Source of the DNA: a virus
IMG/VR virus record: IMGVR_UViG_3300042327_001430
Location: 1-42,318 of that record
DNA: 42,318 nt
Direction: 5' to 3' (one strand)
Shown: in pieces, positions 1 to 42,318 of the stretch
Numbering within the stretch: the first letter of the stretch is position 1
How the letters are laid out: each line of letters begins with the position of its first letter
Position numbers and translations under genes: made by a program
The notes under the pieces: generated by a model
Databases searched by the model: none
What the model saw: the letters and a program-made list of their open reading frames with translations, nothing else
Told to the model about the DNA's origin: nothing

Positions 1-127
1 AAGCAGGGACTCGACGCCTGCGCCCCAAAAGTCAAACCCCCGGCTCCACGCGAGTTGGGGGCATTGACCCTCGGGGAGCGCGTTCCAATGGATCAACCAA
101 AGGAGGGAGCACCAGCAGCGGAGTGGG
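1..127. repeat. Terminal direct repeat, left copy (circular junction)
   Basis: These 127 bases are identical to 42192-42318. An exact repeat at both ends of a contig is what an assembler leaves when a circular or circularly permuted molecule is cut open. The same reading frame continues across the join, which supports one circle of 42,191 bp. The repeat length equals a commonly used assembly k-mer, so it is more likely an assembly overlap than a biological terminal repeat. Confidence 0.93.
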
Positions 128-294
128 AGTGGTTCGACTCGCTTCACTCCTTCGAGAGCGACCTCGGGATTGTGATGGACCCGAACGGGGAGCAGGCATG
201 GATCGCGGTGCAAGCGTTCCAAAGCAAGCCGCCGATCTTACTCCACCGCCTGCCACTCCTGAACCGAAAACTCAGCGAATCCGACCCGTTCTAA
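1..294 (+). CDS. Hypothetical protein, C-terminal part of the gene spanning the circular junction
   Basis: This is the continuation of the reading frame that starts with ATG at 41982. Joined across the repeat, the protein is about 167 residues and ends at TAA 292-294. The frame is open from base 1 with no need for a local start. The C-terminal part (LHSFESDLGIVMDPNGEQAW and onward) looks like a small folded domain but I do not recognise it. It lies after the putative ssDNA-binding and coiled-coil genes and before the PIF1-like helicase, so a role in early replication or recombination is likely from context only. Its 3' end overlaps the next small gene by about 97 bases in another frame. Confidence 0.8.
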   Translation, partial: KQGLDACAPKVKPPAPRELGALTLGERVPMDQPKEGAPAAEWEWFDSLHSFESDLGIVMDPNGEQAWIAVQAFQSKPPILLHRLPLLNRKLSESDPF

Positions 295-440
295 GTAATG
301 ATGACCCTGAACCCTACCGCATCGCGGGAGAACTCTGCGCAGCCGTCCGCATGGGATACCTCGACGGGCCAGACGACCCCGAGGCGCGTTTCCTCGCCAA
401 GGCCATCCACCTCTTTCGGGGCCGAGTCAGTGAATACTGA
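198..440 (+). CDS. Small hypothetical protein overlapping the helicase start
   Basis: An 80-residue frame starts with ATG 198, preceded by GGGGAGCAGGC, a good ribosome binding site. It overlaps the end of the junction gene. After 294 its codons have strongly GC-rich third positions and the protein reads naturally (PEPYRIAGELCAAVRMGYLD). In the same stretch the frame of the downstream helicase is Ser/Thr/Pro/Arg-rich and shadow-like. I therefore think this gene is real and that the helicase begins near 430, overlapping its stop codon. Function unknown; no motif recognised. Confidence 0.6.
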   Translation: MDRGASVPKQAADLTPPPATPEPKTQRIRPVLSNDDPEPYRIAGELCAAVRMGYLDGPDDPEARFLAKAIHLFRGRVSEY

Positions 441-1749
441 GCCGACGATAACGCTTTCGCCAGGACAAGCGGCAGCGGTCGATCTTATCCAATCCGGTGA
501 AAATGTTTTCCTCTCCGGTATGGCTGGCACGGGGAAATCCACGGCGCTCCTGCAATATATCGGGCAGGCATTCCGTAGGGTGGATGTCTGCGCGACCACG
601 GGGATCGCTGCGCTGAACCTCCAAGACCAATTCCGCAAGAATGCCGGCGTGGGGATCGCAGCTCATACGATCTACCGCTGGGCGGGCATGGCGCTGGGGC
701 CTGCGCCGGGGCAGAGGTTCGAGGACTACTTGGCCTTCCTCCAAAAGAAGCCAATGCCGTTCTCGCGTCATTCCGCATTTGCTCGGGTGAAGGCAGCGGA
801 ATGCCTTGTCATCGACGAGATTTCCATGTTGCCGGGGCGGATTATCGACTACCTCGATTTCCACTGCCGAGCGATCCGCAAGAGCGACCGGCCCTTTGGC
901 GGCATACAAGTCGTGGCCGTCGGTGACTTTCTCCAACTCCCCCCGGTGGCCAAGGATGGGAAATACGACTGGGCATTTGCCTCCGAGGCATGGCGCGTGG
1001 CGGGATTCCAAAATGCCTACCTCACGCAAATTCACCGCCAGAAGGAACCTCTCTTCACCGAGGCGCTGAACAACTTCCGCGAGGGGCGCATCTCGAAGGC
1101 GGTGGCGGATACGCTCTCGAGCAGGGTGAAGATGTTTGTCGATCGCCGTGTGGTGCGCCTGATGACTCACAACGCCCAGGTGGACAAGTGGAATGCCTAC
1201 CAAATCGGGGAGATCGAATCGCCCGAGGTGAGCTATGAAGCCGACTTCACCGGAGCCGAGCACGAGGCGGACTTCCTCGCCAAGAACTCGATCACCCCGA
1301 CACACCTCACGATCAAGCGCGGGGCGCGCGTCATGGCGACTTGCAACATGGAAGTGCCAGACGAAGAGGACAAAACCCAAAAGCACACGGTGGTCAATGG
1401 CCTCTGCGGGACCGTGCAGGACATGGAGCCGGAGTCGGTGTGGGTAGCCTTTGACAATGGCGAGACGGTGAACATTCCCAAGCGGTCATCCCAATTTGAC
1501 CCGCAGCGCGAGGATTCGGCGACCATGACACAAATCCCTCTTCGCCCAGCCTATGCGCTGACCATCCACAAATCACAGGGCCTCACGCTCAACAGCGCCC
1601 ATATTGACATCCGGGCCGCTCGTGAGCCTGGGCAGGCGTATGTGGCGCTTTCCCGGTTGCGTTCACTCAGTGGCCTTTACCTCAAGGATTGGATCAAGGG
1701 CGTTCATGTGAGCGAGGCGGCAATCAATTTTTACAAGAATCTTAAATGA
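430..1749 (+). CDS. PIF1/RecD-like superfamily 1 DNA helicase
   Basis: A 439-residue protein from GTG 430; an upstream ATG at 298 would give 483 residues, but the extra 44 look like a shadow of the preceding gene. Walker A is GMAGTGKST at residues 30-38, preceded by a Q-motif-like segment (LSPGQAAAV). Walker B is VIDEIS near 127-132. GDFLQLPPV, the HRQ motif, TIHKSQG near 378 and a C-terminal YVALSRLRS motif are all in the order typical of PIF1-like 5'-3' helicases that fall near RecD2 and TraA. It probably unwinds DNA in phage replication or recombination in the cytoplasm. It is co-transcribed with the primase. Its stop TGA overlaps the next ATG. Confidence 0.88.
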   Translation: MNTEPTITLSPGQAAAVDLIQSGENVFLSGMAGTGKSTALLQYIGQAFRRVDVCATTGIAALNLQDQFRKNAGVGIAAHTIYRWAGMALGPAPGQRFEDYLAFLQKKPMPFSRHSAFARVKAAECLVIDEISMLPGRIIDYLDFHCRAIRKSDRPFGGIQVVAVGDFLQLPPVAKDGKYDWAFASEAWRVAGFQNAYLTQIHRQKEPLFTEALNNFREGRISKAVADTLSSRVKMFVDRRVVRLMTHNAQVDKWNAYQIGEIESPEVSYEADFTGAEHEADFLAKNSITPTHLTIKRGARVMATCNMEVPDEEDKTQKHTVVNGLCGTVQDMEPESVWVAFDNGETVNIPKRSSQFDPQREDSATMTQIPLRPAYALTIHKSQGLTLNSAHIDIRAAREPGQAYVALSRLRSLSGLYLKDWIKGVHVSEAAINFYKNLK

Positions 1750-2006
1750 TAACCCAATTAGACCTGTTTGGCACCCTCCCAAACGAAAACAAGCACCGTT
1801 ACTGGCGGCAGCGTCTCAAGCAATGGCCGCAAGAGGCTTTTGAAAGCCGACACCATACAGAAAGCAGTGGATGGGGAATGGCCATGCTCGGTGGCTGGTT
1901 TGCCGATCTCCTGCACCGCGATGGGGCTATGGATGAAATGGAATACATGCGCTGGACGAGATTCGAGCGCCGGTTGCAACGATGGGACCAGAAGAAAAAT
2001 CAATAA
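1746..2006 (+). CDS. Small protein with a sliding-clamp-binding-like N-terminus
   Basis: An 86-residue protein whose ATG overlaps the helicase stop (ATGA) and whose stop directly abuts the primase ATG. It begins MITQLDLFGTLP. QLDLF matches the known consensus pentapeptide (QL[SD]LF) by which bacterial proteins bind the beta sliding clamp. The rest is rich in Trp, Arg and Glu (RYWRQRLKQWPQEAFESR) and ends with a basic, probably helical tail. I do not recognise the family. Its place between helicase and primase makes a role as a clamp adaptor or clamp-targeting peptide plausible, but that is inference. Confidence 0.72.
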   Translation: MITQLDLFGTLPNENKHRYWRQRLKQWPQEAFESRHHTESSGWGMAMLGGWFADLLHRDGAMDEMEYMRWTRFERRLQRWDQKKNQ

Positions 2007-4439
2007 ATGAATACACTCAAGACGAATATCTCAATTTTCTCCAACGCCTTCGCGGACGAACCGGATGAGGCGATCACGCTGGAAGCATTCTTCCAAGGTG
2101 TGAAGGATGGGCGGTGGCAGCGGCAGGTGGACATCCTCCGCGAACACCTCAAGCGCGGAGACGAGCCGCGCTACACAGCCAAGAAGCGCGACCTCCCAGC
2201 CGTCACCATTTCCTGCCATTGCCTTTCCCGTGAGCGTGACCTTTCACCCGAGGCGAAGGCGATCACTCACAGCGGATGGCTCCAGGCGGACTTTGACCTG
2301 AAGGATAACCCGATGCTTGCCGATGACTCGGTCGTGCGCGCCAAGCGGGCGGAACTCCTCGCCGATCCCTATGTGGGTGCGGTTTTTGTGGGGCCATCCG
2401 GGCAGGGACTCAAGGCCGTGGTATCAATCGATACCGAGAAGCACAAGGATTCATGGTTTGCCGCTGAACTCCATTTCCGTGAGAAGCACCGGCTGAGTCT
2501 TGATAAGGCGACCAAAGACCCGATGCGCCTCTGCTTTGTCTCCTACGATCCCGAAATGGAGACAGCGGACATTTACCAGCCGATCCCAGTGCCGGACAAG
2601 ATGCCAGAGCCTGAAGTGTGGCGTCCACCCGTAGAGACGACAGCGGCAGACATTGCCGAGATGCTGCGCTACATCCCCCCGCGCCCGGATTACGACACAT
2701 GGCTCAAAATTGCCTCTGCCGTGTGGAGCGTCCTTCCGATGCTTGACGGTGCGCGCATCCTCCACCAATGGTCACCAGAGGAGAAGGATGGCGAATACGC
2801 ATCCAAGCACAAGTCACGCCTCAAGCAGGTGGGAGTCGGAACGCTGGCACACATTGCCAGTGAGCACGGATTCGACGCCCGCGAAGCATGGAGGCGGAAA
2901 CGCTGGGCTGGCCGCATCCGATTTGCCGACTCGACCCTCGGACCAGGACAAGGGGAAGACCCGCTGGCCGGCGCCGATGTCGCAGCTATCGGCACCGAGA
3001 TTTCCCGAGAACGCGTTATGGTGGCCTACGCGCAAGCCCACAAGGGAGACGCCCGCCTATGGGCAGAACTCCGAAAGGGGCTGCGCGTCTGGAATATACA
3101 CGCCAAAGTCTGGATGACCTACGAGGACGGCTTATGGAGGCGAGACACAGGAAACACGACGCTCCTCGATATATCCGACACGCTCACGGAGGTTTATCAG
3201 CGCGTGGCTGACTCGGTGCGGGCCGAAATGAAGGCACACCCCTGCGATGACGAGAAGAAAGACCCGCGCATCAAGGAAATCAAGGGCCTCGAGGACCGCT
3301 GCCACAAGCTCTGCCACTCGGAATATCTGGCTTCAGTCGAGCGCATAGCCAAGAGCGAGATGAACCTCCCGGCGACCGCCTTTGACTCCAACCCCGAAAT
3401 CCTCGTGGTGCTCAATGGAACTCTGGATTTTGCGGAAGGTATTTTCCGTGAACACCGAGCATCCGACTACGCGACGACACGCTCGCCGATCAATTTCGAC
3501 GGCTCCGTGGAGTGTCCGAAATGGGATGCGTTCCTCAACCGGTTCATCCCGGATGTCGAGACACGCGTCTATCTGGCTCGTGCCTTTGGCTATTCACTGA
3601 CCGGCCGCGTGGACAAGGACGCCCTCTTCTTTGCCTACGGCAAGGGAGCAAATGGAAAATCTACCCTTTTCGGCGTGCTCAAAATCCTTCTTGGCGACCT
3701 CATGACCACGGTCCCGATTGCCGCCCTACTCGCTGCCAAGTCGGACAACAACTTCGACTATTACAAGGCATCGATGGAAGGAAAGCGCGTCGTTCTCACC
3801 GACGAAATCCCCGAGGGGCGGAAATTGGCCGATAGCCAGGTGAAGGCGATCACCGGAGGCGATGCCATAAATGCCCGCCGGCCATTTGAACAACCCTACG
3901 CTTTTTTCCCCACTCACAAGCTCTGGCTCATGGGAAACCACAAGCCGGATGTCCAAGGGACAGACGAGGGAATCTGGCGGCGTGTCCACATGATCCCGTT
4001 CACCGTCACGATCCCGGAGAACGAACGACGCGAACGCCACGAAATCCTTGCAGAATTTGAAGCGGAAGCGGCTGGAATCCTCAACTGGGCAATCCGTGGA
4101 CTCCTCGAAAGCCGAGACATCGGCCTCAAGCCACCGCCACAAGTCGTAGAGGCGACAAGGAACTACCGCGAGGAAAGCGACCAGTTCGGCTCGTTCCTCA
4201 TCGAATGCACCGAGAAGGACATCACCGGACGCTGCGGTATCGGATCGCTGGCGAAGACCTACGCCATCTGGTGCGACAACAATAACGAACAGCCACGCTA
4301 TCGAGGAACCCGCCAACTCCGAAAAGTGATGTCAGAACGGGGCTACCACATCGAACCGGACAGGAACGACCACCCGACCATTCATGGGATCAAACTCAAA
4401 CTGGAGGAAAGAAAAGATGCGTTCGGACTATCCGCTTGA
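2007..4439 (+). CDS. VirE-type N-domain / PriCT-2 / D5-like SF3 helicase (P4-family replication protein)
   Basis: An 810-residue replication initiator-helicase. Residues about 20-200 resemble the VirE/BT4734 N-terminal domain seen in primase-related proteins (LQADFDLKD, VGPSGQGLKAVV). Residues about 215-290 look like a PriCT-2 domain (IPPRPDYDTWLKIASAVWS). The C-terminal half is a D5/P4-type region with Walker A GKGANGKST near 545-553, an acidic Walker B (LTDEIPEG) near 597 and sensor-1 WLMGNHKP near 640. It probably opens the origin and unwinds DNA as a hexamer, possibly with primase activity. The ATG directly follows the previous stop. GC-rich repeats just downstream (4461-4670) are its candidate binding region. 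Confidence 0.9.
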   Translation: MNTLKTNISIFSNAFADEPDEAITLEAFFQGVKDGRWQRQVDILREHLKRGDEPRYTAKKRDLPAVTISCHCLSRERDLSPEAKAITHSGWLQADFDLKDNPMLADDSVVRAKRAELLADPYVGAVFVGPSGQGLKAVVSIDTEKHKDSWFAAELHFREKHRLSLDKATKDPMRLCFVSYDPEMETADIYQPIPVPDKMPEPEVWRPPVETTAADIAEMLRYIPPRPDYDTWLKIASAVWSVLPMLDGARILHQWSPEEKDGEYASKHKSRLKQVGVGTLAHIASEHGFDAREAWRRKRWAGRIRFADSTLGPGQGEDPLAGADVAAIGTEISRERVMVAYAQAHKGDARLWAELRKGLRVWNIHAKVWMTYEDGLWRRDTGNTTLLDISDTLTEVYQRVADSVRAEMKAHPCDDEKKDPRIKEIKGLEDRCHKLCHSEYLASVERIAKSEMNLPATAFDSNPEILVVLNGTLDFAEGIFREHRASDYATTRSPINFDGSVECPKWDAFLNRFIPDVETRVYLARAFGYSLTGRVDKDALFFAYGKGANGKSTLFGVLKILLGDLMTTVPIAALLAAKSDNNFDYYKASMEGKRVVLTDEIPEGRKLADSQVKAITGGDAINARRPFEQPYAFFPTHKLWLMGNHKPDVQGTDEGIWRRVHMIPFTVTIPENERRERHEILAEFEAEAAGILNWAIRGLLESRDIGLKPPPQVVEATRNYREESDQFGSFLIECTEKDITGRCGIGSLAKTYAIWCDNNNEQPRYRGTRQLRKVMSERGYHIEPDRNDHPTIHGIKLKLEERKDAFGLSA

Positions 4440-4687
4440 ATCGAAAGGAATCCTCCAACTCCCCGCGAATCCCGCGCGGGGAATGCGGGGTTTTATGACC
4501 ATCCTTTTTCTTGAAGTGCCCAAAAAAGGCTTTTTGAGGGCTATATCTGCGGGAAATGCGGGATTGGCGGGATGTTTCATATTAAATGTTAGGAATCTAT
4601 TTTTGTCTTCTGCGTTTTCCACAGAGCTAGGTTGCACCCCCCCTCTTTTCCCGCAAATCCCGCAACCCCGTTTTTTCCCGTTTTCCT
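4440..4687. other. Candidate replication origin: iteron-like GCGGGA repeats next to the primase-helicase
   Basis: This 248-base gap after the primase holds repeated G/C blocks built on GCGGGAAATGCGGG or its complement: 4461-4490, 4549-4573 (three GCGGGA-type blocks in a row) and 4650-4670 on the opposite strand (CCCGCAAATCCCGC). They are separated by T-rich and A-rich stretches (4501-4545, 4580-4640). Direct and inverted iterons beside an initiator-helicase gene, with an AT-rich segment, are the usual shape of a phage or plasmid origin. No gene with convincing codon use is seen here. Confidence 0.5.
4461..4494 (+). terminator. Possible rho-independent terminator after the primase gene
   Basis: A symmetrical hairpin starts 21 bases after the primase stop. 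The outer arms CCCCGC (4461-4466) and GCGGGG (4485-4490) and inner arms CCCGC/GCGGG are separated on both sides by the same GAAT bulge, and TTTT follows. It may terminate early transcription, but the same sequence also contains the GCGGG repeat of the candidate origin, so it could be part of that instead. Confidence 0.4.
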
Positions 4688-5071
4688 ATGCCAACCTTCA
4701 CCCAACACGACCTTGAACGCCTCGGATACACCCTGCAACCAGACGGCTCCTATGCCCGAGAAGTCACCCATTCATCTCACCCTGCCCGGATACCTGACCC
4801 CAAGCCTCAACCGGCTATTCGGCAAACACTGGACTGCCAGCCACCGCGAAAAGCAACTCGCACGGGCCGCGTTACTCTCCGCATTACACGCCACGCCTGC
4901 CGCCTCCTCGATGCCGATAATTTTGCAGGCGGTTGCAAACCTCTCATCGACCAAATCCGATACGCCGCCCTCATCCCGGACGACGACCCGGCCAGCGTCG
5001 AACTCCAATTCTGCCAAGAAAAAGTCGCCAAGAAAACCCTCGAAATGACCACAATCGAAATCACGCAATGA
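4688..5071 (+). CDS. RusA-like Holliday junction resolvase (frame problem near the N-terminus)
   Basis: A 127-residue frame whose C-terminal half carries the RusA signature: RVTLRITRHACRLLDADNF (residues about 61-79), then KPLIDQIRYAALIPDDDPAS with the acidic cluster, then a conserved-looking QEKV and TTIEIT end. RusA enzymes cut four-way junctions as dimers with acidic residues and Mg2+. The N-terminus in this frame (LERLGYTLQPDGSYAREV) resembles a leader I associate with some short RusA-like phage proteins. However, from 4752 to about 4890 the neighbouring frame has better codon use and encodes a classical RusA N-terminus (see separate entry). Either this is an intact short form or a RusA gene broken by an indel. 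The downstream gene starts with GTG directly after its stop. Confidence 0.65.
   Translation: MPTFTQHDLERLGYTLQPDGSYAREVTHSSHPARIPDPKPQPAIRQTLDCQPPRKATRTGRVTLRITRHACRLLDADNFAGGCKPLIDQIRYAALIPDDDPASVELQFCQEKVAKKTLEMTTIEITQ
4752..4895 (+). other. Alternative frame encoding a classical RusA-like N-terminus
   Basis: Starting at ATG 4752, the frame one base out of register from the RusA-like gene reads IHLTLPGYLTPSLNRLFGKH, then HREKQLARAALLSAL. That matches the usual RusA start: a beta-strand, then P-S-x-N-R, then H-W and a basic helix. Third positions here are clearly more GC-rich than in the overlapping frame. A change of frame around 4870-4895 would join it to the acidic RusA core, but the joined product would be some 10-18 residues shorter in the linker than typical RusA. 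This suggests a deletion plus frameshift, a recoding event, or an assembly indel. Confidence 0.45.
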
Positions 5072-5251
5072 GTGAAAGAATATCCACCAGAGACCGTGTG
5101 GGACATGTGCCTGAGCAAAAAAGCCTACCCAAGCGAGCGCACCGTGGCGCTCAAGCTGGAGGCGGTCCGGCTCGCCCGCCGCAACAGGAAAAAGTCAATC
5201 CGCCGCTACGCCTGCCCGATCTGTCACAAATTCCACCTGACGAGCAAATGA
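5072..5251 (+). CDS. Small zinc-finger-like phage protein
   Basis: A 59-residue protein starting with GTG 5072, directly after the RusA-like stop (TGA 5069-5071) and in the same frame. It is basic in the middle (RLARRNRKKSIRR) and ends with YACPICHKFHLTSK. The CxxC...H-L-T ending resembles the short zinc-binding tails common in small phage early proteins (the CPxC..WHLT type). ATG 5105 is an alternative start. A DNA- or RNA-binding role is likely but unproven. Its stop overlaps the next ATG (5248). Confidence 0.72.
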   Translation: MKEYPPETVWDMCLSKKAYPSERTVALKLEAVRLARRNRKKSIRRYACPICHKFHLTSK

Positions 5252-5472
5252 TCGATGACCTCGATGCGTATCGTGAGCTTGCCGAAGAGATTATCAACCT
5301 CGCCATCGATGATGTCGACCTGCGCTCCGATTACAAGACACAGACAAACCGCGCAGCGGCCGAGCGCAACCGGGCAAGCGCTATCAGTTTTATCAAAAGC
5401 AGATGGTGCGAGGAGCTTTGCGATGCTGTCGGTAAACCATATGACCGCGCCAAGGCAACCGCATTCAAATGA
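5248..5472 (+). CDS. Hypothetical protein
   Basis: A 74-residue protein from ATG 5248, overlapping the previous stop by ATGA. It is mostly helical in appearance: an acidic first half (DLDAYRELAEEIINLAIDD) and a more basic second half (ERNRASAISFIKSRW). I do not recognise the family. The frame is open far upstream, but that sequence is the shadow of RusA and the zinc-finger gene, so the late start is preferred. It sits in a chain of overlapping early genes. Confidence 0.65.
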   Translation: MIDDLDAYRELAEEIINLAIDDVDLRSDYKTQTNRAAAERNRASAISFIKSRWCEELCDAVGKPYDRAKATAFK

Positions 5473-5663
5473 AACCCTGCCCGAAATGCCTCTCAACCTC
5501 CCGAGTCACCGACTCCAGGCAAAACAACGAACACACTTACCGCCGCCGCGAATGCAATAAGTGCAATACGACCTGGACGACCTACGAAATCCATTCTGAC
5601 GAATTCGACAAAGTTTCCAAATACAACAACCTAAAAACAATCCTGCTCAAAAACATACAATGA
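5469..5663 (+). CDS. NrdR-like zinc ribbon protein without an ATP-cone
   Basis: A 64-residue protein with CPKC near residues 4-7 and CNKC near 29-32. It reads STSRVTDSR...YRRRECNKCNTTWTTYEI, the pattern of the N-terminal zinc ribbon of NrdR, the repressor of ribonucleotide reductase genes. NrdR is normally about 150 residues, with an ATP-cone that senses dATP/ATP; that domain is absent here and the C-terminus is a short basic tail. It may be a free-standing DNA-binding ribbon that competes at NrdR boxes to raise dNTP supply, or simply a phage zinc ribbon. ATG overlaps the previous stop. Confidence 0.75.
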   Translation: MKPCPKCLSTSRVTDSRQNNEHTYRRRECNKCNTTWTTYEIHSDEFDKVSKYNNLKTILLKNIQ

Positions 5664-6190
5664 TCTCAGCCTCACCCGCAGAAGCAGCCCGCCTCTTCGA
5701 GAAAAACGGGGGCGTTTATTGGCCCGACATCGCCGACGAAATTGACTCGCCGGAAGAAATACTCGCCGACTCTCTCGGAATCTCCGTGAAGGCCGCGCGC
5801 CTTGTCCTCGCCCATGTCGAGAACGAAGTGCGCAAGAATCAGGCGCTTATCCTCGGCAAGGTCATCGGCTTGCTACTCAAAGCCAGCAACCTGCCAGCAA
5901 TGGCCCACGCGCTGGCATTCGCCTCCGGTCTCGACCAACTCAACGGCGCTCGCTCCCAGGCTGAAGTCGCCCGCGAGCTGGGCGTGACCCGTGCGCTACT
6001 GAGTCACTACACGCTGGGCGTCCGTGATGTCCTGAGCGGCAAGGATACATCTTTCGAGTGCACTAAATTCCGCAAATCCCAAGCCAGCAGGGAAACATTC
6101 CGCGCCAAGGCGACCGACCCATTTACTGCCGCGAAAGCGGCGGCAATCGCAAAACTAAAAACACAAACCACAAAAACATCATGCAACTAA
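5660..6190 (+). CDS. HTH-containing protein, putative phage regulator
   Basis: A 176-residue protein overlapping the previous stop (ATGA at 5660). Residues about 98-120 read SQAEVARELGVTRALLSHYT, a good helix-turn-helix of the sigma-like/Cro type. The N-terminal half (LADSLGISVKAARLVLAHVE) may contain a second HTH-like helix pair. The C-terminal 40 residues are basic and Ala/Lys/Thr-rich. It may control middle or late genes, given its place at the end of the replication block. No close family recognised. Its end overlaps the next gene by 10 bases. Confidence 0.7.
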   Translation: MISASPAEAARLFEKNGGVYWPDIADEIDSPEEILADSLGISVKAARLVLAHVENEVRKNQALILGKVIGLLLKASNLPAMAHALAFASGLDQLNGARSQAEVARELGVTRALLSHYTLGVRDVLSGKDTSFECTKFRKSQASRETFRAKATDPFTAAKAAAIAKLKTQTTKTSCN

Positions 6191-6615
6191 TCGACCAAGC
6201 CATGTTCACCCTTGCCGGGCTGAACCTACCAGACAACCTCACAACCGGACAATGGGCAGACATCCACAAGGACATCCTGACCTGCAAACGCGCTGCATCC
6301 AAGTGGCTGCAACAATCCCGCGACTACAGCAACGGACGGTGGGGCATTGAGTTCACAGCCGACACGGAAGCACAACTGGAACTCGACCTCGGCCTCGCCC
6401 TACCGGAACCAAAGCCCGCCCTCAATCCTGCGGACAAGACCAAAGCCATCGTGACGATCGAAGGACTGAGCCAGTCGTTTATCCTGTGGCAACGCAAGAT
6501 GTCGGATGAAATCCCGCAATGGGACAAGGACCGCCTTAACCGCGCCCTCGAACTCCTCGAGCCAATGGAGAAGGAAGCCAAGCGCGTGCGGGAGCTACTG
6601 GAGGGAGCGCGATGA
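6181..6615 (+). CDS. Hypothetical early protein
   Basis: A 144-residue protein overlapping the HTH gene by 10 bases. It has an N-terminal helical, Trp-containing segment (TTGQWADIHKDILTCKRAAS), an acidic Leu-rich middle, and a C-terminal helix ending in LLEGAR. The bases that encode EGAR (GAGGGAGCGCGA) also form the ribosome binding site of the following gene. I do not recognise the family. Confidence 0.65.
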   Translation: MQLIDQAMFTLAGLNLPDNLTTGQWADIHKDILTCKRAASKWLQQSRDYSNGRWGIEFTADTEAQLELDLGLALPEPKPALNPADKTKAIVTIEGLSQSFILWQRKMSDEIPQWDKDRLNRALELLEPMEKEAKRVRELLEGAR

Positions 6616-6911
6616 TCCAAACACAAGCACAGCAGGATCTGATTGAAAACCACGGCATGGGTTCAAACGGTGGTTCGTTAATTGGTTCAACGGATTCATG
6701 GACTGACATGCTACAAAAGAAAATTTGGGACGCTAAAATAAATGCCACAATTAAAGAACTTAAGCCTAAATTTACACCAGAAAAATCAATAATGCGCTTT
6801 AAAGTTATTGCTCAATATCCTGACTATTTACTTGCAAGACAATTATTAGAACAAATGGATTATTTTTATGATACAGAAAATGCTGAGTGGCAAATGAAAG
6901 GAGTGAGATGA
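6612..6911 (+). CDS. Hypothetical protein in an AT-rich patch
   Basis: A 99-residue protein with ATG overlapping the previous stop. From about 6690 to 6900 the DNA is much more AT-rich than both neighbours and uses many A/T-ending codons, which suggests recent acquisition. The protein is moderately charged (KSIMRFKVIAQYPDYLLARQ) with no motif I recognise. GGAGTGAG before 6908 serves the next gene. Confidence 0.6.
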   Translation: MIQTQAQQDLIENHGMGSNGGSLIGSTDSWTDMLQKKIWDAKINATIKELKPKFTPEKSIMRFKVIAQYPDYLLARQLLEQMDYFYDTENAEWQMKGVR

Positions 6912-7093
6912 GCGCGGAACAAAAGCACAGCCAGATGCTGGGACAGATCGCGTGTCTGGTAGAGGAGTTCGTCACCGCAGAAGAGACCACCTTGCAAGGC
7001 GTGGCTCATCTTTTAGCCAGGTATTTCGACCTGCGAGCCAAGCAGGCGTGGGACTTCGTAGATCAACTCAAAGAGGAGGCACGCGATGAGTGA
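6908..7093 (+). CDS. Small hypothetical protein
   Basis: A 61-residue protein from ATG 6908 (ATGA overlap with the upstream stop), with AAAGGAGTGAG as ribosome binding site. An upstream start at 6887 is less likely. It is predicted to be helical (SQMLGQIACLVEEFVTAEET, then ARYFDLRAKQAWDFVDQLKE). Function unknown. The Lys-Glu-Glu-Ala end again overlaps the Shine-Dalgarno sequence of the following MSDTP gene. Confidence 0.6.
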   Translation: MSAEQKHSQMLGQIACLVEEFVTAEETTLQGVAHLLARYFDLRAKQAWDFVDQLKEEARDE

Positions 7094-7397
7094 CACGCCA
7101 CAAACAAACAAACTTCTCTCCGATCTTCTCGCCGAACTTGGAACCCTCGGGCAGCACAACTGCCCAGAACGATTGGTTGTTCATGCTCGCAAGCTAGAGC
7201 GCGAGCGCGGCGACTTGATCGCAGCAATCCCCGTTGGCGAATGGGTAGCATACGCTGACCACCAGAAGGTCCACAATGCTGCCAGCCGGTTGTTAGTGGC
7301 GATAAACAAACAACTGCCCATCGGGTCATTCAGCCTCATTAGTCATGAATACCATGTACTCAAAGATGCAATCTACGGCAAGGAGGGAGCGCAATGA
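7086..7397 (+). CDS. MSDTPxT-family small protein 1
   Basis: A 103-residue protein, first in a row of genes that all begin MSDTP. It starts MSDTPQTNKLL, and a LERERGD element near residue 37 is the short form of the coiled-coil unit seen in the third copy. GAGGAGG precedes the start. Such 'TPETDAA...LERERDEAR' proteins are frequent small early proteins in phages, and their function is unknown to me. The end (GKEGAQ) is encoded by the ribosome binding site of the next copy. Confidence 0.68.
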   Translation: MSDTPQTNKLLSDLLAELGTLGQHNCPERLVVHARKLERERGDLIAAIPVGEWVAYADHQKVHNAASRLLVAINKQLPIGSFSLISHEYHVLKDAIYGKEGAQ

Positions 7398-7780
7398 GCG
7401 ACACGCCTGAGACCGACGCAGCCGTCGAAACATCCGGCGGCGACTGGTCGCCAGTCCTGCGTGCAGTGGCGCAAAGCTTGGAGCGCGACGAGGCGATACA
7501 GCAAAACGCCAAGCTGCGAGACATTGCGGAGAAGGACGACGAAAAACTTGACAACGAATATAACAAGACACTCGATACGGAATTAAGCATATATTGTCGG
7601 GCAAAGTGGAATGCGGCTATTGATGACCGAGACACAGCTATTCTGGAGGCAGAGAAATTGCGGGAGCAAAACGCCAAGCTGCGCGAGATCGCGGAAAGGG
7701 CAATTGATGCGGTCAGTAACCAACCCACGGAAAGCTTCCTCCGCGCCGAACTCGACCAACTCAAGGAGGGCGCGAAATGA
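7394..7780 (+). CDS. MSDTPETD-family small protein 2
   Basis: A 128-residue protein beginning MSDTPETDAAVETSGGDW. Downstream are two helical segments containing the repeated phrase QNAKLR(D/E)IAE, separated by about 50 residues, so the gene itself looks internally duplicated. The start AATGAGCGACACGCC is nearly identical to the starts of its neighbours. Its C-terminus LKEGAK is encoded within the ribosome binding site of the next gene. Probably a soluble coiled-coil protein; function unknown. Confidence 0.7.
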   Translation: MSDTPETDAAVETSGGDWSPVLRAVAQSLERDEAIQQNAKLRDIAEKDDEKLDNEYNKTLDTELSIYCRAKWNAAIDDRDTAILEAEKLREQNAKLREIAERAIDAVSNQPTESFLRAELDQLKEGAK

Positions 7781-8397
7781 GCGACACACCAGAAACGGAT
7801 GCAGCTTGGGATAAATACATAAGCCCCCCCTACACTTATTGGGCAGGAGACTTACGCATTTTAGCGCAAAGACTTGAGCGCGAACGCGACGAGGCGCGAC
7901 ATAAACTTGAGCTTTGCATGGCAGCAAATAGTGATGTTGCAAGAATAGCCAAAGAGCGCGACGAGGCACAGGCTGAATTGGAAATGTGGCGAGATGGAAA
8001 CATCATGCACCAAATTCACAGGGATGAGTTAGAAAAAGCAGAACGCGAGCGCGACGAATACTACGCAAGAGCGGCCTCACTGGTTTTGCGCTTACCTCCT
8101 GAAACGATTGCTGGCGAGGTGCAGCAGTGGCGTGATGAGTTCAAAGCAGATCGTGAGAAGCTAATCCGCGAGCGCGACGAGGCGCGGGAGTTGCACAGAA
8201 ACGCTTTGCGCGAACGAGAAGCAACAGAAAAGGAAGTTGATGCAATGCTGGAACGAGCACACAAAGCAGAGCGCGAGCGCGACGAAGCGAGGGAGGCGTT
8301 GCGCGAAGCGTGGCTGGCAATGGATGAAGTTGACGGCACAGACAGGATGGTCAACTGGCAGAACAAAAACGCAAATATATTGGAGGGCGCGAAATGA
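7777..8397 (+). CDS. MSDTPETD-family coiled-coil protein 3
   Basis: A 206-residue protein beginning MSDTPETDAAWDKYISP. From about residue 28 to 190 it is an almost continuous coiled coil with five or more copies of a RERDEA(R/Q)-type phrase (DNA core GAGCGCGACGA), spaced irregularly. This points to growth by internal duplication. It ends LEGAK, overlapping the ribosome binding site and ATG of the next remnant at 8394. Long phage coiled coils of this kind are often unannotated; a scaffold or bridging role is only a guess. Confidence 0.72.
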   Translation: MSDTPETDAAWDKYISPPYTYWAGDLRILAQRLERERDEARHKLELCMAANSDVARIAKERDEAQAELEMWRDGNIMHQIHRDELEKAERERDEYYARAASLVLRLPPETIAGEVQQWRDEFKADREKLIRERDEARELHRNALREREATEKEVDAMLERAHKAERERDEAREALREAWLAMDEVDGTDRMVNWQNKNANILEGAK

Positions 8398-8456
8398 GTG
8401 ACATGGGCAATGGGCAACATTGCCAGAGCGGCGTTGGAGGGCAAGGTGTGAAATGA
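8394..8456 (+). CDS. MSD-type mini-gene, likely remnant of a fourth copy
   Basis: A 20-codon frame (MSDMGNGQHC...GGQGVK) that starts with the same ATGAGTGAC and GGAGGGCGCGAA leader as its larger neighbours and ends in a further GGAGGGCAAGG...AAATGA junction. It looks like a cassette collapsed by deletion, keeping both ends and losing the body. It may still be translated through coupling. Confidence 0.45.
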   Translation: MSDMGNGQHCQSGVGGQGVK

Positions 8457-8602
8457 ATTGTCGCACTTTGAAATTGTCGCAGTTGAAAAATGTCAGACAA
8501 CGTGAAGGCCAAGACAGGGGGGGCATCGGGAACCCTACCAACCCGCTCAACCAATGCAGTTTGCCCGTCGCTCGCTTCTTTCCTGAGCGTTGCATAATTT
8601 GA
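8453..8602 (+). CDS. Doubtful small protein
   Basis: A 49-residue frame from ATG 8453 (ATGA overlap), ending at TGA 8600-8602 inside the TTTGACA element that precedes the terminase small subunit. The first codons coincide with a 16-base tandem repeat, so this part may be regulatory rather than coding. No recognisable domain; included because the coupling pattern is the same as for the upstream genes. Confidence 0.3.
   Translation: MNCRTLKLSQLKNVRQREGQDRGGIGNPTNPLNQCSLPVARFFPERCII
8456..8487 (+). repeat. Tandem 16-base direct repeat, possible operator
   Basis: AATTGTCGCA occurs at 8456-8465 and 8472-8481, exactly 16 bases apart, each followed by a TTGA-type tail. A weaker third match (AAATGTCAGAC) follows at about 8487. 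The repeat lies at the boundary between the early gene run and the terminase genes, where control of late transcription would be expected. Confidence 0.4.
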
Positions 8603-8604
8603 CA
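8598..8604 (+). promoter_or_regulatory. TTTGACA start-site element (terminase small subunit)
   Basis: TTTGACA lies 14 bases before the GTG start at 8619; between them is the dyad TTGCACAA (8608-8615). The TGA inside the heptamer is the stop of the preceding small frame. One of ten such elements in this genome. Confidence 0.45.
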
Positions 8605-8618
8605 TCGTTGCACAAGCC

Positions 8619-9275
8619 GTGGGCATCACGGAATTAAGCAACGCGTTAAACATCGACAAGTCGGTCGTCTCGCGCCTCGTCAAGAAAGGCATGCCCACGA
8701 CCTCGGTGGACGCCGCCCAGGCGTGGCGCGAATCGAACGCACCGCCGAGGGCCAAGCGTGGGCAACGCGGCACACCGCCACCGCCGCCGAAACTCTCAAA
8801 GGTCGCCGAACCTCCGAGAGTGTCAGAGCCTGCCGAGCCTCTGCCAGTTCCTCCACCGCCGCCGGTTCACGACAGCGCACCCGAGCCTGACGACGAAGAC
8901 AACACGCCGCGCCAATCCCTCCGCCGTGCCCGCCTTGCCGAGAAGGTCGGCTACAACGAACTCGTCATCTGCAAGCGCAACGGCGGCTCGGTCGAAGACA
9001 TCCGCAAGGCAAACCAAATCTACATCGCCTCCAGGAACAACCGCATCAAGGCCGAGAAGGATTTCAAAGACTGGCAACGCCAGGAAGCCATCACCCTCTT
9101 CTACGACGAAGCGCGCGACATCACGAGCCGCCCGCACATCACCGCCAAGCAGCTCCTCGAAGTCATGCCCAAGACCCTCGCCACCCGGCTGCACGGCCAA
9201 CCGCAGAAAACCATCGAAGCCACCCTTGCCGAGTGGGCCGACAACCTCACGACCATCATCCGAAAAGCCATATGA
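8619..9275 (+). CDS. Terminase small subunit, Nu1-like
   Basis: A 218-residue protein from GTG 8619; an in-frame TAA at 8595 leaves little room for an earlier start. The N-terminus is a winged HTH of the Nu1/MerR type (ELSNALNIDKSVVSRLVKKG, then a VDAAQAWRES tail), which recognises the packaging site. A long Pro-rich linker (about residues 50-95) connects it to a helical C-terminal part (KAEKDFKDWQRQEAITLFYD) that would oligomerise and contact the large subunit. Position before the GpA-type large subunit supports the call, although an HNH gene and a methyltransferase lie in between. Confidence 0.8.
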   Translation: MGITELSNALNIDKSVVSRLVKKGMPTTSVDAAQAWRESNAPPRAKRGQRGTPPPPPKLSKVAEPPRVSEPAEPLPVPPPPPVHDSAPEPDDEDNTPRQSLRRARLAEKVGYNELVICKRNGGSVEDIRKANQIYIASRNNRIKAEKDFKDWQRQEAITLFYDEARDITSRPHITAKQLLEVMPKTLATRLHGQPQKTIEATLAEWADNLTTIIRKAI

Positions 9276-9280
9276 AAATG

Positions 9281-9943
9281 CTACCCCCTAAATCGCACGG
9301 CGCTTCTCTCTGTTTCCCGAATCAAAACAACTTCCCCTTCTGGATAGGAAAAAGGTTTTCCGTAAATTTTAATTTCATCAAGAGGGATCAGGTTTGCGTG
9401 AACCATGTAATGATGATTCGGGCAAAGCGTGACAAGGTTTTCAACGCGATCTGTTCCTCCGTTCCTTTTTGGAATTATGTGGTGAACTGCCGTAACAAAG
9501 GAAAAACCACAAATAACACACTTGCCTCCGTCTCTAATTCTTGCGGACTGCTTTCCACTCCTGTTAGTTGTTCGTTTTACGGCAGCCAGCTTTTTTTTGA
9601 ATGCCTCTTTTCCGCATTCTTTAGAGCAATAGCCAACCTTCTTTCCTTGCAAATAGGCGGAAGTGACTTGCATAGACTTACCGCAATTTTGGCAGGGCAT
9701 TTCGGCCCTGTTATACATCGGGTTTTTGCTGCCGGTGAGTTTTTTTCTAAACCCATCTCGACAATCAATAGAGCAAAAAACTCTCTGCTTAATATGTGGC
9801 CGAGTAGCAAAAATACCGCCGCAGTTTCTGCATTCATGCTCAGCATATTTTTTTCTTCTGCCTCTACCGTTGTGACCAGAAATAAACCTTTTTCCTTTAT
9901 TGGCTTGTCCACCACACCCGCATTCACAAAATCCATCTGTCAT
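9281..9943 (-). CDS. HNH homing-type endonuclease with zinc ribbons, antisense to the late operon
   Basis: A 220-residue protein on the - strand, starting at 9943. It has several Cys pairs: CECGC near residues 6-10, C38/C41, C57/C61, C84/C87 and C106/C110. These are followed by the HNH core, with C142/C145, HHIIPKRNGG at 154-163, the E-N-L segment near 168-170 and CPNHH at 174-178. The DNA is AT-rich compared with the flanking genes. It is wedged 5 bases after the terminase small subunit stop and starts 2 bases from the divergent methyltransferase start. HNH genes beside terminases are common and can aid packaging, but opposite orientation and foreign composition fit a free-standing homing endonuclease better. 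Confidence 0.87.
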   Translation of the reverse strand: MTDGFCECGCGGQANKGKRFISGHNGRGRRKKYAEHECRNCGGIFATRPHIKQRVFCSIDCRDGFRKKLTGSKNPMYNRAEMPCQNCGKSMQVTSAYLQGKKVGYCSKECGKEAFKKKLAAVKRTTNRSGKQSARIRDGGKCVICGFSFVTAVHHIIPKRNGGTDRVENLVTLCPNHHYMVHANLIPLDEIKIYGKPFSYPEGEVVLIRETERSAVRFRG

Positions 9944-9945
9944 AT

Positions 9946-11187
9946 ATGAAAGAAAACACAAAAAAAGAAACATTGTCAAATCTTGTTGTTGAGCATTTGA
10001 AGCCTTCGGATTTGGCGCCATATAAAAATAACGCGAAAAAGCACGACGCTGCTCAAATCTCAAAGTTGTGTGGAAGTATAAAAGAATTCGGCTTTAACAA
10101 CCCCGTCCTCATCGACAAGGACAACGGCATCATCGCCGGTCACGGTCGCGTGCTTGCCGCTCAATCCCTCGCCCTCGAGTCCGTCCCCTGCATCCGCCTC
10201 GGCCACCTCACCGACACCCAGCGCCGAGCCTACATCCTCGCCGACAACCGCCTCGCCGAGATCGGCGGCGGGTGGGATGAGGAAATGCTCAAGCTCGAGC
10301 TGGCGGATCTCGCCTCCTTGGATGTCGATGTCGCCGAGATTGGATTCGGCGCTGAAGACCTCGCCGAGCTGGAGATGGAAGAAGAGGCGGAAAAATCAGA
10401 CGCCGACGCCGAGCCACAGATCGACAAGGCCGAAGAACTCCGCGCCAAGTGGGGCGTCGAGCCAAGGCAACTTTGGGAGCTTGGCGACCATCGGTTGCTG
10501 TGTGGCGACTCCACGATCCCCGAGCATGTGGCAAAACTCATGGGCGGAGAGAAGGCTGAAATGGTTTTTAGCGATCCTCCATATGCTTTGTTTGGAAATT
10601 CAACCGGAGTCCATGGCATTGCCGACGATAAAATGGTTCGCCCATTTTTTCGTGATATTGGCCGCGCCAGCGTTGAATGGGTTGAAAACTTTGGCCATGT
10701 CTATTTGTGCTGCGATTGGCACACAGCGTTTGTTATTCAATCCGTAATTACAGAAGTTGGTCTGACCGCAAAAAATTTGTGTGTATGGGACAAGGGCGAT
10801 GGGGGCATCGGTGCAAACTATCAGCAGTGCTATGAGTTAATTTGGTTTTTTACAAACTCGCCGCGAGCCAAAGGCACTCTGGCAAAAAAAGAAGCTGGAG
10901 AGAAAACAGTCAACGGAGTGCCAAACATTTGGCGCTTTCCTCGCGTTCAAAGTAACAGAATCCACAATGCAGAAAAGCCTGTTGGAATGGTGAGCGTTCC
11001 AATCACAAATGGCAGTAAGCCGGGCAACATCGTTTTAGATTTTTTCTCGGGAAGCGGAACGGCTCTAATGGCCTGCGAGCAACTTGGCCGCAAATGCCGC
11101 GCCATCGAAATCTCGCCCGCTTATGTCGCCGTGGCGATCCAGCGATGGGCAGACGCCACCGGCAAAGAACCCAAGCGCCTCGCATGA
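9946..11187 (+). CDS. ParB-like nuclease domain / DNA methyltransferase fusion
   Basis: A 413-residue fusion. Residues about 8-110 are a ParB/sulfiredoxin-like domain (IIAGHGRVLAAQSL, then VPCIRLGHLTDTQRRAYILA), and an acidic linker follows. Residues about 185-405 form an amino-methyltransferase with DPPY at 210-213 and the AdoMet-binding LDFFSGSGTA near 364-373. Catalytic motif before AdoMet motif is the beta-class order, which modifies adenine-N6 or cytosine-N4. It probably protects phage DNA from host restriction or marks it for packaging. Composition is patchy: bases 9946-10095 and about 10555-11050 are AT-richer than 10095-10550. Its TGA overlaps the terminase ATG. Confidence 0.9.
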   Translation: MKENTKKETLSNLVVEHLKPSDLAPYKNNAKKHDAAQISKLCGSIKEFGFNNPVLIDKDNGIIAGHGRVLAAQSLALESVPCIRLGHLTDTQRRAYILADNRLAEIGGGWDEEMLKLELADLASLDVDVAEIGFGAEDLAELEMEEEAEKSDADAEPQIDKAEELRAKWGVEPRQLWELGDHRLLCGDSTIPEHVAKLMGGEKAEMVFSDPPYALFGNSTGVHGIADDKMVRPFFRDIGRASVEWVENFGHVYLCCDWHTAFVIQSVITEVGLTAKNLCVWDKGDGGIGANYQQCYELIWFFTNSPRAKGTLAKKEAGEKTVNGVPNIWRFPRVQSNRIHNAEKPVGMVSVPITNGSKPGNIVLDFFSGSGTALMACEQLGRKCRAIEISPAYVAVAIQRWADATGKEPKRLA

Positions 11188-12887
11188 CCCCCGCCGCCGA
11201 AGCCCTACGCGAACACCTCCGCTCGATCTACGCGCCGATTGACCGGCGCACCGTCACCGAGTGGTGCGCTGACGAGGTGATCCTGAGCGAGCGGCAAACG
11301 CAGATGCCGGGCAACTTCAGCACCCGCCTCACGCCCTACCTCCGCGAGCCGCTTGAGTGCTTCGGCGATGTCGATGTTTCCGACCTCGTGCTCGTATTCG
11401 GCACGCAGACCGGCAAGACCACGATGGTGCAAGCAGGCACCGCCTGGCGCATCGTGAACAAGCCGCAGCCGGTCGTTTGGGTCATGCCCACCGAAGGCCT
11501 CGCCCGATCGTTTTCCGAGACGCGCTGGCTCCCACTCTTCGACGACAGCGCCACGCTCGCCGCTCAGAAGCCAGCGGACCGGCACCGCTTCAAAAACCTC
11601 GAGCAGCATTTTTCGCGGTGTTCGCTCGTCTTCGTCGGGTCGAACTCCCCGGCGAACCTCGCCAGCCGCCCCGCCGGACTCCTACTGATGGACGAGGTGG
11701 ACAAATTCGCCCGCGAGACAGACCAAGAAACCTCCGCGCTTTTCCTCGCAGAGAACAGAACCAAGTCATTCGTCGGCGCGCTTCGCGTCAAGACCAGCAC
11801 GCCCACCACGCCGGACGGCGCGATATGGCAGGAGTTTTTGAAAGGCACGCAGGAGAAATTCATGCTCGAGTGCCCGCACTGCCACGAGCGCATCGAGCTT
11901 TTGTGGGAGCAGGTCAAGTGGGACACCGACGCGAAAGTGGCCGGCAAGTGGAACATGGCCCGAGTCGAAGAATCCGCGCGCTACATTTGCCAGCGGTGCG
12001 GAGGCGAGTGGAACGACGGCCAGAAGATCGAAGCCCTCCAAGACGGCAAGTGGCAGGCCACAAACCCCAGCGCCCAGCGCGGCTTCCGCAGCTTTCACCT
12101 TAATTCCCTCTACGCGCCGTGGCGCTCCTGCACCTTCGGCGCGCTCGCGGTGAAATTCCTACGCGACAAGGACACGCTCAACGGCCTGCAAGATTTCACG
12201 AACAGCACCATGGCCATGCCGTGGGAGCAGGTCGAGACCAGCATCGGCGACGCCAACATTCTCAGCCTCCGAGGCGACTACACGCGCGGCACCTGCCCGA
12301 TCGAGCCAGCGCACATCGTCACCTGCGCCGACATCGGCCAGGATAAACAGCACTGGACCACGGTCGCCTTTGACGCCAACGGCCAGAGCTATGTCCTCGA
12401 CTACGGAACCACGCTCACCATCGAAGACTTGCTGGCCGACTCGCCCCGCCGCATCTACCGCACGCCCAGCGGGCAGGAAGTCCGCCCCGAGTGCGGATTG
12501 ATGGATTCCGGCTTCGCCACCTTCCGCGTCTACACCGCCTGCCAAGTCAGCGCCGGATTCTGGCACGCCGCCAAAGGCTCCGGCGCAACCTTCGGCAGCC
12601 GCATCGGGCGCACCGTCATAGACGACTTCCCCGGCGTCGTGCTCTACACCTTCGTGGACCACGCCATCAAAACGGAACTCTTCATCGACCGAATCCGCAA
12701 CGGCAAGCCCCCGCTCGCCATCCCGCGCGACACCACCGAGGACTTCCTACGCGGCATGAGCGGCCAGCGCCTCGTTCCCCGCAAGACCGCCACCGGCCAA
12801 GAGTTCGTATGGAAATCCGTCGCGCAAGATCACTACATGGACGCCGTGAAACTCTGCCATATCGCCTGGCACATCTTGAAAAACTGA
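11184..12887 (+). CDS. Terminase large subunit, GpA family
   Basis: A 567-residue packaging motor of the lambda gpA-like family. ATG 11184 overlaps the methyltransferase stop; longer upstream starts are shadows. The ATPase has Walker A GTQTGKTT at 73-80 and Walker B LLLMDE at 166-171. A zinc-binding insertion follows (C230/C233 and C269/C272), as in other GpA proteins. The nuclease part shows D383 in CADIGQD, D441 in GLMDSG, and a late acidic DHYMDAV. It cuts concatemers at cos-like sites and pumps DNA into the prohead through the portal. The full length is close to lambda gpA. Confidence 0.93.
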   Translation: MTPAAEALREHLRSIYAPIDRRTVTEWCADEVILSERQTQMPGNFSTRLTPYLREPLECFGDVDVSDLVLVFGTQTGKTTMVQAGTAWRIVNKPQPVVWVMPTEGLARSFSETRWLPLFDDSATLAAQKPADRHRFKNLEQHFSRCSLVFVGSNSPANLASRPAGLLLMDEVDKFARETDQETSALFLAENRTKSFVGALRVKTSTPTTPDGAIWQEFLKGTQEKFMLECPHCHERIELLWEQVKWDTDAKVAGKWNMARVEESARYICQRCGGEWNDGQKIEALQDGKWQATNPSAQRGFRSFHLNSLYAPWRSCTFGALAVKFLRDKDTLNGLQDFTNSTMAMPWEQVETSIGDANILSLRGDYTRGTCPIEPAHIVTCADIGQDKQHWTTVAFDANGQSYVLDYGTTLTIEDLLADSPRRIYRTPSGQEVRPECGLMDSGFATFRVYTACQVSAGFWHAAKGSGATFGSRIGRTVIDDFPGVVLYTFVDHAIKTELFIDRIRNGKPPLAIPRDTTEDFLRGMSGQRLVPRKTATGQEFVWKSVAQDHYMDAVKLCHIAWHILKN

Positions 12888-12890
12888 CCT

Positions 12891-13103
12891 GTGAAAAAAT
12901 CCCAACTTTGGAAAATCTACTGCGCAAAAAATCCCAGCTTTGCGGGCGATGGGAACATCACGATGAGCGCGCGCGGCCTGCGCAAACTCTTCGACCAAAC
13001 ATGGGACTACGCCTTTCACGAAGGCGAAGACGAGAACGAACACGCGCCGGTAAACAACTCAAAATCCGTGGACGATCTGCGCAAAATCTTCGGCATGTTC
13101 TGA
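12891..13103 (+). CDS. Small hypothetical protein after terminase
   Basis: A 70-residue protein from GTG 12891, three bases after the terminase stop. It begins KKSQLWKIYCAKNP and has an acidic centre (EGEDENEH) and a short C-terminal helix (VDDLRKIFGMF). Its position suggests a head or packaging accessory, but I do not recognise the family. Confidence 0.6.
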   Translation: MKKSQLWKIYCAKNPSFAGDGNITMSARGLRKLFDQTWDYAFHEGEDENEHAPVNNSKSVDDLRKIFGMF

Positions 13104-13108
13104 GCGAT

Positions 13109-13156
13109 TCGGTGGAGTCACCGATATGATCCAGACCATTTTCGTGGCGTCACGAA
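13109..13156. promoter_or_regulatory. Pair of matching 16-base operator dyads
   Basis: TCGGTGGAGTCACCGA (13109-13124) and TTCGTGGCGTCACGAA (13141-13156) are both near-perfect dyads of the same pattern with GTGG.GTCAC at the centre. Their centres are 32 bp apart, three helical turns, so two dimers would bind the same DNA face. They lie upstream of the small-gene cassette at 13323-14011 and of the candidate promoter at 13238. Confidence 0.55.
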
Positions 13157-13176
13157 ATTGATGCCCGCCCGCCGAG

Positions 13177-13191
13177 CTAGTGTTCATGCGG
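13177..13191. repeat. 15-base repeat shared with the immunity region
   Basis: CTAGTGTTCATGCGG is found here and again, exactly, at 39084-39098 between the divergent regulators. Both copies sit inside a CCGC...GCGG dyad. A shared operator for a phage repressor is the simplest reading. Confidence 0.5.
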
Positions 13192-13237
13192 CTCTGCGGG
13201 CCTCCAAAAATATTTTCATCTTTTTGAAAAAAAGTTG

Positions 13238-13266
13238 TTGACGAGAAATCGAGTTTGTGAGATTGT
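13238..13266 (+). promoter_or_regulatory. Candidate promoter for the small-gene cassette
   Basis: TTGACG (13238-13243) is a good -35 box; 17 bases on, GATTGT (13261-13266) is a weak -10. An AT-rich stretch with the dyad TTTTCA/TGAAAA lies just upstream (13213-13230). The weak -10 keeps confidence low. Confidence 0.35.
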
Positions 13267-13322
13267 CATCCCAGATCGAAGCCACCACGGCGACGACGAA
13301 AACAAAAAACCAAACCAAAAAA

Positions 13323-13571
13323 ATGAAAATCGAAAACGCAATCAAGAAGCTAAACAAAGAAGGATTCACAGTTATTGAAGCCAACGGCTTTTACTCCGCA
13401 AAAAAAATCGGGTGCAAAAAGTTAGTTGAGTTTCACCGGAACGGACGAAGCGACGAAGCCACCTGCATCGGATACCGCCGCGAAAATCACCACAGCGACA
13501 GCATGACCGATTATTGCGCGACTTTCTTCTGCGATAGCCTCGCCCGCGCTATCAAATTGGCCCTCGCCTAA
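13323..13571 (+). CDS. Hypothetical protein of the AT-richer cassette
   Basis: An 82-residue protein from ATG 13323 (MKIENAIKKLNKEGFTVIEA). The leader is A/C-rich (AACCAAACCAAAAAA) with no Shine-Dalgarno sequence. It is more AT-rich than the surrounding late genes. It has a basic N-terminal helix and two Cys near the end (DYCATFFCDS). Function unknown; it belongs with 13623 and 13823 to a small block between terminase and portal. Confidence 0.65.
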   Translation: MKIENAIKKLNKEGFTVIEANGFYSAKKIGCKKLVEFHRNGRSDEATCIGYRRENHHSDSMTDYCATFFCDSLARAIKLALA

Positions 13572-13581
13572 CAACCCACCC

Positions 13582-13612
13582 GGCGCGGGTTCGATCCCCG
13601 CGCCACTAACCA
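13582..13612 (+). other. tRNA T-arm/3'-end-like fragment
   Basis: GGCGCGGG (13582-13589), loop TTCGATC and CCCGCGCC (13597-13604) form an 8-bp hairpin with the invariant tRNA T-loop. It is followed by ACTA and ACCA, so it resembles a tRNA 3' end including CCA. No matching 5' half exists upstream (the coding sequence ends at 13571), so it is not a functional tRNA. It could be a relic of an integration site or of acquisition of this cassette next to a tRNA, or a hairpin that mimics a T-arm. Confidence 0.45.
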
Positions 13613-13622
13613 AACCAACAAA

Positions 13623-13826
13623 ATGAAAACAAAATCGCTTATGACAAGCTGGACAAAAATCGCAAAAAGCCACTACCGCCACGAAACAAAAGTGGAAATT
13701 TTTAAAAGCACTCAAGGATGGCATGTAATCGGTGGCGCTAACTGCGGATATGTTTACTCAACAATGTGGGTGGCTATGTATGAAGCCGCCAAAACAAAAG
13801 CGGAATTTGTAAAATTAGCTCAATGA
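13623..13826 (+). CDS. Hypothetical protein of the AT-richer cassette
   Basis: A 67-residue basic protein (MKTKSLMTSWTKIAKSHYRH start) with a beta-rich, aromatic middle (GWHVIGGANCGYVYSTMWVA). The leader AACCAAACCAACAAA repeats that of 13323, so the two genes share a duplicated start region. Function unknown. Its stop overlaps the ATG at 13823. Confidence 0.62.
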   Translation: MKTKSLMTSWTKIAKSHYRHETKVEIFKSTQGWHVIGGANCGYVYSTMWVAMYEAAKTKAEFVKLAQ

Positions 13827-14011
13827 AAAAACCCACCACCCACGGCGGCCCGCGCAAAGGATCGGGCCGCCCCAAAGGCGCGAAATCCGCCAACGCCAAA
13901 GGCCGGACAGCCGTAACGCGCTCCGTCTCCATGCAGCCCGAGAGTTGGGCCAAGCTCGACATCCAGCGAGGCACGATGAGCCGAGGGAAGTTTATCGAGT
14001 CGAAACTTTGA
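13823..14011 (+). CDS. Putative AT-hook/ribbon-helix-helix DNA-binding protein
   Basis: A 62-residue basic protein. The N-terminus HGGPRKGSGRPKGAKS contains an AT-hook-like GRP core flanked by basic residues. The C-terminal half (AVTRSVSMQPESWAKLDIQR, then a short helix) matches a ribbon-helix-helix fold: one beta-strand, two helices. Such proteins are small dimeric repressors. It is the last gene of the cassette before two terminators and is a candidate binder of the dyads at 13109-13156. Confidence 0.68.
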   Translation: MKKPTTHGGPRKGSGRPKGAKSANAKGRTAVTRSVSMQPESWAKLDIQRGTMSRGKFIESKL

Positions 14012-14031
14012 CTCGCCCGTAAAGTTATCAA

Positions 14032-14079
14032 ACCCGCCGCGCCTCTGCTTGCATGCGTAATTCGGCGGGTCTTTTTTTT
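14032..14079 (+). terminator. Rho-independent terminator
   Basis: ACCCGCCG (14032-14039) pairs with CGGCGGGT (14063-14070), with C then eight T residues at 14072-14079. It lies about 20 bases after the putative ribbon-helix-helix gene and closes the small cassette. Confidence 0.75.
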
Positions 14080-14181
14080 GTCAGAAAAACGACCACAATT
14101 TTCCGACACAATTTCTGGTTTAGAAACACCGCCGCGAACTCAAGCCACGCTTGAACTTCCGCGCAGATTCTAATCATCCCG

Positions 14182-14216
14182 AACACTACACTCGCCGAGT
14201 GTAGTGTTTTTCTTTT
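14182..14216 (+). terminator. Second terminator, perfect 12-bp stem
   Basis: AACACTACACTC (14182-14193), loop GCC, and GAGTGTAGTGTT (14197-14208) form a perfect 12-bp stem followed by TTTCTTTT. Two consecutive terminators strongly insulate the cassette from the head genes. From 14217 to about 14394 I see no gene or other clear signal; the stretch is non-coding. Confidence 0.78.
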
Positions 14217-14397
14217 GTAAACTTTGACTCTCCCGCCTTCACGCAGGCAGTCGATCTACATATTGCCGTGGCAAGCCCCTCTTCCCTTCGATGGGTAATG
14301 GGCGGCGGCCGGATCGGGGAGCGCTGGGTCGCTCGATTCACTCCGTAAAACCCGGCGACTGAAAAGGTGCGGCCGCGCCGTCCCTGCCACCTCCCCT

Positions 14398-14404
14398 TTT
14401 GACA
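14398..14404 (+). promoter_or_regulatory. TTTGACA start-site element (connector-like gene)
   Basis: TTTGACA lies 14 bases before GTG 14419. It forms part of an inverted repeat CCTTTTGA / TCAAAAAGG (14395-14416). Here an AAGGG sequence also offers a Shine-Dalgarno site. Confidence 0.45.
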
Positions 14405-14418
14405 ATTTCAAAAAGGGT

Positions 14419-14694
14419 GTGACTGACCTCGACAAAATCAGCGGCGTGAAATCCTTCCTTCGCCGCACCAAGACAACGCAGGAACTCGAAGCCCTCGCGC
14501 TCGCCACCTTTGCGTCGGCCACCGAGGAAGTCGTCATCACCTCTCTGTCATCCGACGGCACTGGCACAGGCGGACAGGTCTCTTTTCCGAAATGGCTTTT
14601 GCTCCAGGCAGTCGAAGAACTCCTCGCTGAAGGCCCGAACGGACGCCAACTTTTCGCCATCGCAGACCGCTCCCGTTACGGCACCGCCGTTTGA
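14419..14694 (+). CDS. Small head protein, possibly gpW-like connector
   Basis: A 91-residue protein from GTG 14419. Pattern: N-terminal helix (TTQELEALALATFASATEEV), a short beta-hairpin with SSDGTGTGG, then a helix (LLLQAVEELLAEG). This helix-hairpin-helix order and its place just before the portal resemble lambda gpW-type joining proteins, but sequence similarity is weak. Its TGA is inside the TTTGACA element of the portal gene. Confidence 0.55.
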   Translation: MTDLDKISGVKSFLRRTKTTQELEALALATFASATEEVVITSLSSDGTGTGGQVSFPKWLLLQAVEELLAEGPNGRQLFAIADRSRYGTAV

Positions 14695-14696
14695 CA
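14690..14696 (+). promoter_or_regulatory. TTTGACA start-site element (portal)
   Basis: TTTGACA lies 13 bases before GTG 14710. The dyad CGCC (14697-14700) / GGCG (14707-14710) ends on the G of the start codon. The TGA in the heptamer is the stop of the previous gene. Confidence 0.45.
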
Positions 14697-14709
14697 CGCC
14701 GCCGGTGGC

Positions 14710-16434
14710 GTGCCGTCAAAATCAAAAAAATCAAGTTGGGGAGGAAGCCGCTCTGGCGCTGGTCGCCCGCGCAAGCTCGACGCAAAAGCAGCCGCATTTG
14801 AAGCCGCGCAACCTTCGCTGAATCGCGGCCTCGTTTGGGTGCCGACGACCGACCCCAAGCGCGAACTCACGGCCTACACGCGGATGGAAATCCTGCGTCT
14901 TGCGCGCTGGCTCTACAACAACGCGCCTCAGGCCACCTACCTCGTCGAGCACTTGGCACAACGCGCCATCGGCACCGGCATTGTGGTTCAGCCGAAAACA
15001 TCGAACACCGCTTGGAACAAAAAGGTCGATCAGTATTTCGAGGATCGCGTCTGCGCAGAGGCATGGGCATTCGACGCATCGGCTCAAGTCAATTTCTACA
15101 CCGCGCAATCTCTCATCCTCCGCCAAGTCGCCATCGACGGCGACTTTTTCGCGCAATTCCTCAAGACCAGAGAAGGTGCTGCCCGCGTCCGCTTCATCGG
15201 CGGCGAAGCCATCGGCGGGTCTGCCAGCTTTGGAAACCCGGATGACATGACCCACGACGGCGTGCGCCTCGATCAATTTGGCGCGCCAGCAAGCTACACG
15301 ATCGGCGGCAAAGAAATCTCAGCCGACCAAGTTTTGCACATGCGTCACATCCGCAGGCACGGCCAGCCGCGCGGCGTCTCGTGGCTTCACTCCGCAGTCT
15401 CCAACCTCCGCGACATCTCCGAAATAAATGGCTTCGTGAAAGGCGCATACAAGGCAGGCGCTCAGATCGGCTACATGGTGACATCCACCGAAGTCGCCAA
15501 GATCGGCCTCGGCGCAGGACTGAAATCCACCACCAACGAAGTCGGCGACCTCCAGACCACCGACCTCCCGAACGGCATCCTCCTCCCGCGCCTCAAGCCA
15601 GGCGAAAAGCTCGAAGCCTTCAAGAACGACATCCCCGGCCAGACCTACGAAGCCGTCATGCGCGCCCTCCGCAGCGATGTCGCCTTCGCCATCGGACTGC
15701 CACCGGAGGCCATGATGGTCAATGTCGGATTGGCAGGAACAGAGCAACGCGCCGTGCTCGAGGTCACTCAGAACTTCCTCGAGCGCCTTCAGCAGCAGGT
15801 CATCGATCAGTTCTGCCGGCCGTTCTACAAATATTGGCTCTGGCATGAAATGCAGGCTGGTCGCCTCGAATACCCCGGCGATGACTGGTGGCGGCACGAG
15901 TGGCTTGCCCCGCGCAAGATCACGGTGGACAGCGGCCGCGACGCCCGCGCATACAGCGAGCAACTCGACAAGGGCCACCTCTCGCCGACTCGATATTTCA
16001 ACATGCTCGGCCTCCGAGCCACCGAGGAAGAGGACGATGTGATCGACACCTTCCTCCGCCGCAAAGCTAAGTGCGACGCCCTCGGACTCAACATTTCCGA
16101 AGTTTTCCCCAACGCCCTCCGCAACGGCATCGCCGCGCAACAACCCGCCGAGCCGGATGACGACGACTCTAATCAACCTCCTGCCATTTCCGATCTGCAA
16201 GCCAAGGAAAAACTCGACGCCATCGGCGTTGCTGTCCGCGCTGGCGTTTTGACTCCAGAGCAATCGCTCGAGCAGTCCGTCCGCCAATCCTTGGCGCTGC
16301 CCGAAATGGGATCGGATGTCTTGTCCGAATGGCAACAAAACCCAATCCGCTCGCCGATCACTCTGAGCAGTGAACTCGCGGGCGCAGATGCCACCACTAA
16401 CCCCACTCCCGAAGACAACCCAACCGAACCATGA
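14710..16434 (+). CDS. Portal protein, lambda gpB family
   Basis: A 574-residue portal that forms the dodecameric ring at the capsid vertex through which DNA passes. Recognisable parts are the lambda-family core (LARWLYNNAPQATYLVEHLA), RQVAIDGDFFAQF, the VLHMRHIRRHGQPRGVSWLH segment and a region ending TEQRAVLEVTQNFLERLQQQ. It is slightly longer than lambda gpB. The first 20 residues (GGSRSGAGRPRK) look like a basic DNA-binding tail with a GRP core, like that in the small regulator at 13823. The start is GTG 14710. The C-terminal part is Asp/Pro-rich. The stop overlaps the protease ATG. Confidence 0.9.
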   Translation: MPSKSKKSSWGGSRSGAGRPRKLDAKAAAFEAAQPSLNRGLVWVPTTDPKRELTAYTRMEILRLARWLYNNAPQATYLVEHLAQRAIGTGIVVQPKTSNTAWNKKVDQYFEDRVCAEAWAFDASAQVNFYTAQSLILRQVAIDGDFFAQFLKTREGAARVRFIGGEAIGGSASFGNPDDMTHDGVRLDQFGAPASYTIGGKEISADQVLHMRHIRRHGQPRGVSWLHSAVSNLRDISEINGFVKGAYKAGAQIGYMVTSTEVAKIGLGAGLKSTTNEVGDLQTTDLPNGILLPRLKPGEKLEAFKNDIPGQTYEAVMRALRSDVAFAIGLPPEAMMVNVGLAGTEQRAVLEVTQNFLERLQQQVIDQFCRPFYKYWLWHEMQAGRLEYPGDDWWRHEWLAPRKITVDSGRDARAYSEQLDKGHLSPTRYFNMLGLRATEEEDDVIDTFLRRKAKCDALGLNISEVFPNALRNGIAAQQPAEPDDDDSNQPPAISDLQAKEKLDAIGVAVRAGVLTPEQSLEQSVRQSLALPEMGSDVLSEWQQNPIRSPITLSSELAGADATTNPTPEDNPTEP

Positions 16435-17564
16435 CCACACCCACCCCAAAATTCTATGCTCTGGAAAAAACCGCTGACAACGAAACCACCGTTACGCTTT
16501 ACGACGAGATCGGTGCTTTCGGCGCAGGCAGCAAAGAGTTCCTCGCTGACCTCGGCAAACTCTCCGGCCAACACATCCACCTCCGCATTAATTCTCCGGG
16601 CGGAAGTGTCATTGAAGGCACGGCCATTTACAATGCCCTCCGCCGCCACGAAGGCGGCTTGACCGTCCACATCGACGCCATGGCCGCCTCGATGGCCAGC
16701 GTCATCGCCATGGCAGGCGCTCCCGTTTACATGGCGGACAATGCCCTCCTCATGATCCACAACCCGTGGACGGTCAGCATGGGTGAGAGCAAAGACCTAC
16801 GCAAAGAAGCCGACCTGCTCGACAAACTCAAAGTCAATCTCCGCAACGCCTATGTGAGGAAGACGGGCATCAACGCTGAAGAAATCGGCGCGATGATGGA
16901 CGCCGAGACATGGCTCGATGCGGTCGAAGCCGTGGCCCTCGGATTTGCCGACGCCATCGAGGAAGGCGTCGCCGCCGCTGCAACAGCAACCCCCGAAATG
17001 CTCCGCGCTCGTTTTGACAAATTCGCAAAGGCATCAAGCTCTATGAATACACCCGAAGTCATCACCTACTCAGCCGAAGTCGCTGAACAAGCCGCTGAGA
17101 TCATTGAGGCCACCGTCGTGAGCGAATCCGCTCCTGCCGAGCCAATCGTCGAAACGACCAACGAAGCAGAGGTCGTCGAAACCGAGGCCGTCGAATCTAC
17201 CGCACCCGAAGTTGTCGAAGCTCCCGCCGAGCCACAGGCCAAGCTCGCCGCCGCTGATGCCATCCTCGCCAAATACAACGCCGTCATCGCAGAGCGCGAC
17301 GCCGCCGTGGCCGGACTCAAAGAAGCCAGCGCGAATATCGAATTCCTCCGCAGCGAAATCGCCGCCGAGCGCGAATCCCTCGCCCGCCTGGAGCGCAGCC
17401 TCGGCCTCTCAGCCGCCCGCGAAATTCCCGAAGTCCTGCCGACTCAGAACGCAGAAAACATCTACGACGCTTGGAAGAACGCCACCGGCGCCGAGAAGAC
17501 CCGCATCTTCCGCGCAAACCGCAAGGCACTCGAAATCGCGGCCAAAAATTTGACACCGCAATAA
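16431..17564 (+). CDS. ClpP/S49-like head maturation protease with C-terminal scaffold
   Basis: A 377-residue protein. Residues about 10-185 are a ClpP-like serine protease: NSPGGSV at 54-60, nucleophile S87 in MAASMAS, H110 in LMIHNPW, and an acidic DAETW near 157-161. Residues about 205-377 are Glu/Ala-rich and coiled-coil (AERDAAVAGLKEASANIEFL), typical of a scaffold. As in lambda C/Nu3, an in-frame ATG at 17043 (residue 205) could give a separate scaffold of about 173 residues. It shapes the prohead and cleaves scaffold or capsid parts during maturation. Confidence 0.88.
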   Translation: MTTPTPKFYALEKTADNETTVTLYDEIGAFGAGSKEFLADLGKLSGQHIHLRINSPGGSVIEGTAIYNALRRHEGGLTVHIDAMAASMASVIAMAGAPVYMADNALLMIHNPWTVSMGESKDLRKEADLLDKLKVNLRNAYVRKTGINAEEIGAMMDAETWLDAVEAVALGFADAIEEGVAAAATATPEMLRARFDKFAKASSSMNTPEVITYSAEVAEQAAEIIEATVVSESAPAEPIVETTNEAEVVETEAVESTAPEVVEAPAEPQAKLAAADAILAKYNAVIAERDAAVAGLKEASANIEFLRSEIAAERESLARLERSLGLSAAREIPEVLPTQNAENIYDAWKNATGAEKTRIFRANRKALEIAAKNLTPQ

Positions 17565-17597
17565 TTCACGAAAACCCAACCAACCACCTAACACACC

Positions 17598-18503
17598 ATG
17601 GCCACCACCATCTCATCCGAACTGAAATTGAATGTGGTTCTCGACAGCGCGCTCGTCGCCCTGCGCGAATCCCTTCTTCCCGTAACCGCCTTCTCGACCG
17701 TTTTTAATTCGGTCCCACTCCAAGGCACCGACAAGATCGCCGTTCCTTTCTTCCCTCTCGCAACTGACGCGACGAGCGATTTCAACGGAACATACTCTTT
17801 CGGCGACACAAACGCGATCAACTCCCGCGAAGTGACAGTGAACAAGCGCAAATACCAAGCGCTCTCGTTCACATCGAGCGAACTCGCCCGCCAGCCTTAC
17901 TTCAACCCCGAGCAGCTCGGATTCTTGAAGGGCCGCAAGCTCGCCGAGGACATCCTCCGCGACATCCTCTCCGTCGTGACTCTCGCCAACTACGGCGCAG
18001 CGATCCACACTGGCGCAGCTTCTGCCTTCGACAGCGACGACATGATCACCATCAAAACCGCGCTTGACCAAGCCAAATGGTCCAAGTCCAGCCGCGTGAT
18101 GATCCTCGACAACGCCTACGAAGGCGCACTCCTCAAAGACGCTGGCATCAAGAACGCCGCCGCAGTCGGCACAGCATCCGCCATCCAGAATGGTCGCCTG
18201 CCACAGATCGCTGGCTTCGATGTCATCGGAACCAACTTGATCCCCGGCAACAGCCAAAACCTCGTCGGCATGGTCGCACTCCCAGAGGCAATCTTGGTTG
18301 CCTTCTCGCCTGTGCAGCCCGCTCCTGGCGTCCGCAGCCACCTGAACGCCTACGAAGTGGCAGTCGATCCTGAGACCGGCCTCACCATCGAGTATCGCTC
18401 ATGGGGCGATCCCGACACCGATACTGAGAAATCAGTCATCGAGGTCAACTACGGCTTCGCCCTCGGCCACGCCGCCGCCCTCAAGCGCATCGTCTCGGCC
18501 TAA
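17598..18503 (+). CDS. Major capsid protein
   Basis: A 301-residue protein directly after protease/scaffold, with the length and layout of a HK97-fold coat protein. Features include an N-terminal helix (ALVALRESLLPVTAFSTVFN), a spine-helix region, a central ILDNAYEGALLKDAG segment and a Gly/Pro-rich C-terminal domain with the typical TGLTIEYRSWGDPDTD ending. It would form the icosahedral shell. The leader is A/C-rich (CCAACCAACCACCTAACAC) with no Shine-Dalgarno sequence, notable for the most expressed protein. I could not assign a precise coat family. Confidence 0.85.
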   Translation: MATTISSELKLNVVLDSALVALRESLLPVTAFSTVFNSVPLQGTDKIAVPFFPLATDATSDFNGTYSFGDTNAINSREVTVNKRKYQALSFTSSELARQPYFNPEQLGFLKGRKLAEDILRDILSVVTLANYGAAIHTGAASAFDSDDMITIKTALDQAKWSKSSRVMILDNAYEGALLKDAGIKNAAAVGTASAIQNGRLPQIAGFDVIGTNLIPGNSQNLVGMVALPEAILVAFSPVQPAPGVRSHLNAYEVAVDPETGLTIEYRSWGDPDTDTEKSVIEVNYGFALGHAAALKRIVSA

Positions 18504-18508
18504 GCCAC

Positions 18509-18745
18509 ATGCGCCTCGCAATCACGCTCACTCGCACCGGAGACACTTGGCAGGTCAAGCACCTGCCAAGCGTCCCGCTCGGCGAGCAGCTCGCAGACTT
18601 CAAAGCCAAGCAAGTCGCCGGCGAATTCACCGCAGACGAAACGCTCGTTGTATCCCTTAACGATACTCTCAAGCGCCACGCGAAGAAGCCATCCGCCGCA
18701 CCCGCGCCAGTCGAAGTCGAAGAGTCACCCAAAAAGAAAAAATAA
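18509..18745 (+). CDS. Small head-associated protein, unknown
   Basis: A 78-residue protein five bases after the capsid stop. The N-terminus is a beta-rich stretch (RLAITLTRTGDTWQVKHLPS). The C-terminus is a flexible Pro/Ala/Glu segment ending in four or more Lys. It could be a head decoration or completion protein. A strong terminator follows. Confidence 0.6.
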   Translation: MRLAITLTRTGDTWQVKHLPSVPLGEQLADFKAKQVAGEFTADETLVVSLNDTLKRHAKKPSAAPAPVEVEESPKKKK

Positions 18746-18773
18746 CAGCGCATTCCCGCACACCAAGCCCGCA

Positions 18774-18816
18774 AACGCCCGGCCGGAAGCCTTTCCCGGT
18801 CGGGCGTTCTGCTTTT
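18774..18816 (+). terminator. Strong rho-independent terminator after the capsid genes
   Basis: AACGCCCG (18774-18781) pairs with CGGGCGTT (18801-18808). The stem extends inward by a G.T pair and CCGG/CCGG to about 13 bp, and CTGCTTTT follows. The T run overlaps the next TTTGACA element. It probably limits read-through so that capsid is made in excess over tail proteins. Confidence 0.8.
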
Positions 18817-18820
18817 GACA
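18814..18820 (+). promoter_or_regulatory. TTTGACA start-site element (18834 gene)
   Basis: TTTGACA is 13 bases before ATG 18834. CAGGC (18829-18833) and GCCTG (18839-18843) place the start codon in a hairpin loop. The spacer TGCACAGGC is close to the TGCACAAGCC of the terminase element at 8598. Confidence 0.45.
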
Positions 18821-18833
18821 CCCCTGCACAGGC

Positions 18834-19157
18834 ATGTCGCCTGCGCAAAAAGACCACCTCGAAAACCTCGCCGCCACTGCGCGCAATACGCTCCTCGGCA
18901 AGCCCGCCACCTTTCGCGGGCAGAGTATCCGCGTGGGCCTGTCTGCCATCGCCATCGGTCTTGATCTCGAAACCGGCGGTCTGCGGCAAGGCGGCGAATT
19001 CACCGCGCGCTTTCTGGCATCTGCTCTGCAATCCGCTCCCCGCCGTGGCGAGCAGATCCTTGTGGAGGGCAAGACCTACACCGTGGCCACCGTGCGCGAA
19101 CAGACCGGCACGCCGTTTGAGTATGTCGCCACCATCGTCCCCGGATCCTCACTATGA
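18834..19157 (+). CDS. Head-tail joining protein (putative)
   Basis: A 107-residue protein with an N-terminal helix and a C-terminal beta-rich part (RRGEQILVEGKTYTVATVRE) resembling the FII/stopper type of lambdoid joining proteins. It lies between capsid and tail genes in the expected place. The call rests on order and general shape. It overlaps the next ATG by four bases. Confidence 0.58.
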   Translation: MSPAQKDHLENLAATARNTLLGKPATFRGQSIRVGLSAIAIGLDLETGGLRQGGEFTARFLASALQSAPRRGEQILVEGKTYTVATVREQTGTPFEYVATIVPGSSL

Positions 19158-19555
19158 ACGCCTCCATCGAATCCAGCCTCAGAGACTGGCTCCTCTCTAC
19201 CGTCCCTTTTGCGGACGCCGCGATTTTCACAGGTCAATCTGCCGAGACCATCCCTGGCGACCAGCCCGTTGTCTTTTGTGCCTGCGAGACCGTGGAGCCG
19301 GTCGCCATGGGCTATTTCAAATTTACGGCGCAGATCATCGTTTCTACCCCATGCGTGATTGAGGAGTCGCTGCCGACGCATCTCGCGCTTTCAGATGCGC
19401 TCAAGGCGGAACTCTACGACATCGCGCCGCTTGTGGATTTCCTCCCCGCATCCATGCACCTCGCGGGCGTCACCATGAATGCCTTCGGCCAATCGCAGGC
19501 CAACGAGCGGTGGCTCACGACAGCCGAGGTCGTGCTCGGGGTCATAGAAATTTGA
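19154..19555 (+). CDS. Tail completion/terminator-like protein (putative)
   Basis: A 133-residue protein upstream of the tail tube, matching the place and size of lambda gpU or gpZ-type proteins that cap the tail tube. It has an N-terminal helix (SSLRDWLLSTVPFADAAIF), a beta-rich centre (FKFTAQIIVSTPCVIEES) and a WLTTAEVVLGVIEI ending. Sequence evidence is weak. Its TGA is inside the next TTTGACA element. Confidence 0.58.
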   Translation: MNASIESSLRDWLLSTVPFADAAIFTGQSAETIPGDQPVVFCACETVEPVAMGYFKFTAQIIVSTPCVIEESLPTHLALSDALKAELYDIAPLVDFLPASMHLAGVTMNAFGQSQANERWLTTAEVVLGVIEI

Positions 19556-19557
19556 CA
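19551..19557 (+). promoter_or_regulatory. TTTGACA start-site element (tail tube)
   Basis: TTTGACA is 29 bases before ATG 19587 and includes the stop TGA of the preceding gene. A weak CGC/GCG pair brackets a T-rich loop (19558-19571). An A/C-rich CGCAACCAAC leads into the ATG. Confidence 0.35.
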
Positions 19558-19586
19558 CGCGACTTTTTGCGTAACCCGCAACCAAC

Positions 19587-19958
19587 ATGGCACTCTCTCT
19601 CTACCGCTCTTCGCAAGTCGCTAACGCAACTTATGGCACGCCGGACATCTCTGGCTTGATCGTCACCTCGTTTTCTCTGAACGAAACCACCTCGCCTTCG
19701 GAGATGAAGGATGACCAGGGCAATATCATCGCCGTGGCGGTGCCAGATCCGATCAAGGAGATTTCTTTTGAAGGGATGCGCACAGGCTCGTTCTCGCAGA
19801 CCGTTGGCGGCCTTCTCTCCATCACGATGCCACAAGGGCTCACGCTGGGAGCCACCACGATTGTGACTGGCCTCACGACAAGTTTCGCCGCCGAGCAGTT
19901 TGAAAACATTTCCGGCACCGCCCGCTCTTACAGCACAGCGATGACCGCTGGCTCGTAG
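19587..19958 (+). CDS. Major tail tube protein (putative)
   Basis: A 123-residue beta-rich protein with many Thr/Ser/Gly and short strands (GLIVTSFSLNETTSPSEMKD, then KEISFEGMRTGSFS). Tail tube proteins of siphoviruses have this composition and come after joining genes and before the assembly chaperones. It is shorter than most tube proteins. It would polymerise into the DNA channel around the tape measure. Confidence 0.6.
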   Translation: MALSLYRSSQVANATYGTPDISGLIVTSFSLNETTSPSEMKDDQGNIIAVAVPDPIKEISFEGMRTGSFSQTVGGLLSITMPQGLTLGATTIVTGLTTSFAAEQFENISGTARSYSTAMTAGS

Positions 19959-19972
19959 TCCCTCACCTCCTC

Positions 19973-20002
19973 GCCGGGGCAGTCGCGTAGCGGCTCCCCG
20001 GC
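19973..20002 (+). terminator. Hairpin after the tail tube gene
   Basis: GCCGGGG (19973-19979) and CCCCGGC (19996-20002) form a 7-bp GC stem with a 16-base loop that can fold further. No T run follows, so it may be an mRNA-stabilising or attenuating structure rather than a full terminator. Confidence 0.45.
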
Positions 20003-20035
20003 AGGCCCACCAACGACAAATCCACGATATATTCC

Positions 20036-20428
20036 ATGACAGCTATTTTTTCCACCCGCGACCTCAAGCTCGCTTCGATACTCACCACTCTCGGCTTTGA
20101 GTTCGAGAACCCCGCCGCTCCTGCCACACGCATCCGCCGCGAATCCGGCGAGGAGTCCACCGTCTTCCACTTCCTGGCGAACCACCCCGCGAGCGGACAG
20201 GCCGCCGATGAGGTCATGCGCGCCTTTGCTGCCGGTGAGGACTACATCGCCGCGCATCAGGACGAGCCACTCGCCTACATGCTGGCCGTGCTGCGCAACC
20301 GGGATGAACTCGTCTCCGTGGTCAAGCAGACACCTCGCCAAGTCGTCTTTGAGCGCAACGGCCGCATCATTTCTATCTCGGAGAACGCCACCGAGGCCGA
20401 CAAGAAGCGCTTCGCAAAATTCATGTGA
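20036..20428 (+). CDS. Tail-region hypothetical protein
   Basis: A 130-residue protein between tube and assembly chaperone. It begins with a strand-helix (IFSTRDLKLASILTTLGFEF), has a central VFHFLANHP and AADEVMRAFAAGEDY helix, and a C-terminal basic region (VKQTPRQVVFERNGRIISIS). I do not recognise it; a tail assembly function is suggested only by position. Confidence 0.62.
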   Translation: MTAIFSTRDLKLASILTTLGFEFENPAAPATRIRRESGEESTVFHFLANHPASGQAADEVMRAFAAGEDYIAAHQDEPLAYMLAVLRNRDELVSVVKQTPRQVVFERNGRIISISENATEADKKRFAKFM

Positions 20429-20465
20429 TCCCCAGATCGCCAACGAAACACCCAACGAAAGACCA

Positions 20466-20870
20466 ATGAAAAAAACACCCGAATCCACCGATTACGAAAC
20501 CGACGACGAAGCACTACGCGAAGCCGCATTCCGCGACGGCCCGCGCAAGGCAGGGAAATGGAAACTCCGCCCGTGCGTTCCCGGCACGATCAGCATCATC
20601 CGCTCAAACATGCTCGAGAAGCGCGACGAGTTCTGGTTTGTCGCCGCATTTGCTTTCGTGCACATCGCCCCGATCGATGATGTCATTTCGGTGGATAACG
20701 ACCCTATCGCTTTCAACAAAGCCGTCCGCCGTTGGCAGCTCGACAACCTCACCACCATAGATGAGCAAAACGAACTCTCCGCACTCGTCTCCGCCGCTTG
20801 GGAACGCGTGAACGCCGCCGAGACCAAGGCCAAGCACGCATCCACCGGAAGCACCGAGTCGGGAAAGTAG
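20466..20870 (+). CDS. Tail assembly chaperone, short form (gpG-like)
   Basis: A 134-residue protein that ends at TAG 20868-20870, directly after the slippery heptamer GGGAAAG. It has an acidic N-terminus, a central aromatic segment (EFWFVAAFAFVHIAP) and a helical C-terminal part (DEQNELSALVSAAWERVNAA). It corresponds to lambda gpG, which coats the tape measure protein until the tube assembles. The leader has two CAACGAAA repeats and no clear Shine-Dalgarno sequence. Confidence 0.8.
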   Translation: MKKTPESTDYETDDEALREAAFRDGPRKAGKWKLRPCVPGTISIIRSNMLEKRDEFWFVAAFAFVHIAPIDDVISVDNDPIAFNKAVRRWQLDNLTTIDEQNELSALVSAAWERVNAAETKAKHASTGSTESGK

Positions 20871-21088
20871 CATCCCCCAACTGGCTCGCCTCCTATGTTT
20901 ACAGACTCGCCAGTGTCACCGGTTGGGGGTTCCACGCCTGCATGTGGGAAGTCCCGTATGCTGCCGGGCTGCAAATCTTGGACGCCGATTCATTCGCTCG
21001 CGGCATTCCTCGCGTTTATCTCCGCGACAATCCGCAGGCGGATTTTGACTCGCTCGCTGCAATAGAAAGCGTCCTCCAAAAGCTCTGA
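20466..21088 (+). CDS. Tail assembly chaperone, -1 frameshift long form (gpGT-like)
   Basis: A -1 slip at 20861-20867 moves ribosomes from the short frame into the frame ending at 21088. The product is about 207 residues: 134 of the short form and about 73 more, beginning VASPNWLASYVYRLASVTGW. The added T-like domain has no good start of its own, which supports expression by frameshifting. In lambda, gpGT recruits tube protein to the gpG-coated tape measure, and the G:GT ratio matters. Both proteins lie just upstream of the tape measure region, as expected. Confidence 0.85.
20861..20929 (+). promoter_or_regulatory. Programmed -1 ribosomal frameshift cassette
   Basis: The heptamer GGGAAAG (20861-20867) is read G-GGA-AAG in the zero frame, the X-XXY-YYZ pattern, and is the same heptamer used by lambda G/T. 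The zero-frame stop TAG follows at once. After a 6-base gap, CCCCCAACTGG (20874-20884) pairs with CCGGTTGGGGG (20919-20929), an 11-bp stem with one wobble pair. Its distance is ideal for a stimulatory structure. Confidence 0.87.
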
Positions 21089-21934
21089 ATGAAATCCAGC
21101 GTCACAATCGAAACAACAGGAATGGAAGAGTTTTTTCGTTTCTATGCGGCTGTGCGCGAGAAGACCATCCCGGAAGCTATTCGGATCAACGCACGGCTCC
21201 TGTGCGTAGAACTGGCCCGCCGCACGCAGCCATTCGGGTTGGCCGAGTCGGCAAAAAAAACTGGCGAGAAAGCAATCACGCGCGACCTCTTAGGAAGGGG
21301 CGGCGGGCACAAAGGAAAAAACCGCGCAGGTATTTTTGCACCGCTTACGCCGTTCATGCAGGAGCACGCCCTTTTCTACAATTCGTCTGATAACATTTGG
21401 CTATTTGCCAAAAAGGACGGGACCGTTTACGGCACCGACAAAGCGCACTTTATGCACGACGCCTCGTTTTCTACGGTGCGAAGTCTTCACAAAGCCAATT
21501 TTGTAAACGGCAAAATGTCGGCCGCCGGTGGAGACACTCACAACATTGGCCGGTGGAAGTTTATCAATAAATATTTTGTGATGCCTAACCTCCTCAAGGA
21601 ATACATGGCATCCATACACGCCAAAGTAGGTATGGCCAAATCAGGGTGGGCGTGGTGCGCTAAAAAAATCAAGTCCACTACCAAGGGCAGCGCAACCCGT
21701 GGCATACCGCGCTGGGTGACTCGCCATCTCGGAGACTACGGCCTTGGGATTGTTCAGGACAATACCGACAACCTCGACAATCCCAGCATCACCCTCACCA
21801 ATACCGCAAAGCATGCCGACGCGACATGCCGACAAAGTGAGAGAGACGCGGCCGTCGTCATCGTGAAGGGCAATATGATCAAGCAAGTGCTCCGCATGCT
21901 CAAATACGAGCGCAAGAAACTCCAAGCCGCTTAA
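21089..21934 (+). CDS. Tail-region protein of unknown function
   Basis: A 281-residue basic protein directly after the long chaperone frame and before the tape measure. No transmembrane segment. It contains GRGGGHKGKNRAGIF and a His/Trp-rich middle (HNIGRWKFINKYFV), and the C-terminal half is rich in Lys/Arg. Composition is somewhat more AT-rich than its neighbours. Proteins are seldom found between GT and the tape measure, so it may be a lineage-specific tail component or an acquired gene. I do not recognise the family. Confidence 0.65.
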   Translation: MKSSVTIETTGMEEFFRFYAAVREKTIPEAIRINARLLCVELARRTQPFGLAESAKKTGEKAITRDLLGRGGGHKGKNRAGIFAPLTPFMQEHALFYNSSDNIWLFAKKDGTVYGTDKAHFMHDASFSTVRSLHKANFVNGKMSAAGGDTHNIGRWKFINKYFVMPNLLKEYMASIHAKVGMAKSGWAWCAKKIKSTTKGSATRGIPRWVTRHLGDYGLGIVQDNTDNLDNPSITLTNTAKHADATCRQSERDAAVVIVKGNMIKQVLRMLKYERKKLQAA

Positions 21935-21940
21935 AATATC

Positions 21941-23929
21941 ATGGCCGACGCAACAGTAACATTCGCCGCAAAAGACCTGAACCTCGGGTCCACTATCGAC
22001 AAGCTAAAGAAGGAACTCGGCTCCACCCAAGCCGCCGCCAAAGACGCCTCCAAAGGCTTCGATATGAGCTTCGGCAAGATCGGCCTCGCGGCCGGGGTCG
22101 CCGGTGTCGCTGTGAAGGCAGGCATGAAGGCCGTGGAGGCCGCCACCGCAGCGGCCAGTGCCGTCGTGGCAGGATTCGGCCAGGCAATCGACCTCGGCGG
22201 GCAACTCACAGACCTATCCGCCCGCACCGGCGAGTCGGCAGGGAGCCTCCTCGTGTTGCAACGGGCTTTTGAAAATACAGGAGTCGGCGCCGAGAAGGTA
22301 GGTCCAAGTCTCAACAAGCTCCAAAAATTCATGGCAGAGGCAGCCGCAGGTGGAGCAGAGCAATCCGCCACGCTGAACGCTCTCGGCCTTTCGATGAGCG
22401 ACCTTGCGGGCAAGACGCCAAGCGAACAGATGCAAGTGCTGGCTAAAAAGATCGCCGGCATTTCGGACCCTGCGGAACGCGCCCGCGCTTCGATGGAAGT
22501 CTTTGGCAAGAGCGGCGGCGAACTCCTGCCGCTCCTCAATAATTTCAGCGGCGAACTCGACGGCGCGCGTGGTCAACTCGGCAGCCTGCCGGATGTGATG
22601 GACCGCTCGGCCCGCACTTTTGATGACTTCGGCGACGGCATAGGAGCACTCAGCTCGAAAGCCATGGAGTTTGCCGCAGGCTTCTTGGAATCCGCACTGC
22701 CTGCGCTCAATACATTTACGGCAGCGCTTTCCGGCATCGATGCCGCAGGGTGGGGGCAGAAAGCTATGGAGATGACTCGGCAAGTCGCTGACACTCTCCT
22801 CGGTGCGTTCAAAGACCCGCTTGGAGCTATTGAGGCGTGGACACTTTCAGCAGAGAGATTTTACAAAACTCTCGGCAACGGACTTGTAAACTCCGCGCTC
22901 ACTTTTACGGATTTTCTCATGAAGTCATTTGAGACGAACCTCCCGAGCGCCATAAAAGCCTACCTCACGCAGGGATTCATCGACTCCTCGCTCACCTTCA
23001 GTCGCTACCTCATCCAGGCGCTCATGACCTTTTCCGATGGATTAAGCACGATCCCCGGCTTTGAAAATGCGGCTAACAAAATGTTTGAAGTGCTGGACAG
23101 CGCCAACGAGCGCATCATTTCGCAGCAACTGGATAATCTCGGCAAGAGCAAGGCCGCCGCTGCCGCCGTCGTGGAGGAGTTTGGAAAAGCCAAGGATAAG
23201 ACCACCCTTTTCAAAGAAGACTTTTTTGGGGCTGAAGAAGCTTCTGAACGCATGAATGAGAAGTTTAAGGAGCTTGAAGTCTCCGGCAAAAAGGTGCGCG
23301 AGGATTTCATGGAGGCCAATGTCTCCACGGAAGAGGTAAAGAAAAACACATCCAGCGCCGTGTCCGATGCCGACGCCATCGCGGGCAGCTTCAACAAAGC
23401 CGAAGGCTCCACCAAGAAGATCAAGGAAGAGCTTTCCACATCCGCAAAGTTGATGAAAGACATCACCGATGCGCAGGCGAAAGACTCCGTTGACAAAGGC
23501 GGACGCTTGGAAAAACAGGCGCAGAATCAAATCCAAAAAGGCAACTTTAAAGGCGCTCAGAAGACGGCGGAAAAGATCGCGCAAAATGAGGTCGAGGCCA
23601 GCATCCGAGGCACCGGTAAAAACATGGACCGCCGGAACATGGCCGACATCGGCAAGGATTTCGGCCTGCGCCAGCAGCTTGGCGAAACAGGCCGTGAATT
23701 TCAGCAGCGCATTAAAGACGCGAAGGAAGGCAACAGCGTTGCGGACAAGTTTGGGAACTCCAAAAAAGTCGATAAGCCGAATCAAGATGGCTCAAAAACC
23801 GGAGACTCTGGCAGTGGCGGGGGGGAGAAAGATAAGCCAAAAACCCTCGAAGGTATGGTGAAGGACATCCTCGATTGTCTTGCCAAAAAAATCGAACCCA
23901 AGCTGCCCGTCGCAGCGCTTACCGCCTAA
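21941..23929 (+). CDS. Tape measure protein
   Basis: A 662-residue protein that sets tail length and is threaded through the tube. The N-terminal 45 residues are helical (LGSTIDKLKKELGSTQAAAK), followed by a long hydrophobic Ala/Gly/Val stretch (about 48-82) that could insert in the host membrane. Then come typical tape measure phrases (LGGQLTDLSARTGESAGSLL; FGKSGGELLPLLNN), more hydrophobic helices to about 380, and long Lys/Glu/Ala coiled coil. The last 60 residues are low-complexity (DGSKTGDSGSGGGEKDKPK). It is rather short for a siphovirus, so the tail should be of modest length. Confidence 0.88.
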   Translation: MADATVTFAAKDLNLGSTIDKLKKELGSTQAAAKDASKGFDMSFGKIGLAAGVAGVAVKAGMKAVEAATAAASAVVAGFGQAIDLGGQLTDLSARTGESAGSLLVLQRAFENTGVGAEKVGPSLNKLQKFMAEAAAGGAEQSATLNALGLSMSDLAGKTPSEQMQVLAKKIAGISDPAERARASMEVFGKSGGELLPLLNNFSGELDGARGQLGSLPDVMDRSARTFDDFGDGIGALSSKAMEFAAGFLESALPALNTFTAALSGIDAAGWGQKAMEMTRQVADTLLGAFKDPLGAIEAWTLSAERFYKTLGNGLVNSALTFTDFLMKSFETNLPSAIKAYLTQGFIDSSLTFSRYLIQALMTFSDGLSTIPGFENAANKMFEVLDSANERIISQQLDNLGKSKAAAAAVVEEFGKAKDKTTLFKEDFFGAEEASERMNEKFKELEVSGKKVREDFMEANVSTEEVKKNTSSAVSDADAIAGSFNKAEGSTKKIKEELSTSAKLMKDITDAQAKDSVDKGGRLEKQAQNQIQKGNFKGAQKTAEKIAQNEVEASIRGTGKNMDRRNMADIGKDFGLRQQLGETGREFQQRIKDAKEGNSVADKFGNSKKVDKPNQDGSKTGDSGSGGGEKDKPKTLEGMVKDILDCLAKKIEPKLPVAALTA

Positions 23930-23931
23930 CC

Positions 23932-24531
23932 ATGACACTATACGGCACATTCCCGCTCCTAGTTCCCGGCTCCACGGAATCGACATCGGTCTATGGCCTG
24001 AAAAAAACCAGCGGCACGATTTTATTCAAGCCTGGCGAGGAAGGTGCCGCGCTCACTTTAGCCGAGCAGAGCGGATCTGTTTTCCCAGACCCGCAGGTGC
24101 GCACCACGGATATGGGGCTGCTGGAGATGAGCTTCGATTCCTACACCGACACGGGAGTGACATCGGGCGTATTCGGCACCGAGGTGCTGAATCTCTTGAA
24201 GTCATTTGAGTCCACGATCACGCAGGCAGTTGGCAATAACCCGCCGGCGCCGATAACCTACAACTGGACCGTCACGGAAATCTGGCTGGCGGATTCTTTC
24301 ACTGAGCGCAAGGTTCTAGCGGCCACTCTCGGCAGTGTGTTTTTAACCGTGTCGCAAAACTTACTGAACAAGCGCATGCTCAAGCGCGTCATTACTGGCA
24401 ATAGGCCAAGCGGAGGAGCGAGCAGCCTGTCTATCACTTGGGCGACGCAAGTATCGAGCGTGACGCGCCGGAATTTCGGCAGCTTTGATGAGGTGGATAT
24501 CGTGAGTTCTCTGAGCGCGACGATCTCATGA
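23932..24531 (+). CDS. Distal tail protein (putative)
   Basis: A 199-residue beta-rich protein two bases after the tape measure stop, starting MTLYGTFPLLVPGSTE. The place corresponds to the distal tail/baseplate hub genes. It has many Thr/Ser/Val strands and no catalytic motif. ATG 23932 is preferred over an upstream ATG that lies within the tape measure gene. Confidence 0.58.
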   Translation: MTLYGTFPLLVPGSTESTSVYGLKKTSGTILFKPGEEGAALTLAEQSGSVFPDPQVRTTDMGLLEMSFDSYTDTGVTSGVFGTEVLNLLKSFESTITQAVGNNPPAPITYNWTVTEIWLADSFTERKVLAATLGSVFLTVSQNLLNKRMLKRVITGNRPSGGASSLSITWATQVSSVTRRNFGSFDEVDIVSSLSATIS

Positions 24532-24884
24532 CGCAGCCACCTGTCAGCTTCGCAGAGAAGGCCAGCGCCTCCAAGAGCGGTGCGGGAGGCTACCCGATCC
24601 AGATTTCCGCAAAGGATCTCGATGCAAATTTCAGCTACGCCACGCTCGAGGTTTCCGACACCTCGCCACAAGGTGCCGCACAGCCGTTTTCGGTTGATGA
24701 AATTACAGGCCCCAGCGGCCACACGCAACGCCGCCTCATTTTCCAGCCAGCCGCACCCTCGAAGGATGCAGTCTTTGCCGTAGTCGGCGGGGCGCTCGCC
24801 TGGCTGCAAGTGCCGGACTCGGGAACCTATGTCCTCGGCGCGGTGGATGGCGCGCTTGCATGGGTGGCAACGGAGGAGTGCTGA
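24528..24884 (+). CDS. Baseplate-region hypothetical protein
   Basis: A 118-residue beta-rich protein overlapping the previous stop. It has short strands and repeats of the phrase (V/D)GALAW (VVGGALAWLQVP and VDGALAWVATEE), hinting at a small internal duplication near the C-terminus. Function unknown; tail tip context. Confidence 0.6.
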   Translation: MTQPPVSFAEKASASKSGAGGYPIQISAKDLDANFSYATLEVSDTSPQGAAQPFSVDEITGPSGHTQRRLIFQPAAPSKDAVFAVVGGALAWLQVPDSGTYVLGAVDGALAWVATEEC

Positions 24885-24885
24885 T

Positions 24886-25395
24886 ATGACGCTCGGGCGG
24901 ACTACATCGGGCGCGATCAAGATCAAGACCGACGCCGAAGGTGGAGGCCTGCGCGCTGTGTCGTGCGGGTGCTGTGAGAGTTTTCAGCTCACCGTGAAAT
25001 ACTCATGGGTAGGCACGGGGCAAAGGGATTTGGACACGCAGACATCGGCATTCGGTGAATCCGTGGGCTATGGCTGCGGTGGAAGCGGAACCTATGTGCA
25101 ATGGATCGGTGGCGACAACACCGGACAGGATGCAGTGGAGCAGGTGGATATCCGCGTGGAAGATGCCCGCCGCGATGGCCTTTGGTCCTCGAGCTACAAC
25201 ATCGATGCCTTTGCGGGGTGGTATGGGCCTGCAGGTGGCAGCGGTAACGCTCAACTCATTGTCGCATTTAAAGGCAGCACCAAGACCAAATCTATTTCGC
25301 CAGGGCAACAGAGCGGCTGCGCTTCTACGCAGGTCGCCACCATCACCGTTTATTCAACAAAGCAAGATGACGGTTCACATTTTGAAATCCTGTAA
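24886..25395 (+). CDS. Baseplate-region Gly/Cys-rich protein
   Basis: A 169-residue protein, one base after the previous stop. It contains SCGCCESF near residue 28 and further Cys at SVGYGCGGSG and SGCASTQ, so metal binding or disulfides are possible. The middle reads as beta strands (QLTVKYSWVGTGQRDLDTQT). It is probably a tail tip component. The next small gene overlaps its end by 29 bases in another frame. Confidence 0.6.
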   Translation: MTLGRTTSGAIKIKTDAEGGGLRAVSCGCCESFQLTVKYSWVGTGQRDLDTQTSAFGESVGYGCGGSGTYVQWIGGDNTGQDAVEQVDIRVEDARRDGLWSSSYNIDAFAGWYGPAGGSGNAQLIVAFKGSTKTKSISPGQQSGCASTQVATITVYSTKQDDGSHFEIL

Positions 25396-25594
25396 ATTTT
25401 TCACAAATTCAAAATGTGCTCTTGGGTATCACGGCGGTCAACCGCACGCCGGAAATTGTGCGGCATGTATCAATGCAGGCGAGAATATGCCGGAGCAGGC
25501 TGCCGAGCTTGCCGCTCGCGCTGAGCGCGCTCACCCGGCAGGAGCGCGCCGAGTGAGCGGGTGCTGTGACTCGGCAAAAAATTACCAAGTTTGA
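25367..25594 (+). CDS. Small cysteine-rich tail-region protein
   Basis: A 75-residue protein from ATG 25367. It has seven Cys, including CALGYHGGQPHAGNCAAC, a spacing suggestive of an iron-sulfur or zinc site. Small Cys-rich proteins with a 'YGGxPxxGxCxxC' look occur beside minor tail genes in other siphoviruses, where some tail tip proteins carry an Fe-S cluster. Its stop is inside the following TTTGACA element. Confidence 0.6.
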   Translation: MTVHILKSCKFFTNSKCALGYHGGQPHAGNCAACINAGENMPEQAAELAARAERAHPAGARRVSGCCDSAKNYQV

Positions 25595-25596
25595 CA
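25590..25596 (+). promoter_or_regulatory. TTTGACA start-site element (fibre gene 1)
   Basis: TTTGACA is 21 bases before ATG 25618 and includes the stop of the preceding gene. The spacer holds the palindrome CTGCAG but no strong hairpin and no Shine-Dalgarno sequence. Confidence 0.42.
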
Positions 25597-25617
25597 CCTC
25601 CCCTGCAGTAGCCCGCC

Positions 25618-26712
25618 ATGCGTATTTATCTCGATCTCGATTCCCGCCGACTGCTTACCACGCCCACGAGGCCGCTATCGCTGCTGGAATTCAAACGCCG
25701 TGACAACGACAGCATCGAGCTTCAATTCCTGCGCGATGCAGTCGTGCAGCAACTCCCGGCAGGCACAACGGCGCGGGTCGGTATAAAACCGGATGGCGAC
25801 TACGACGCGCCTTTTCTGGCCGTCACGACGCTTACGCAAACCGGCACAGGGACGGCCACGGTCTACAGCGGTGAGCTGAATCTCCATACCACCGCAATGG
25901 CCACGGCATTCGCTGGCGAGCCAGTTACGCTCCCGGCAATGCTCGAAGTCGAGTGGGTGACGGGCGATGTCGTATCGTCCTCAAAAACGCTGCCGACCAC
26001 ACTGCACAACGATGTCATACGAGGCGACGAGGGAACTCCGGCAGACCTGCCGTTTTTTTACACTGCCCAGACAAGCGATTTCAAATCGACGCAGGCACAG
26101 GCAGAGGCAGGCACGGACAACGCGACATGGATGACTCCGCTGCGCACCGCGCAGGCGATTGCAGAACTAGCAGCCACCGACTGGGACTCTGTGAGCAGCA
26201 AGCCGAGCACTTTTGCGCCTAGCACGCACACGCATCCTCTCTCGCAACTCACACAATCGAGCGCGACGACCGGCCAAGTCGCCACATGGAATGGATCGGC
26301 GTGGGTGCCGCAAACTCCATCCGGCGGGGGCTCGGGAGGCACTCCATCCGCTCACGCGAGCAGCCATGCCACAGGAGGCAGTGACGCGATCACGCCTGCC
26401 TCGATCGGAGCAGCCGCTGCATCGCACACACATGCGGTGTCGGATGTGACAGGACTCCAGACTGCTCTGGATGGCAAGCAGGCAGTCGGCAGCTACGCCA
26501 ACGCAACGCACCAGCACTCTGCCGCAGACATTAACTCAGGAACTCTAGCCCTCGCACGCATCCCGACCGGCACGACTGGCACTACGGTAGCGCTCGGCAA
26601 CCACACGCACACCGGTTTCCTGACTGCCTCGGGCGGAATCACAAATGTGGCAGTGGTTTCAACAATGCCTGCCACGCCTGTCGCCACGACCCTCTATATC
26701 GTCACAGCATGA
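25618..26712 (+). CDS. Tail fibre/baseplate protein with adaptor N-terminus, type A
   Basis: A 364-residue protein. Residues about 1-190 are a beta-rich adaptor (MRIYLDLDSRRLL; LEFKRRDNDSIELQFL) shared with the genes at 28026, 29714 and 31660 and resembling BppU-type baseplate adaptors. It ends in the conserved AEAGTDNATWMTPLRTAQAI. The C-terminal part has histidine-rich fibre repeats (HTHPLSQL; SHATGGSDAITPASIGAAAA; SHTHAVSDVTGLQTALDGKQ) common in trimeric fibres. It probably attaches to the tail tip and presents a receptor-binding end. The leader has no Shine-Dalgarno sequence. Confidence 0.8.
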   Translation: MRIYLDLDSRRLLTTPTRPLSLLEFKRRDNDSIELQFLRDAVVQQLPAGTTARVGIKPDGDYDAPFLAVTTLTQTGTGTATVYSGELNLHTTAMATAFAGEPVTLPAMLEVEWVTGDVVSSSKTLPTTLHNDVIRGDEGTPADLPFFYTAQTSDFKSTQAQAEAGTDNATWMTPLRTAQAIAELAATDWDSVSSKPSTFAPSTHTHPLSQLTQSSATTGQVATWNGSAWVPQTPSGGGSGGTPSAHASSHATGGSDAITPASIGAAAASHTHAVSDVTGLQTALDGKQAVGSYANATHQHSAADINSGTLALARIPTGTTGTTVALGNHTHTGFLTASGGITNVAVVSTMPATPVATTLYIVTA

Positions 26713-27968
26713 GCTTGCCGATCATCACTGCAGGCCAGAGCTTTTCGGGTAAGGTGGGCGTTTTTTTTACTGCGACCACTCCGGCTCTGGATGGCTCAGC
26801 GCAAGTCACCTCATGGAGTGCTACGGGGTTACCGGCAGGGTTGGGGCAAAATCCCAGCACGGGCGCAATCTCGGGCTTTCCTGCCGCAAAAGGGTCATTC
26901 ACTGCATCATTTACTGCTACCAACAGCAGCGGCACAAGCGCGCCGACGAGTATCGCTTTCACAATCTCGGAAGGCGTGCCGATTATTACCGCAGGACAGA
27001 GTGCATCAGGATTCGCAGGCATGCCGTTTAATAATACTTTTTCTCTCACCGACAGCGCGAATCGTCCAGTCACAAGCTGGGAGGCGTTGAGCCATTTGAT
27101 TGAGGGTGATATGAGCTTTCTTGGGCTGCCAAGCTGGGCTACGCTCGATCCGACCACCGGAGCGATCACAGGCACGCCGCAAGATAGCGGCGACATAATT
27201 CTTACACTTCGTGCAACCGGCCCTGGCGGCACGGATACAAATGAGGTGACGATCGCGATCGCTGTGGGCACGCCGATCTTTGCTGGATCCATTCGAGCTA
27301 ATTCCATCTATGCTGGGGCGACAGCAGCAAAGGCGATTTACTACGGTGCAAAAAAGCTGTGGCCTGCACCGGAGCACCACGAAATCCTTGAATCGCTGGC
27401 GACAATAAATCCGGCAGACGGCTCGCGTGGGTATTCGAGGTTTTTAGATACCGGTTTGAATCTGGCCGCGTCGAATCTGTCCCGAATTGGATTTAAATTT
27501 GGAGGCGCGGTGCGGATAAAAAATGCAACGATCACAACTCCCGCAGGCACTTATTCTTTCGGAGTGGCGACAAATTGGAATCTCGTAAAATATTTTACCA
27601 CGCACGATCTCACGATCACATCCGACGGCATCGGCCGGTCAGGATCAGGCAATTTCGGCGGCGGGTGGGAAGCCGATGTCTGCGGCTTTTGGGTAGACAT
27701 CCCCGCATCTAGCCTTACTTCTGCCGACAAAATCACCGTCGATTATGAATACATCGGTGCCTATGTCGCAAAGCATGGCGTCGCTTTTTGGAATGCGACC
27801 ACCACGGCCGGGGGAACTGTAGAATCGTATATCGGCACATGGGATAACACGCCACTCGCCAGGTTCCCTACAACCGTAGATCTCCCGCGCATCGTGGTAA
27901 CAAATCAATCCTCTCTAATTTCCAACACCCTCTGCCGTCGCAGAGTCATTATTCGCAATAATCCGTAG
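26709..27968 (+). CDS. Tail tip protein with two putative Ig-like (He_PIG-type) domains
   Basis: A 419-residue protein overlapping the previous stop. Residues about 1-85 and 86-190 are two repeats starting (L/V)PIITAGQS and containing GLPAGL...GAISGFP or LPSWATLDPTTGAITGTP, the pattern of He_PIG/cadherin-like Ig domains. A short linker follows, then a beta-rich C-terminal domain (about 210-419) of unknown fold (GRSGSGNFGGGWEADVCGFW), possibly carbohydrate-binding. Ig-like repeats on phage tails usually give weak adhesion to cell-surface sugars. Confidence 0.78.
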   Translation: MSLPIITAGQSFSGKVGVFFTATTPALDGSAQVTSWSATGLPAGLGQNPSTGAISGFPAAKGSFTASFTATNSSGTSAPTSIAFTISEGVPIITAGQSASGFAGMPFNNTFSLTDSANRPVTSWEALSHLIEGDMSFLGLPSWATLDPTTGAITGTPQDSGDIILTLRATGPGGTDTNEVTIAIAVGTPIFAGSIRANSIYAGATAAKAIYYGAKKLWPAPEHHEILESLATINPADGSRGYSRFLDTGLNLAASNLSRIGFKFGGAVRIKNATITTPAGTYSFGVATNWNLVKYFTTHDLTITSDGIGRSGSGNFGGGWEADVCGFWVDIPASSLTSADKITVDYEYIGAYVAKHGVAFWNATTTAGGTVESYIGTWDNTPLARFPTTVDLPRIVVTNQSSLISNTLCRRRVIIRNNP

Positions 27969-27998
27969 CAGCGCTCCGCCCCGCTCCTGATGCGGTGA

Positions 27999-28005
27999 TT
28001 TGACA
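27999..28005 (+). promoter_or_regulatory. TTTGACA start-site element (fibre gene 3)
   Basis: TTTGACA is 20 bases before ATG 28026. The hairpin GCCGC (28010-28014), loop GTCGTA, GCGGC (28021-28025) ends directly at the start codon. Confidence 0.47.
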
Positions 28006-28025
28006 CCTTGCCGCGTCGTAGCGGC

Positions 28026-29672
28026 ATGAAACTTTTCATCGATCTCACCACCCGGCGTTTCGTGCGCGGCCAGGGCGGCACGAGCACCGCACTCTCACGA
28101 CTCACTTTTAAGAGGCGCGATGTCATCGCGCTCGATATCGATTTCCTTCAGCGTGGCGAGGTAGTCCCGACTCCGGCTGGCACCACGATCACTGCCGCAC
28201 TGAAAAGCAAATTTTCCGAAGACGAGTTTTTGGCCATAGCCGACTCCGATGCGACGCTGAACCTCTACACGCAGCCGGTCGAGGACCTCTTCGTCGGCAA
28301 CACGGCCAGCGTCTCTGCTCTCATCGAGGTGAAATGGAGCGGGCCTGGCGAGGCCATGCGCACCGCCACTCTGGCCGTGGAGCTGCAAAACTCCGTCATC
28401 CTCGGCGACGAGGGCATCCCCGCCTCTGTGCCTGACGCAAAAGCAACCCTCGCCGAAGCCGAAGCTGGAACCTCGAATGAGAAATGGATGACGCCACTTC
28501 GCGTCTGGGACGCGATCCGCAAGGCGGCAGGAACGGTCGTGACATGGGCAAACCTCGCAGGCAAGCCCTCGACCTTCCCTCCAGACACCCACACCCACAC
28601 GACCACCCAGATCACGGATTTACGCGGTGGGGGAAATGTCGCGTCCAATACAGCCCTCGGGCCTTCAGCACTTGCAAACAATACGACTGGCGACAAAAAC
28701 ACCGCACTAGGCCCCTCCGCGCTTCAGGCGAACACCACGGGCGCTGGGAACACGGCTATCGGCCCATCCGCTCTTGCTTTGTCCAACGGCTCGTTCAACA
28801 CCGCGATCGGCCAAGACGCTCTCTCATTGCACCTCACCGGCACGAATAATACGGCCATCGGTATCGCCACATTGTTGCAGTTTGAAAATGGGTCTTTTCT
28901 CACGGCAATCGGCTCTGGAGCAATGGCCTATTTCAAAAGCGGAAACGCCAACACCGCAATCGGCAATGCCGCCATGCTCGGCCTCGGAGCCAATACAAAA
29001 ACTCACTCAAACAACACGGCTGTAGGCGACGCGTCGCAATTAAAAATCGACACGGGAAACGCTAACAGCTCGTTCGGCGCTTTTTCCCTCATCAACAACA
29101 CCACAGGCTCACAAAACACTGCGGTGGGCAATGGCGCTCTGGTCGATAATGTGGAGTTTAACAACACGTCTGGCTTAGGCTACAACACCGCCGTGACAGG
29201 TCACAACCAGGTGCAGCTTGGAAATAGCAGCACCACCACATTTGCATACGGGGCCGTGCAAAACAGATCAGACATGCGTGACAAAGCCGATGTGCGCGAT
29301 ACCACCCTCGGGCTGGATTTTATACTCGGGCTGCGCCCCGTGGATTTCCGGTGGGACATGCGAGAGGACTACCGTCCAGAGCGAACCTTCGACAACTCCG
29401 GAGACATTATTCCAGCCCCTCCTCTGGCCGAAATAACGCACGACGGCACAAAAAAAAGATCCCGCTACCACCATGGGCTCATCGCGCAAGAAGTGCGCGA
29501 CCTCTTGGAAAAAAAACAGATCGATTTCGGCGGGTATCAAGACCACTCGAAAAAAGGCGGCGATGATGTCCTGTCGATCGGCTACATCGAGCTGATCGCT
29601 CCACTCATAAAAGCTGTGCAAGAGCTAAGTGCGCGAATTGAAAAACTAGAATCCCGCAGGCCCGCTCCCTGA
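28026..29672 (+). CDS. Tail fibre with NTAxG beta-helix repeats and S74 intramolecular chaperone
   Basis: A 548-residue fibre. Residues 1-190 are adaptor type B (MKLFIDLTTRRFVR; LTFKRRDVIALDIDFL), ending AEAGTSNEKWMTPLRVWDAI. Residues about 200-400 hold many copies of an N-T-A-(I/L/V)-G phrase (GNTAIGPSAL, NNTAIGIATL), as in trimeric YadA-head-like beta-helices. Residues about 413-548 match the peptidase S74 chaperone (NRSDMRDKADVRD, GLRPVDFRWDM, HHGLIAQEVRDLL, and a final coiled coil). That domain trimerises the fibre and then cleaves itself off, with the Ser of the SD pair as nucleophile. ATG 28026 matches the spacing of the element upstream. Confidence 0.88.
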   Translation: MKLFIDLTTRRFVRGQGGTSTALSRLTFKRRDVIALDIDFLQRGEVVPTPAGTTITAALKSKFSEDEFLAIADSDATLNLYTQPVEDLFVGNTASVSALIEVKWSGPGEAMRTATLAVELQNSVILGDEGIPASVPDAKATLAEAEAGTSNEKWMTPLRVWDAIRKAAGTVVTWANLAGKPSTFPPDTHTHTTTQITDLRGGGNVASNTALGPSALANNTTGDKNTALGPSALQANTTGAGNTAIGPSALALSNGSFNTAIGQDALSLHLTGTNNTAIGIATLLQFENGSFLTAIGSGAMAYFKSGNANTAIGNAAMLGLGANTKTHSNNTAVGDASQLKIDTGNANSSFGAFSLINNTTGSQNTAVGNGALVDNVEFNNTSGLGYNTAVTGHNQVQLGNSSTTTFAYGAVQNRSDMRDKADVRDTTLGLDFILGLRPVDFRWDMREDYRPERTFDNSGDIIPAPPLAEITHDGTKKRSRYHHGLIAQEVRDLLEKKQIDFGGYQDHSKKGGDDVLSIGYIELIAPLIKAVQELSARIEKLESRRPAP

Positions 29673-29685
29673 GCGAGCCAGAGCA

Positions 29686-29692
29686 TTTGACA
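29686..29692 (+). promoter_or_regulatory. TTTGACA start-site element (fibre gene 4)
   Basis: TTTGACA is 21 bases before ATG 29714. TAGCGG (29693-29698) pairs with CCGCTA (29709-29714), ending on the A of the start codon. It lies 14 bases after the previous stop. Confidence 0.47.
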
Positions 29693-29713
29693 TAGCGGCG
29701 CAAGCAGACCGCT

Positions 29714-31528
<1,815 letters not shown>

Positions 31529-31535
31529 AAAAATA

Positions 31536-31550
31536 GCGTTCTGCTAACGC
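31536..31550 (+). other. Short hairpin in the gap after fibre gene 4
   Basis: GCGTT (31536-31540) and AACGC (31546-31550) form a 5-bp stem with no T run. The 131-base gap 31529-31659 otherwise holds the TTTGACA element at its 3' end and no convincing gene. Confidence 0.3.
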
Positions 31551-31632
31551 AGCGCCCATCTGGCAGCATAAAAACTTGTAAGCCCTGCTCCGGCGCATCG
31601 TGGACAGGGTGATCTCGTGGGTCGCTGAGAAA

Positions 31633-31639
31633 TTTGACA
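31633..31639 (+). promoter_or_regulatory. TTTGACA start-site element (fibre gene 5)
   Basis: TTTGACA is 20 bases before ATG 31660. A perfect 6-bp dyad GCTGCC (31642-31647) / GGCAGC (31651-31656) lies three bases before the start codon. Confidence 0.47.
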
Positions 31640-31659
31640 ACGCTGCCTCCGGCAGCGGC

Positions 31660-32400
31660 ATGAAACTCTTCGTTGATCTCAACACCAGGCGGTTCGTCCG
31701 CAGCGCGACTAGCACCGTGGCGCTGCCGGCCTTGTTTCTCAAACGCCGCGACAAAATGCAGATCGAGATCGTCTACCTCGAGCGAGGCGCACCTGTCTTC
31801 ACCCCTCCAGGCACCTACGAAAAGCTGGCGCTCAAATCCAAATTCTCGAATTCGAATTTCATCGCCGTGACGAATGATGGAACTCTCGATCTCTTCACGC
31901 AGGAGATCGAAGACCTCTTCGTCGGCTCCGCAGCCAGCGTGGACGCCTACCTCGAGCTCATTATTTTCCGCACCGACGAGACCATCCGCACGGAAACACT
32001 CCAAGTTCAAATCGAAAATTCAGTCATCTTGCTCAATGAAGGCACTCCTGACTCTGTGCCGACTGGCAGAGCCACATTTGAAGAGGCCATAGCTGGCACC
32101 TCCAACAATAAGTGGATGACGCCGCTCCTCGTCTCGGAACTCATCAACAACCGCGACGATGTGCAAAACTTTGCAGCCGTCGCCGCATTCCCGGCCACCG
32201 GAGAAACCGGAAAAATCTACATGGTCGGAGCCACGGCCTACGCCTGGACCGGCACCGGCTACGAGAAAATCTCGCGCGACAGCGTCTTCAATTCCCTGAC
32301 CCCTCCCACCGACCCGCAAGAAGGAGACCGGTGGGTCGATAGCAACACTTTCATCGCCTACGACTACGTCAACGGCGCGTGGATACAAACCGCAGTCTAA
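31660..32400 (+). CDS. Short tail fibre/adaptor protein, type B
   Basis: A 246-residue protein. Residues 1-165 are adaptor type B (MKLFVDLNTRRFVRS; LFLKRRDKMQIEIVYL), ending AIAGTSNNKWMTPLLVSELI. The short C-terminal part (FPATGETGKIYMVGATAYAW, then DPQEGDRWVDSNTFIAYDY) resembles the small beta domains that link or cap fibres. It may anchor the coiled-coil fibre encoded next. ATG 31660 is chosen because the family start and the upstream element agree; an ATG-like start at 31600 is outside the family pattern. Confidence 0.75.
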   Translation: MKLFVDLNTRRFVRSATSTVALPALFLKRRDKMQIEIVYLERGAPVFTPPGTYEKLALKSKFSNSNFIAVTNDGTLDLFTQEIEDLFVGSAASVDAYLELIIFRTDETIRTETLQVQIENSVILLNEGTPDSVPTGRATFEEAIAGTSNNKWMTPLLVSELINNRDDVQNFAAVAAFPATGETGKIYMVGATAYAWTGTGYEKISRDSVFNSLTPPTDPQEGDRWVDSNTFIAYDYVNGAWIQTAV

Positions 32401-32423
32401 AAAAACCAAAACCAACCAATTAT

Positions 32424-34214
32424 ATGGCAGCTATTAACTTCCCCGCCTCACCGGCGGTAAACGACATCTACACACTGGGCAATCGCTCGTGGAAATTCAA
32501 CGGCGTAGCCTGGGCACTCGTGCCTAGAACATCTGACGCCATCCTTGAAGGCAGCACCAACCTTTACTTCACCGAATCGCGCGTGGCTTCGGCTCCAGCC
32601 GTCACAGGTCTCGACTCACGACTCACCACAGCAGAAGGCGAAATCGACAGCCTCCAAAGCGGATTGGCTGATGAAATCAGCGATCGCGCAGCCGCTATCG
32701 ACACGATCACCGCTCGCGTGGCGAACATCGAGAGCAATCTGGACCCTGCGGCCCTTGATTCGCTCAGTGAGATCGTCGAAGCCTTTCAGAGTGCTGACGG
32801 CAACTTGGCCACGTCCGTAGCCGATCTGGCTGCGAGCGCCGGAACCAACCTACAAAACGAAATCGACCGCGCCACTGCGGCTGAGAACGCGCTTGCAGAC
32901 CGCGCCACAGCTCTCGAAGGCCGTGCAACCTCGCTCGAGGGCCGTGCTTGGGATCTGGAAGGTCGCGCCACAACAGCCGAAGGGGATATCGACTTCCTCG
33001 AAGGACGTGCCACCGACGTCGAAAGCCGCGCCAGCTCACTCGAAGGCCGCGCTGGTGACCTTGAAAGCCGCGCCACATCTCTCGAACACCATGCTCACAG
33101 CCTCCAGTCCACCACATCCTATCTCGAGAACCGCGCTTCCAGCCTTGAGTCCACCACATCCGACCACGAAAGCCGTCTTCAATCGGCTGAGGGAACGATT
33201 GCTGGTCTCGGAACCATGTCCACGCAGGATGCTTCAAATGTAAACATCACCGGCGGATCGATCTCCGGCGTTTCAATCAGCGGCTCATCGCTTGAGATCG
33301 GCAATGCTTCCGCAGCATCCGCAGACCTCTATGTCGGCGCAAACGGCAACGTAGGCTTGGGCACAGAAGCTCCTACCGAGAAACTCAGCGTCGTCGGCAA
33401 CATCGCCGCCACCGGCACGGTTTCCGCAGCAGCGCCAACCCAAGACAGCCACCTCACCACCAAGTCGTATGTGGACAGCGCCACCAGCGATCTCTCCGGC
33501 CGCATCGACACAGAAATCTCGGACCGCGAGAGCGCAATCTCTGCCGTAAATAGCCGTGTGGATTCGGTTCTTTCGAACCTAGACCCCTCAGCTTTAGATA
33601 GTTTGACGGAAATCGTCTCGGCGTTTCAGAGCGCTGACGGCAGCCTCGCGCAAACCGTGTCTGATCTCGCCTCGACCGCAGCCACAAACCTGCAAACCGA
33701 GGTAGACCGTGCCACCGCAGCCGAGCAGACCCTGAGCGACAGCATCGCTGAAGTCGTCAGCGGCCTCGCCAACAGCGTCCGCACGACCGTCCTCGATGGC
33801 CTCTCCACTGCCAGCAATGCAGTGATCAGCGCGAGCGACACTGTGCTCTCGGCCTTCGGCAAGCTCCAGGCTCAAGTCAGCGCAGTCCTCTCCTCGCTGA
33901 ACGCCCACACTGCCGACACAGCCAACCCACACAGCGTCACCAAAGCTCAAGTCGGCCTCGGTAATGCCGAAAACACCAGCGACGCCGACAAGCCAGTCAG
34001 CACCGCACAGGCATCCGCAATCGGCACCGCCAAAAGCGAAGCCATCGCCGACGCCGGCACCTACACCGACACCGAAGCCGCAAAGCGCCAGTTGAAAGAC
34101 ACGCTCGGCACATCGGCACCGGCACACATCGACGGCCGCCGCTGGGTGGATACCACCGACATGACAGAATACCTGTCCTACAACGGCGTCTGGGTCGAAC
34201 TCGACCGCGCTTAA
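32424..34214 (+). CDS. Long coiled-coil tail fibre with heptad repeats
   Basis: A 596-residue fibre. The N-terminus (FPASPAVNDIYTLGNRSWKF) is a known-looking fibre cap module. Residues about 60-140 and about 355-435 are duplicated blocks (ALDSL(S/T)EIV.AFQSADG, then TNLQ(N/T)E(I/V)DRATAAE). Between them, residues about 150-260 contain strict 7-residue repeats of the type SLEGRAT or LESRASS, a trimeric coiled coil. The Gly/Ser-rich centre (GGSISGVSISGSSLEIGNAS) may be a flexible hinge. The C-terminus ends in AHIDGRRWVDTTDMTEYLSY. It would be a long, partly rigid side or central fibre. The leader is A/C-rich (AAAACCAAAACCAACC) without Shine-Dalgarno. Confidence 0.82.
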   Translation: MAAINFPASPAVNDIYTLGNRSWKFNGVAWALVPRTSDAILEGSTNLYFTESRVASAPAVTGLDSRLTTAEGEIDSLQSGLADEISDRAAAIDTITARVANIESNLDPAALDSLSEIVEAFQSADGNLATSVADLAASAGTNLQNEIDRATAAENALADRATALEGRATSLEGRAWDLEGRATTAEGDIDFLEGRATDVESRASSLEGRAGDLESRATSLEHHAHSLQSTTSYLENRASSLESTTSDHESRLQSAEGTIAGLGTMSTQDASNVNITGGSISGVSISGSSLEIGNASAASADLYVGANGNVGLGTEAPTEKLSVVGNIAATGTVSAAAPTQDSHLTTKSYVDSATSDLSGRIDTEISDRESAISAVNSRVDSVLSNLDPSALDSLTEIVSAFQSADGSLAQTVSDLASTAATNLQTEVDRATAAEQTLSDSIAEVVSGLANSVRTTVLDGLSTASNAVISASDTVLSAFGKLQAQVSAVLSSLNAHTADTANPHSVTKAQVGLGNAENTSDADKPVSTAQASAIGTAKSEAIADAGTYTDTEAAKRQLKDTLGTSAPAHIDGRRWVDTTDMTEYLSYNGVWVELDRA

Positions 34215-34229
34215 TAGGTAACCTCAACC

Positions 34230-34268
34230 GTCCGCTCACAAGTCAATCCTTGTGAGCGGACTATTTTC
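34230..34268 (+). terminator. Rho-independent terminator with 13-bp stem
   Basis: GTCCGCTCACAAG (34230-34242), loop TCAATC, and CTTGTGAGCGGAC (34249-34261) form a perfect 13-bp stem followed by TATTTTC. It separates the long coiled-coil fibre from the LamG gene. Confidence 0.75.
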
Positions 34269-34292
34269 GCAAACTTTTAAAAACTTTTCTAT

Positions 34293-35114
34293 ATGGCACT
34301 CACAGACAACCTTATCGCTTTTTATAAACTCTCAGATATTTCCGACTCTTCTGGAAACAACAGAACTCTTACCAACAATGGTAACGTTTCATTTGCTTCT
34401 GGTAAGATTGGAAATGCTGCTGTGTTTGATGCACAAAGCTACCTTGAAAGAAATTTATCAGAAATTAATAATGATTTCTCTGTTTCCGGTTGGATTAATC
34501 CTAATTCAATTGGCTTGTATACAGCTTGCTTTGGTATAAATCAATACGATAATGGTTTGCTTTTTAGGGTTGGCACAGGCATCGATCAATTGTATGTGTT
34601 TGGAAGCTATGTTACGGTCGGTGAATTTAATGCTAATACTTGGACGCATGTTGTTATTGCTGGTTCAAGCGGAACAGCTAAAGCATATGTAAACGGCGTA
34701 ATGACGACATCATTGAGTTATGACTCAACAATGAGCTTCGGAGCGACTCCCAATTTTATTGCAGGCGCTTCAAGGCATAACTTGTCGCAGGAACCCTTAG
34801 ACGGTCAAATCGACGCAGTCGGCATCTGGAATCGCGCATTGAGCGATGCAGAAGTTGCTGAACTCTACAACAACGGCACTGGTCTGGAACTCGATCCGCC
34901 GAACTACCGTGGCGAGTGGGACAACTTCACCGACTATGGCCAAGACGATGTCGTCAGCGTCAACGGCGTCTACTGGAAGCTCACCGGACTCGGTGGCTGG
35001 ACAGTCGGCGGCGCGCCTGGTCTCGGCTATGGCTGGACCCTGCTGGGGGTCACTCCCTACAGCGTCCGCATCAGCGGAAATGCCAAACTCCAAGGCAAAG
35101 TGAAATTTGCCTAA
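34293..35114 (+). CDS. LamG/concanavalin-like lectin tail protein
   Basis: A 273-residue protein. Residues about 5-200 have the LamG-like jelly-roll pattern (AFYKLSDISDSSGNNRTLTN; FSVSGWINPNS; THVVIAGSSGTAKAYVNGV; DAVGIWNRALSDAEVAELYN). The last 65 residues form a small Trp-rich module (YRGEWDNFTDYGQDDVVSV) like CBM-type tails of other fibres here. The lectin part is AT-rich up to about 34790 and the remainder GC-rich, so it was spliced onto a resident 3' end. It probably binds surface glycans. It has its own upstream terminator. Confidence 0.85.
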   Translation: MALTDNLIAFYKLSDISDSSGNNRTLTNNGNVSFASGKIGNAAVFDAQSYLERNLSEINNDFSVSGWINPNSIGLYTACFGINQYDNGLLFRVGTGIDQLYVFGSYVTVGEFNANTWTHVVIAGSSGTAKAYVNGVMTTSLSYDSTMSFGATPNFIAGASRHNLSQEPLDGQIDAVGIWNRALSDAEVAELYNNGTGLELDPPNYRGEWDNFTDYGQDDVVSVNGVYWKLTGLGGWTVGGAPGLGYGWTLLGVTPYSVRISGNAKLQGKVKFA

Positions 35115-35123
35115 ACCATCAAC

Positions 35124-35149
35124 GCCGGTGGCTTTCCATAGCCACCGGC
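35124..35149 (+). terminator. Hairpin after the LamG gene
   Basis: GCCGGTGGC (35124-35132) pairs with GCCACCGGC (35141-35149) around an 8-base loop, a 9-bp GC-rich stem with no T run. It is a likely mRNA 3' end or attenuator. Confidence 0.5.
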
Positions 35150-35158
35150 ATCTGGCTT

Positions 35159-35407
35159 ATGTTCGCACTCAGCTTCCCAGCAGATCCCGTCGATTACCAA
35201 GTCCATTCAGAAAATGGACGCACATGGGTATGGATACCTGGCGAACCACCTCGCTGGCAGATTTGCAAAGAGCCACCAGTCGCCCACAAGGCGAGCCACG
35301 CCACCGGCGGCAGCGACGCCATATCGCCATCCGACATCGGCGCGGTCACCCAAGAGTCATTCAACCTGATCGCCGCCCGAGTAGCGGCACTTGAAGCCTT
35401 GGCATGA
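35159..35407 (+). CDS. Small fibre-tip or fibre-associated protein
   Basis: An 82-residue protein from ATG 35159. It has a short Trp-rich start (ENGRTWVWIPGEPPRWQI) followed by HKASHATGGSDAISPSDIGA, which repeats the SHATGGSDAI motif of the fibre at 25618. It ends in a helix (NLIAARVAALEALA). It looks like an orphan fibre tail domain. Its stop overlaps the lipoprotein start. Confidence 0.65.
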   Translation: MFALSFPADPVDYQVHSENGRTWVWIPGEPPRWQICKEPPVAHKASHATGGSDAISPSDIGAVTQESFNLIAARVAALEALA

Positions 35408-35775
35408 TGCGCCTCCTCGCCATTCTACTAGCCGTAGCCCTCGCAGGCTGCGCCACCGAGCCGCGCAACGCCGAGCAGTGGATGGCGCGAGAGCGCAACG
35501 CCTGCCTGCCCACCGCTGTGACCATGGCCGAAGGCCTCAAGCGCCAAGGCATCGCTGCGAAGGTCGTGCGCTACAGCTACACAGCACAAGGTCGGCCTCT
35601 CGGACACGCCATCACCGCCTATCTCTACCCACCCGGCACCAATACCCTCTACACCTACGACTACGAAGGAAGCTGGCGCACCCGCGCGTATTTTGACGAC
35701 GCCGCATCAATAGCACGAGCCGCCGAGCGCCTGCGTGGCCGGTTCTACGACATAACCACCGCAGATTTTTTGTAA
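35404..35775 (+). CDS. Lipoprotein with a possible papain-like Cys-His-Asp arrangement
   Basis: A 123-residue predicted lipoprotein with a signal sequence (MRLLAILLAVA) and lipobox LAGC, Cys at residue 16. The mature part has C34 in NACLPTAV, H68 in PLGHAIT and D86 in YTYDYEG. The order C-H-D with flanking strands is that of papain-like or transglutaminase-like enzymes. It lies at the head of the lysis cassette. It could be a lysis accessory, an envelope-modifying or superinfection-excluding protein. The enzymatic idea is inferred from residue order only. Confidence 0.68.
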   Translation: MMRLLAILLAVALAGCATEPRNAEQWMARERNACLPTAVTMAEGLKRQGIAAKVVRYSYTAQGRPLGHAITAYLYPPGTNTLYTYDYEGSWRTRAYFDDAASIARAAERLRGRFYDITTADFL

Positions 35776-35776
35776 T

Positions 35777-36049
35777 ATGGAAAAACAGCTACTCGAGGTC
35801 ACCAATTTCGCCGCCGGTCAAAGCGACCGCTGGCTCTTCGTCGCCCTCTTAATCATCGGTCTCACCGCGATTGGAATTTTGTTCCGATACTTCACCGCTC
35901 GCCTGGACACGCTTCAGGACCGCATGGACGCGCAGACAACCGAATTCGTGAGTCACCTCAAAACCGCAAACCAAGAAATGCTCGCCGTCATCGCCTCGGC
36001 CAAGGCCGTCATCGAGCGAGTCGAGCGCAAGCTGGAAATACACAAATGA
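35777..36049 (+). CDS. Single-TM holin-like or i-spanin-like protein
   Basis: A 90-residue protein with one transmembrane helix (WLFVALLIIGLTAIGILFRY, residues about 19-38) followed by a coiled coil (RLDTLQDRMDAQTTEFVSHL) and a charged C-terminus. This layout fits either a small holin of the BhlA/UviB kind or an inner-membrane spanin whose coiled coil spans the periplasm. The immediately overlapping small lipoprotein gene makes the spanin reading attractive. Confidence 0.65.
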   Translation: MEKQLLEVTNFAAGQSDRWLFVALLIIGLTAIGILFRYFTARLDTLQDRMDAQTTEFVSHLKTANQEMLAVIASAKAVIERVERKLEIHK

Positions 36050-36210
36050 AACCCGGACACATCGCACTCGGCCTCATCATCATCTCGCTCACCTTAGCAG
36101 CCATGGCCTTCCTGACCGGCTGCCAGAGCCTCGGAGACGCGCAAGTCTGCGTCCGCACCGACTACGGCACCTTCTGCTACGATTTGCCAAAGCCCGCTTC
36201 CTCGAAATGA
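36046..36210 (+). CDS. Small lipoprotein, o-spanin-like
   Basis: A 54-residue protein overlapping the previous stop (ATGA). It has a hydrophobic signal (LGLIIISLTLAAMAFLTGC) with a lipobox LTGC, Cys near residue 26, and a very short mature part with two more Cys and a Pro/Ser end. Size and position after a single-TM coiled-coil gene match Rz/Rz1-type spanin pairs that fuse inner and outer membranes at lysis. This implies a Gram-negative-type host envelope. Confidence 0.65.
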   Translation: MKPGHIALGLIIISLTLAAMAFLTGCQSLGDAQVCVRTDYGTFCYDLPKPASSK

Positions 36211-36407
36211 TACTCCACCTCTTCGACTTCTTCCGCCGCATCCTGTCTCGATTTTCTGAGAAGCCTGAAGTCGTCAGGCAGCGCGCCGCAGCTACAAAAC
36301 GGCCTCGTCCTACTGGCAAAAAGCGCCGAGCGGCAACACACGGGGCCGCGACTAAAACCGTGACCGGGATTAACGCACCGGCTCAGAAGCCTCGCAAAAA
36401 AAAATGA
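36207..36407 (+). CDS. Small basic protein of the lysis cassette
   Basis: A 66-residue, very basic protein (KRPRPTGKKRRAATH; ending RKKK). An N-terminal amphipathic or weakly hydrophobic helix (MILHLFDFFRRILSRF) could lie on a membrane. It could be an antiholin-like, membrane-active or nucleic-acid-binding peptide. Function unknown. Overlaps at both ends with neighbours (ATGA). Confidence 0.6.
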   Translation: MILHLFDFFRRILSRFSEKPEVVRQRAAATKRPRPTGKKRRAATHGAATKTVTGINAPAQKPRKKK

Positions 36408-36883
36408 CCCTCGACGACCGCAGCGAGCGCAACCTGGCCACGCTCCACCCCGATCTCCAACCCCGCGCCGTAGCCTTCATCAGCGCCGCCAAGAACCTCG
36501 CCGCACAGCGCGGGCTTGATGTGAAATGCATCTGCGGCCTCCGCACATGGGCAGAGCAGTCCGCCCTCTACGCCAAAGGCCGCACAGCCCCCGGCAAGAT
36601 CGTGACCAAAGCCCCAGCAGGCCACTCCATGCACAATTTCGGCCTTGCCATCGACCTCGGAGTCTTCAGCCGCGACGGCAAGACCTACCACGGCAGCCAC
36701 GGCCTCTACCGCGAACTCGGCCCCCTCGGCGAAAGCCTCGGCTTCGAGTGGGGAGGCCGCTGGAAATTCGTCGACGAACCCCACTACCAATTCCGCCCCG
36801 CTTGGTCCACCAGCATGACCGAACGCGAAATGCTCTCCAGCCTCCGCCGCCGAGTCGCAGAGAAAGTGGATATTCTCGCCTAA
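36404..36883 (+). CDS. Endolysin, M15 family L,D/D,D-peptidase
   Basis: A 159-residue cell wall peptidase. The zinc site is visible as S-M-H77-N-F-G-L-A-I-D84 and E-P-H127, the M15 pattern, and an upstream CICGLRTWAEQSALYAKGR is the usual VanY/endolysin segment. It would cut peptide cross-links or stem peptides in peptidoglycan. There is no signal peptide, so it should depend on the holin. The C-terminal 25 residues form a basic helix. Followed within a few bases by another TTTGACA element. Confidence 0.9.
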   Translation: MTLDDRSERNLATLHPDLQPRAVAFISAAKNLAAQRGLDVKCICGLRTWAEQSALYAKGRTAPGKIVTKAPAGHSMHNFGLAIDLGVFSRDGKTYHGSHGLYRELGPLGESLGFEWGGRWKFVDEPHYQFRPAWSTSMTEREMLSSLRRRVAEKVDILA

Positions 36884-36886
36884 TCT

Positions 36887-36893
36887 TTTGACA
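36887..36893 (+). promoter_or_regulatory. TTTGACA element before the last late gene
   Basis: TTTGACA is 14 bases before GTG 36908. The hairpin ACAGC (36896-36900), loop CAAC, GCTGT (36905-36909) overlaps that GTG. The GTG is not in the frame with good coding character, which makes this copy odd. Confidence 0.42.
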
Positions 36894-37140
36894 AAACAGC
36901 CAACGCTGTGAGCCGCAAGCCCAAGCCACCGCACCGGCAGAACGCGCTGCAATCGAGGCCAGACTCTACAAGCTCGCCGCCTCTCCAAACGCACTCGCAG
37001 CACACGCCGCCACGCTCACCATCACGGCCATCGAAGACGCCGCCAAAAACGCCGCCAAGTCCTTCCTCAAATCCAGCGAGCGAGGCAGGAAACAATACGA
37101 GGTTGTTTACGATCTGCAAAAAGCGAAATCCATTTATTAG
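36892..37140 (+). CDS. Hypothetical helical protein with no conventional start codon
   Basis: The frame open from 36892 to TAG 37138-37140 encodes a well-formed Ala/Glu-rich helical protein (TAPAERAAIEARLYKLAASP; SSERGRKQYEVVYDLQKAKS) with good codon use. Yet no ATG, GTG or TTG occurs in the first part of this frame; a stop at 36889 blocks extension upstream. The GTG at 36908, at the typical distance from TTTGACA, is in another frame that looks like a Pro/Ser-rich shadow. An indel, an unusual start codon, or a -1 shift near the start would reconcile this. Function unknown. Confidence 0.45.
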   Translation, partial: QNSQRCEPQAQATAPAERAAIEARLYKLAASPNALAAHAATLTITAIEDAAKNAAKSFLKSSERGRKQYEVVYDLQKAKSIY

Positions 37141-37150
37141 AGCTAAAATC

Positions 37151-37168
37151 GGGTAACAGCGGGTAACA
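37151..37168. repeat. attP arm-type repeats, left (2 x GGGTAACA)
   Basis: GGGTAACA at 37151-37158 and 37161-37168, 10 bp apart (one helical turn). The same octamer recurs three times on the other side of the tRNA-like core. Integrase arm sites or excisionase sites usually flank attP cores in this way. Confidence 0.6.
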
Positions 37169-37206
37169 GCTACGCAAGCCGTTGATTTACAAACACCCAA
37201 AACAGA

Positions 37207-37260
37207 CTTAAAATCCCTTATTCCGAAAGGAGTGTGCGGGTTCGAGTCCCGCCGCCGGCA
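37207..37260 (+). other. attP core: 3' part of tRNA-Leu(UAA)
   Basis: The sequence CTTAAAATCCCTT (37207-37219) is the anticodon loop and 3' anticodon stem of tRNA-Leu(UAA). It is followed by a long variable arm, T-arm GTGCGGGTTCGAGTCCCGC (37234-37252) and acceptor end CGCCGGCA. The bases before 37207 do not pair as a tRNA 5' half, so only the 3' part is carried. Integration here would restore a complete host tRNA-Leu. The crossover is expected in the anticodon loop, as with many tyrosine integrases. CCA is not encoded (CT follows). Confidence 0.8.
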
Positions 37261-37266
37261 CTGGGG

Positions 37267-37310
37267 TGGAGGGCTTCTTTAGCCCTCCAGGTGCGGGTTG
37301 GCGGGTTTTT
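37267..37310 (+). terminator. Hairpin downstream of attP
   Basis: TGGAGGGC (37267-37274) pairs with GCCCTCCA (37282-37289), and a GCGGGTTTTTG run follows at about 37301-37311. It may be a terminator for late read-through or the one carried over from the host tRNA gene. Confidence 0.5.
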
Positions 37311-37369
37311 GTTATTACTACTCTTTGCCACTTCTCAATACTTCAAAAAGCGTTTTTTGTTGAGAAATC

Positions 37370-37398
37370 GGGTAACACGGGTAACAGTTCGGGTAACA
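37370..37398. repeat. attP arm-type repeats, right (3 x GGGTAACA)
   Basis: GGGTAACA at 37370-37377, 37379-37386 and 37391-37398. The last copy ends on the A of the start codon of the excisionase-like gene, so binding there could also repress that gene and the integrase. Confidence 0.6.
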
Positions 37399-37601
37399 TG
37401 AAAGGCACGATCACCGTCAAGGAAGCCGCCGAGTTAACCGGAGCCTGCGTCTGGACGATCAAGCAGCACATTTACAAAGGCTCGTTCTCGGCCTGCAAGC
37501 CACTGGGCAATCGTGGTGGATGGAGGATTTTTACTGAGTCTTTCAACCAATGGTGGGCGGGACGGATCGGCGAGACCTCAAACAAAAGGCCCGCGAAATG
37601 A
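37398..37601 (+). CDS. Excisionase-like HTH protein, copy 1
   Basis: A 67-residue MerR/Xis-like winged HTH: TITVKEAAELTGACVWTIKQ, then HIYKGSFSACKPLGNRGG and the W-R-I-F strand. It is about two-thirds identical to the protein at 39348-39551, with the same length and the same C-terminal pattern (TSN(K/R)RPAK). Located between attP and int, overlapping int by ATGA, it is the natural directionality factor. The longer upstream frame from 37266 is att DNA, not gene. Confidence 0.78.
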   Translation: MKGTITVKEAAELTGACVWTIKQHIYKGSFSACKPLGNRGGWRIFTESFNQWWAGRIGETSNKRPAK

Positions 37602-38623
37602 AAGCCCGATACTTTGTTACTCCACACACGGCACGACCCGGCACTTGGAAGTTGGAAATTCCGGCGTCGGTGTCGGGCAGCAGGATCAAGAGGTTTTTTA
37701 AGACGGAGGCGGAGGCTTGGGCGGCGGGGCCAGCGCTCTTGGAGACACTGCAAAAAAGTGGGACGGACGGACTGAAGGAGAAAGGGCAGGCGGGGCTTTC
37801 GATGCGGTCGGCGATTCGGGATTACATTGCGACGAAGGCCAAATCCTCGGAGGAGCACAAGTCAAAGGTCGAGCGGGTTTGCGGCAAGCTACTGGAGGCG
37901 TTCGATGGGCCGGTGGCGAATGTGACTCCGTTGAAAGCAGGGAAGTGGTTTGACGGCATCGAAGGTTCACCGACGACACGGGCGGGCTGGCATCGCTACG
38001 CGAGCGGGTTCTTTGCTTGGTGCGTCGATATGGAGCTACTGGACCGGAATCCGCTGCGGAGGATACGAGCGCCAAAGGCAGAGGCCAAGCGGTCGCTCGT
38101 CACAGCGGCAGAGATGGCGACGATATTGGACGAGGAGATGAGCGATGAGCTGCGGGCGTGGTTTCTCCTCGGAGGCTTTGCGGGGCTTCGGTCTATCGAG
38201 GTGCGGCGGATGCGGTGGGAAGATATTGACGCGGCACGGGGAGAGATCGAGGTGCGGCGGGAGGTTTCAAAACAGAGCACCGGACTGCCGGAGCGCATTG
38301 TCGATTTCACGGAGCCGCTGACCAAGCGGGCGGCATTCTTTCAAGACGCTCAAAAGAAGGGTTTGATTTTGCCACCGGCATCGCTGCGCATTTATCAAGA
38401 GCGCCAAGCGCTCATCAGGCGGCTTCACGACGAGGGCAAGGTTCCGTGGTCGCAGTTCCCTGAGAACGCCCTGCGGCATTCGTTCGCTACCTATCACCTG
38501 GGGCGTGGTCAGGACGCAGGAAAGACCGCTCACCAGCTTGGACACTCGACGACAGCAATGGTGAAACGGGTCTATGCCGTGCCATCGAGGCGGGCAGATT
38601 GGCGGGCTTGGTGGGCCGTTTAA
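37598..38623 (+). CDS. int: Tyrosine integrase
   Basis: A 341-residue site-specific recombinase. The N-terminal part holds a small DNA-binding segment and a core-binding domain (about 65-155). In the catalytic domain, R198 lies in FAGLRSIEVRRM, a Lys near 225, R293 in NALRHSFATYH, H316 in QLGHSTTAM, and the nucleophile Y326 in VKRVYAVPS. The first His of the usual HxLR box is Asn (N290), a variant I associate with integrases from PVC-group and related genomes. It integrates at the tRNA-Leu 3' end just upstream. The start at 37598 overlaps the Xis-like stop. Confidence 0.93.
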   Translation: MKARYFVTPHTARPGTWKLEIPASVSGSRIKRFFKTEAEAWAAGPALLETLQKSGTDGLKEKGQAGLSMRSAIRDYIATKAKSSEEHKSKVERVCGKLLEAFDGPVANVTPLKAGKWFDGIEGSPTTRAGWHRYASGFFAWCVDMELLDRNPLRRIRAPKAEAKRSLVTAAEMATILDEEMSDELRAWFLLGGFAGLRSIEVRRMRWEDIDAARGEIEVRREVSKQSTGLPERIVDFTEPLTKRAAFFQDAQKKGLILPPASLRIYQERQALIRRLHDEGKVPWSQFPENALRHSFATYHLGRGQDAGKTAHQLGHSTTAMVKRVYAVPSRRADWRAWWAV

Positions 38624-38671
38624 TGCTACGCGCAGAGAAGCATTGGTAAAACGATAAAAGACAACAAGTTA

Positions 38672-38684
38672 CCCCCCCCCCCCC
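38672..38684. repeat. Poly-C tract of 13
   Basis: Thirteen C residues in the 96-base gap between the convergent integrase and the - strand regulator. No hairpin or other gene is seen in the gap. The exact length of such a run is unreliable in short-read assemblies. Confidence 0.7.
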
Positions 38685-38719
38685 GCATTCTTCGTGGGTG
38701 GTGAGGTCGATCACTTCTG

Positions 38720-39016
38720 CTATCCAGTCTTCCGGGAGCGGTCCGTCGTAGCTTTGGAGAACCCACCAACGGAACTCTCTGAGCCTTTCACGACTTTGGC
38801 ATTCACACTGGTGGAGACATTGGACGGTTTGATTGAAGATTTTTGCGAAGATTCTTCAGAGTCTTTCATGGCCTTTATGCAGTGAGCAACAAACGGGCTG
38901 ATGTCCAGTTTCCCAAGCGGGTTTTCTCTCTTAAAATCAGCCTGCTTTTTTTTGATCCACTCGTGCAAATCGGGCGGAAGGCTGATGTTTAATTTTTTGA
39001 ATTTTCCCTCTTTCAT
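38720..39016 (-). CDS. Ribbon-helix-helix regulator, putative lysogeny repressor
   Basis: A 98-residue protein on the - strand. Residues about 7-50 are a ribbon-helix-helix domain (KKLNISLPPDLHEWIKKKQ, then LDISPFVAHCIKAM), and the rest is a Ser/Lys-rich flexible tail. It is divergent from another ribbon-helix-helix gene at 39187 and is the only regulator in the opposite direction to the early genes. That is the position expected of a prophage repressor. No Cro/CI-type HTH repressor is visible elsewhere. Confidence 0.72.
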   Translation of the reverse strand: MKEGKFKKLNISLPPDLHEWIKKKQADFKRENPLGKLDISPFVAHCIKAMKDSEESSQKSSIKPSNVSTSVNAKVVKGSESSVGGFSKATTDRSRKTG

Positions 39017-39057
39017 ACCCTACCAGTAACACCGGAAACATCGTTGTTCAATTTTTA

Positions 39058-39075
39058 GCGAAAATTTATTTTCGC
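39058..39075. promoter_or_regulatory. Perfect dyad in the divergent regulatory region
   Basis: GCGAAAATTTATTTTCGC is an 8-bp perfect inverted repeat around TT. It lies 42 bases upstream of the - strand regulator start and could be an operator. Confidence 0.45.
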
Positions 39076-39083
39076 CCGCAAAC

Positions 39084-39098
39084 CTAGTGTTCATGCGG
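39084..39098. repeat. 15-base repeat shared with 13177-13191
   Basis: CTAGTGTTCATGCGG sits in a CCCGCA (39075-39080) / TGCGGG (39094-39099) dyad between the divergent regulators. The - strand reads TTGACA at 39105-39100, a possible -35 box for the repressor gene, so this site may overlap its promoter. Confidence 0.5.
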
Positions 39099-39158
39099 GT
39101 GTCAACTAAAATCTTCGTATGGGGAGAACACCCTATTGACAGATTTTTATTGCTCTAC

Positions 39159-39187
39159 CGGTAGCACCAATAATATCGGTAGCACCA
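39159..39187 (+). promoter_or_regulatory. Direct-repeat operator at the start of the rightward early operon
   Basis: CGGTAGCACCA occurs at 39159-39169 and 39177-39187, 18 bp apart; the second copy touches the ATG at 39187. A looser match (CAGTAACACCG) is at 39023-39033 near the opposite regulator. A possible -10 box TAATAT (39171-39176) lies between the two copies, so a bound protein would block transcription. Confidence 0.52.
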
Positions 39188-39351
39188 TGCAAACCGCATA
39201 CATGAAAACGAGTGTGAGCATCCCGGCTGAACTCTTCGACTACCTGAAGAAAAAAGCCGATGCGAACGGAGGAGTGCCAATAAGCCGGTTGGTTGCTGAA
39301 GCCATCCGCCAGCAAGCAAAGAAGGAAGCAAAACGGGAGGCCGCGAAATGA
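39187..39351 (+). CDS. Small ribbon-helix-helix protein, first gene of the early operon
   Basis: A 54-residue protein (49 if it starts at ATG 39202). MKTSVSIPAELFDYLKKKAD followed by PISRLVAEAIRQQAKKEAKR is a classic CopG/Arc-like fold: strand, helix, helix. Such dimers bind direct repeats of about 10 bp such as those overlapping its own start. It faces the divergent regulator at 38720-39016, forming a two-repressor switch. GGGAGG in its last codons serves the next gene. Confidence 0.72.
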   Translation: MQTAYMKTSVSIPAELFDYLKKKADANGGVPISRLVAEAIRQQAKKEAKREAAK

Positions 39352-39551
39352 AAGGCACGATGACCGTTCGCCAAGCCGCCGAGCAAACCGGCGCGCATAA
39401 AGAAACAATCCTTCGCCACATTCGGCGCGGAAGTTTTTCGGCCTGCAAGCCGCTCGCAAATAAAGGCGGCTGGAGGATTTTTCAGGCGTCATTCCAGAAC
39501 TGGATGTCTGACCAGATCGGCGCGACCTCGAACCGGAGGCCCGCCAAATGA
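39348..39551 (+). CDS. Excisionase-like HTH protein, copy 2
   Basis: A 67-residue paralogue of the protein at 37398. Shared parts include the MKGT(I/M)TV start, SFSACKPL, GGWRIF and the TSNxRPAK end. Differences cluster in the recognition helix (TGAHKETILRHIRR against TGACVWTIKQHIYK), so the two probably bind different sites. In the early operon it would act as a regulator rather than a directionality factor, or the reverse. Confidence 0.75.
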   Translation: MKGTMTVRQAAEQTGAHKETILRHIRRGSFSACKPLANKGGWRIFQASFQNWMSDQIGATSNRRPAK

Positions 39552-39703
39552 AATCCCCACGCCTTTTTCTTTGCGAGGGCTACTGCCCGCTCACTGGCCG
39601 CATTCGCGACCTCATCCATGCCGCCGGATTCGGCGATGCAAAAACCCAGTTTTTTCTCAAACACCGGCTCCAAGCCACCCATGTCACCCCAACCAAATTA
39701 TGA
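39548..39703 (+). CDS. Tiny early protein
   Basis: A 51-residue frame with ATGA overlaps at both ends and a GGAGG site inside the previous gene. It begins MKSPRLFLCEGYCPLTGRIR, with two Cys that could bind metal, and has a basic helix later. Function unknown; codon use is good. Confidence 0.55.
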   Translation: MKSPRLFLCEGYCPLTGRIRDLIHAAGFGDAKTQFFLKHRLQATHVTPTKL

Positions 39704-39819
39704 TTGATATAAACGACCCACAATCCGTCTGCCGATCCATCGGCTATTTCCTCACCTACCTCGGCACCGTCGCCCCGCTCGTCGGTCTCGGCTGGGCAAC
39801 CTGGAGGCTGTCGAAATGA
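39700..39819 (+). CDS. Tiny single-TM early protein
   Basis: A 39-residue protein with one hydrophobic helix (YFLTYLGTVAPLVGLGWATW). Such small early membrane peptides can be superinfection exclusion or host takeover factors, but nothing specific is recognised. ATGA overlaps at both ends. Confidence 0.5.
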   Translation: MIDINDPQSVCRSIGYFLTYLGTVAPLVGLGWATWRLSK

Positions 39820-40067
39820 ACTTTTGGATCATCGAAACCGAATCCCTCGACGGCACCATGAAGGAAGTGCGCGGACCTTTCGACACGAGGGCCGCTGCCG
39901 AGGCGCATATCCGCCGCGATTTTGAAGTGTGCTGGAACCAAAGCGAAATTTCGCTCGATGACCGAGACGAAGATTGGTCAGGCACATGGTTGATCGTTGA
40001 GCAGGTCGCCGAGGTGAAGCCGGTGGCAAAGACCACGCTCAAAACGGTGCTCGTGGAGGTAAAATGA
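39816..40067 (+). CDS. Hypothetical early protein
   Basis: An 83-residue acidic protein (MNFWIIETESLDGTMKEVRG; a DRDEDW stretch in the middle; a beta-like end). It overlaps both neighbours by ATGA. It looks like a small alpha/beta fold. Function unknown. Confidence 0.62.
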   Translation: MNFWIIETESLDGTMKEVRGPFDTRAAAEAHIRRDFEVCWNQSEISLDDRDEDWSGTWLIVEQVAEVKPVAKTTLKTVLVEVK

Positions 40068-40249
40068 GCATCGAAGACATCCAGACCATCGAATCCATGC
40101 ACCGGCACGGCGGGGCATTTGCCCGTGCGCTGGCACACGCGGCAGCGGCCGCTGACCCTGAGAACCTTGCGAAGATCAAGGCGACTTGGCCGGAACTCTG
40201 GGAGCGTTACGCCAACTGGAAAACCAAGGAGGAGGCCGGACAATTATGA
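40064..40249 (+). CDS. Small hypothetical early protein
   Basis: A 61-residue helical protein (TIESMHRHGGAFARALAHAA; PENLAKIKATWPELWERYAN). I recognise the ending style from small phage early proteins but no function. It overlaps the next ATG. Confidence 0.62.
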   Translation: MSIEDIQTIESMHRHGGAFARALAHAAAAADPENLAKIKATWPELWERYANWKTKEEAGQL

Positions 40250-40395
40250 CGGCAACCTTTGCAATCTGCCTTGCAGTTTTATCCATCGGAAGCTGCTTCG
40301 CATCCTACCACCTCGGCCGCGAGTCTATGCGGCGGGACATCAGGGACTTTCAAGAGCGGAGACGCCGCTGGGAGGAATTTGATGATGAGGACTGA
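40246..40395 (+). CDS. Small membrane-anchored early protein
   Basis: A 49-residue protein with a hydrophobic N-terminal helix (ATFAICLAVLSIGSCFASYH) followed by an Arg/Glu/Asp-rich tail (DIRDFQERRRRWEEFDDED). It is probably inserted in the inner membrane with the charged tail in the cytoplasm. Function unknown. Confidence 0.6.
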   Translation: MTATFAICLAVLSIGSCFASYHLGRESMRRDIRDFQERRRRWEEFDDED

Positions 40396-40398
40396 GGC

Positions 40399-40421
40399 AT
40401 TCGCCATTCGCAAATAGCGAA
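40399..40421. promoter_or_regulatory. Possible operator before the recombination genes
   Basis: ATTCGC occurs at 40399-40404 and 40406-40411, and its near-complement AGCGAA at 40416-40421, giving a TTCGC/GCGAA dyad. It lies 70 bases before the gene at 40494 in a 98-base gap without a gene. Confidence 0.35.
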
Positions 40422-40493
40422 CCAATTTTCCCTCACCGGACTGCGGCGACCGGAACAGGGACAACGCAAACAGCCGCATTTTATTACGATAAC

Positions 40494-41234
40494 ATGAAAC
40501 TGACAAAGAAAGGTGCCGGGTCCTTTAACCCGCATGACGAGGGGACATTTCGCGCGGTGTGCGTGGATGTGACTCCATTGGTGAAGCAGGTGAGCAAGTT
40601 TGGCGAGAGCGAGGTTTTCCGCCTTGTTTTCGAGACGGATGCGCCAGAGCGTGATGGTGGTCGCCAATGCGTATGGAGCCGGGGCTTTACGCCTTCGCTC
40701 AACGAGAAGGCGAACTTCCGCAAGTTTTTGCGCCAATGGTTCGGGCGTGACCTGACAGCCGCAGAGGAAGCGGAATTCGATACCGAGGCGCTTCTTCTTG
40801 GCAAGACTGCGCAGGTGGTTGTTACGCATGACCATTCGGACAACGGGAACACTTACGCGAATATCATTGCTTGCACCCCATACAAGGGAACGGAACCGCT
40901 GAAGCCCTCGGGCAAATTTACCCGCAAGAAGGACAAGGAAGCCAAGGGCGAGGAAGCGAGCTATCGCGGGGCAGCAAATCCCACGGAGCCAGTGCGCGAA
41001 GCCGAGGCGGTTGACGCAACGCAGGCCGGTGATGACTGGGCAACGGTGAAGGTGCATGTCGGCAAATACAGCGGTAACGAAGTCCGCGACCTCGATGCAG
41101 ACGCCATCGAGAAGCTGAACAAGAACTGGGTGCCGAATGCGGGAACCACAGCCGCCGATCAGCGGTTGGTCAAGGCGCTCAAGCGTGCGCAAGAGGAACT
41201 TTTGGCGGCGGCAGCTGCCGGGGAGGAATTCTAA
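40494..41234 (+). CDS. Putative ssDNA-binding-like replication/recombination protein
   Basis: A 246-residue protein. The first 130 residues look like an OB-fold-type beta domain (EGTFRAVCVDVTPLVKQVSK; EVFRLVFETDAPERDGGRQC; FGRDLTAAEEAEFDTEALLL) seen in phage proteins that precede recombinases. The C-terminal half is charged and ends in an acidic-hydrophobic GEEF, like the acidic tips of SSB proteins. It is followed after two bases by a coiled-coil partner. The assignment rests on pattern and context, not on a sure family match. Confidence 0.58.
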   Translation: MKLTKKGAGSFNPHDEGTFRAVCVDVTPLVKQVSKFGESEVFRLVFETDAPERDGGRQCVWSRGFTPSLNEKANFRKFLRQWFGRDLTAAEEAEFDTEALLLGKTAQVVVTHDHSDNGNTYANIIACTPYKGTEPLKPSGKFTRKKDKEAKGEEASYRGAANPTEPVREAEAVDATQAGDDWATVKVHVGKYSGNEVRDLDADAIEKLNKNWVPNAGTTAADQRLVKALKRAQEELLAAAAAGEEF

Positions 41235-41236
41235 CC

Positions 41237-41980
41237 ATGAGCGACACGCTCGAAATCGTTGTATCGGGCAGTCTTCCCAGCCCACAGATCGAGCTGTCGC
41301 CTGCGGCCTTCAACGCCAGAACATTGGCGTTGGAGGCGAGCGGGCGCATTAAGGCGATTGCCTCGGTGGCTGACCTCGACGCGGCGGCATCCGCTTTGAC
41401 GAAGCTCAAGGCTCTGACCCGTTCGGTGGAGGATAGCCGCAAGGAGGTGAAGGCGCCGGTGCTCGAGGTTGGCCGGCGGATCGACGCAGTGGCGAAGGAT
41501 TACCTGACATCCCTGGAGTCAGAAGCCAAGCGCCTTTCGGTGATTGTTGGCTCTTACCAAGAAGCCCAACGCCGGAAGGCTGAGAAGGAACGCGAGGAAG
41601 CGGCCAAGGCACAGGCGGATGCCATCGCGGAGATGAACGCCAAGCAGGCAGAAGCCGTGGCCAATGGCGACGAGGCGGCAGCAGATGCCGCCCGTGCCGA
41701 GGCAGCGGACAAGATTGCCGCAAGCCAACTGGCTGCAATCAATGCCGATGGGCCAAGGCCGGAAGGCATCACGAGCCGGACGAGCTGGAAATTTGAGGTG
41801 GTGGACATCGCCGCTCTCTATGCCGCTCGCCCGGAACTCTGCGTCATCACCCCAAACAATGCTGCAATCCGTGCCGTGGTAAAGACAGGGGCGAAAATCC
41901 CCGGTCTTCGTGTCTGGCAGGAGGCAGCGGCCATCGTGCGAGTATCCGCTCCGGTGAAAGTGGAGGAATACGATTACTGA
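41237..41980 (+). CDS. Coiled-coil recombination-associated protein (putative)
   Basis: A 247-residue protein. The middle (about 60-160) is a long Ala/Glu/Lys coiled coil (REEAAKAQADAIAEMNAKQA), and the C-terminal 75 residues are a compact domain (TSWKFEVVDIAALYAARPEL; VVKTGAKIPGLRVWQE). This layout is typical of phage proteins encoded beside ssDNA-annealing or SSB-like genes (DUF1351-like), though I cannot confirm the family. The start has the SD-like GGGGAGGAATTC upstream. Confidence 0.58.
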   Translation: MSDTLEIVVSGSLPSPQIELSPAAFNARTLALEASGRIKAIASVADLDAAASALTKLKALTRSVEDSRKEVKAPVLEVGRRIDAVAKDYLTSLESEAKRLSVIVGSYQEAQRRKAEKEREEAAKAQADAIAEMNAKQAEAVANGDEAAADAARAEAADKIAASQLAAINADGPRPEGITSRTSWKFEVVDIAALYAARPELCVITPNNAAIRAVVKTGAKIPGLRVWQEAAAIVRVSAPVKVEEYDY

Positions 41981-41981
41981 T

Positions 41982-42318
41982 ATGCCAACCCTTGCCGAAA
42001 TCCTCGCCAAGAAAGCGGCCAAAACTTTTCAACTCAAACAAGAGGAGGAAGTTATTCTGACACCCGAAGGGCCGCATTATGCCAAGCTTGTCGGTGCGGA
42101 TGGGAGGTTCATTAAATGGCTTCCAAAACCCGAGACAACCGGCCTCAAGATCACGCCGGACAGCGAAAAGGCAGACCTCGCTGCCAGCATTAAGCAGGGA
42201 CTCGACGCCTGCGCCCCAAAAGTCAAACCCCCGGCTCCACGCGAGTTGGGGGCATTGACCCTCGGGGAGCGCGTTCCAATGGATCAACCAAAGGAGGGAG
42301 CACCAGCAGCGGAGTGGG
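41982..42318 (+). CDS. Hypothetical protein, N-terminal part of the junction-spanning gene
   Basis: ATG 41982 lies one base after the previous stop. The first residues MPTLAEILAKKAAKTFQLKQ form a helix, then EEVILTPEGPHYAKLVGADG and a Pro-rich linker (KVKPPAPREL). The frame runs through the 127-base terminal repeat and continues at position 1 of the window to TAA 292-294, giving about 167 residues. Function unknown; it belongs to the block that leads into the PIF1-like helicase. Confidence 0.78.
   Translation, partial: MPTLAEILAKKAAKTFQLKQEEEVILTPEGPHYAKLVGADGRFIKWLPKPETTGLKITPDSEKADLAASIKQGLDACAPKVKPPAPRELGALTLGERVPMDQPKEGAPAAEW
42192..42318. repeat. Terminal direct repeat, right copy
   Basis: Exact copy of 1-127. 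Trimming one copy closes the genome at 42,191 bp and restores the open frame of the junction gene. Confidence 0.93.

Follow-up and report, generated by a model that had tools for sequence, protein, structure and literature searches.

A start-proximal TTTGACA heptamer as a candidate late promoter element in a large group of phages

The DNA analysed here, hereafter the window, is a 42,318-nt stretch of the IMG/VR virus record IMGVR_UViG_3300042327_001430, in which portal, putative scaffold, major head protein, head-tail attachment-like and fibre-like genes are preceded by the heptamer TTTGACA (Table 1). Both strands together carry 15 copies against 5.1 expected, a number reached by none of 100 shuffles, the control that the initial annotation had proposed. 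Twelve of the 13 forward copies lie 18-50 nt 5' of a gene start (P 3e-16), a zone that takes up 4.1% of window positions with 53 hand-set starts, and none of 419 other permutations of the heptamer exceeds 6 copies upstream of starts in the same positional test. Four starts (17043, 28026, 31660 and 36908) were set with TTTGACA in view; when they are omitted, 8 of 13 copies remain upstream (P 5e-9). The sites belong exclusively to late genes, and the genes at 34293 and 36207 are preceded by gaps devoid of the heptamer. The start-proximal placement is confirmed, and is stronger than first noted. The ten coordinates originally listed are all exact, and the accompanying distances of 13-14, 20-21 and 29 nt are right when measured from the heptamer end. 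Two further copies, at 17013 and 17549, had been set aside as background, which was mistaken, as both are conserved sites. The proposal that the TGA of the heptamer doubles as the upstream stop codon in four cases stands for 14690 and 19551, while at 8598 and 25590 it concerns only ORFs that are uncertain as genes.

Table 1. Heptamer sites, variants and candidate reader genes in the window (distances from the first T of the heptamer)
Feature	Position	Strand	Remarks
TTTGACA	8598..8604	+	21 nt before GTG 8619 (product without family match); 16 sites in window and relatives; predicted leaderless start
TTTGACA	14398..14404	+	21 nt before GTG 14419 (small gene preceding portal, without family match); 71 sites in window and relatives
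TTTGACA	14690..14696	+	20 nt before GTG 14710 (portal); 79 sites; TGA is the stop of ORF 14419-14694
TTTGACA	17013..17019	+	within protease ORF, where it encodes Phe-Asp; 30 nt 5' of in-frame ATG 17043 (putative scaffold protein)
TTTGACA	17549..17555	+	late in protease ORF; 49 nt before ATG 17598 (major head protein); 75 sites; transcription start predicted at about 17570
TTTGACA	18814..18820	+	20 nt before ATG 18834 (head-tail attachment-like, slightly below Pfam cut-off); 67 sites; immediately 3' of terminator-like hairpin (T tract from 18807)
TTTGACA	19551..19557	+	36 nt before ATG 19587; 46 sites; TGA is the stop of 19154-19555
TTTGACA	25590..25596	+	28 nt before ATG 25618 (fibre-like)
TTTGACA	27999..28005	+	27 nt before ATG 28026 (fibre-like)
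TTTGACA	29686..29692	+	28 nt before ATG 29714 (fibre-like)
TTTGACA	31633..31639	+	27 nt before ATG 31660 (fibre-like N terminus)
TTTGACA	36887..36893	+	21 nt before GTG 36908 (ORF of 82 aa, coding value doubtful); weakest site, unmatched in relatives compared
TTTGACT variant	14007..14080	+	begins sRNA-like unit, which ends in hairpin and T run
TTTGACT variant	14223..14229	+	precedes second stretch without listed forward ORF
Early HTH protein	5660..6190	+	candidate heptamer reader
Early helical protein	6181..6615	+	neighbour of HTH gene; candidate partner

From its position and general look, we take the protein starting at GTG 8619 to be possibly the small terminase subunit. Whether enrichment and spacing are lost in relatives, a question raised by the initial annotation, was examined, and the signal persists both in relatives and in a distant second lineage. 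The heptamer is strongly oriented, with 479 forward and 10 reverse copies in 80 viral relatives before thinning, 241 and 8 non-redundant copies in 82 loci, and 239 and 25 in 80 loci of lineage 2. Identity between the two lineages is 20% for portal and 28% for protease; the lineages are thus related, and their sites are not independent inventions. The heptamer before the internal scaffold start (17013) is exact in all 82 aligned relatives (35 non-redundant) and in all 69 aligned of the 80 lineage 2 loci (37 non-redundant), and the scaffold start is in frame with the protease gene in both lineages. Phe is mostly encoded by TTC elsewhere in the protease gene, while the 17013 heptamer keeps TTT. 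The phages carrying the signal form a large group whose hosts are probably Verrucomicrobia; in the Akkermansia phage Moulinsart the motif is absent as a signal, with 2 forward copies and 1 reverse copy.

The distance from heptamer to start codon ranges from 20 to 59 nt, the long spacings standing before the major head protein and other genes, and a spacing of 20-22 nt is seen at 86 of 129 non-redundant lineage 2 sites. Pooled alignment reveals the heptamer alone, with neither a -10 nor a second element between it and +20, a stretch that in lineage 1 is GC-rich and would be difficult to melt for an ordinary polymerase. Long-spaced sites show a purine-A step at +21 (26 of 45 after thinning; 0 of 2000 rotations reach it), and this is the best purine-A column in each lineage taken alone. 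Under stronger thinning the signal is weaker than in the first set, at 7/17 in lineage 1 (matched or exceeded in 86 of 2000 rotations), 5/8 in lineage 2 (368 of 2000) and 11/23 when pooled (5 of 2000). Because this column coincides with the start-codon position of the 20-22 nt class, many late mRNAs may be leaderless. A transcription start at +14, hinted at by pooled purines, was discarded, pyrimidine-purine steps there being not above expectation.

Ribosome-binding sites of the usual type are rare among late genes. A Shine-Dalgarno-like site precedes 8 of 17 early genes in the window, none of the 12 heptamer genes, where the initial annotation had rightly found most to lack one, and none of the 17 other late starts, which include the poorly placed 23926 and have no heptamer either. 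A Shine-Dalgarno-like role for the heptamer itself was rejected on the ground that late starts generally do without such sites, and we know of no complementarity between the heptamer and the usual 16S tail.

We favour, with moderate confidence, the interpretation that a phage-specific late promoter is recognised through TTTGAC plus a final A or, in fewer cases, T; this is also the best supported of the three options in the initial annotation, whereas a start-site hairpin is not supported generally, and a translational restart or a recombination linker fits less well. In favour of a promoter are the strand bias, the exact heptamer at the internal scaffold start, the purine-A step at +21, the wide range of start-codon distances, the copies ahead of tRNA and sRNA-like units and next to terminator-like T tracts, the confinement to late genes in the window and the scarcity upstream of the host genes sampled. 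Against it count the missing second element before +20, the weaker +21 signal under stronger thinning and the genes that follow heptamer-free gaps. According to this proposal, a phage-made factor would act at the heptamer together with host RNA polymerase, the host enzyme being assumed because no phage polymerase was seen. Transcription would begin roughly 20-21 nt downstream of the first T, so that a start codon at +20 to +22 would yield a leaderless or nearly leaderless mRNA, and at other spacings the mRNA would open with a purine-A stretch. Only tentatively do we suggest that this may amount to a new promoter class, in which a lone heptamer at about -21 to -14 without a -10 would be read by a two-protein phage factor (an HTH protein and a helical partner) that redirects host polymerase to produce leaderless late mRNAs, with an internal in-frame scaffold start.

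A translation-start element, by which UUUGACA in the mRNA, 13-15 nt ahead of the start codon, would substitute for a Shine-Dalgarno sequence in attracting either ribosomes or a phage factor, appears unlikely. The sharp 20-22 nt spacing in lineage 2, the missing Shine-Dalgarno-like sites and the in-frame internal scaffold start of both lineages would all suit it; however, the spacing reaches 59 nt ahead of the major head protein and of other genes, the heptamer also precedes tRNA and sRNA-like units, 17 other late starts manage with neither signal, and the purine-A step at +21 is present even where no start codon is found.

These RNA units also bear on a processing site, at or near which a long late transcript would be cut into mRNAs and tRNA. 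In four related loci (L059, L066, L069 and L070) the order is terminator, TTTGACA, tRNA, TTTGACA; a fifth tRNA (L086) lacks this arrangement, and +21 of the tRNA units is not purine-A. TTTGACT variants open sRNA-like units ending in a hairpin and T run, the stem of which shows a two-sided change in only 1 of 12 pairs, and an Rfam search of the window returned no families. Cleavage would agree with the presence of heptamers on either side of mRNAs, tRNA and sRNA-like units, one heptamer standing 1 nt beyond a tRNA 3' end, but terminator-like hairpins adjoin the heptamer and cuts at 17013 and 17549 would be expected to ruin the protease mRNA, and we regard processing as improbable. The adjoining T tracts are found at 29 of 286 non-redundant copies against about 1.8 expected, 27 of them at the attachment-like gene and 2 before tRNA.

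Short dyads between heptamer and start, described in the initial annotation, are indeed visible, for instance the stem GACACGCC/GGCGTGTC at portal, and recall the T4 start-codon hairpins of e, soc, 49 and I-TevI (PMC3014915), where likewise a start codon in a possible stem is close to a late signal. In such a model read-through RNA would mask the start and only RNA begun within the dyad would be translated. Four of five groups fold on average more stably than with shuffled spacers, at mean z values from -0.65 to -1.29, and the fifth does not (+0.05); by class, mean z is -1.28 for portal, -1.80 for fibre and -1.04 and -0.85 for two more, but the scaffold and head-protein sites show no folding excess. 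In the 20-22 class 38 of 58 sequences have a paired start codon (0.66, against 0.70 in shuffles), and the remaining four groups exceed their shuffles by only 0.05-0.07; the stems show no covariation in the three 20-nt classes tested, and a GTG-to-ATG change goes without compensation in 7 of 8 pooled sequences. On start-codon pairing close to that of shuffles and absent covariation in those classes, which set these stems apart from the T4 hairpins, we abandoned the hairpin model, which we consider very improbable; the dyad is not supported either as part of the element or as a general start-site hairpin.

An ordinary host sigma-70 -35 box, a reading that the initial annotation had rightly dismissed, is still harder to credit: TTGACA is contained in the heptamer, yet no -10 hexamer follows it by about 17 bp in the pooled alignment, a start codon only 20-22 nt away would put the transcription start within the gene, and the heptamer lies upstream of only 1 of 298 genes sampled in 400 kb of one MAG, the presumed host. 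Equally remote is a short recombination linker joining gene modules, which would account for copies at many junctions and for cassettes such as the tRNA unit between two copies, but not for maintenance at synonymous sites within the protease ORF, a nearly single orientation and flanking sequences that differ from junction to junction.

If the heptamer is a promoter element, the early HTH protein and its neighbour, which co-occur with the motif, are candidate readers only and unproven as such. Among 29 loci reached via the HTH protein, 20 carry a forward heptamer and 9 none, one of the latter (L245) being a 14.5-kb locus of mostly early genes. A search of 12 records detected the protein in 4, in one of them only as a 37-residue end; 4 motif-bearing fragments (11-27 kb) yielded no match, nor did the four genomes or phage that show no enrichment. 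Among 15 lineage 2 records it was detected in 5, and the ten without a match are 12-19 kb long. A homologue in two motif-bearing records has 36% identity. Its AlphaFold model (pLDDT 71, pTM 0.47) gave a best E of 0.75 with Foldseek against PDB, with sigma region 4 among the HTH chains hit, a VIA-align Z of at most 4.5, which permits no firm assignment, and one viral match (E 1.7e-5), to an uncharacterised protein. Pfam placed HTH_3 in 13 of 17 members (best E 5e-5) and Sigma70_r4 in 1 (E 0.096); PHROGs matches were weak, and NCBIfam had no match for either HTH protein or partner. The partner model (pLDDT 80, pTM 0.40) has a best PDB match of E 2.5. A Zn-ribbon protein (5469-5663) was rejected as reader, with matches in 6 of 14 records, three of them close. 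Sigma70_r2 has no match in the window (control found in 10 of 14 genomes; a divergent factor could escape), nor has RNA_pol_Rpb2_6 (control in 14 of 14), the one subunit family searched; PF00940, for single-subunit RNA polymerase, has none either, but its control was found in 0 of 14 genomes.

The late promoter of T4 consists of TATAAATA at -10, is read by gp55 and serves late genes only, with no -35. The proposed element resembles it as a single short element without a -35 that is confined to late genes, and differs in sequence, in its proposed position at about -21 to -14 and in having no Sigma70_r2 match in the window, although a divergent gp55-like factor could escape that search. Phage AR9 offers another parallel, with a late promoter given as AACA-(6N)-TA/G, leaders of 26-491 nt and the remark that phage transcripts are often leaderless (PMC5312081). 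In both cases a short element stands at a fixed distance from a purine start, mapped in AR9 and predicted here, promoter copies within ORFs can yield truncated proteins in AR9, and a tRNA gene is among its late genes; element sequence and spacing are unlike TTTGACA, however, and AR9 has its own multisubunit polymerases (PMC5312081), for which the window shows no gene in the RNA_pol_Rpb2_6 search. The start-associated sequence of cluster K mycobacteriophages, GGGATAGGAGCCC, is likewise a phage-specific, oriented and host-rare repeat upstream of many starts, sometimes with inverted repeats, but it lies 3-7 bp before starts, contains a Shine-Dalgarno core and sits in the non-structural-gene half (PMC3203893, PMC12699233), whereas the heptamer is at least 13-15 nt from starts, lacks such a core and serves structural genes. 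In the open-licence literature we found no description of TTTGACA as a phage start signal, of promoter motifs in Verrucomicrobia phages or late-gene promoters in Akkermansia phages, or of leaderless transcription start sites in Verrucomicrobia.

For a large, little-studied phage group the heptamer offers a simple, testable rule of late gene expression, by which annotators can locate true starts, those of RNA genes and internal scaffold proteins among them. Should the start at +20/21 hold true, late mRNAs would be largely leaderless and the promoter layout would differ from the systems compared here.

In the 400 kb of presumed host DNA, 20 copies of TTTGACA are found on both strands together. 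Genome-wide, TTTGACA-N10-33-ATG outnumbers the backward pattern in both MAGs with close prophages (58 to 13 and 52 to 8) and in three other genomes (107 to 75, 161 to 85 and 25 to 7), which counts against a phage-specific signal; TTTGAC, however, also encodes Phe-Asp, and the positional test on the 400 kb placed such a site upstream of only 1 of 298 genes.

The window holds 13 forward and two reverse copies of the heptamer TTTGACA, and the initial annotation, which had listed ten of them near start codons, placed all ten exactly. Twelve of the 13 forward copies precede one of 53 hand-set gene starts by 18-50 nt. The heptamer was known when four of these starts were chosen, and leaving those four out gives 8/13 (P 5e-9). 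All other orderings of the seven letters fall far short of this placement in the window, and the only forward copy outside the rule, at 1450, falls within the helicase gene. Shine-Dalgarno-like sites precede 8/17 early genes in the window vs 0/29 late starts, one of the latter being badly set. The four fibre-like genes (25618, 28026, 29714 and 31660) share related N termini and each has its own heptamer; that at 29714-31528 contains a collagen-like repeat.

The same orientation bias is seen in 80 viral loci retrieved with the protease, some of which overlap one another (479 forward vs 10 reverse), and TTTGACA is the top over-represented 7-mer under a third-order model of 82 loci. Its junctions in the relatives are those of the window (see table), and GTG and ATG replace each other at an identical column across the relatives' start codons, which supports the annotated starts. 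A second lineage, distantly homologous to the window in portal and protease (20% and 28% identity), carries 239 forward and 25 reverse copies, with a start codon 20-22 nt away in 86/129 non-redundant sites. In four loci (L017 2100, L030 3278, L061 3134, L085 4149) an ORF of ~310-320 aa is preceded by an imperfect palindrome in which copies of TTTGACA on opposite strands are spaced by 44 nt.

Heptamer junctions (counts from the relatives, the window and two prophage loci) and tRNA-Met genes lying between two heptamers
Feature	Locus	Coordinates	Sites
Before small gene ahead of portal			71
Before portal			79
Before internal scaffold start			84 (at least 1 misassigned)
Before head protein			75
Before attachment-like gene			67
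Before homologues of window gene 19587			46
Before homologues of window gene 8619			16
Before fibres			19 (one further site elsewhere)
Without class, many likewise before ORFs			49
tRNA-Met	L059	6377-6448	
tRNA-Met	L066	12473-12545	
tRNA-Met	L069	5440-5512	
tRNA-Met	L070	4338-4410	

The copy at 17013 encodes Phe-Asp within the protease and is followed by an in-frame ATG. Its sequence is unchanged in 82/82 aligned relatives (35 non-redundant), and the internal heptamer of the second lineage is exact in 69/69 aligned loci of 80 (37 non-redundant), although Phe elsewhere in the protease is mostly TTC (TTC 427, TTT 135 in the window's lineage; TTC 291, TTT 155 in the second); hence the nucleotides, and not the residues alone, are kept. 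A putative scaffold gene begins in frame at 17043 within the protease ORF (16431-17564), and in lambda the scaffold gene Nu3 likewise starts in frame within the protease ORF C.

Whether the heptamer acts in transcription or translation is addressed by four observations, which favour transcription. The first concerns the variant TTTGACT, which heads sRNA-like units ending in a hairpin and T run. Start codons in the window's unit either open ORFs of 3-4 codons or lie towards its end, where 14053 and 14078 are the only open ones, and two of four relatives checked (L025, L033) have no ATG or GTG within the 71 nt examined. A pyrimidine-A step falls at +20 or +21, counted from the first T, in 13/13 aligned units, all of one family, whose stem has little covariation. 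In the window, 14007-14398 is without a listed forward ORF and has two TTTGACT copies, the first heading a conserved hairpin (loop CCTCT) plus T run; the unit behind it is likely a small RNA. Secondly, a tRNA-Met with a heptamer on either side is present in four related loci, the first heptamer following a terminator-like hairpin; L086 has a fifth tRNA without such flanks. Thirdly, such a hairpin abuts 29/286 non-redundant copies, 27 of the 29 at one junction. Finally, where the start codon is at least 26 nt away, a purine-A step occurs at +21 in 26/45 thinned sites (0/2000 rotations), and +21 outranks all other columns in either lineage taken singly; the signal weakens with heavier thinning, and +21 is the start-codon position in the common spacing class. 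The simplest reading of this step would be an RNA start at +21.

As to the dyad, folding exceeds shuffles at portal, small-gene, attachment-like and fibre sites, but pairing of the start codon is seen in 38/58 thinned sites (0.66) vs 0.70 for shuffled spacers and is 0.05-0.07 above shuffles in the four remaining groups. In three 20-nt classes the pairs form oftener than in most slid versions and show no covariation. We leave the dyad outside the definition of the element.

Of the known systems compared, the closest in design are AR9 late promoters, AACA-6N-TA/G (PMC5312081), and the closest in appearance cluster K SAS elements (PMC3203893); T4 start hairpins (PMC3014915) were weighed as a parallel and set aside.

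Two related prophages, L085 and L086, come from MAGs of Verrucomicrobia, and this phylum is presumed to be the host, MAG binning being prone to err. The heptamer is not obviously a host element: 400 kb of one MAG hold 20 copies on both strands together, and 1/298 upstream regions there carry it (simple gene caller). On the other side stands an excess of heptamer-then-ATG over the backward pattern in the whole genomes of two MAGs with close prophages (58 to 13 and 52 to 8); this control is a crude one, since TTTGAC forms a codon pair.

Neither Sigma70_r2 nor the RNA polymerase beta family has a match in the window, and in the single-subunit polymerase search the control gave a signal nowhere. 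Co-occurrence only ties the heptamer to two candidate readers, an HTH protein (5660-6190) found in 14/14 tested records of the window's lineage and its prophages, and its neighbour (6181-6615), found in 16/18, the two lacking it being Opitutae genomes taken as outsiders. The HTH protein was missed in four motif-bearing fragments and found in 5/15 records of the second lineage; a small NrdR-like zinc-ribbon protein (5469-5663) adjoins its gene. The first and last 127 nt of the contig (1-127 and 42192-42318) form an exact direct repeat, which suggests that the genome is circular or terminally redundant.

Follow-up and report, generated by a model that had tools for sequence, protein, structure and literature searches.

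The window, a complete virus record of 42,318 bases that was analysed as a whole, very probably carries the attP of a lambda-type tyrosine integrase that targets the host tRNA-Leu(UAA) gene. A 127-base direct terminal repeat (positions 1–127 and 42192–42318) is consistent with a circular, complete genome, and the evidence taken together is best explained, with high confidence, by a temperate circular phage of freshwater Spartobacteria (Verrucomicrobia). In the mechanism that we propose, the N-terminal beta-sheet domain of the integrase would bind arm repeats of the word GGGTAACA and its other domains would bind the core. Held on arms and core at once, the integrase would bend attP, with the 220-bp arm spacing setting the geometry of the complex. 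Recombination would then join the anticodon-loop end of the core to its counterpart in the host tRNA-Leu(UAA) gene, where the phage copy of the 3′ part would restore an intact tRNA. Integration would leave the two left repeats at attR, while the three right repeats and (xis-)int would come to lie at attL, directly downstream of the intact tRNA.

The attP core (37205–37260, + strand) spans the 3′ part of tRNA-Leu(UAA) from the anticodon stem/loop to the discriminator base and is identical to the corresponding part of intact tRNA-Leu(UAA) genes of Spartobacteria. The preliminary description, made from the window alone, had recognized this tRNA part but placed its start at 37207; the assignment stands, while the start does not, as identity begins two bases earlier, at G37205. 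The block shared by phage and host runs from GAC at 37205 through the discriminator base 37260 and the next C, and upstream of 37205 the two sequences are wholly different. The 5′ side had been described as unpaired, and we found the same: ARAGORN detected no complete tRNA in the window, and the Rfam tRNA model gave the core 19.8 bits against a cutoff of 29, because only the 3′ half of a tRNA fits and the 5′ half does not. As everything between the crossover and the 3′ end of the tRNA has to be supplied by this block, the most likely place of crossover is its left end, where comparison of attP, attR and attB points to the anticodon loop CTTAAAA (37207–37213, +) as the probable 7-bp overlap of strand exchange.

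The tRNA segment had also been proposed as a direct pointer to the host, which proved sound and narrow. A search for bacterial tRNA-Leu(UAA) genes ending in exactly this sequence found the 56-base core in 5 genomes out of 213 from a single Verrucomicrobia order; among 388 genomes sampled from the phylum, it turned up in one, already among those five. Variant cores of related phages, such as TTTTCGCGAAAGCGGAG, are present in two genomes of the same order. The 53-base stretch 37208–37260 occurs exactly in 11 IMG/VR contigs, nearly all of them phages with this integrase; with a one-base ambiguity allowed, it was found on ten genome contigs, all from Verrucomicrobia (Spartobacteria, Chthoniobacter, Terrimicrobiaceae and a few others), and ARAGORN calls an intact tRNA-Leu(UAA) at each of these ten places. 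Thus, the pointer works, as an intact host gene with the exact 3′ end exists in a narrow group only. The first 25 kb of the window had no nucleotide match in a phage collection, and a search of a paper library for temperate phages of Spartobacteria, and for integrases at tRNA-Leu in Verrucomicrobia, found no account of a phage like this one. A hostless circular phage from metagenomes, along with dozens of its relatives, would in this way be assigned to a narrow group of uncultured freshwater Spartobacteria.

Prophages at this tRNA-Leu(UAA) were sought, as had been suggested earlier, and a related phage ends exactly there. Viral contig L002 runs from phage DNA through two left arm repeats and the core into about 0.8 kb of host-like DNA, the arrangement of an attR. 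Over 836 bp including the core, it shows 75% identity with the DNA that follows tRNA-Leu(UAA) in the Spartobacteria genome L035, and the same host-side DNA is 70% identical to the region downstream of tRNA-Leu in L036. An attP-bearing, non-integrated phage, L007, shares about 90% identity with L002 over several kilobases; the match stops exactly at the 3′ end of the core, after which L007 continues into the right arm and int. Judged by their sequences, L007, L002 and L035 are attP, attR and attB side by side, and the attR junction is proof of integration in this close relative.

Phages do carry tRNA genes and remnants of them, and the tRNA piece might accordingly be a decayed phage-borne tRNA gene with no role in integration. 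We consider this hardly conceivable, as it is contradicted by the L002 attR junction with its matching attB flank. The fragment, moreover, starts at the anticodon stem/loop and sits between the arms in every case, and more distant relatives have another tRNA, Leu-CAA or Ser-CGA, at the same place.

An attL with tRNA-Leu(UAA) was seen only at L059, a more distant locus in which the integrase frame is broken. An intact tRNA-Leu, as expected at an attL of the window's own subclade, was sought in viral contigs and none was found; IMG/VR contigs have had host DNA trimmed away, and the genomes searched for attL are mostly fragmented MAGs. Both prophage ends could be recovered from one genome of a more distant relative (G096), on two contigs: attL (L148) comprises a complete tRNA-Ser(CGA), GGACACA repeats and int, and attR (L150) comprises GGACACA-type repeats and the 3′ tRNA half. 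Another genome of 2.5 Mb, G214, contains six integrases of the family (L054, L059, L061, L062, L063 and L064) adjoining different tRNAs (Ser-CGA, Leu-UAA, Leu-UAG, Arg-ACG, Arg-UCU and one read by eye as Tyr), each locus with a repeat word of its own and at least two with broken reading frames (L059 and L064). When G214 was searched for the same tRNA-Leu(UAA) end as an attR, the attL copy alone was found.

The core is flanked by five direct copies of GGGTAACA, all on the + strand: L1 (37151–37158) and L2 (37161–37168) in the left arm, and R1 (37370–37377), R2 (37379–37386) and R3 (37391–37398) in the right arm. These are the only copies in the 42,318 bases and they all lie within 248 bases around the core; 0.30 copies are expected by chance, and five were reached in none of 100 shuffles. 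Start-to-start distances are 10 bp for L1–L2, 9 bp for R1–R2 and 12 bp for R2–R3, in agreement with the earlier count of two octamers on the left and three on the right, about 9–12 bp apart.

To see this layout in relatives, 77 distinct loci, mostly phage attP sites and each comprising the integrase with the region upstream of it, were taken from viral contigs and Chthoniobacterales-type genomes. Among the 66 loci with a full recognizable repeat set, many of which are closely related so that the counts are not independent, L1–L2 is 10 bp in all 66, R1–R2 is 9 bp in 65, and L1–R1 is 219–222 bp in all 66, mostly 220 bp and close to 21 helical turns. R3 lies 11–13 bp beyond R2 and ends at, or a few bases from, a start codon. 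The position of L1 is conserved in relatives, and the spacing is rigid across loci though the spacer sequence has turned over; it is fixed also in members with 44–60% integrase identity. Cores vary with distance: relatives at 59–95% integrase identity have tRNA-Leu(UAA), a clade at 49–52% together with L053 and L055 has a core read by eye as tRNA-Leu(CAA), and that of L058 was read as tRNA-Ser(CGA). In genomes, complete tRNAs standing directly before the integrase at attL include Leu-UAA, Leu-UAG, Ser-CGA, Arg-ACG, Arg-UCU and Asn. In several relatives the left flank switches abruptly at the arm, so that attP behaves as an exchangeable module. The longest similarity between the window and L002 likewise runs from the left arm to the core end (116 bp at 96% identity, window 37147–37262 against L002 12921–13036).

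The adjoining integrase gene (37598–38623, +) encodes 341 amino acids with a predicted N-terminal beta-sheet domain (residues 1–60) and a catalytic domain. Its start had been set at 37550; comparison with relatives moves it to 37598 (MKARYFV...), where the ATG overlaps the stop codon of a gene for an excisionase (Xis)-like protein. The protein matches PF00589 and has the catalytic arginines and the nucleophilic tyrosine of tyrosine-recombinase phage integrases. The catalytic residues are R198, K225, R293, H316 and Y326; R198 and K225 are conserved in 77 of 77 members, R293 and Y326 in 75 of 75 aligned rows, and H316 in 73. At residue 290 (window 38465–38467) all 75 aligned members have Asn instead of the His of the HxxR motif. 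This His position varies in accepted tyrosine recombinases and was hence not taken as defining. The AlphaFold2 model of the full integrase (mean pLDDT 75, pTM 0.48) finds full-length lambda Int (1z1b) as its best match. Models of the N-terminal domain have strands at 6–9, 17–21 and 30–34 and a helix at 37–54. With this domain alone, Foldseek returned no significant match, and VIA-align placed AP2 DNA-binding domains first (6sy0, Z 5.2) and third (7wq5, Z 4.3), both of them weak matches. Sequence and models together suggest a putative lambda-type (heterobivalent) integrase whose N-terminal domain binds arm sites.

The arm repeats themselves change between phages. Copies within one site share a word, and the word differs from phage to phage: the window and seven near relatives have GGGTAACA and most others have GGGCAACA, while the word is GGCACAAG for the Leu-CAA clade and GGACAACA for L058. 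We compared 14 close relatives with integrases 86–95% identical, divided into a T-word (GGGTAACA) and a C-word (GGGCAACA) group. Four of the 94 variable integrase residues separate the groups perfectly (8 T/S, 10 H/N, 24 S versus A/V and 31 K/R), and all four are within residues 1–35 (hypergeometric, 1e-4). The AlphaFold2 models place residues 8 and 31 on strands and residues 10 and 24 beside them. On the DNA side, five of nine variable arm columns between L1 and R3 segregate with the word, compared with two of 118 outside the arms (Fisher, 1e-5), both of which are directly beside L1. Bases 37164 (L2), 37373 (R1), 37382 (R2) and 37394 (R3) segregate with the type of N-terminal domain. In a tree of integrase residues 63–341 the T-word phages are scattered and a single GGGTAACA clade is rejected (AU p = 0.016), with most branches of this catalytic-domain tree weakly supported, which limits the independence of the arm-word switches. 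Had one linked block been exchanged, the spacer would have gone with it, and the spacer does not segregate; joint change of N-terminal domain and repeats is therefore the simplest reading, by which the domain would read the repeats.

In the preferred reading the octamers are integrase arm sites, which is supported by their conserved two-plus-three geometry, their concerted change and their segregation with N-terminal residues. Alternatively, they might be operators of a regulator, either the Xis-like helix-turn-helix (HTH) protein or a repressor, that lie close to attP by coincidence. R3 does touch a start codon as an operator may, and the neighbouring gene product is an HTH_17 protein that could bind the repeats. 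We regard this as improbable: the repeats stand on both sides of the core at a spacing fixed across diverse phages, all five are kept in most relatives though the adjacent xis copy is missing there, their word follows residues of the integrase N-terminus, and in a distant relative one word is common to the repeats of attL and those of attR.

With the repeats taken as integrase arm sites, we somewhat favour the view that the arm word and the N-terminal domain set specificity as an exchangeable pair, which has switched more than once among near-identical phages and follows a readable recognition rule. Over all loci, Arg31 goes with GGGCAACA in 54 of 54 and Lys31 with GGGTAACA in 8 of 8, from which we infer that residue 31 contacts base pair 4 of the repeat. 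Under such a rule Arg31 would correspond to C:G at repeat position 4 and Lys31 to T:A, with residues 8, 10 and 24 contributing.

The right arm runs directly into coding sequence. The Xis-like gene (37398–37601, +; 67 aa) matches HTH_17 and phrog_66 ‘excisionase and transcriptional regulator’, overlaps the int start at its stop (ATGA), and its product is a putative excisionase (RDF). The last repeat had been noticed to overlap the start of this gene, and 37391–37398 indeed shares its final A with the ATG at 37398. In most relatives the ATG at which R3 ends is that of int, and the HTH gene follows int after about 0.7 kb. The window has a gene at this usual position, too (39348–39551, +), whose Xis-like HTH product is 66% identical to the first. 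A xis copy between R3 and int was seen in about four phages, which include, besides the window, L014 and L018 and, in part, L013. It joins at the shared word ATGAAAG and so looks like a derived insertion between R3 and int.

Occupancy of the site had been proposed to be linked to int expression through the Xis-like gene. The first part of this idea fits, as nearly all relatives with an R3 have it at a start codon; its attribution to the Xis-like gene does not, since the start codon is mostly that of int and the xis copy there is derived. The last repeat may plausibly be coupled to int expression. One form of such a link, an addition to the integration model and no alternative to it, is negative autoregulation, in which integrase bound to R1–R3 would repress translation or transcription of xis-int. 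We find this reading evenly balanced. In the 54 loci with an R3, the repeat has been retained where the first gene (int or xis) begins, which is compatible with autoregulation of the kind measured for intS/attL of the E. coli prophage KplE1, where the int promoter overlaps attL and is autorepressed (PMC2951348). The same position may merely reflect compact packing of the arm against the gene; R3 is missing in some relatives, degenerate in L018 (GGGTAAAA) and displaced in L123, and the sole sigma-70-like match (37186–37214) lies in the left part of attP, which is replaced by host DNA at attL. The arrangement resembles KplE1 in that int is directly downstream of the tRNA at attL and arm sites overlap int expression signals, but in the window phage autoregulation is suggested by the start-codon position of R3 only. 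Of tRNA-associated integrases, 61.5% are predicted to be autorepressed in the same manner (PMC2951348).

Lambda has no tRNA target, the number and order of its arm sites are different, and its system includes IHF/Fis/Xis sites. What the window would share with lambda Int/attP (1z1b) is a tyrosine integrase with a separate N-terminal arm-binding domain, predicted here. The closest layout is that of the Cluster K3 mycobacteriophage Pixie, with a pair of direct arm-type repeats left of a tRNA core and three on the right (PMC3203893). Both sites combine two-plus-three direct repeats about a tRNA-derived core with an adjoining tyrosine integrase; unlike the window, Pixie has a tRNA-Lys core, a sixth, inverted site, other repeat sequences and actinobacterial hosts. 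In the K1 mycobacteriophages CrimD, Anaya and Adephagia, arm-site sequences differ and correlate with integrase residues 17 and 19 (PMC3203893), just as the arm word of the present phages varies between close relatives with N-terminal residues. The K1 covariation was proposed on four phages, whereas here it extends over 14 close relatives and dozens of distant ones and is controlled by the spacer DNA and the catalytic-domain tree.

Cluster K1 attP sites also have a putative stem-loop between the core and the right arm (PMC3203893), as does the window, with a perfect 9-bp hairpin just 3′ of the core (37267–37289, +). We considered it as a possible intrinsic terminator and rejected this, since the hairpin, though strong, is not directly followed by a U-tract and its perfect stem is not preserved in relatives; a simple test found a terminator-like element in only 15 of the 77 loci (4% in shuffles).

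The type of site is well known, and what is added is a closely delimited host group, a documented attR and a far more extensive series on arm specificity. The window's relatives make up an unusually clean natural experiment on how an integrase recognizes its own DNA repeats, a natural mutational series on the choice of arm sites by lambda-type integrases that had been limited to four phages (PMC3203893).

Several further features of the window were observed. A single ORF at 9946–11187 matches ParB-like partition/nuclease families over residues 13–160 and DNA methyltransferase families over residues 150–407. A run of 13 C just after int (38672–38684) may be a hypermutable tract or may have arisen in assembly. 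A small protein read as ribbon-helix-helix type is encoded at 39187–39351, before the downstream xis gene and with an ATGA overlap. Two direct repeats GGTAGCACC (39160–39168 and 39178–39186) end at the start codon of the ribbon-helix-helix gene itself, and relatives have other repeat words at this place (GTGCACC, TTGGTATGACC), which suggests that a second system of operator words may evolve like the arm words.
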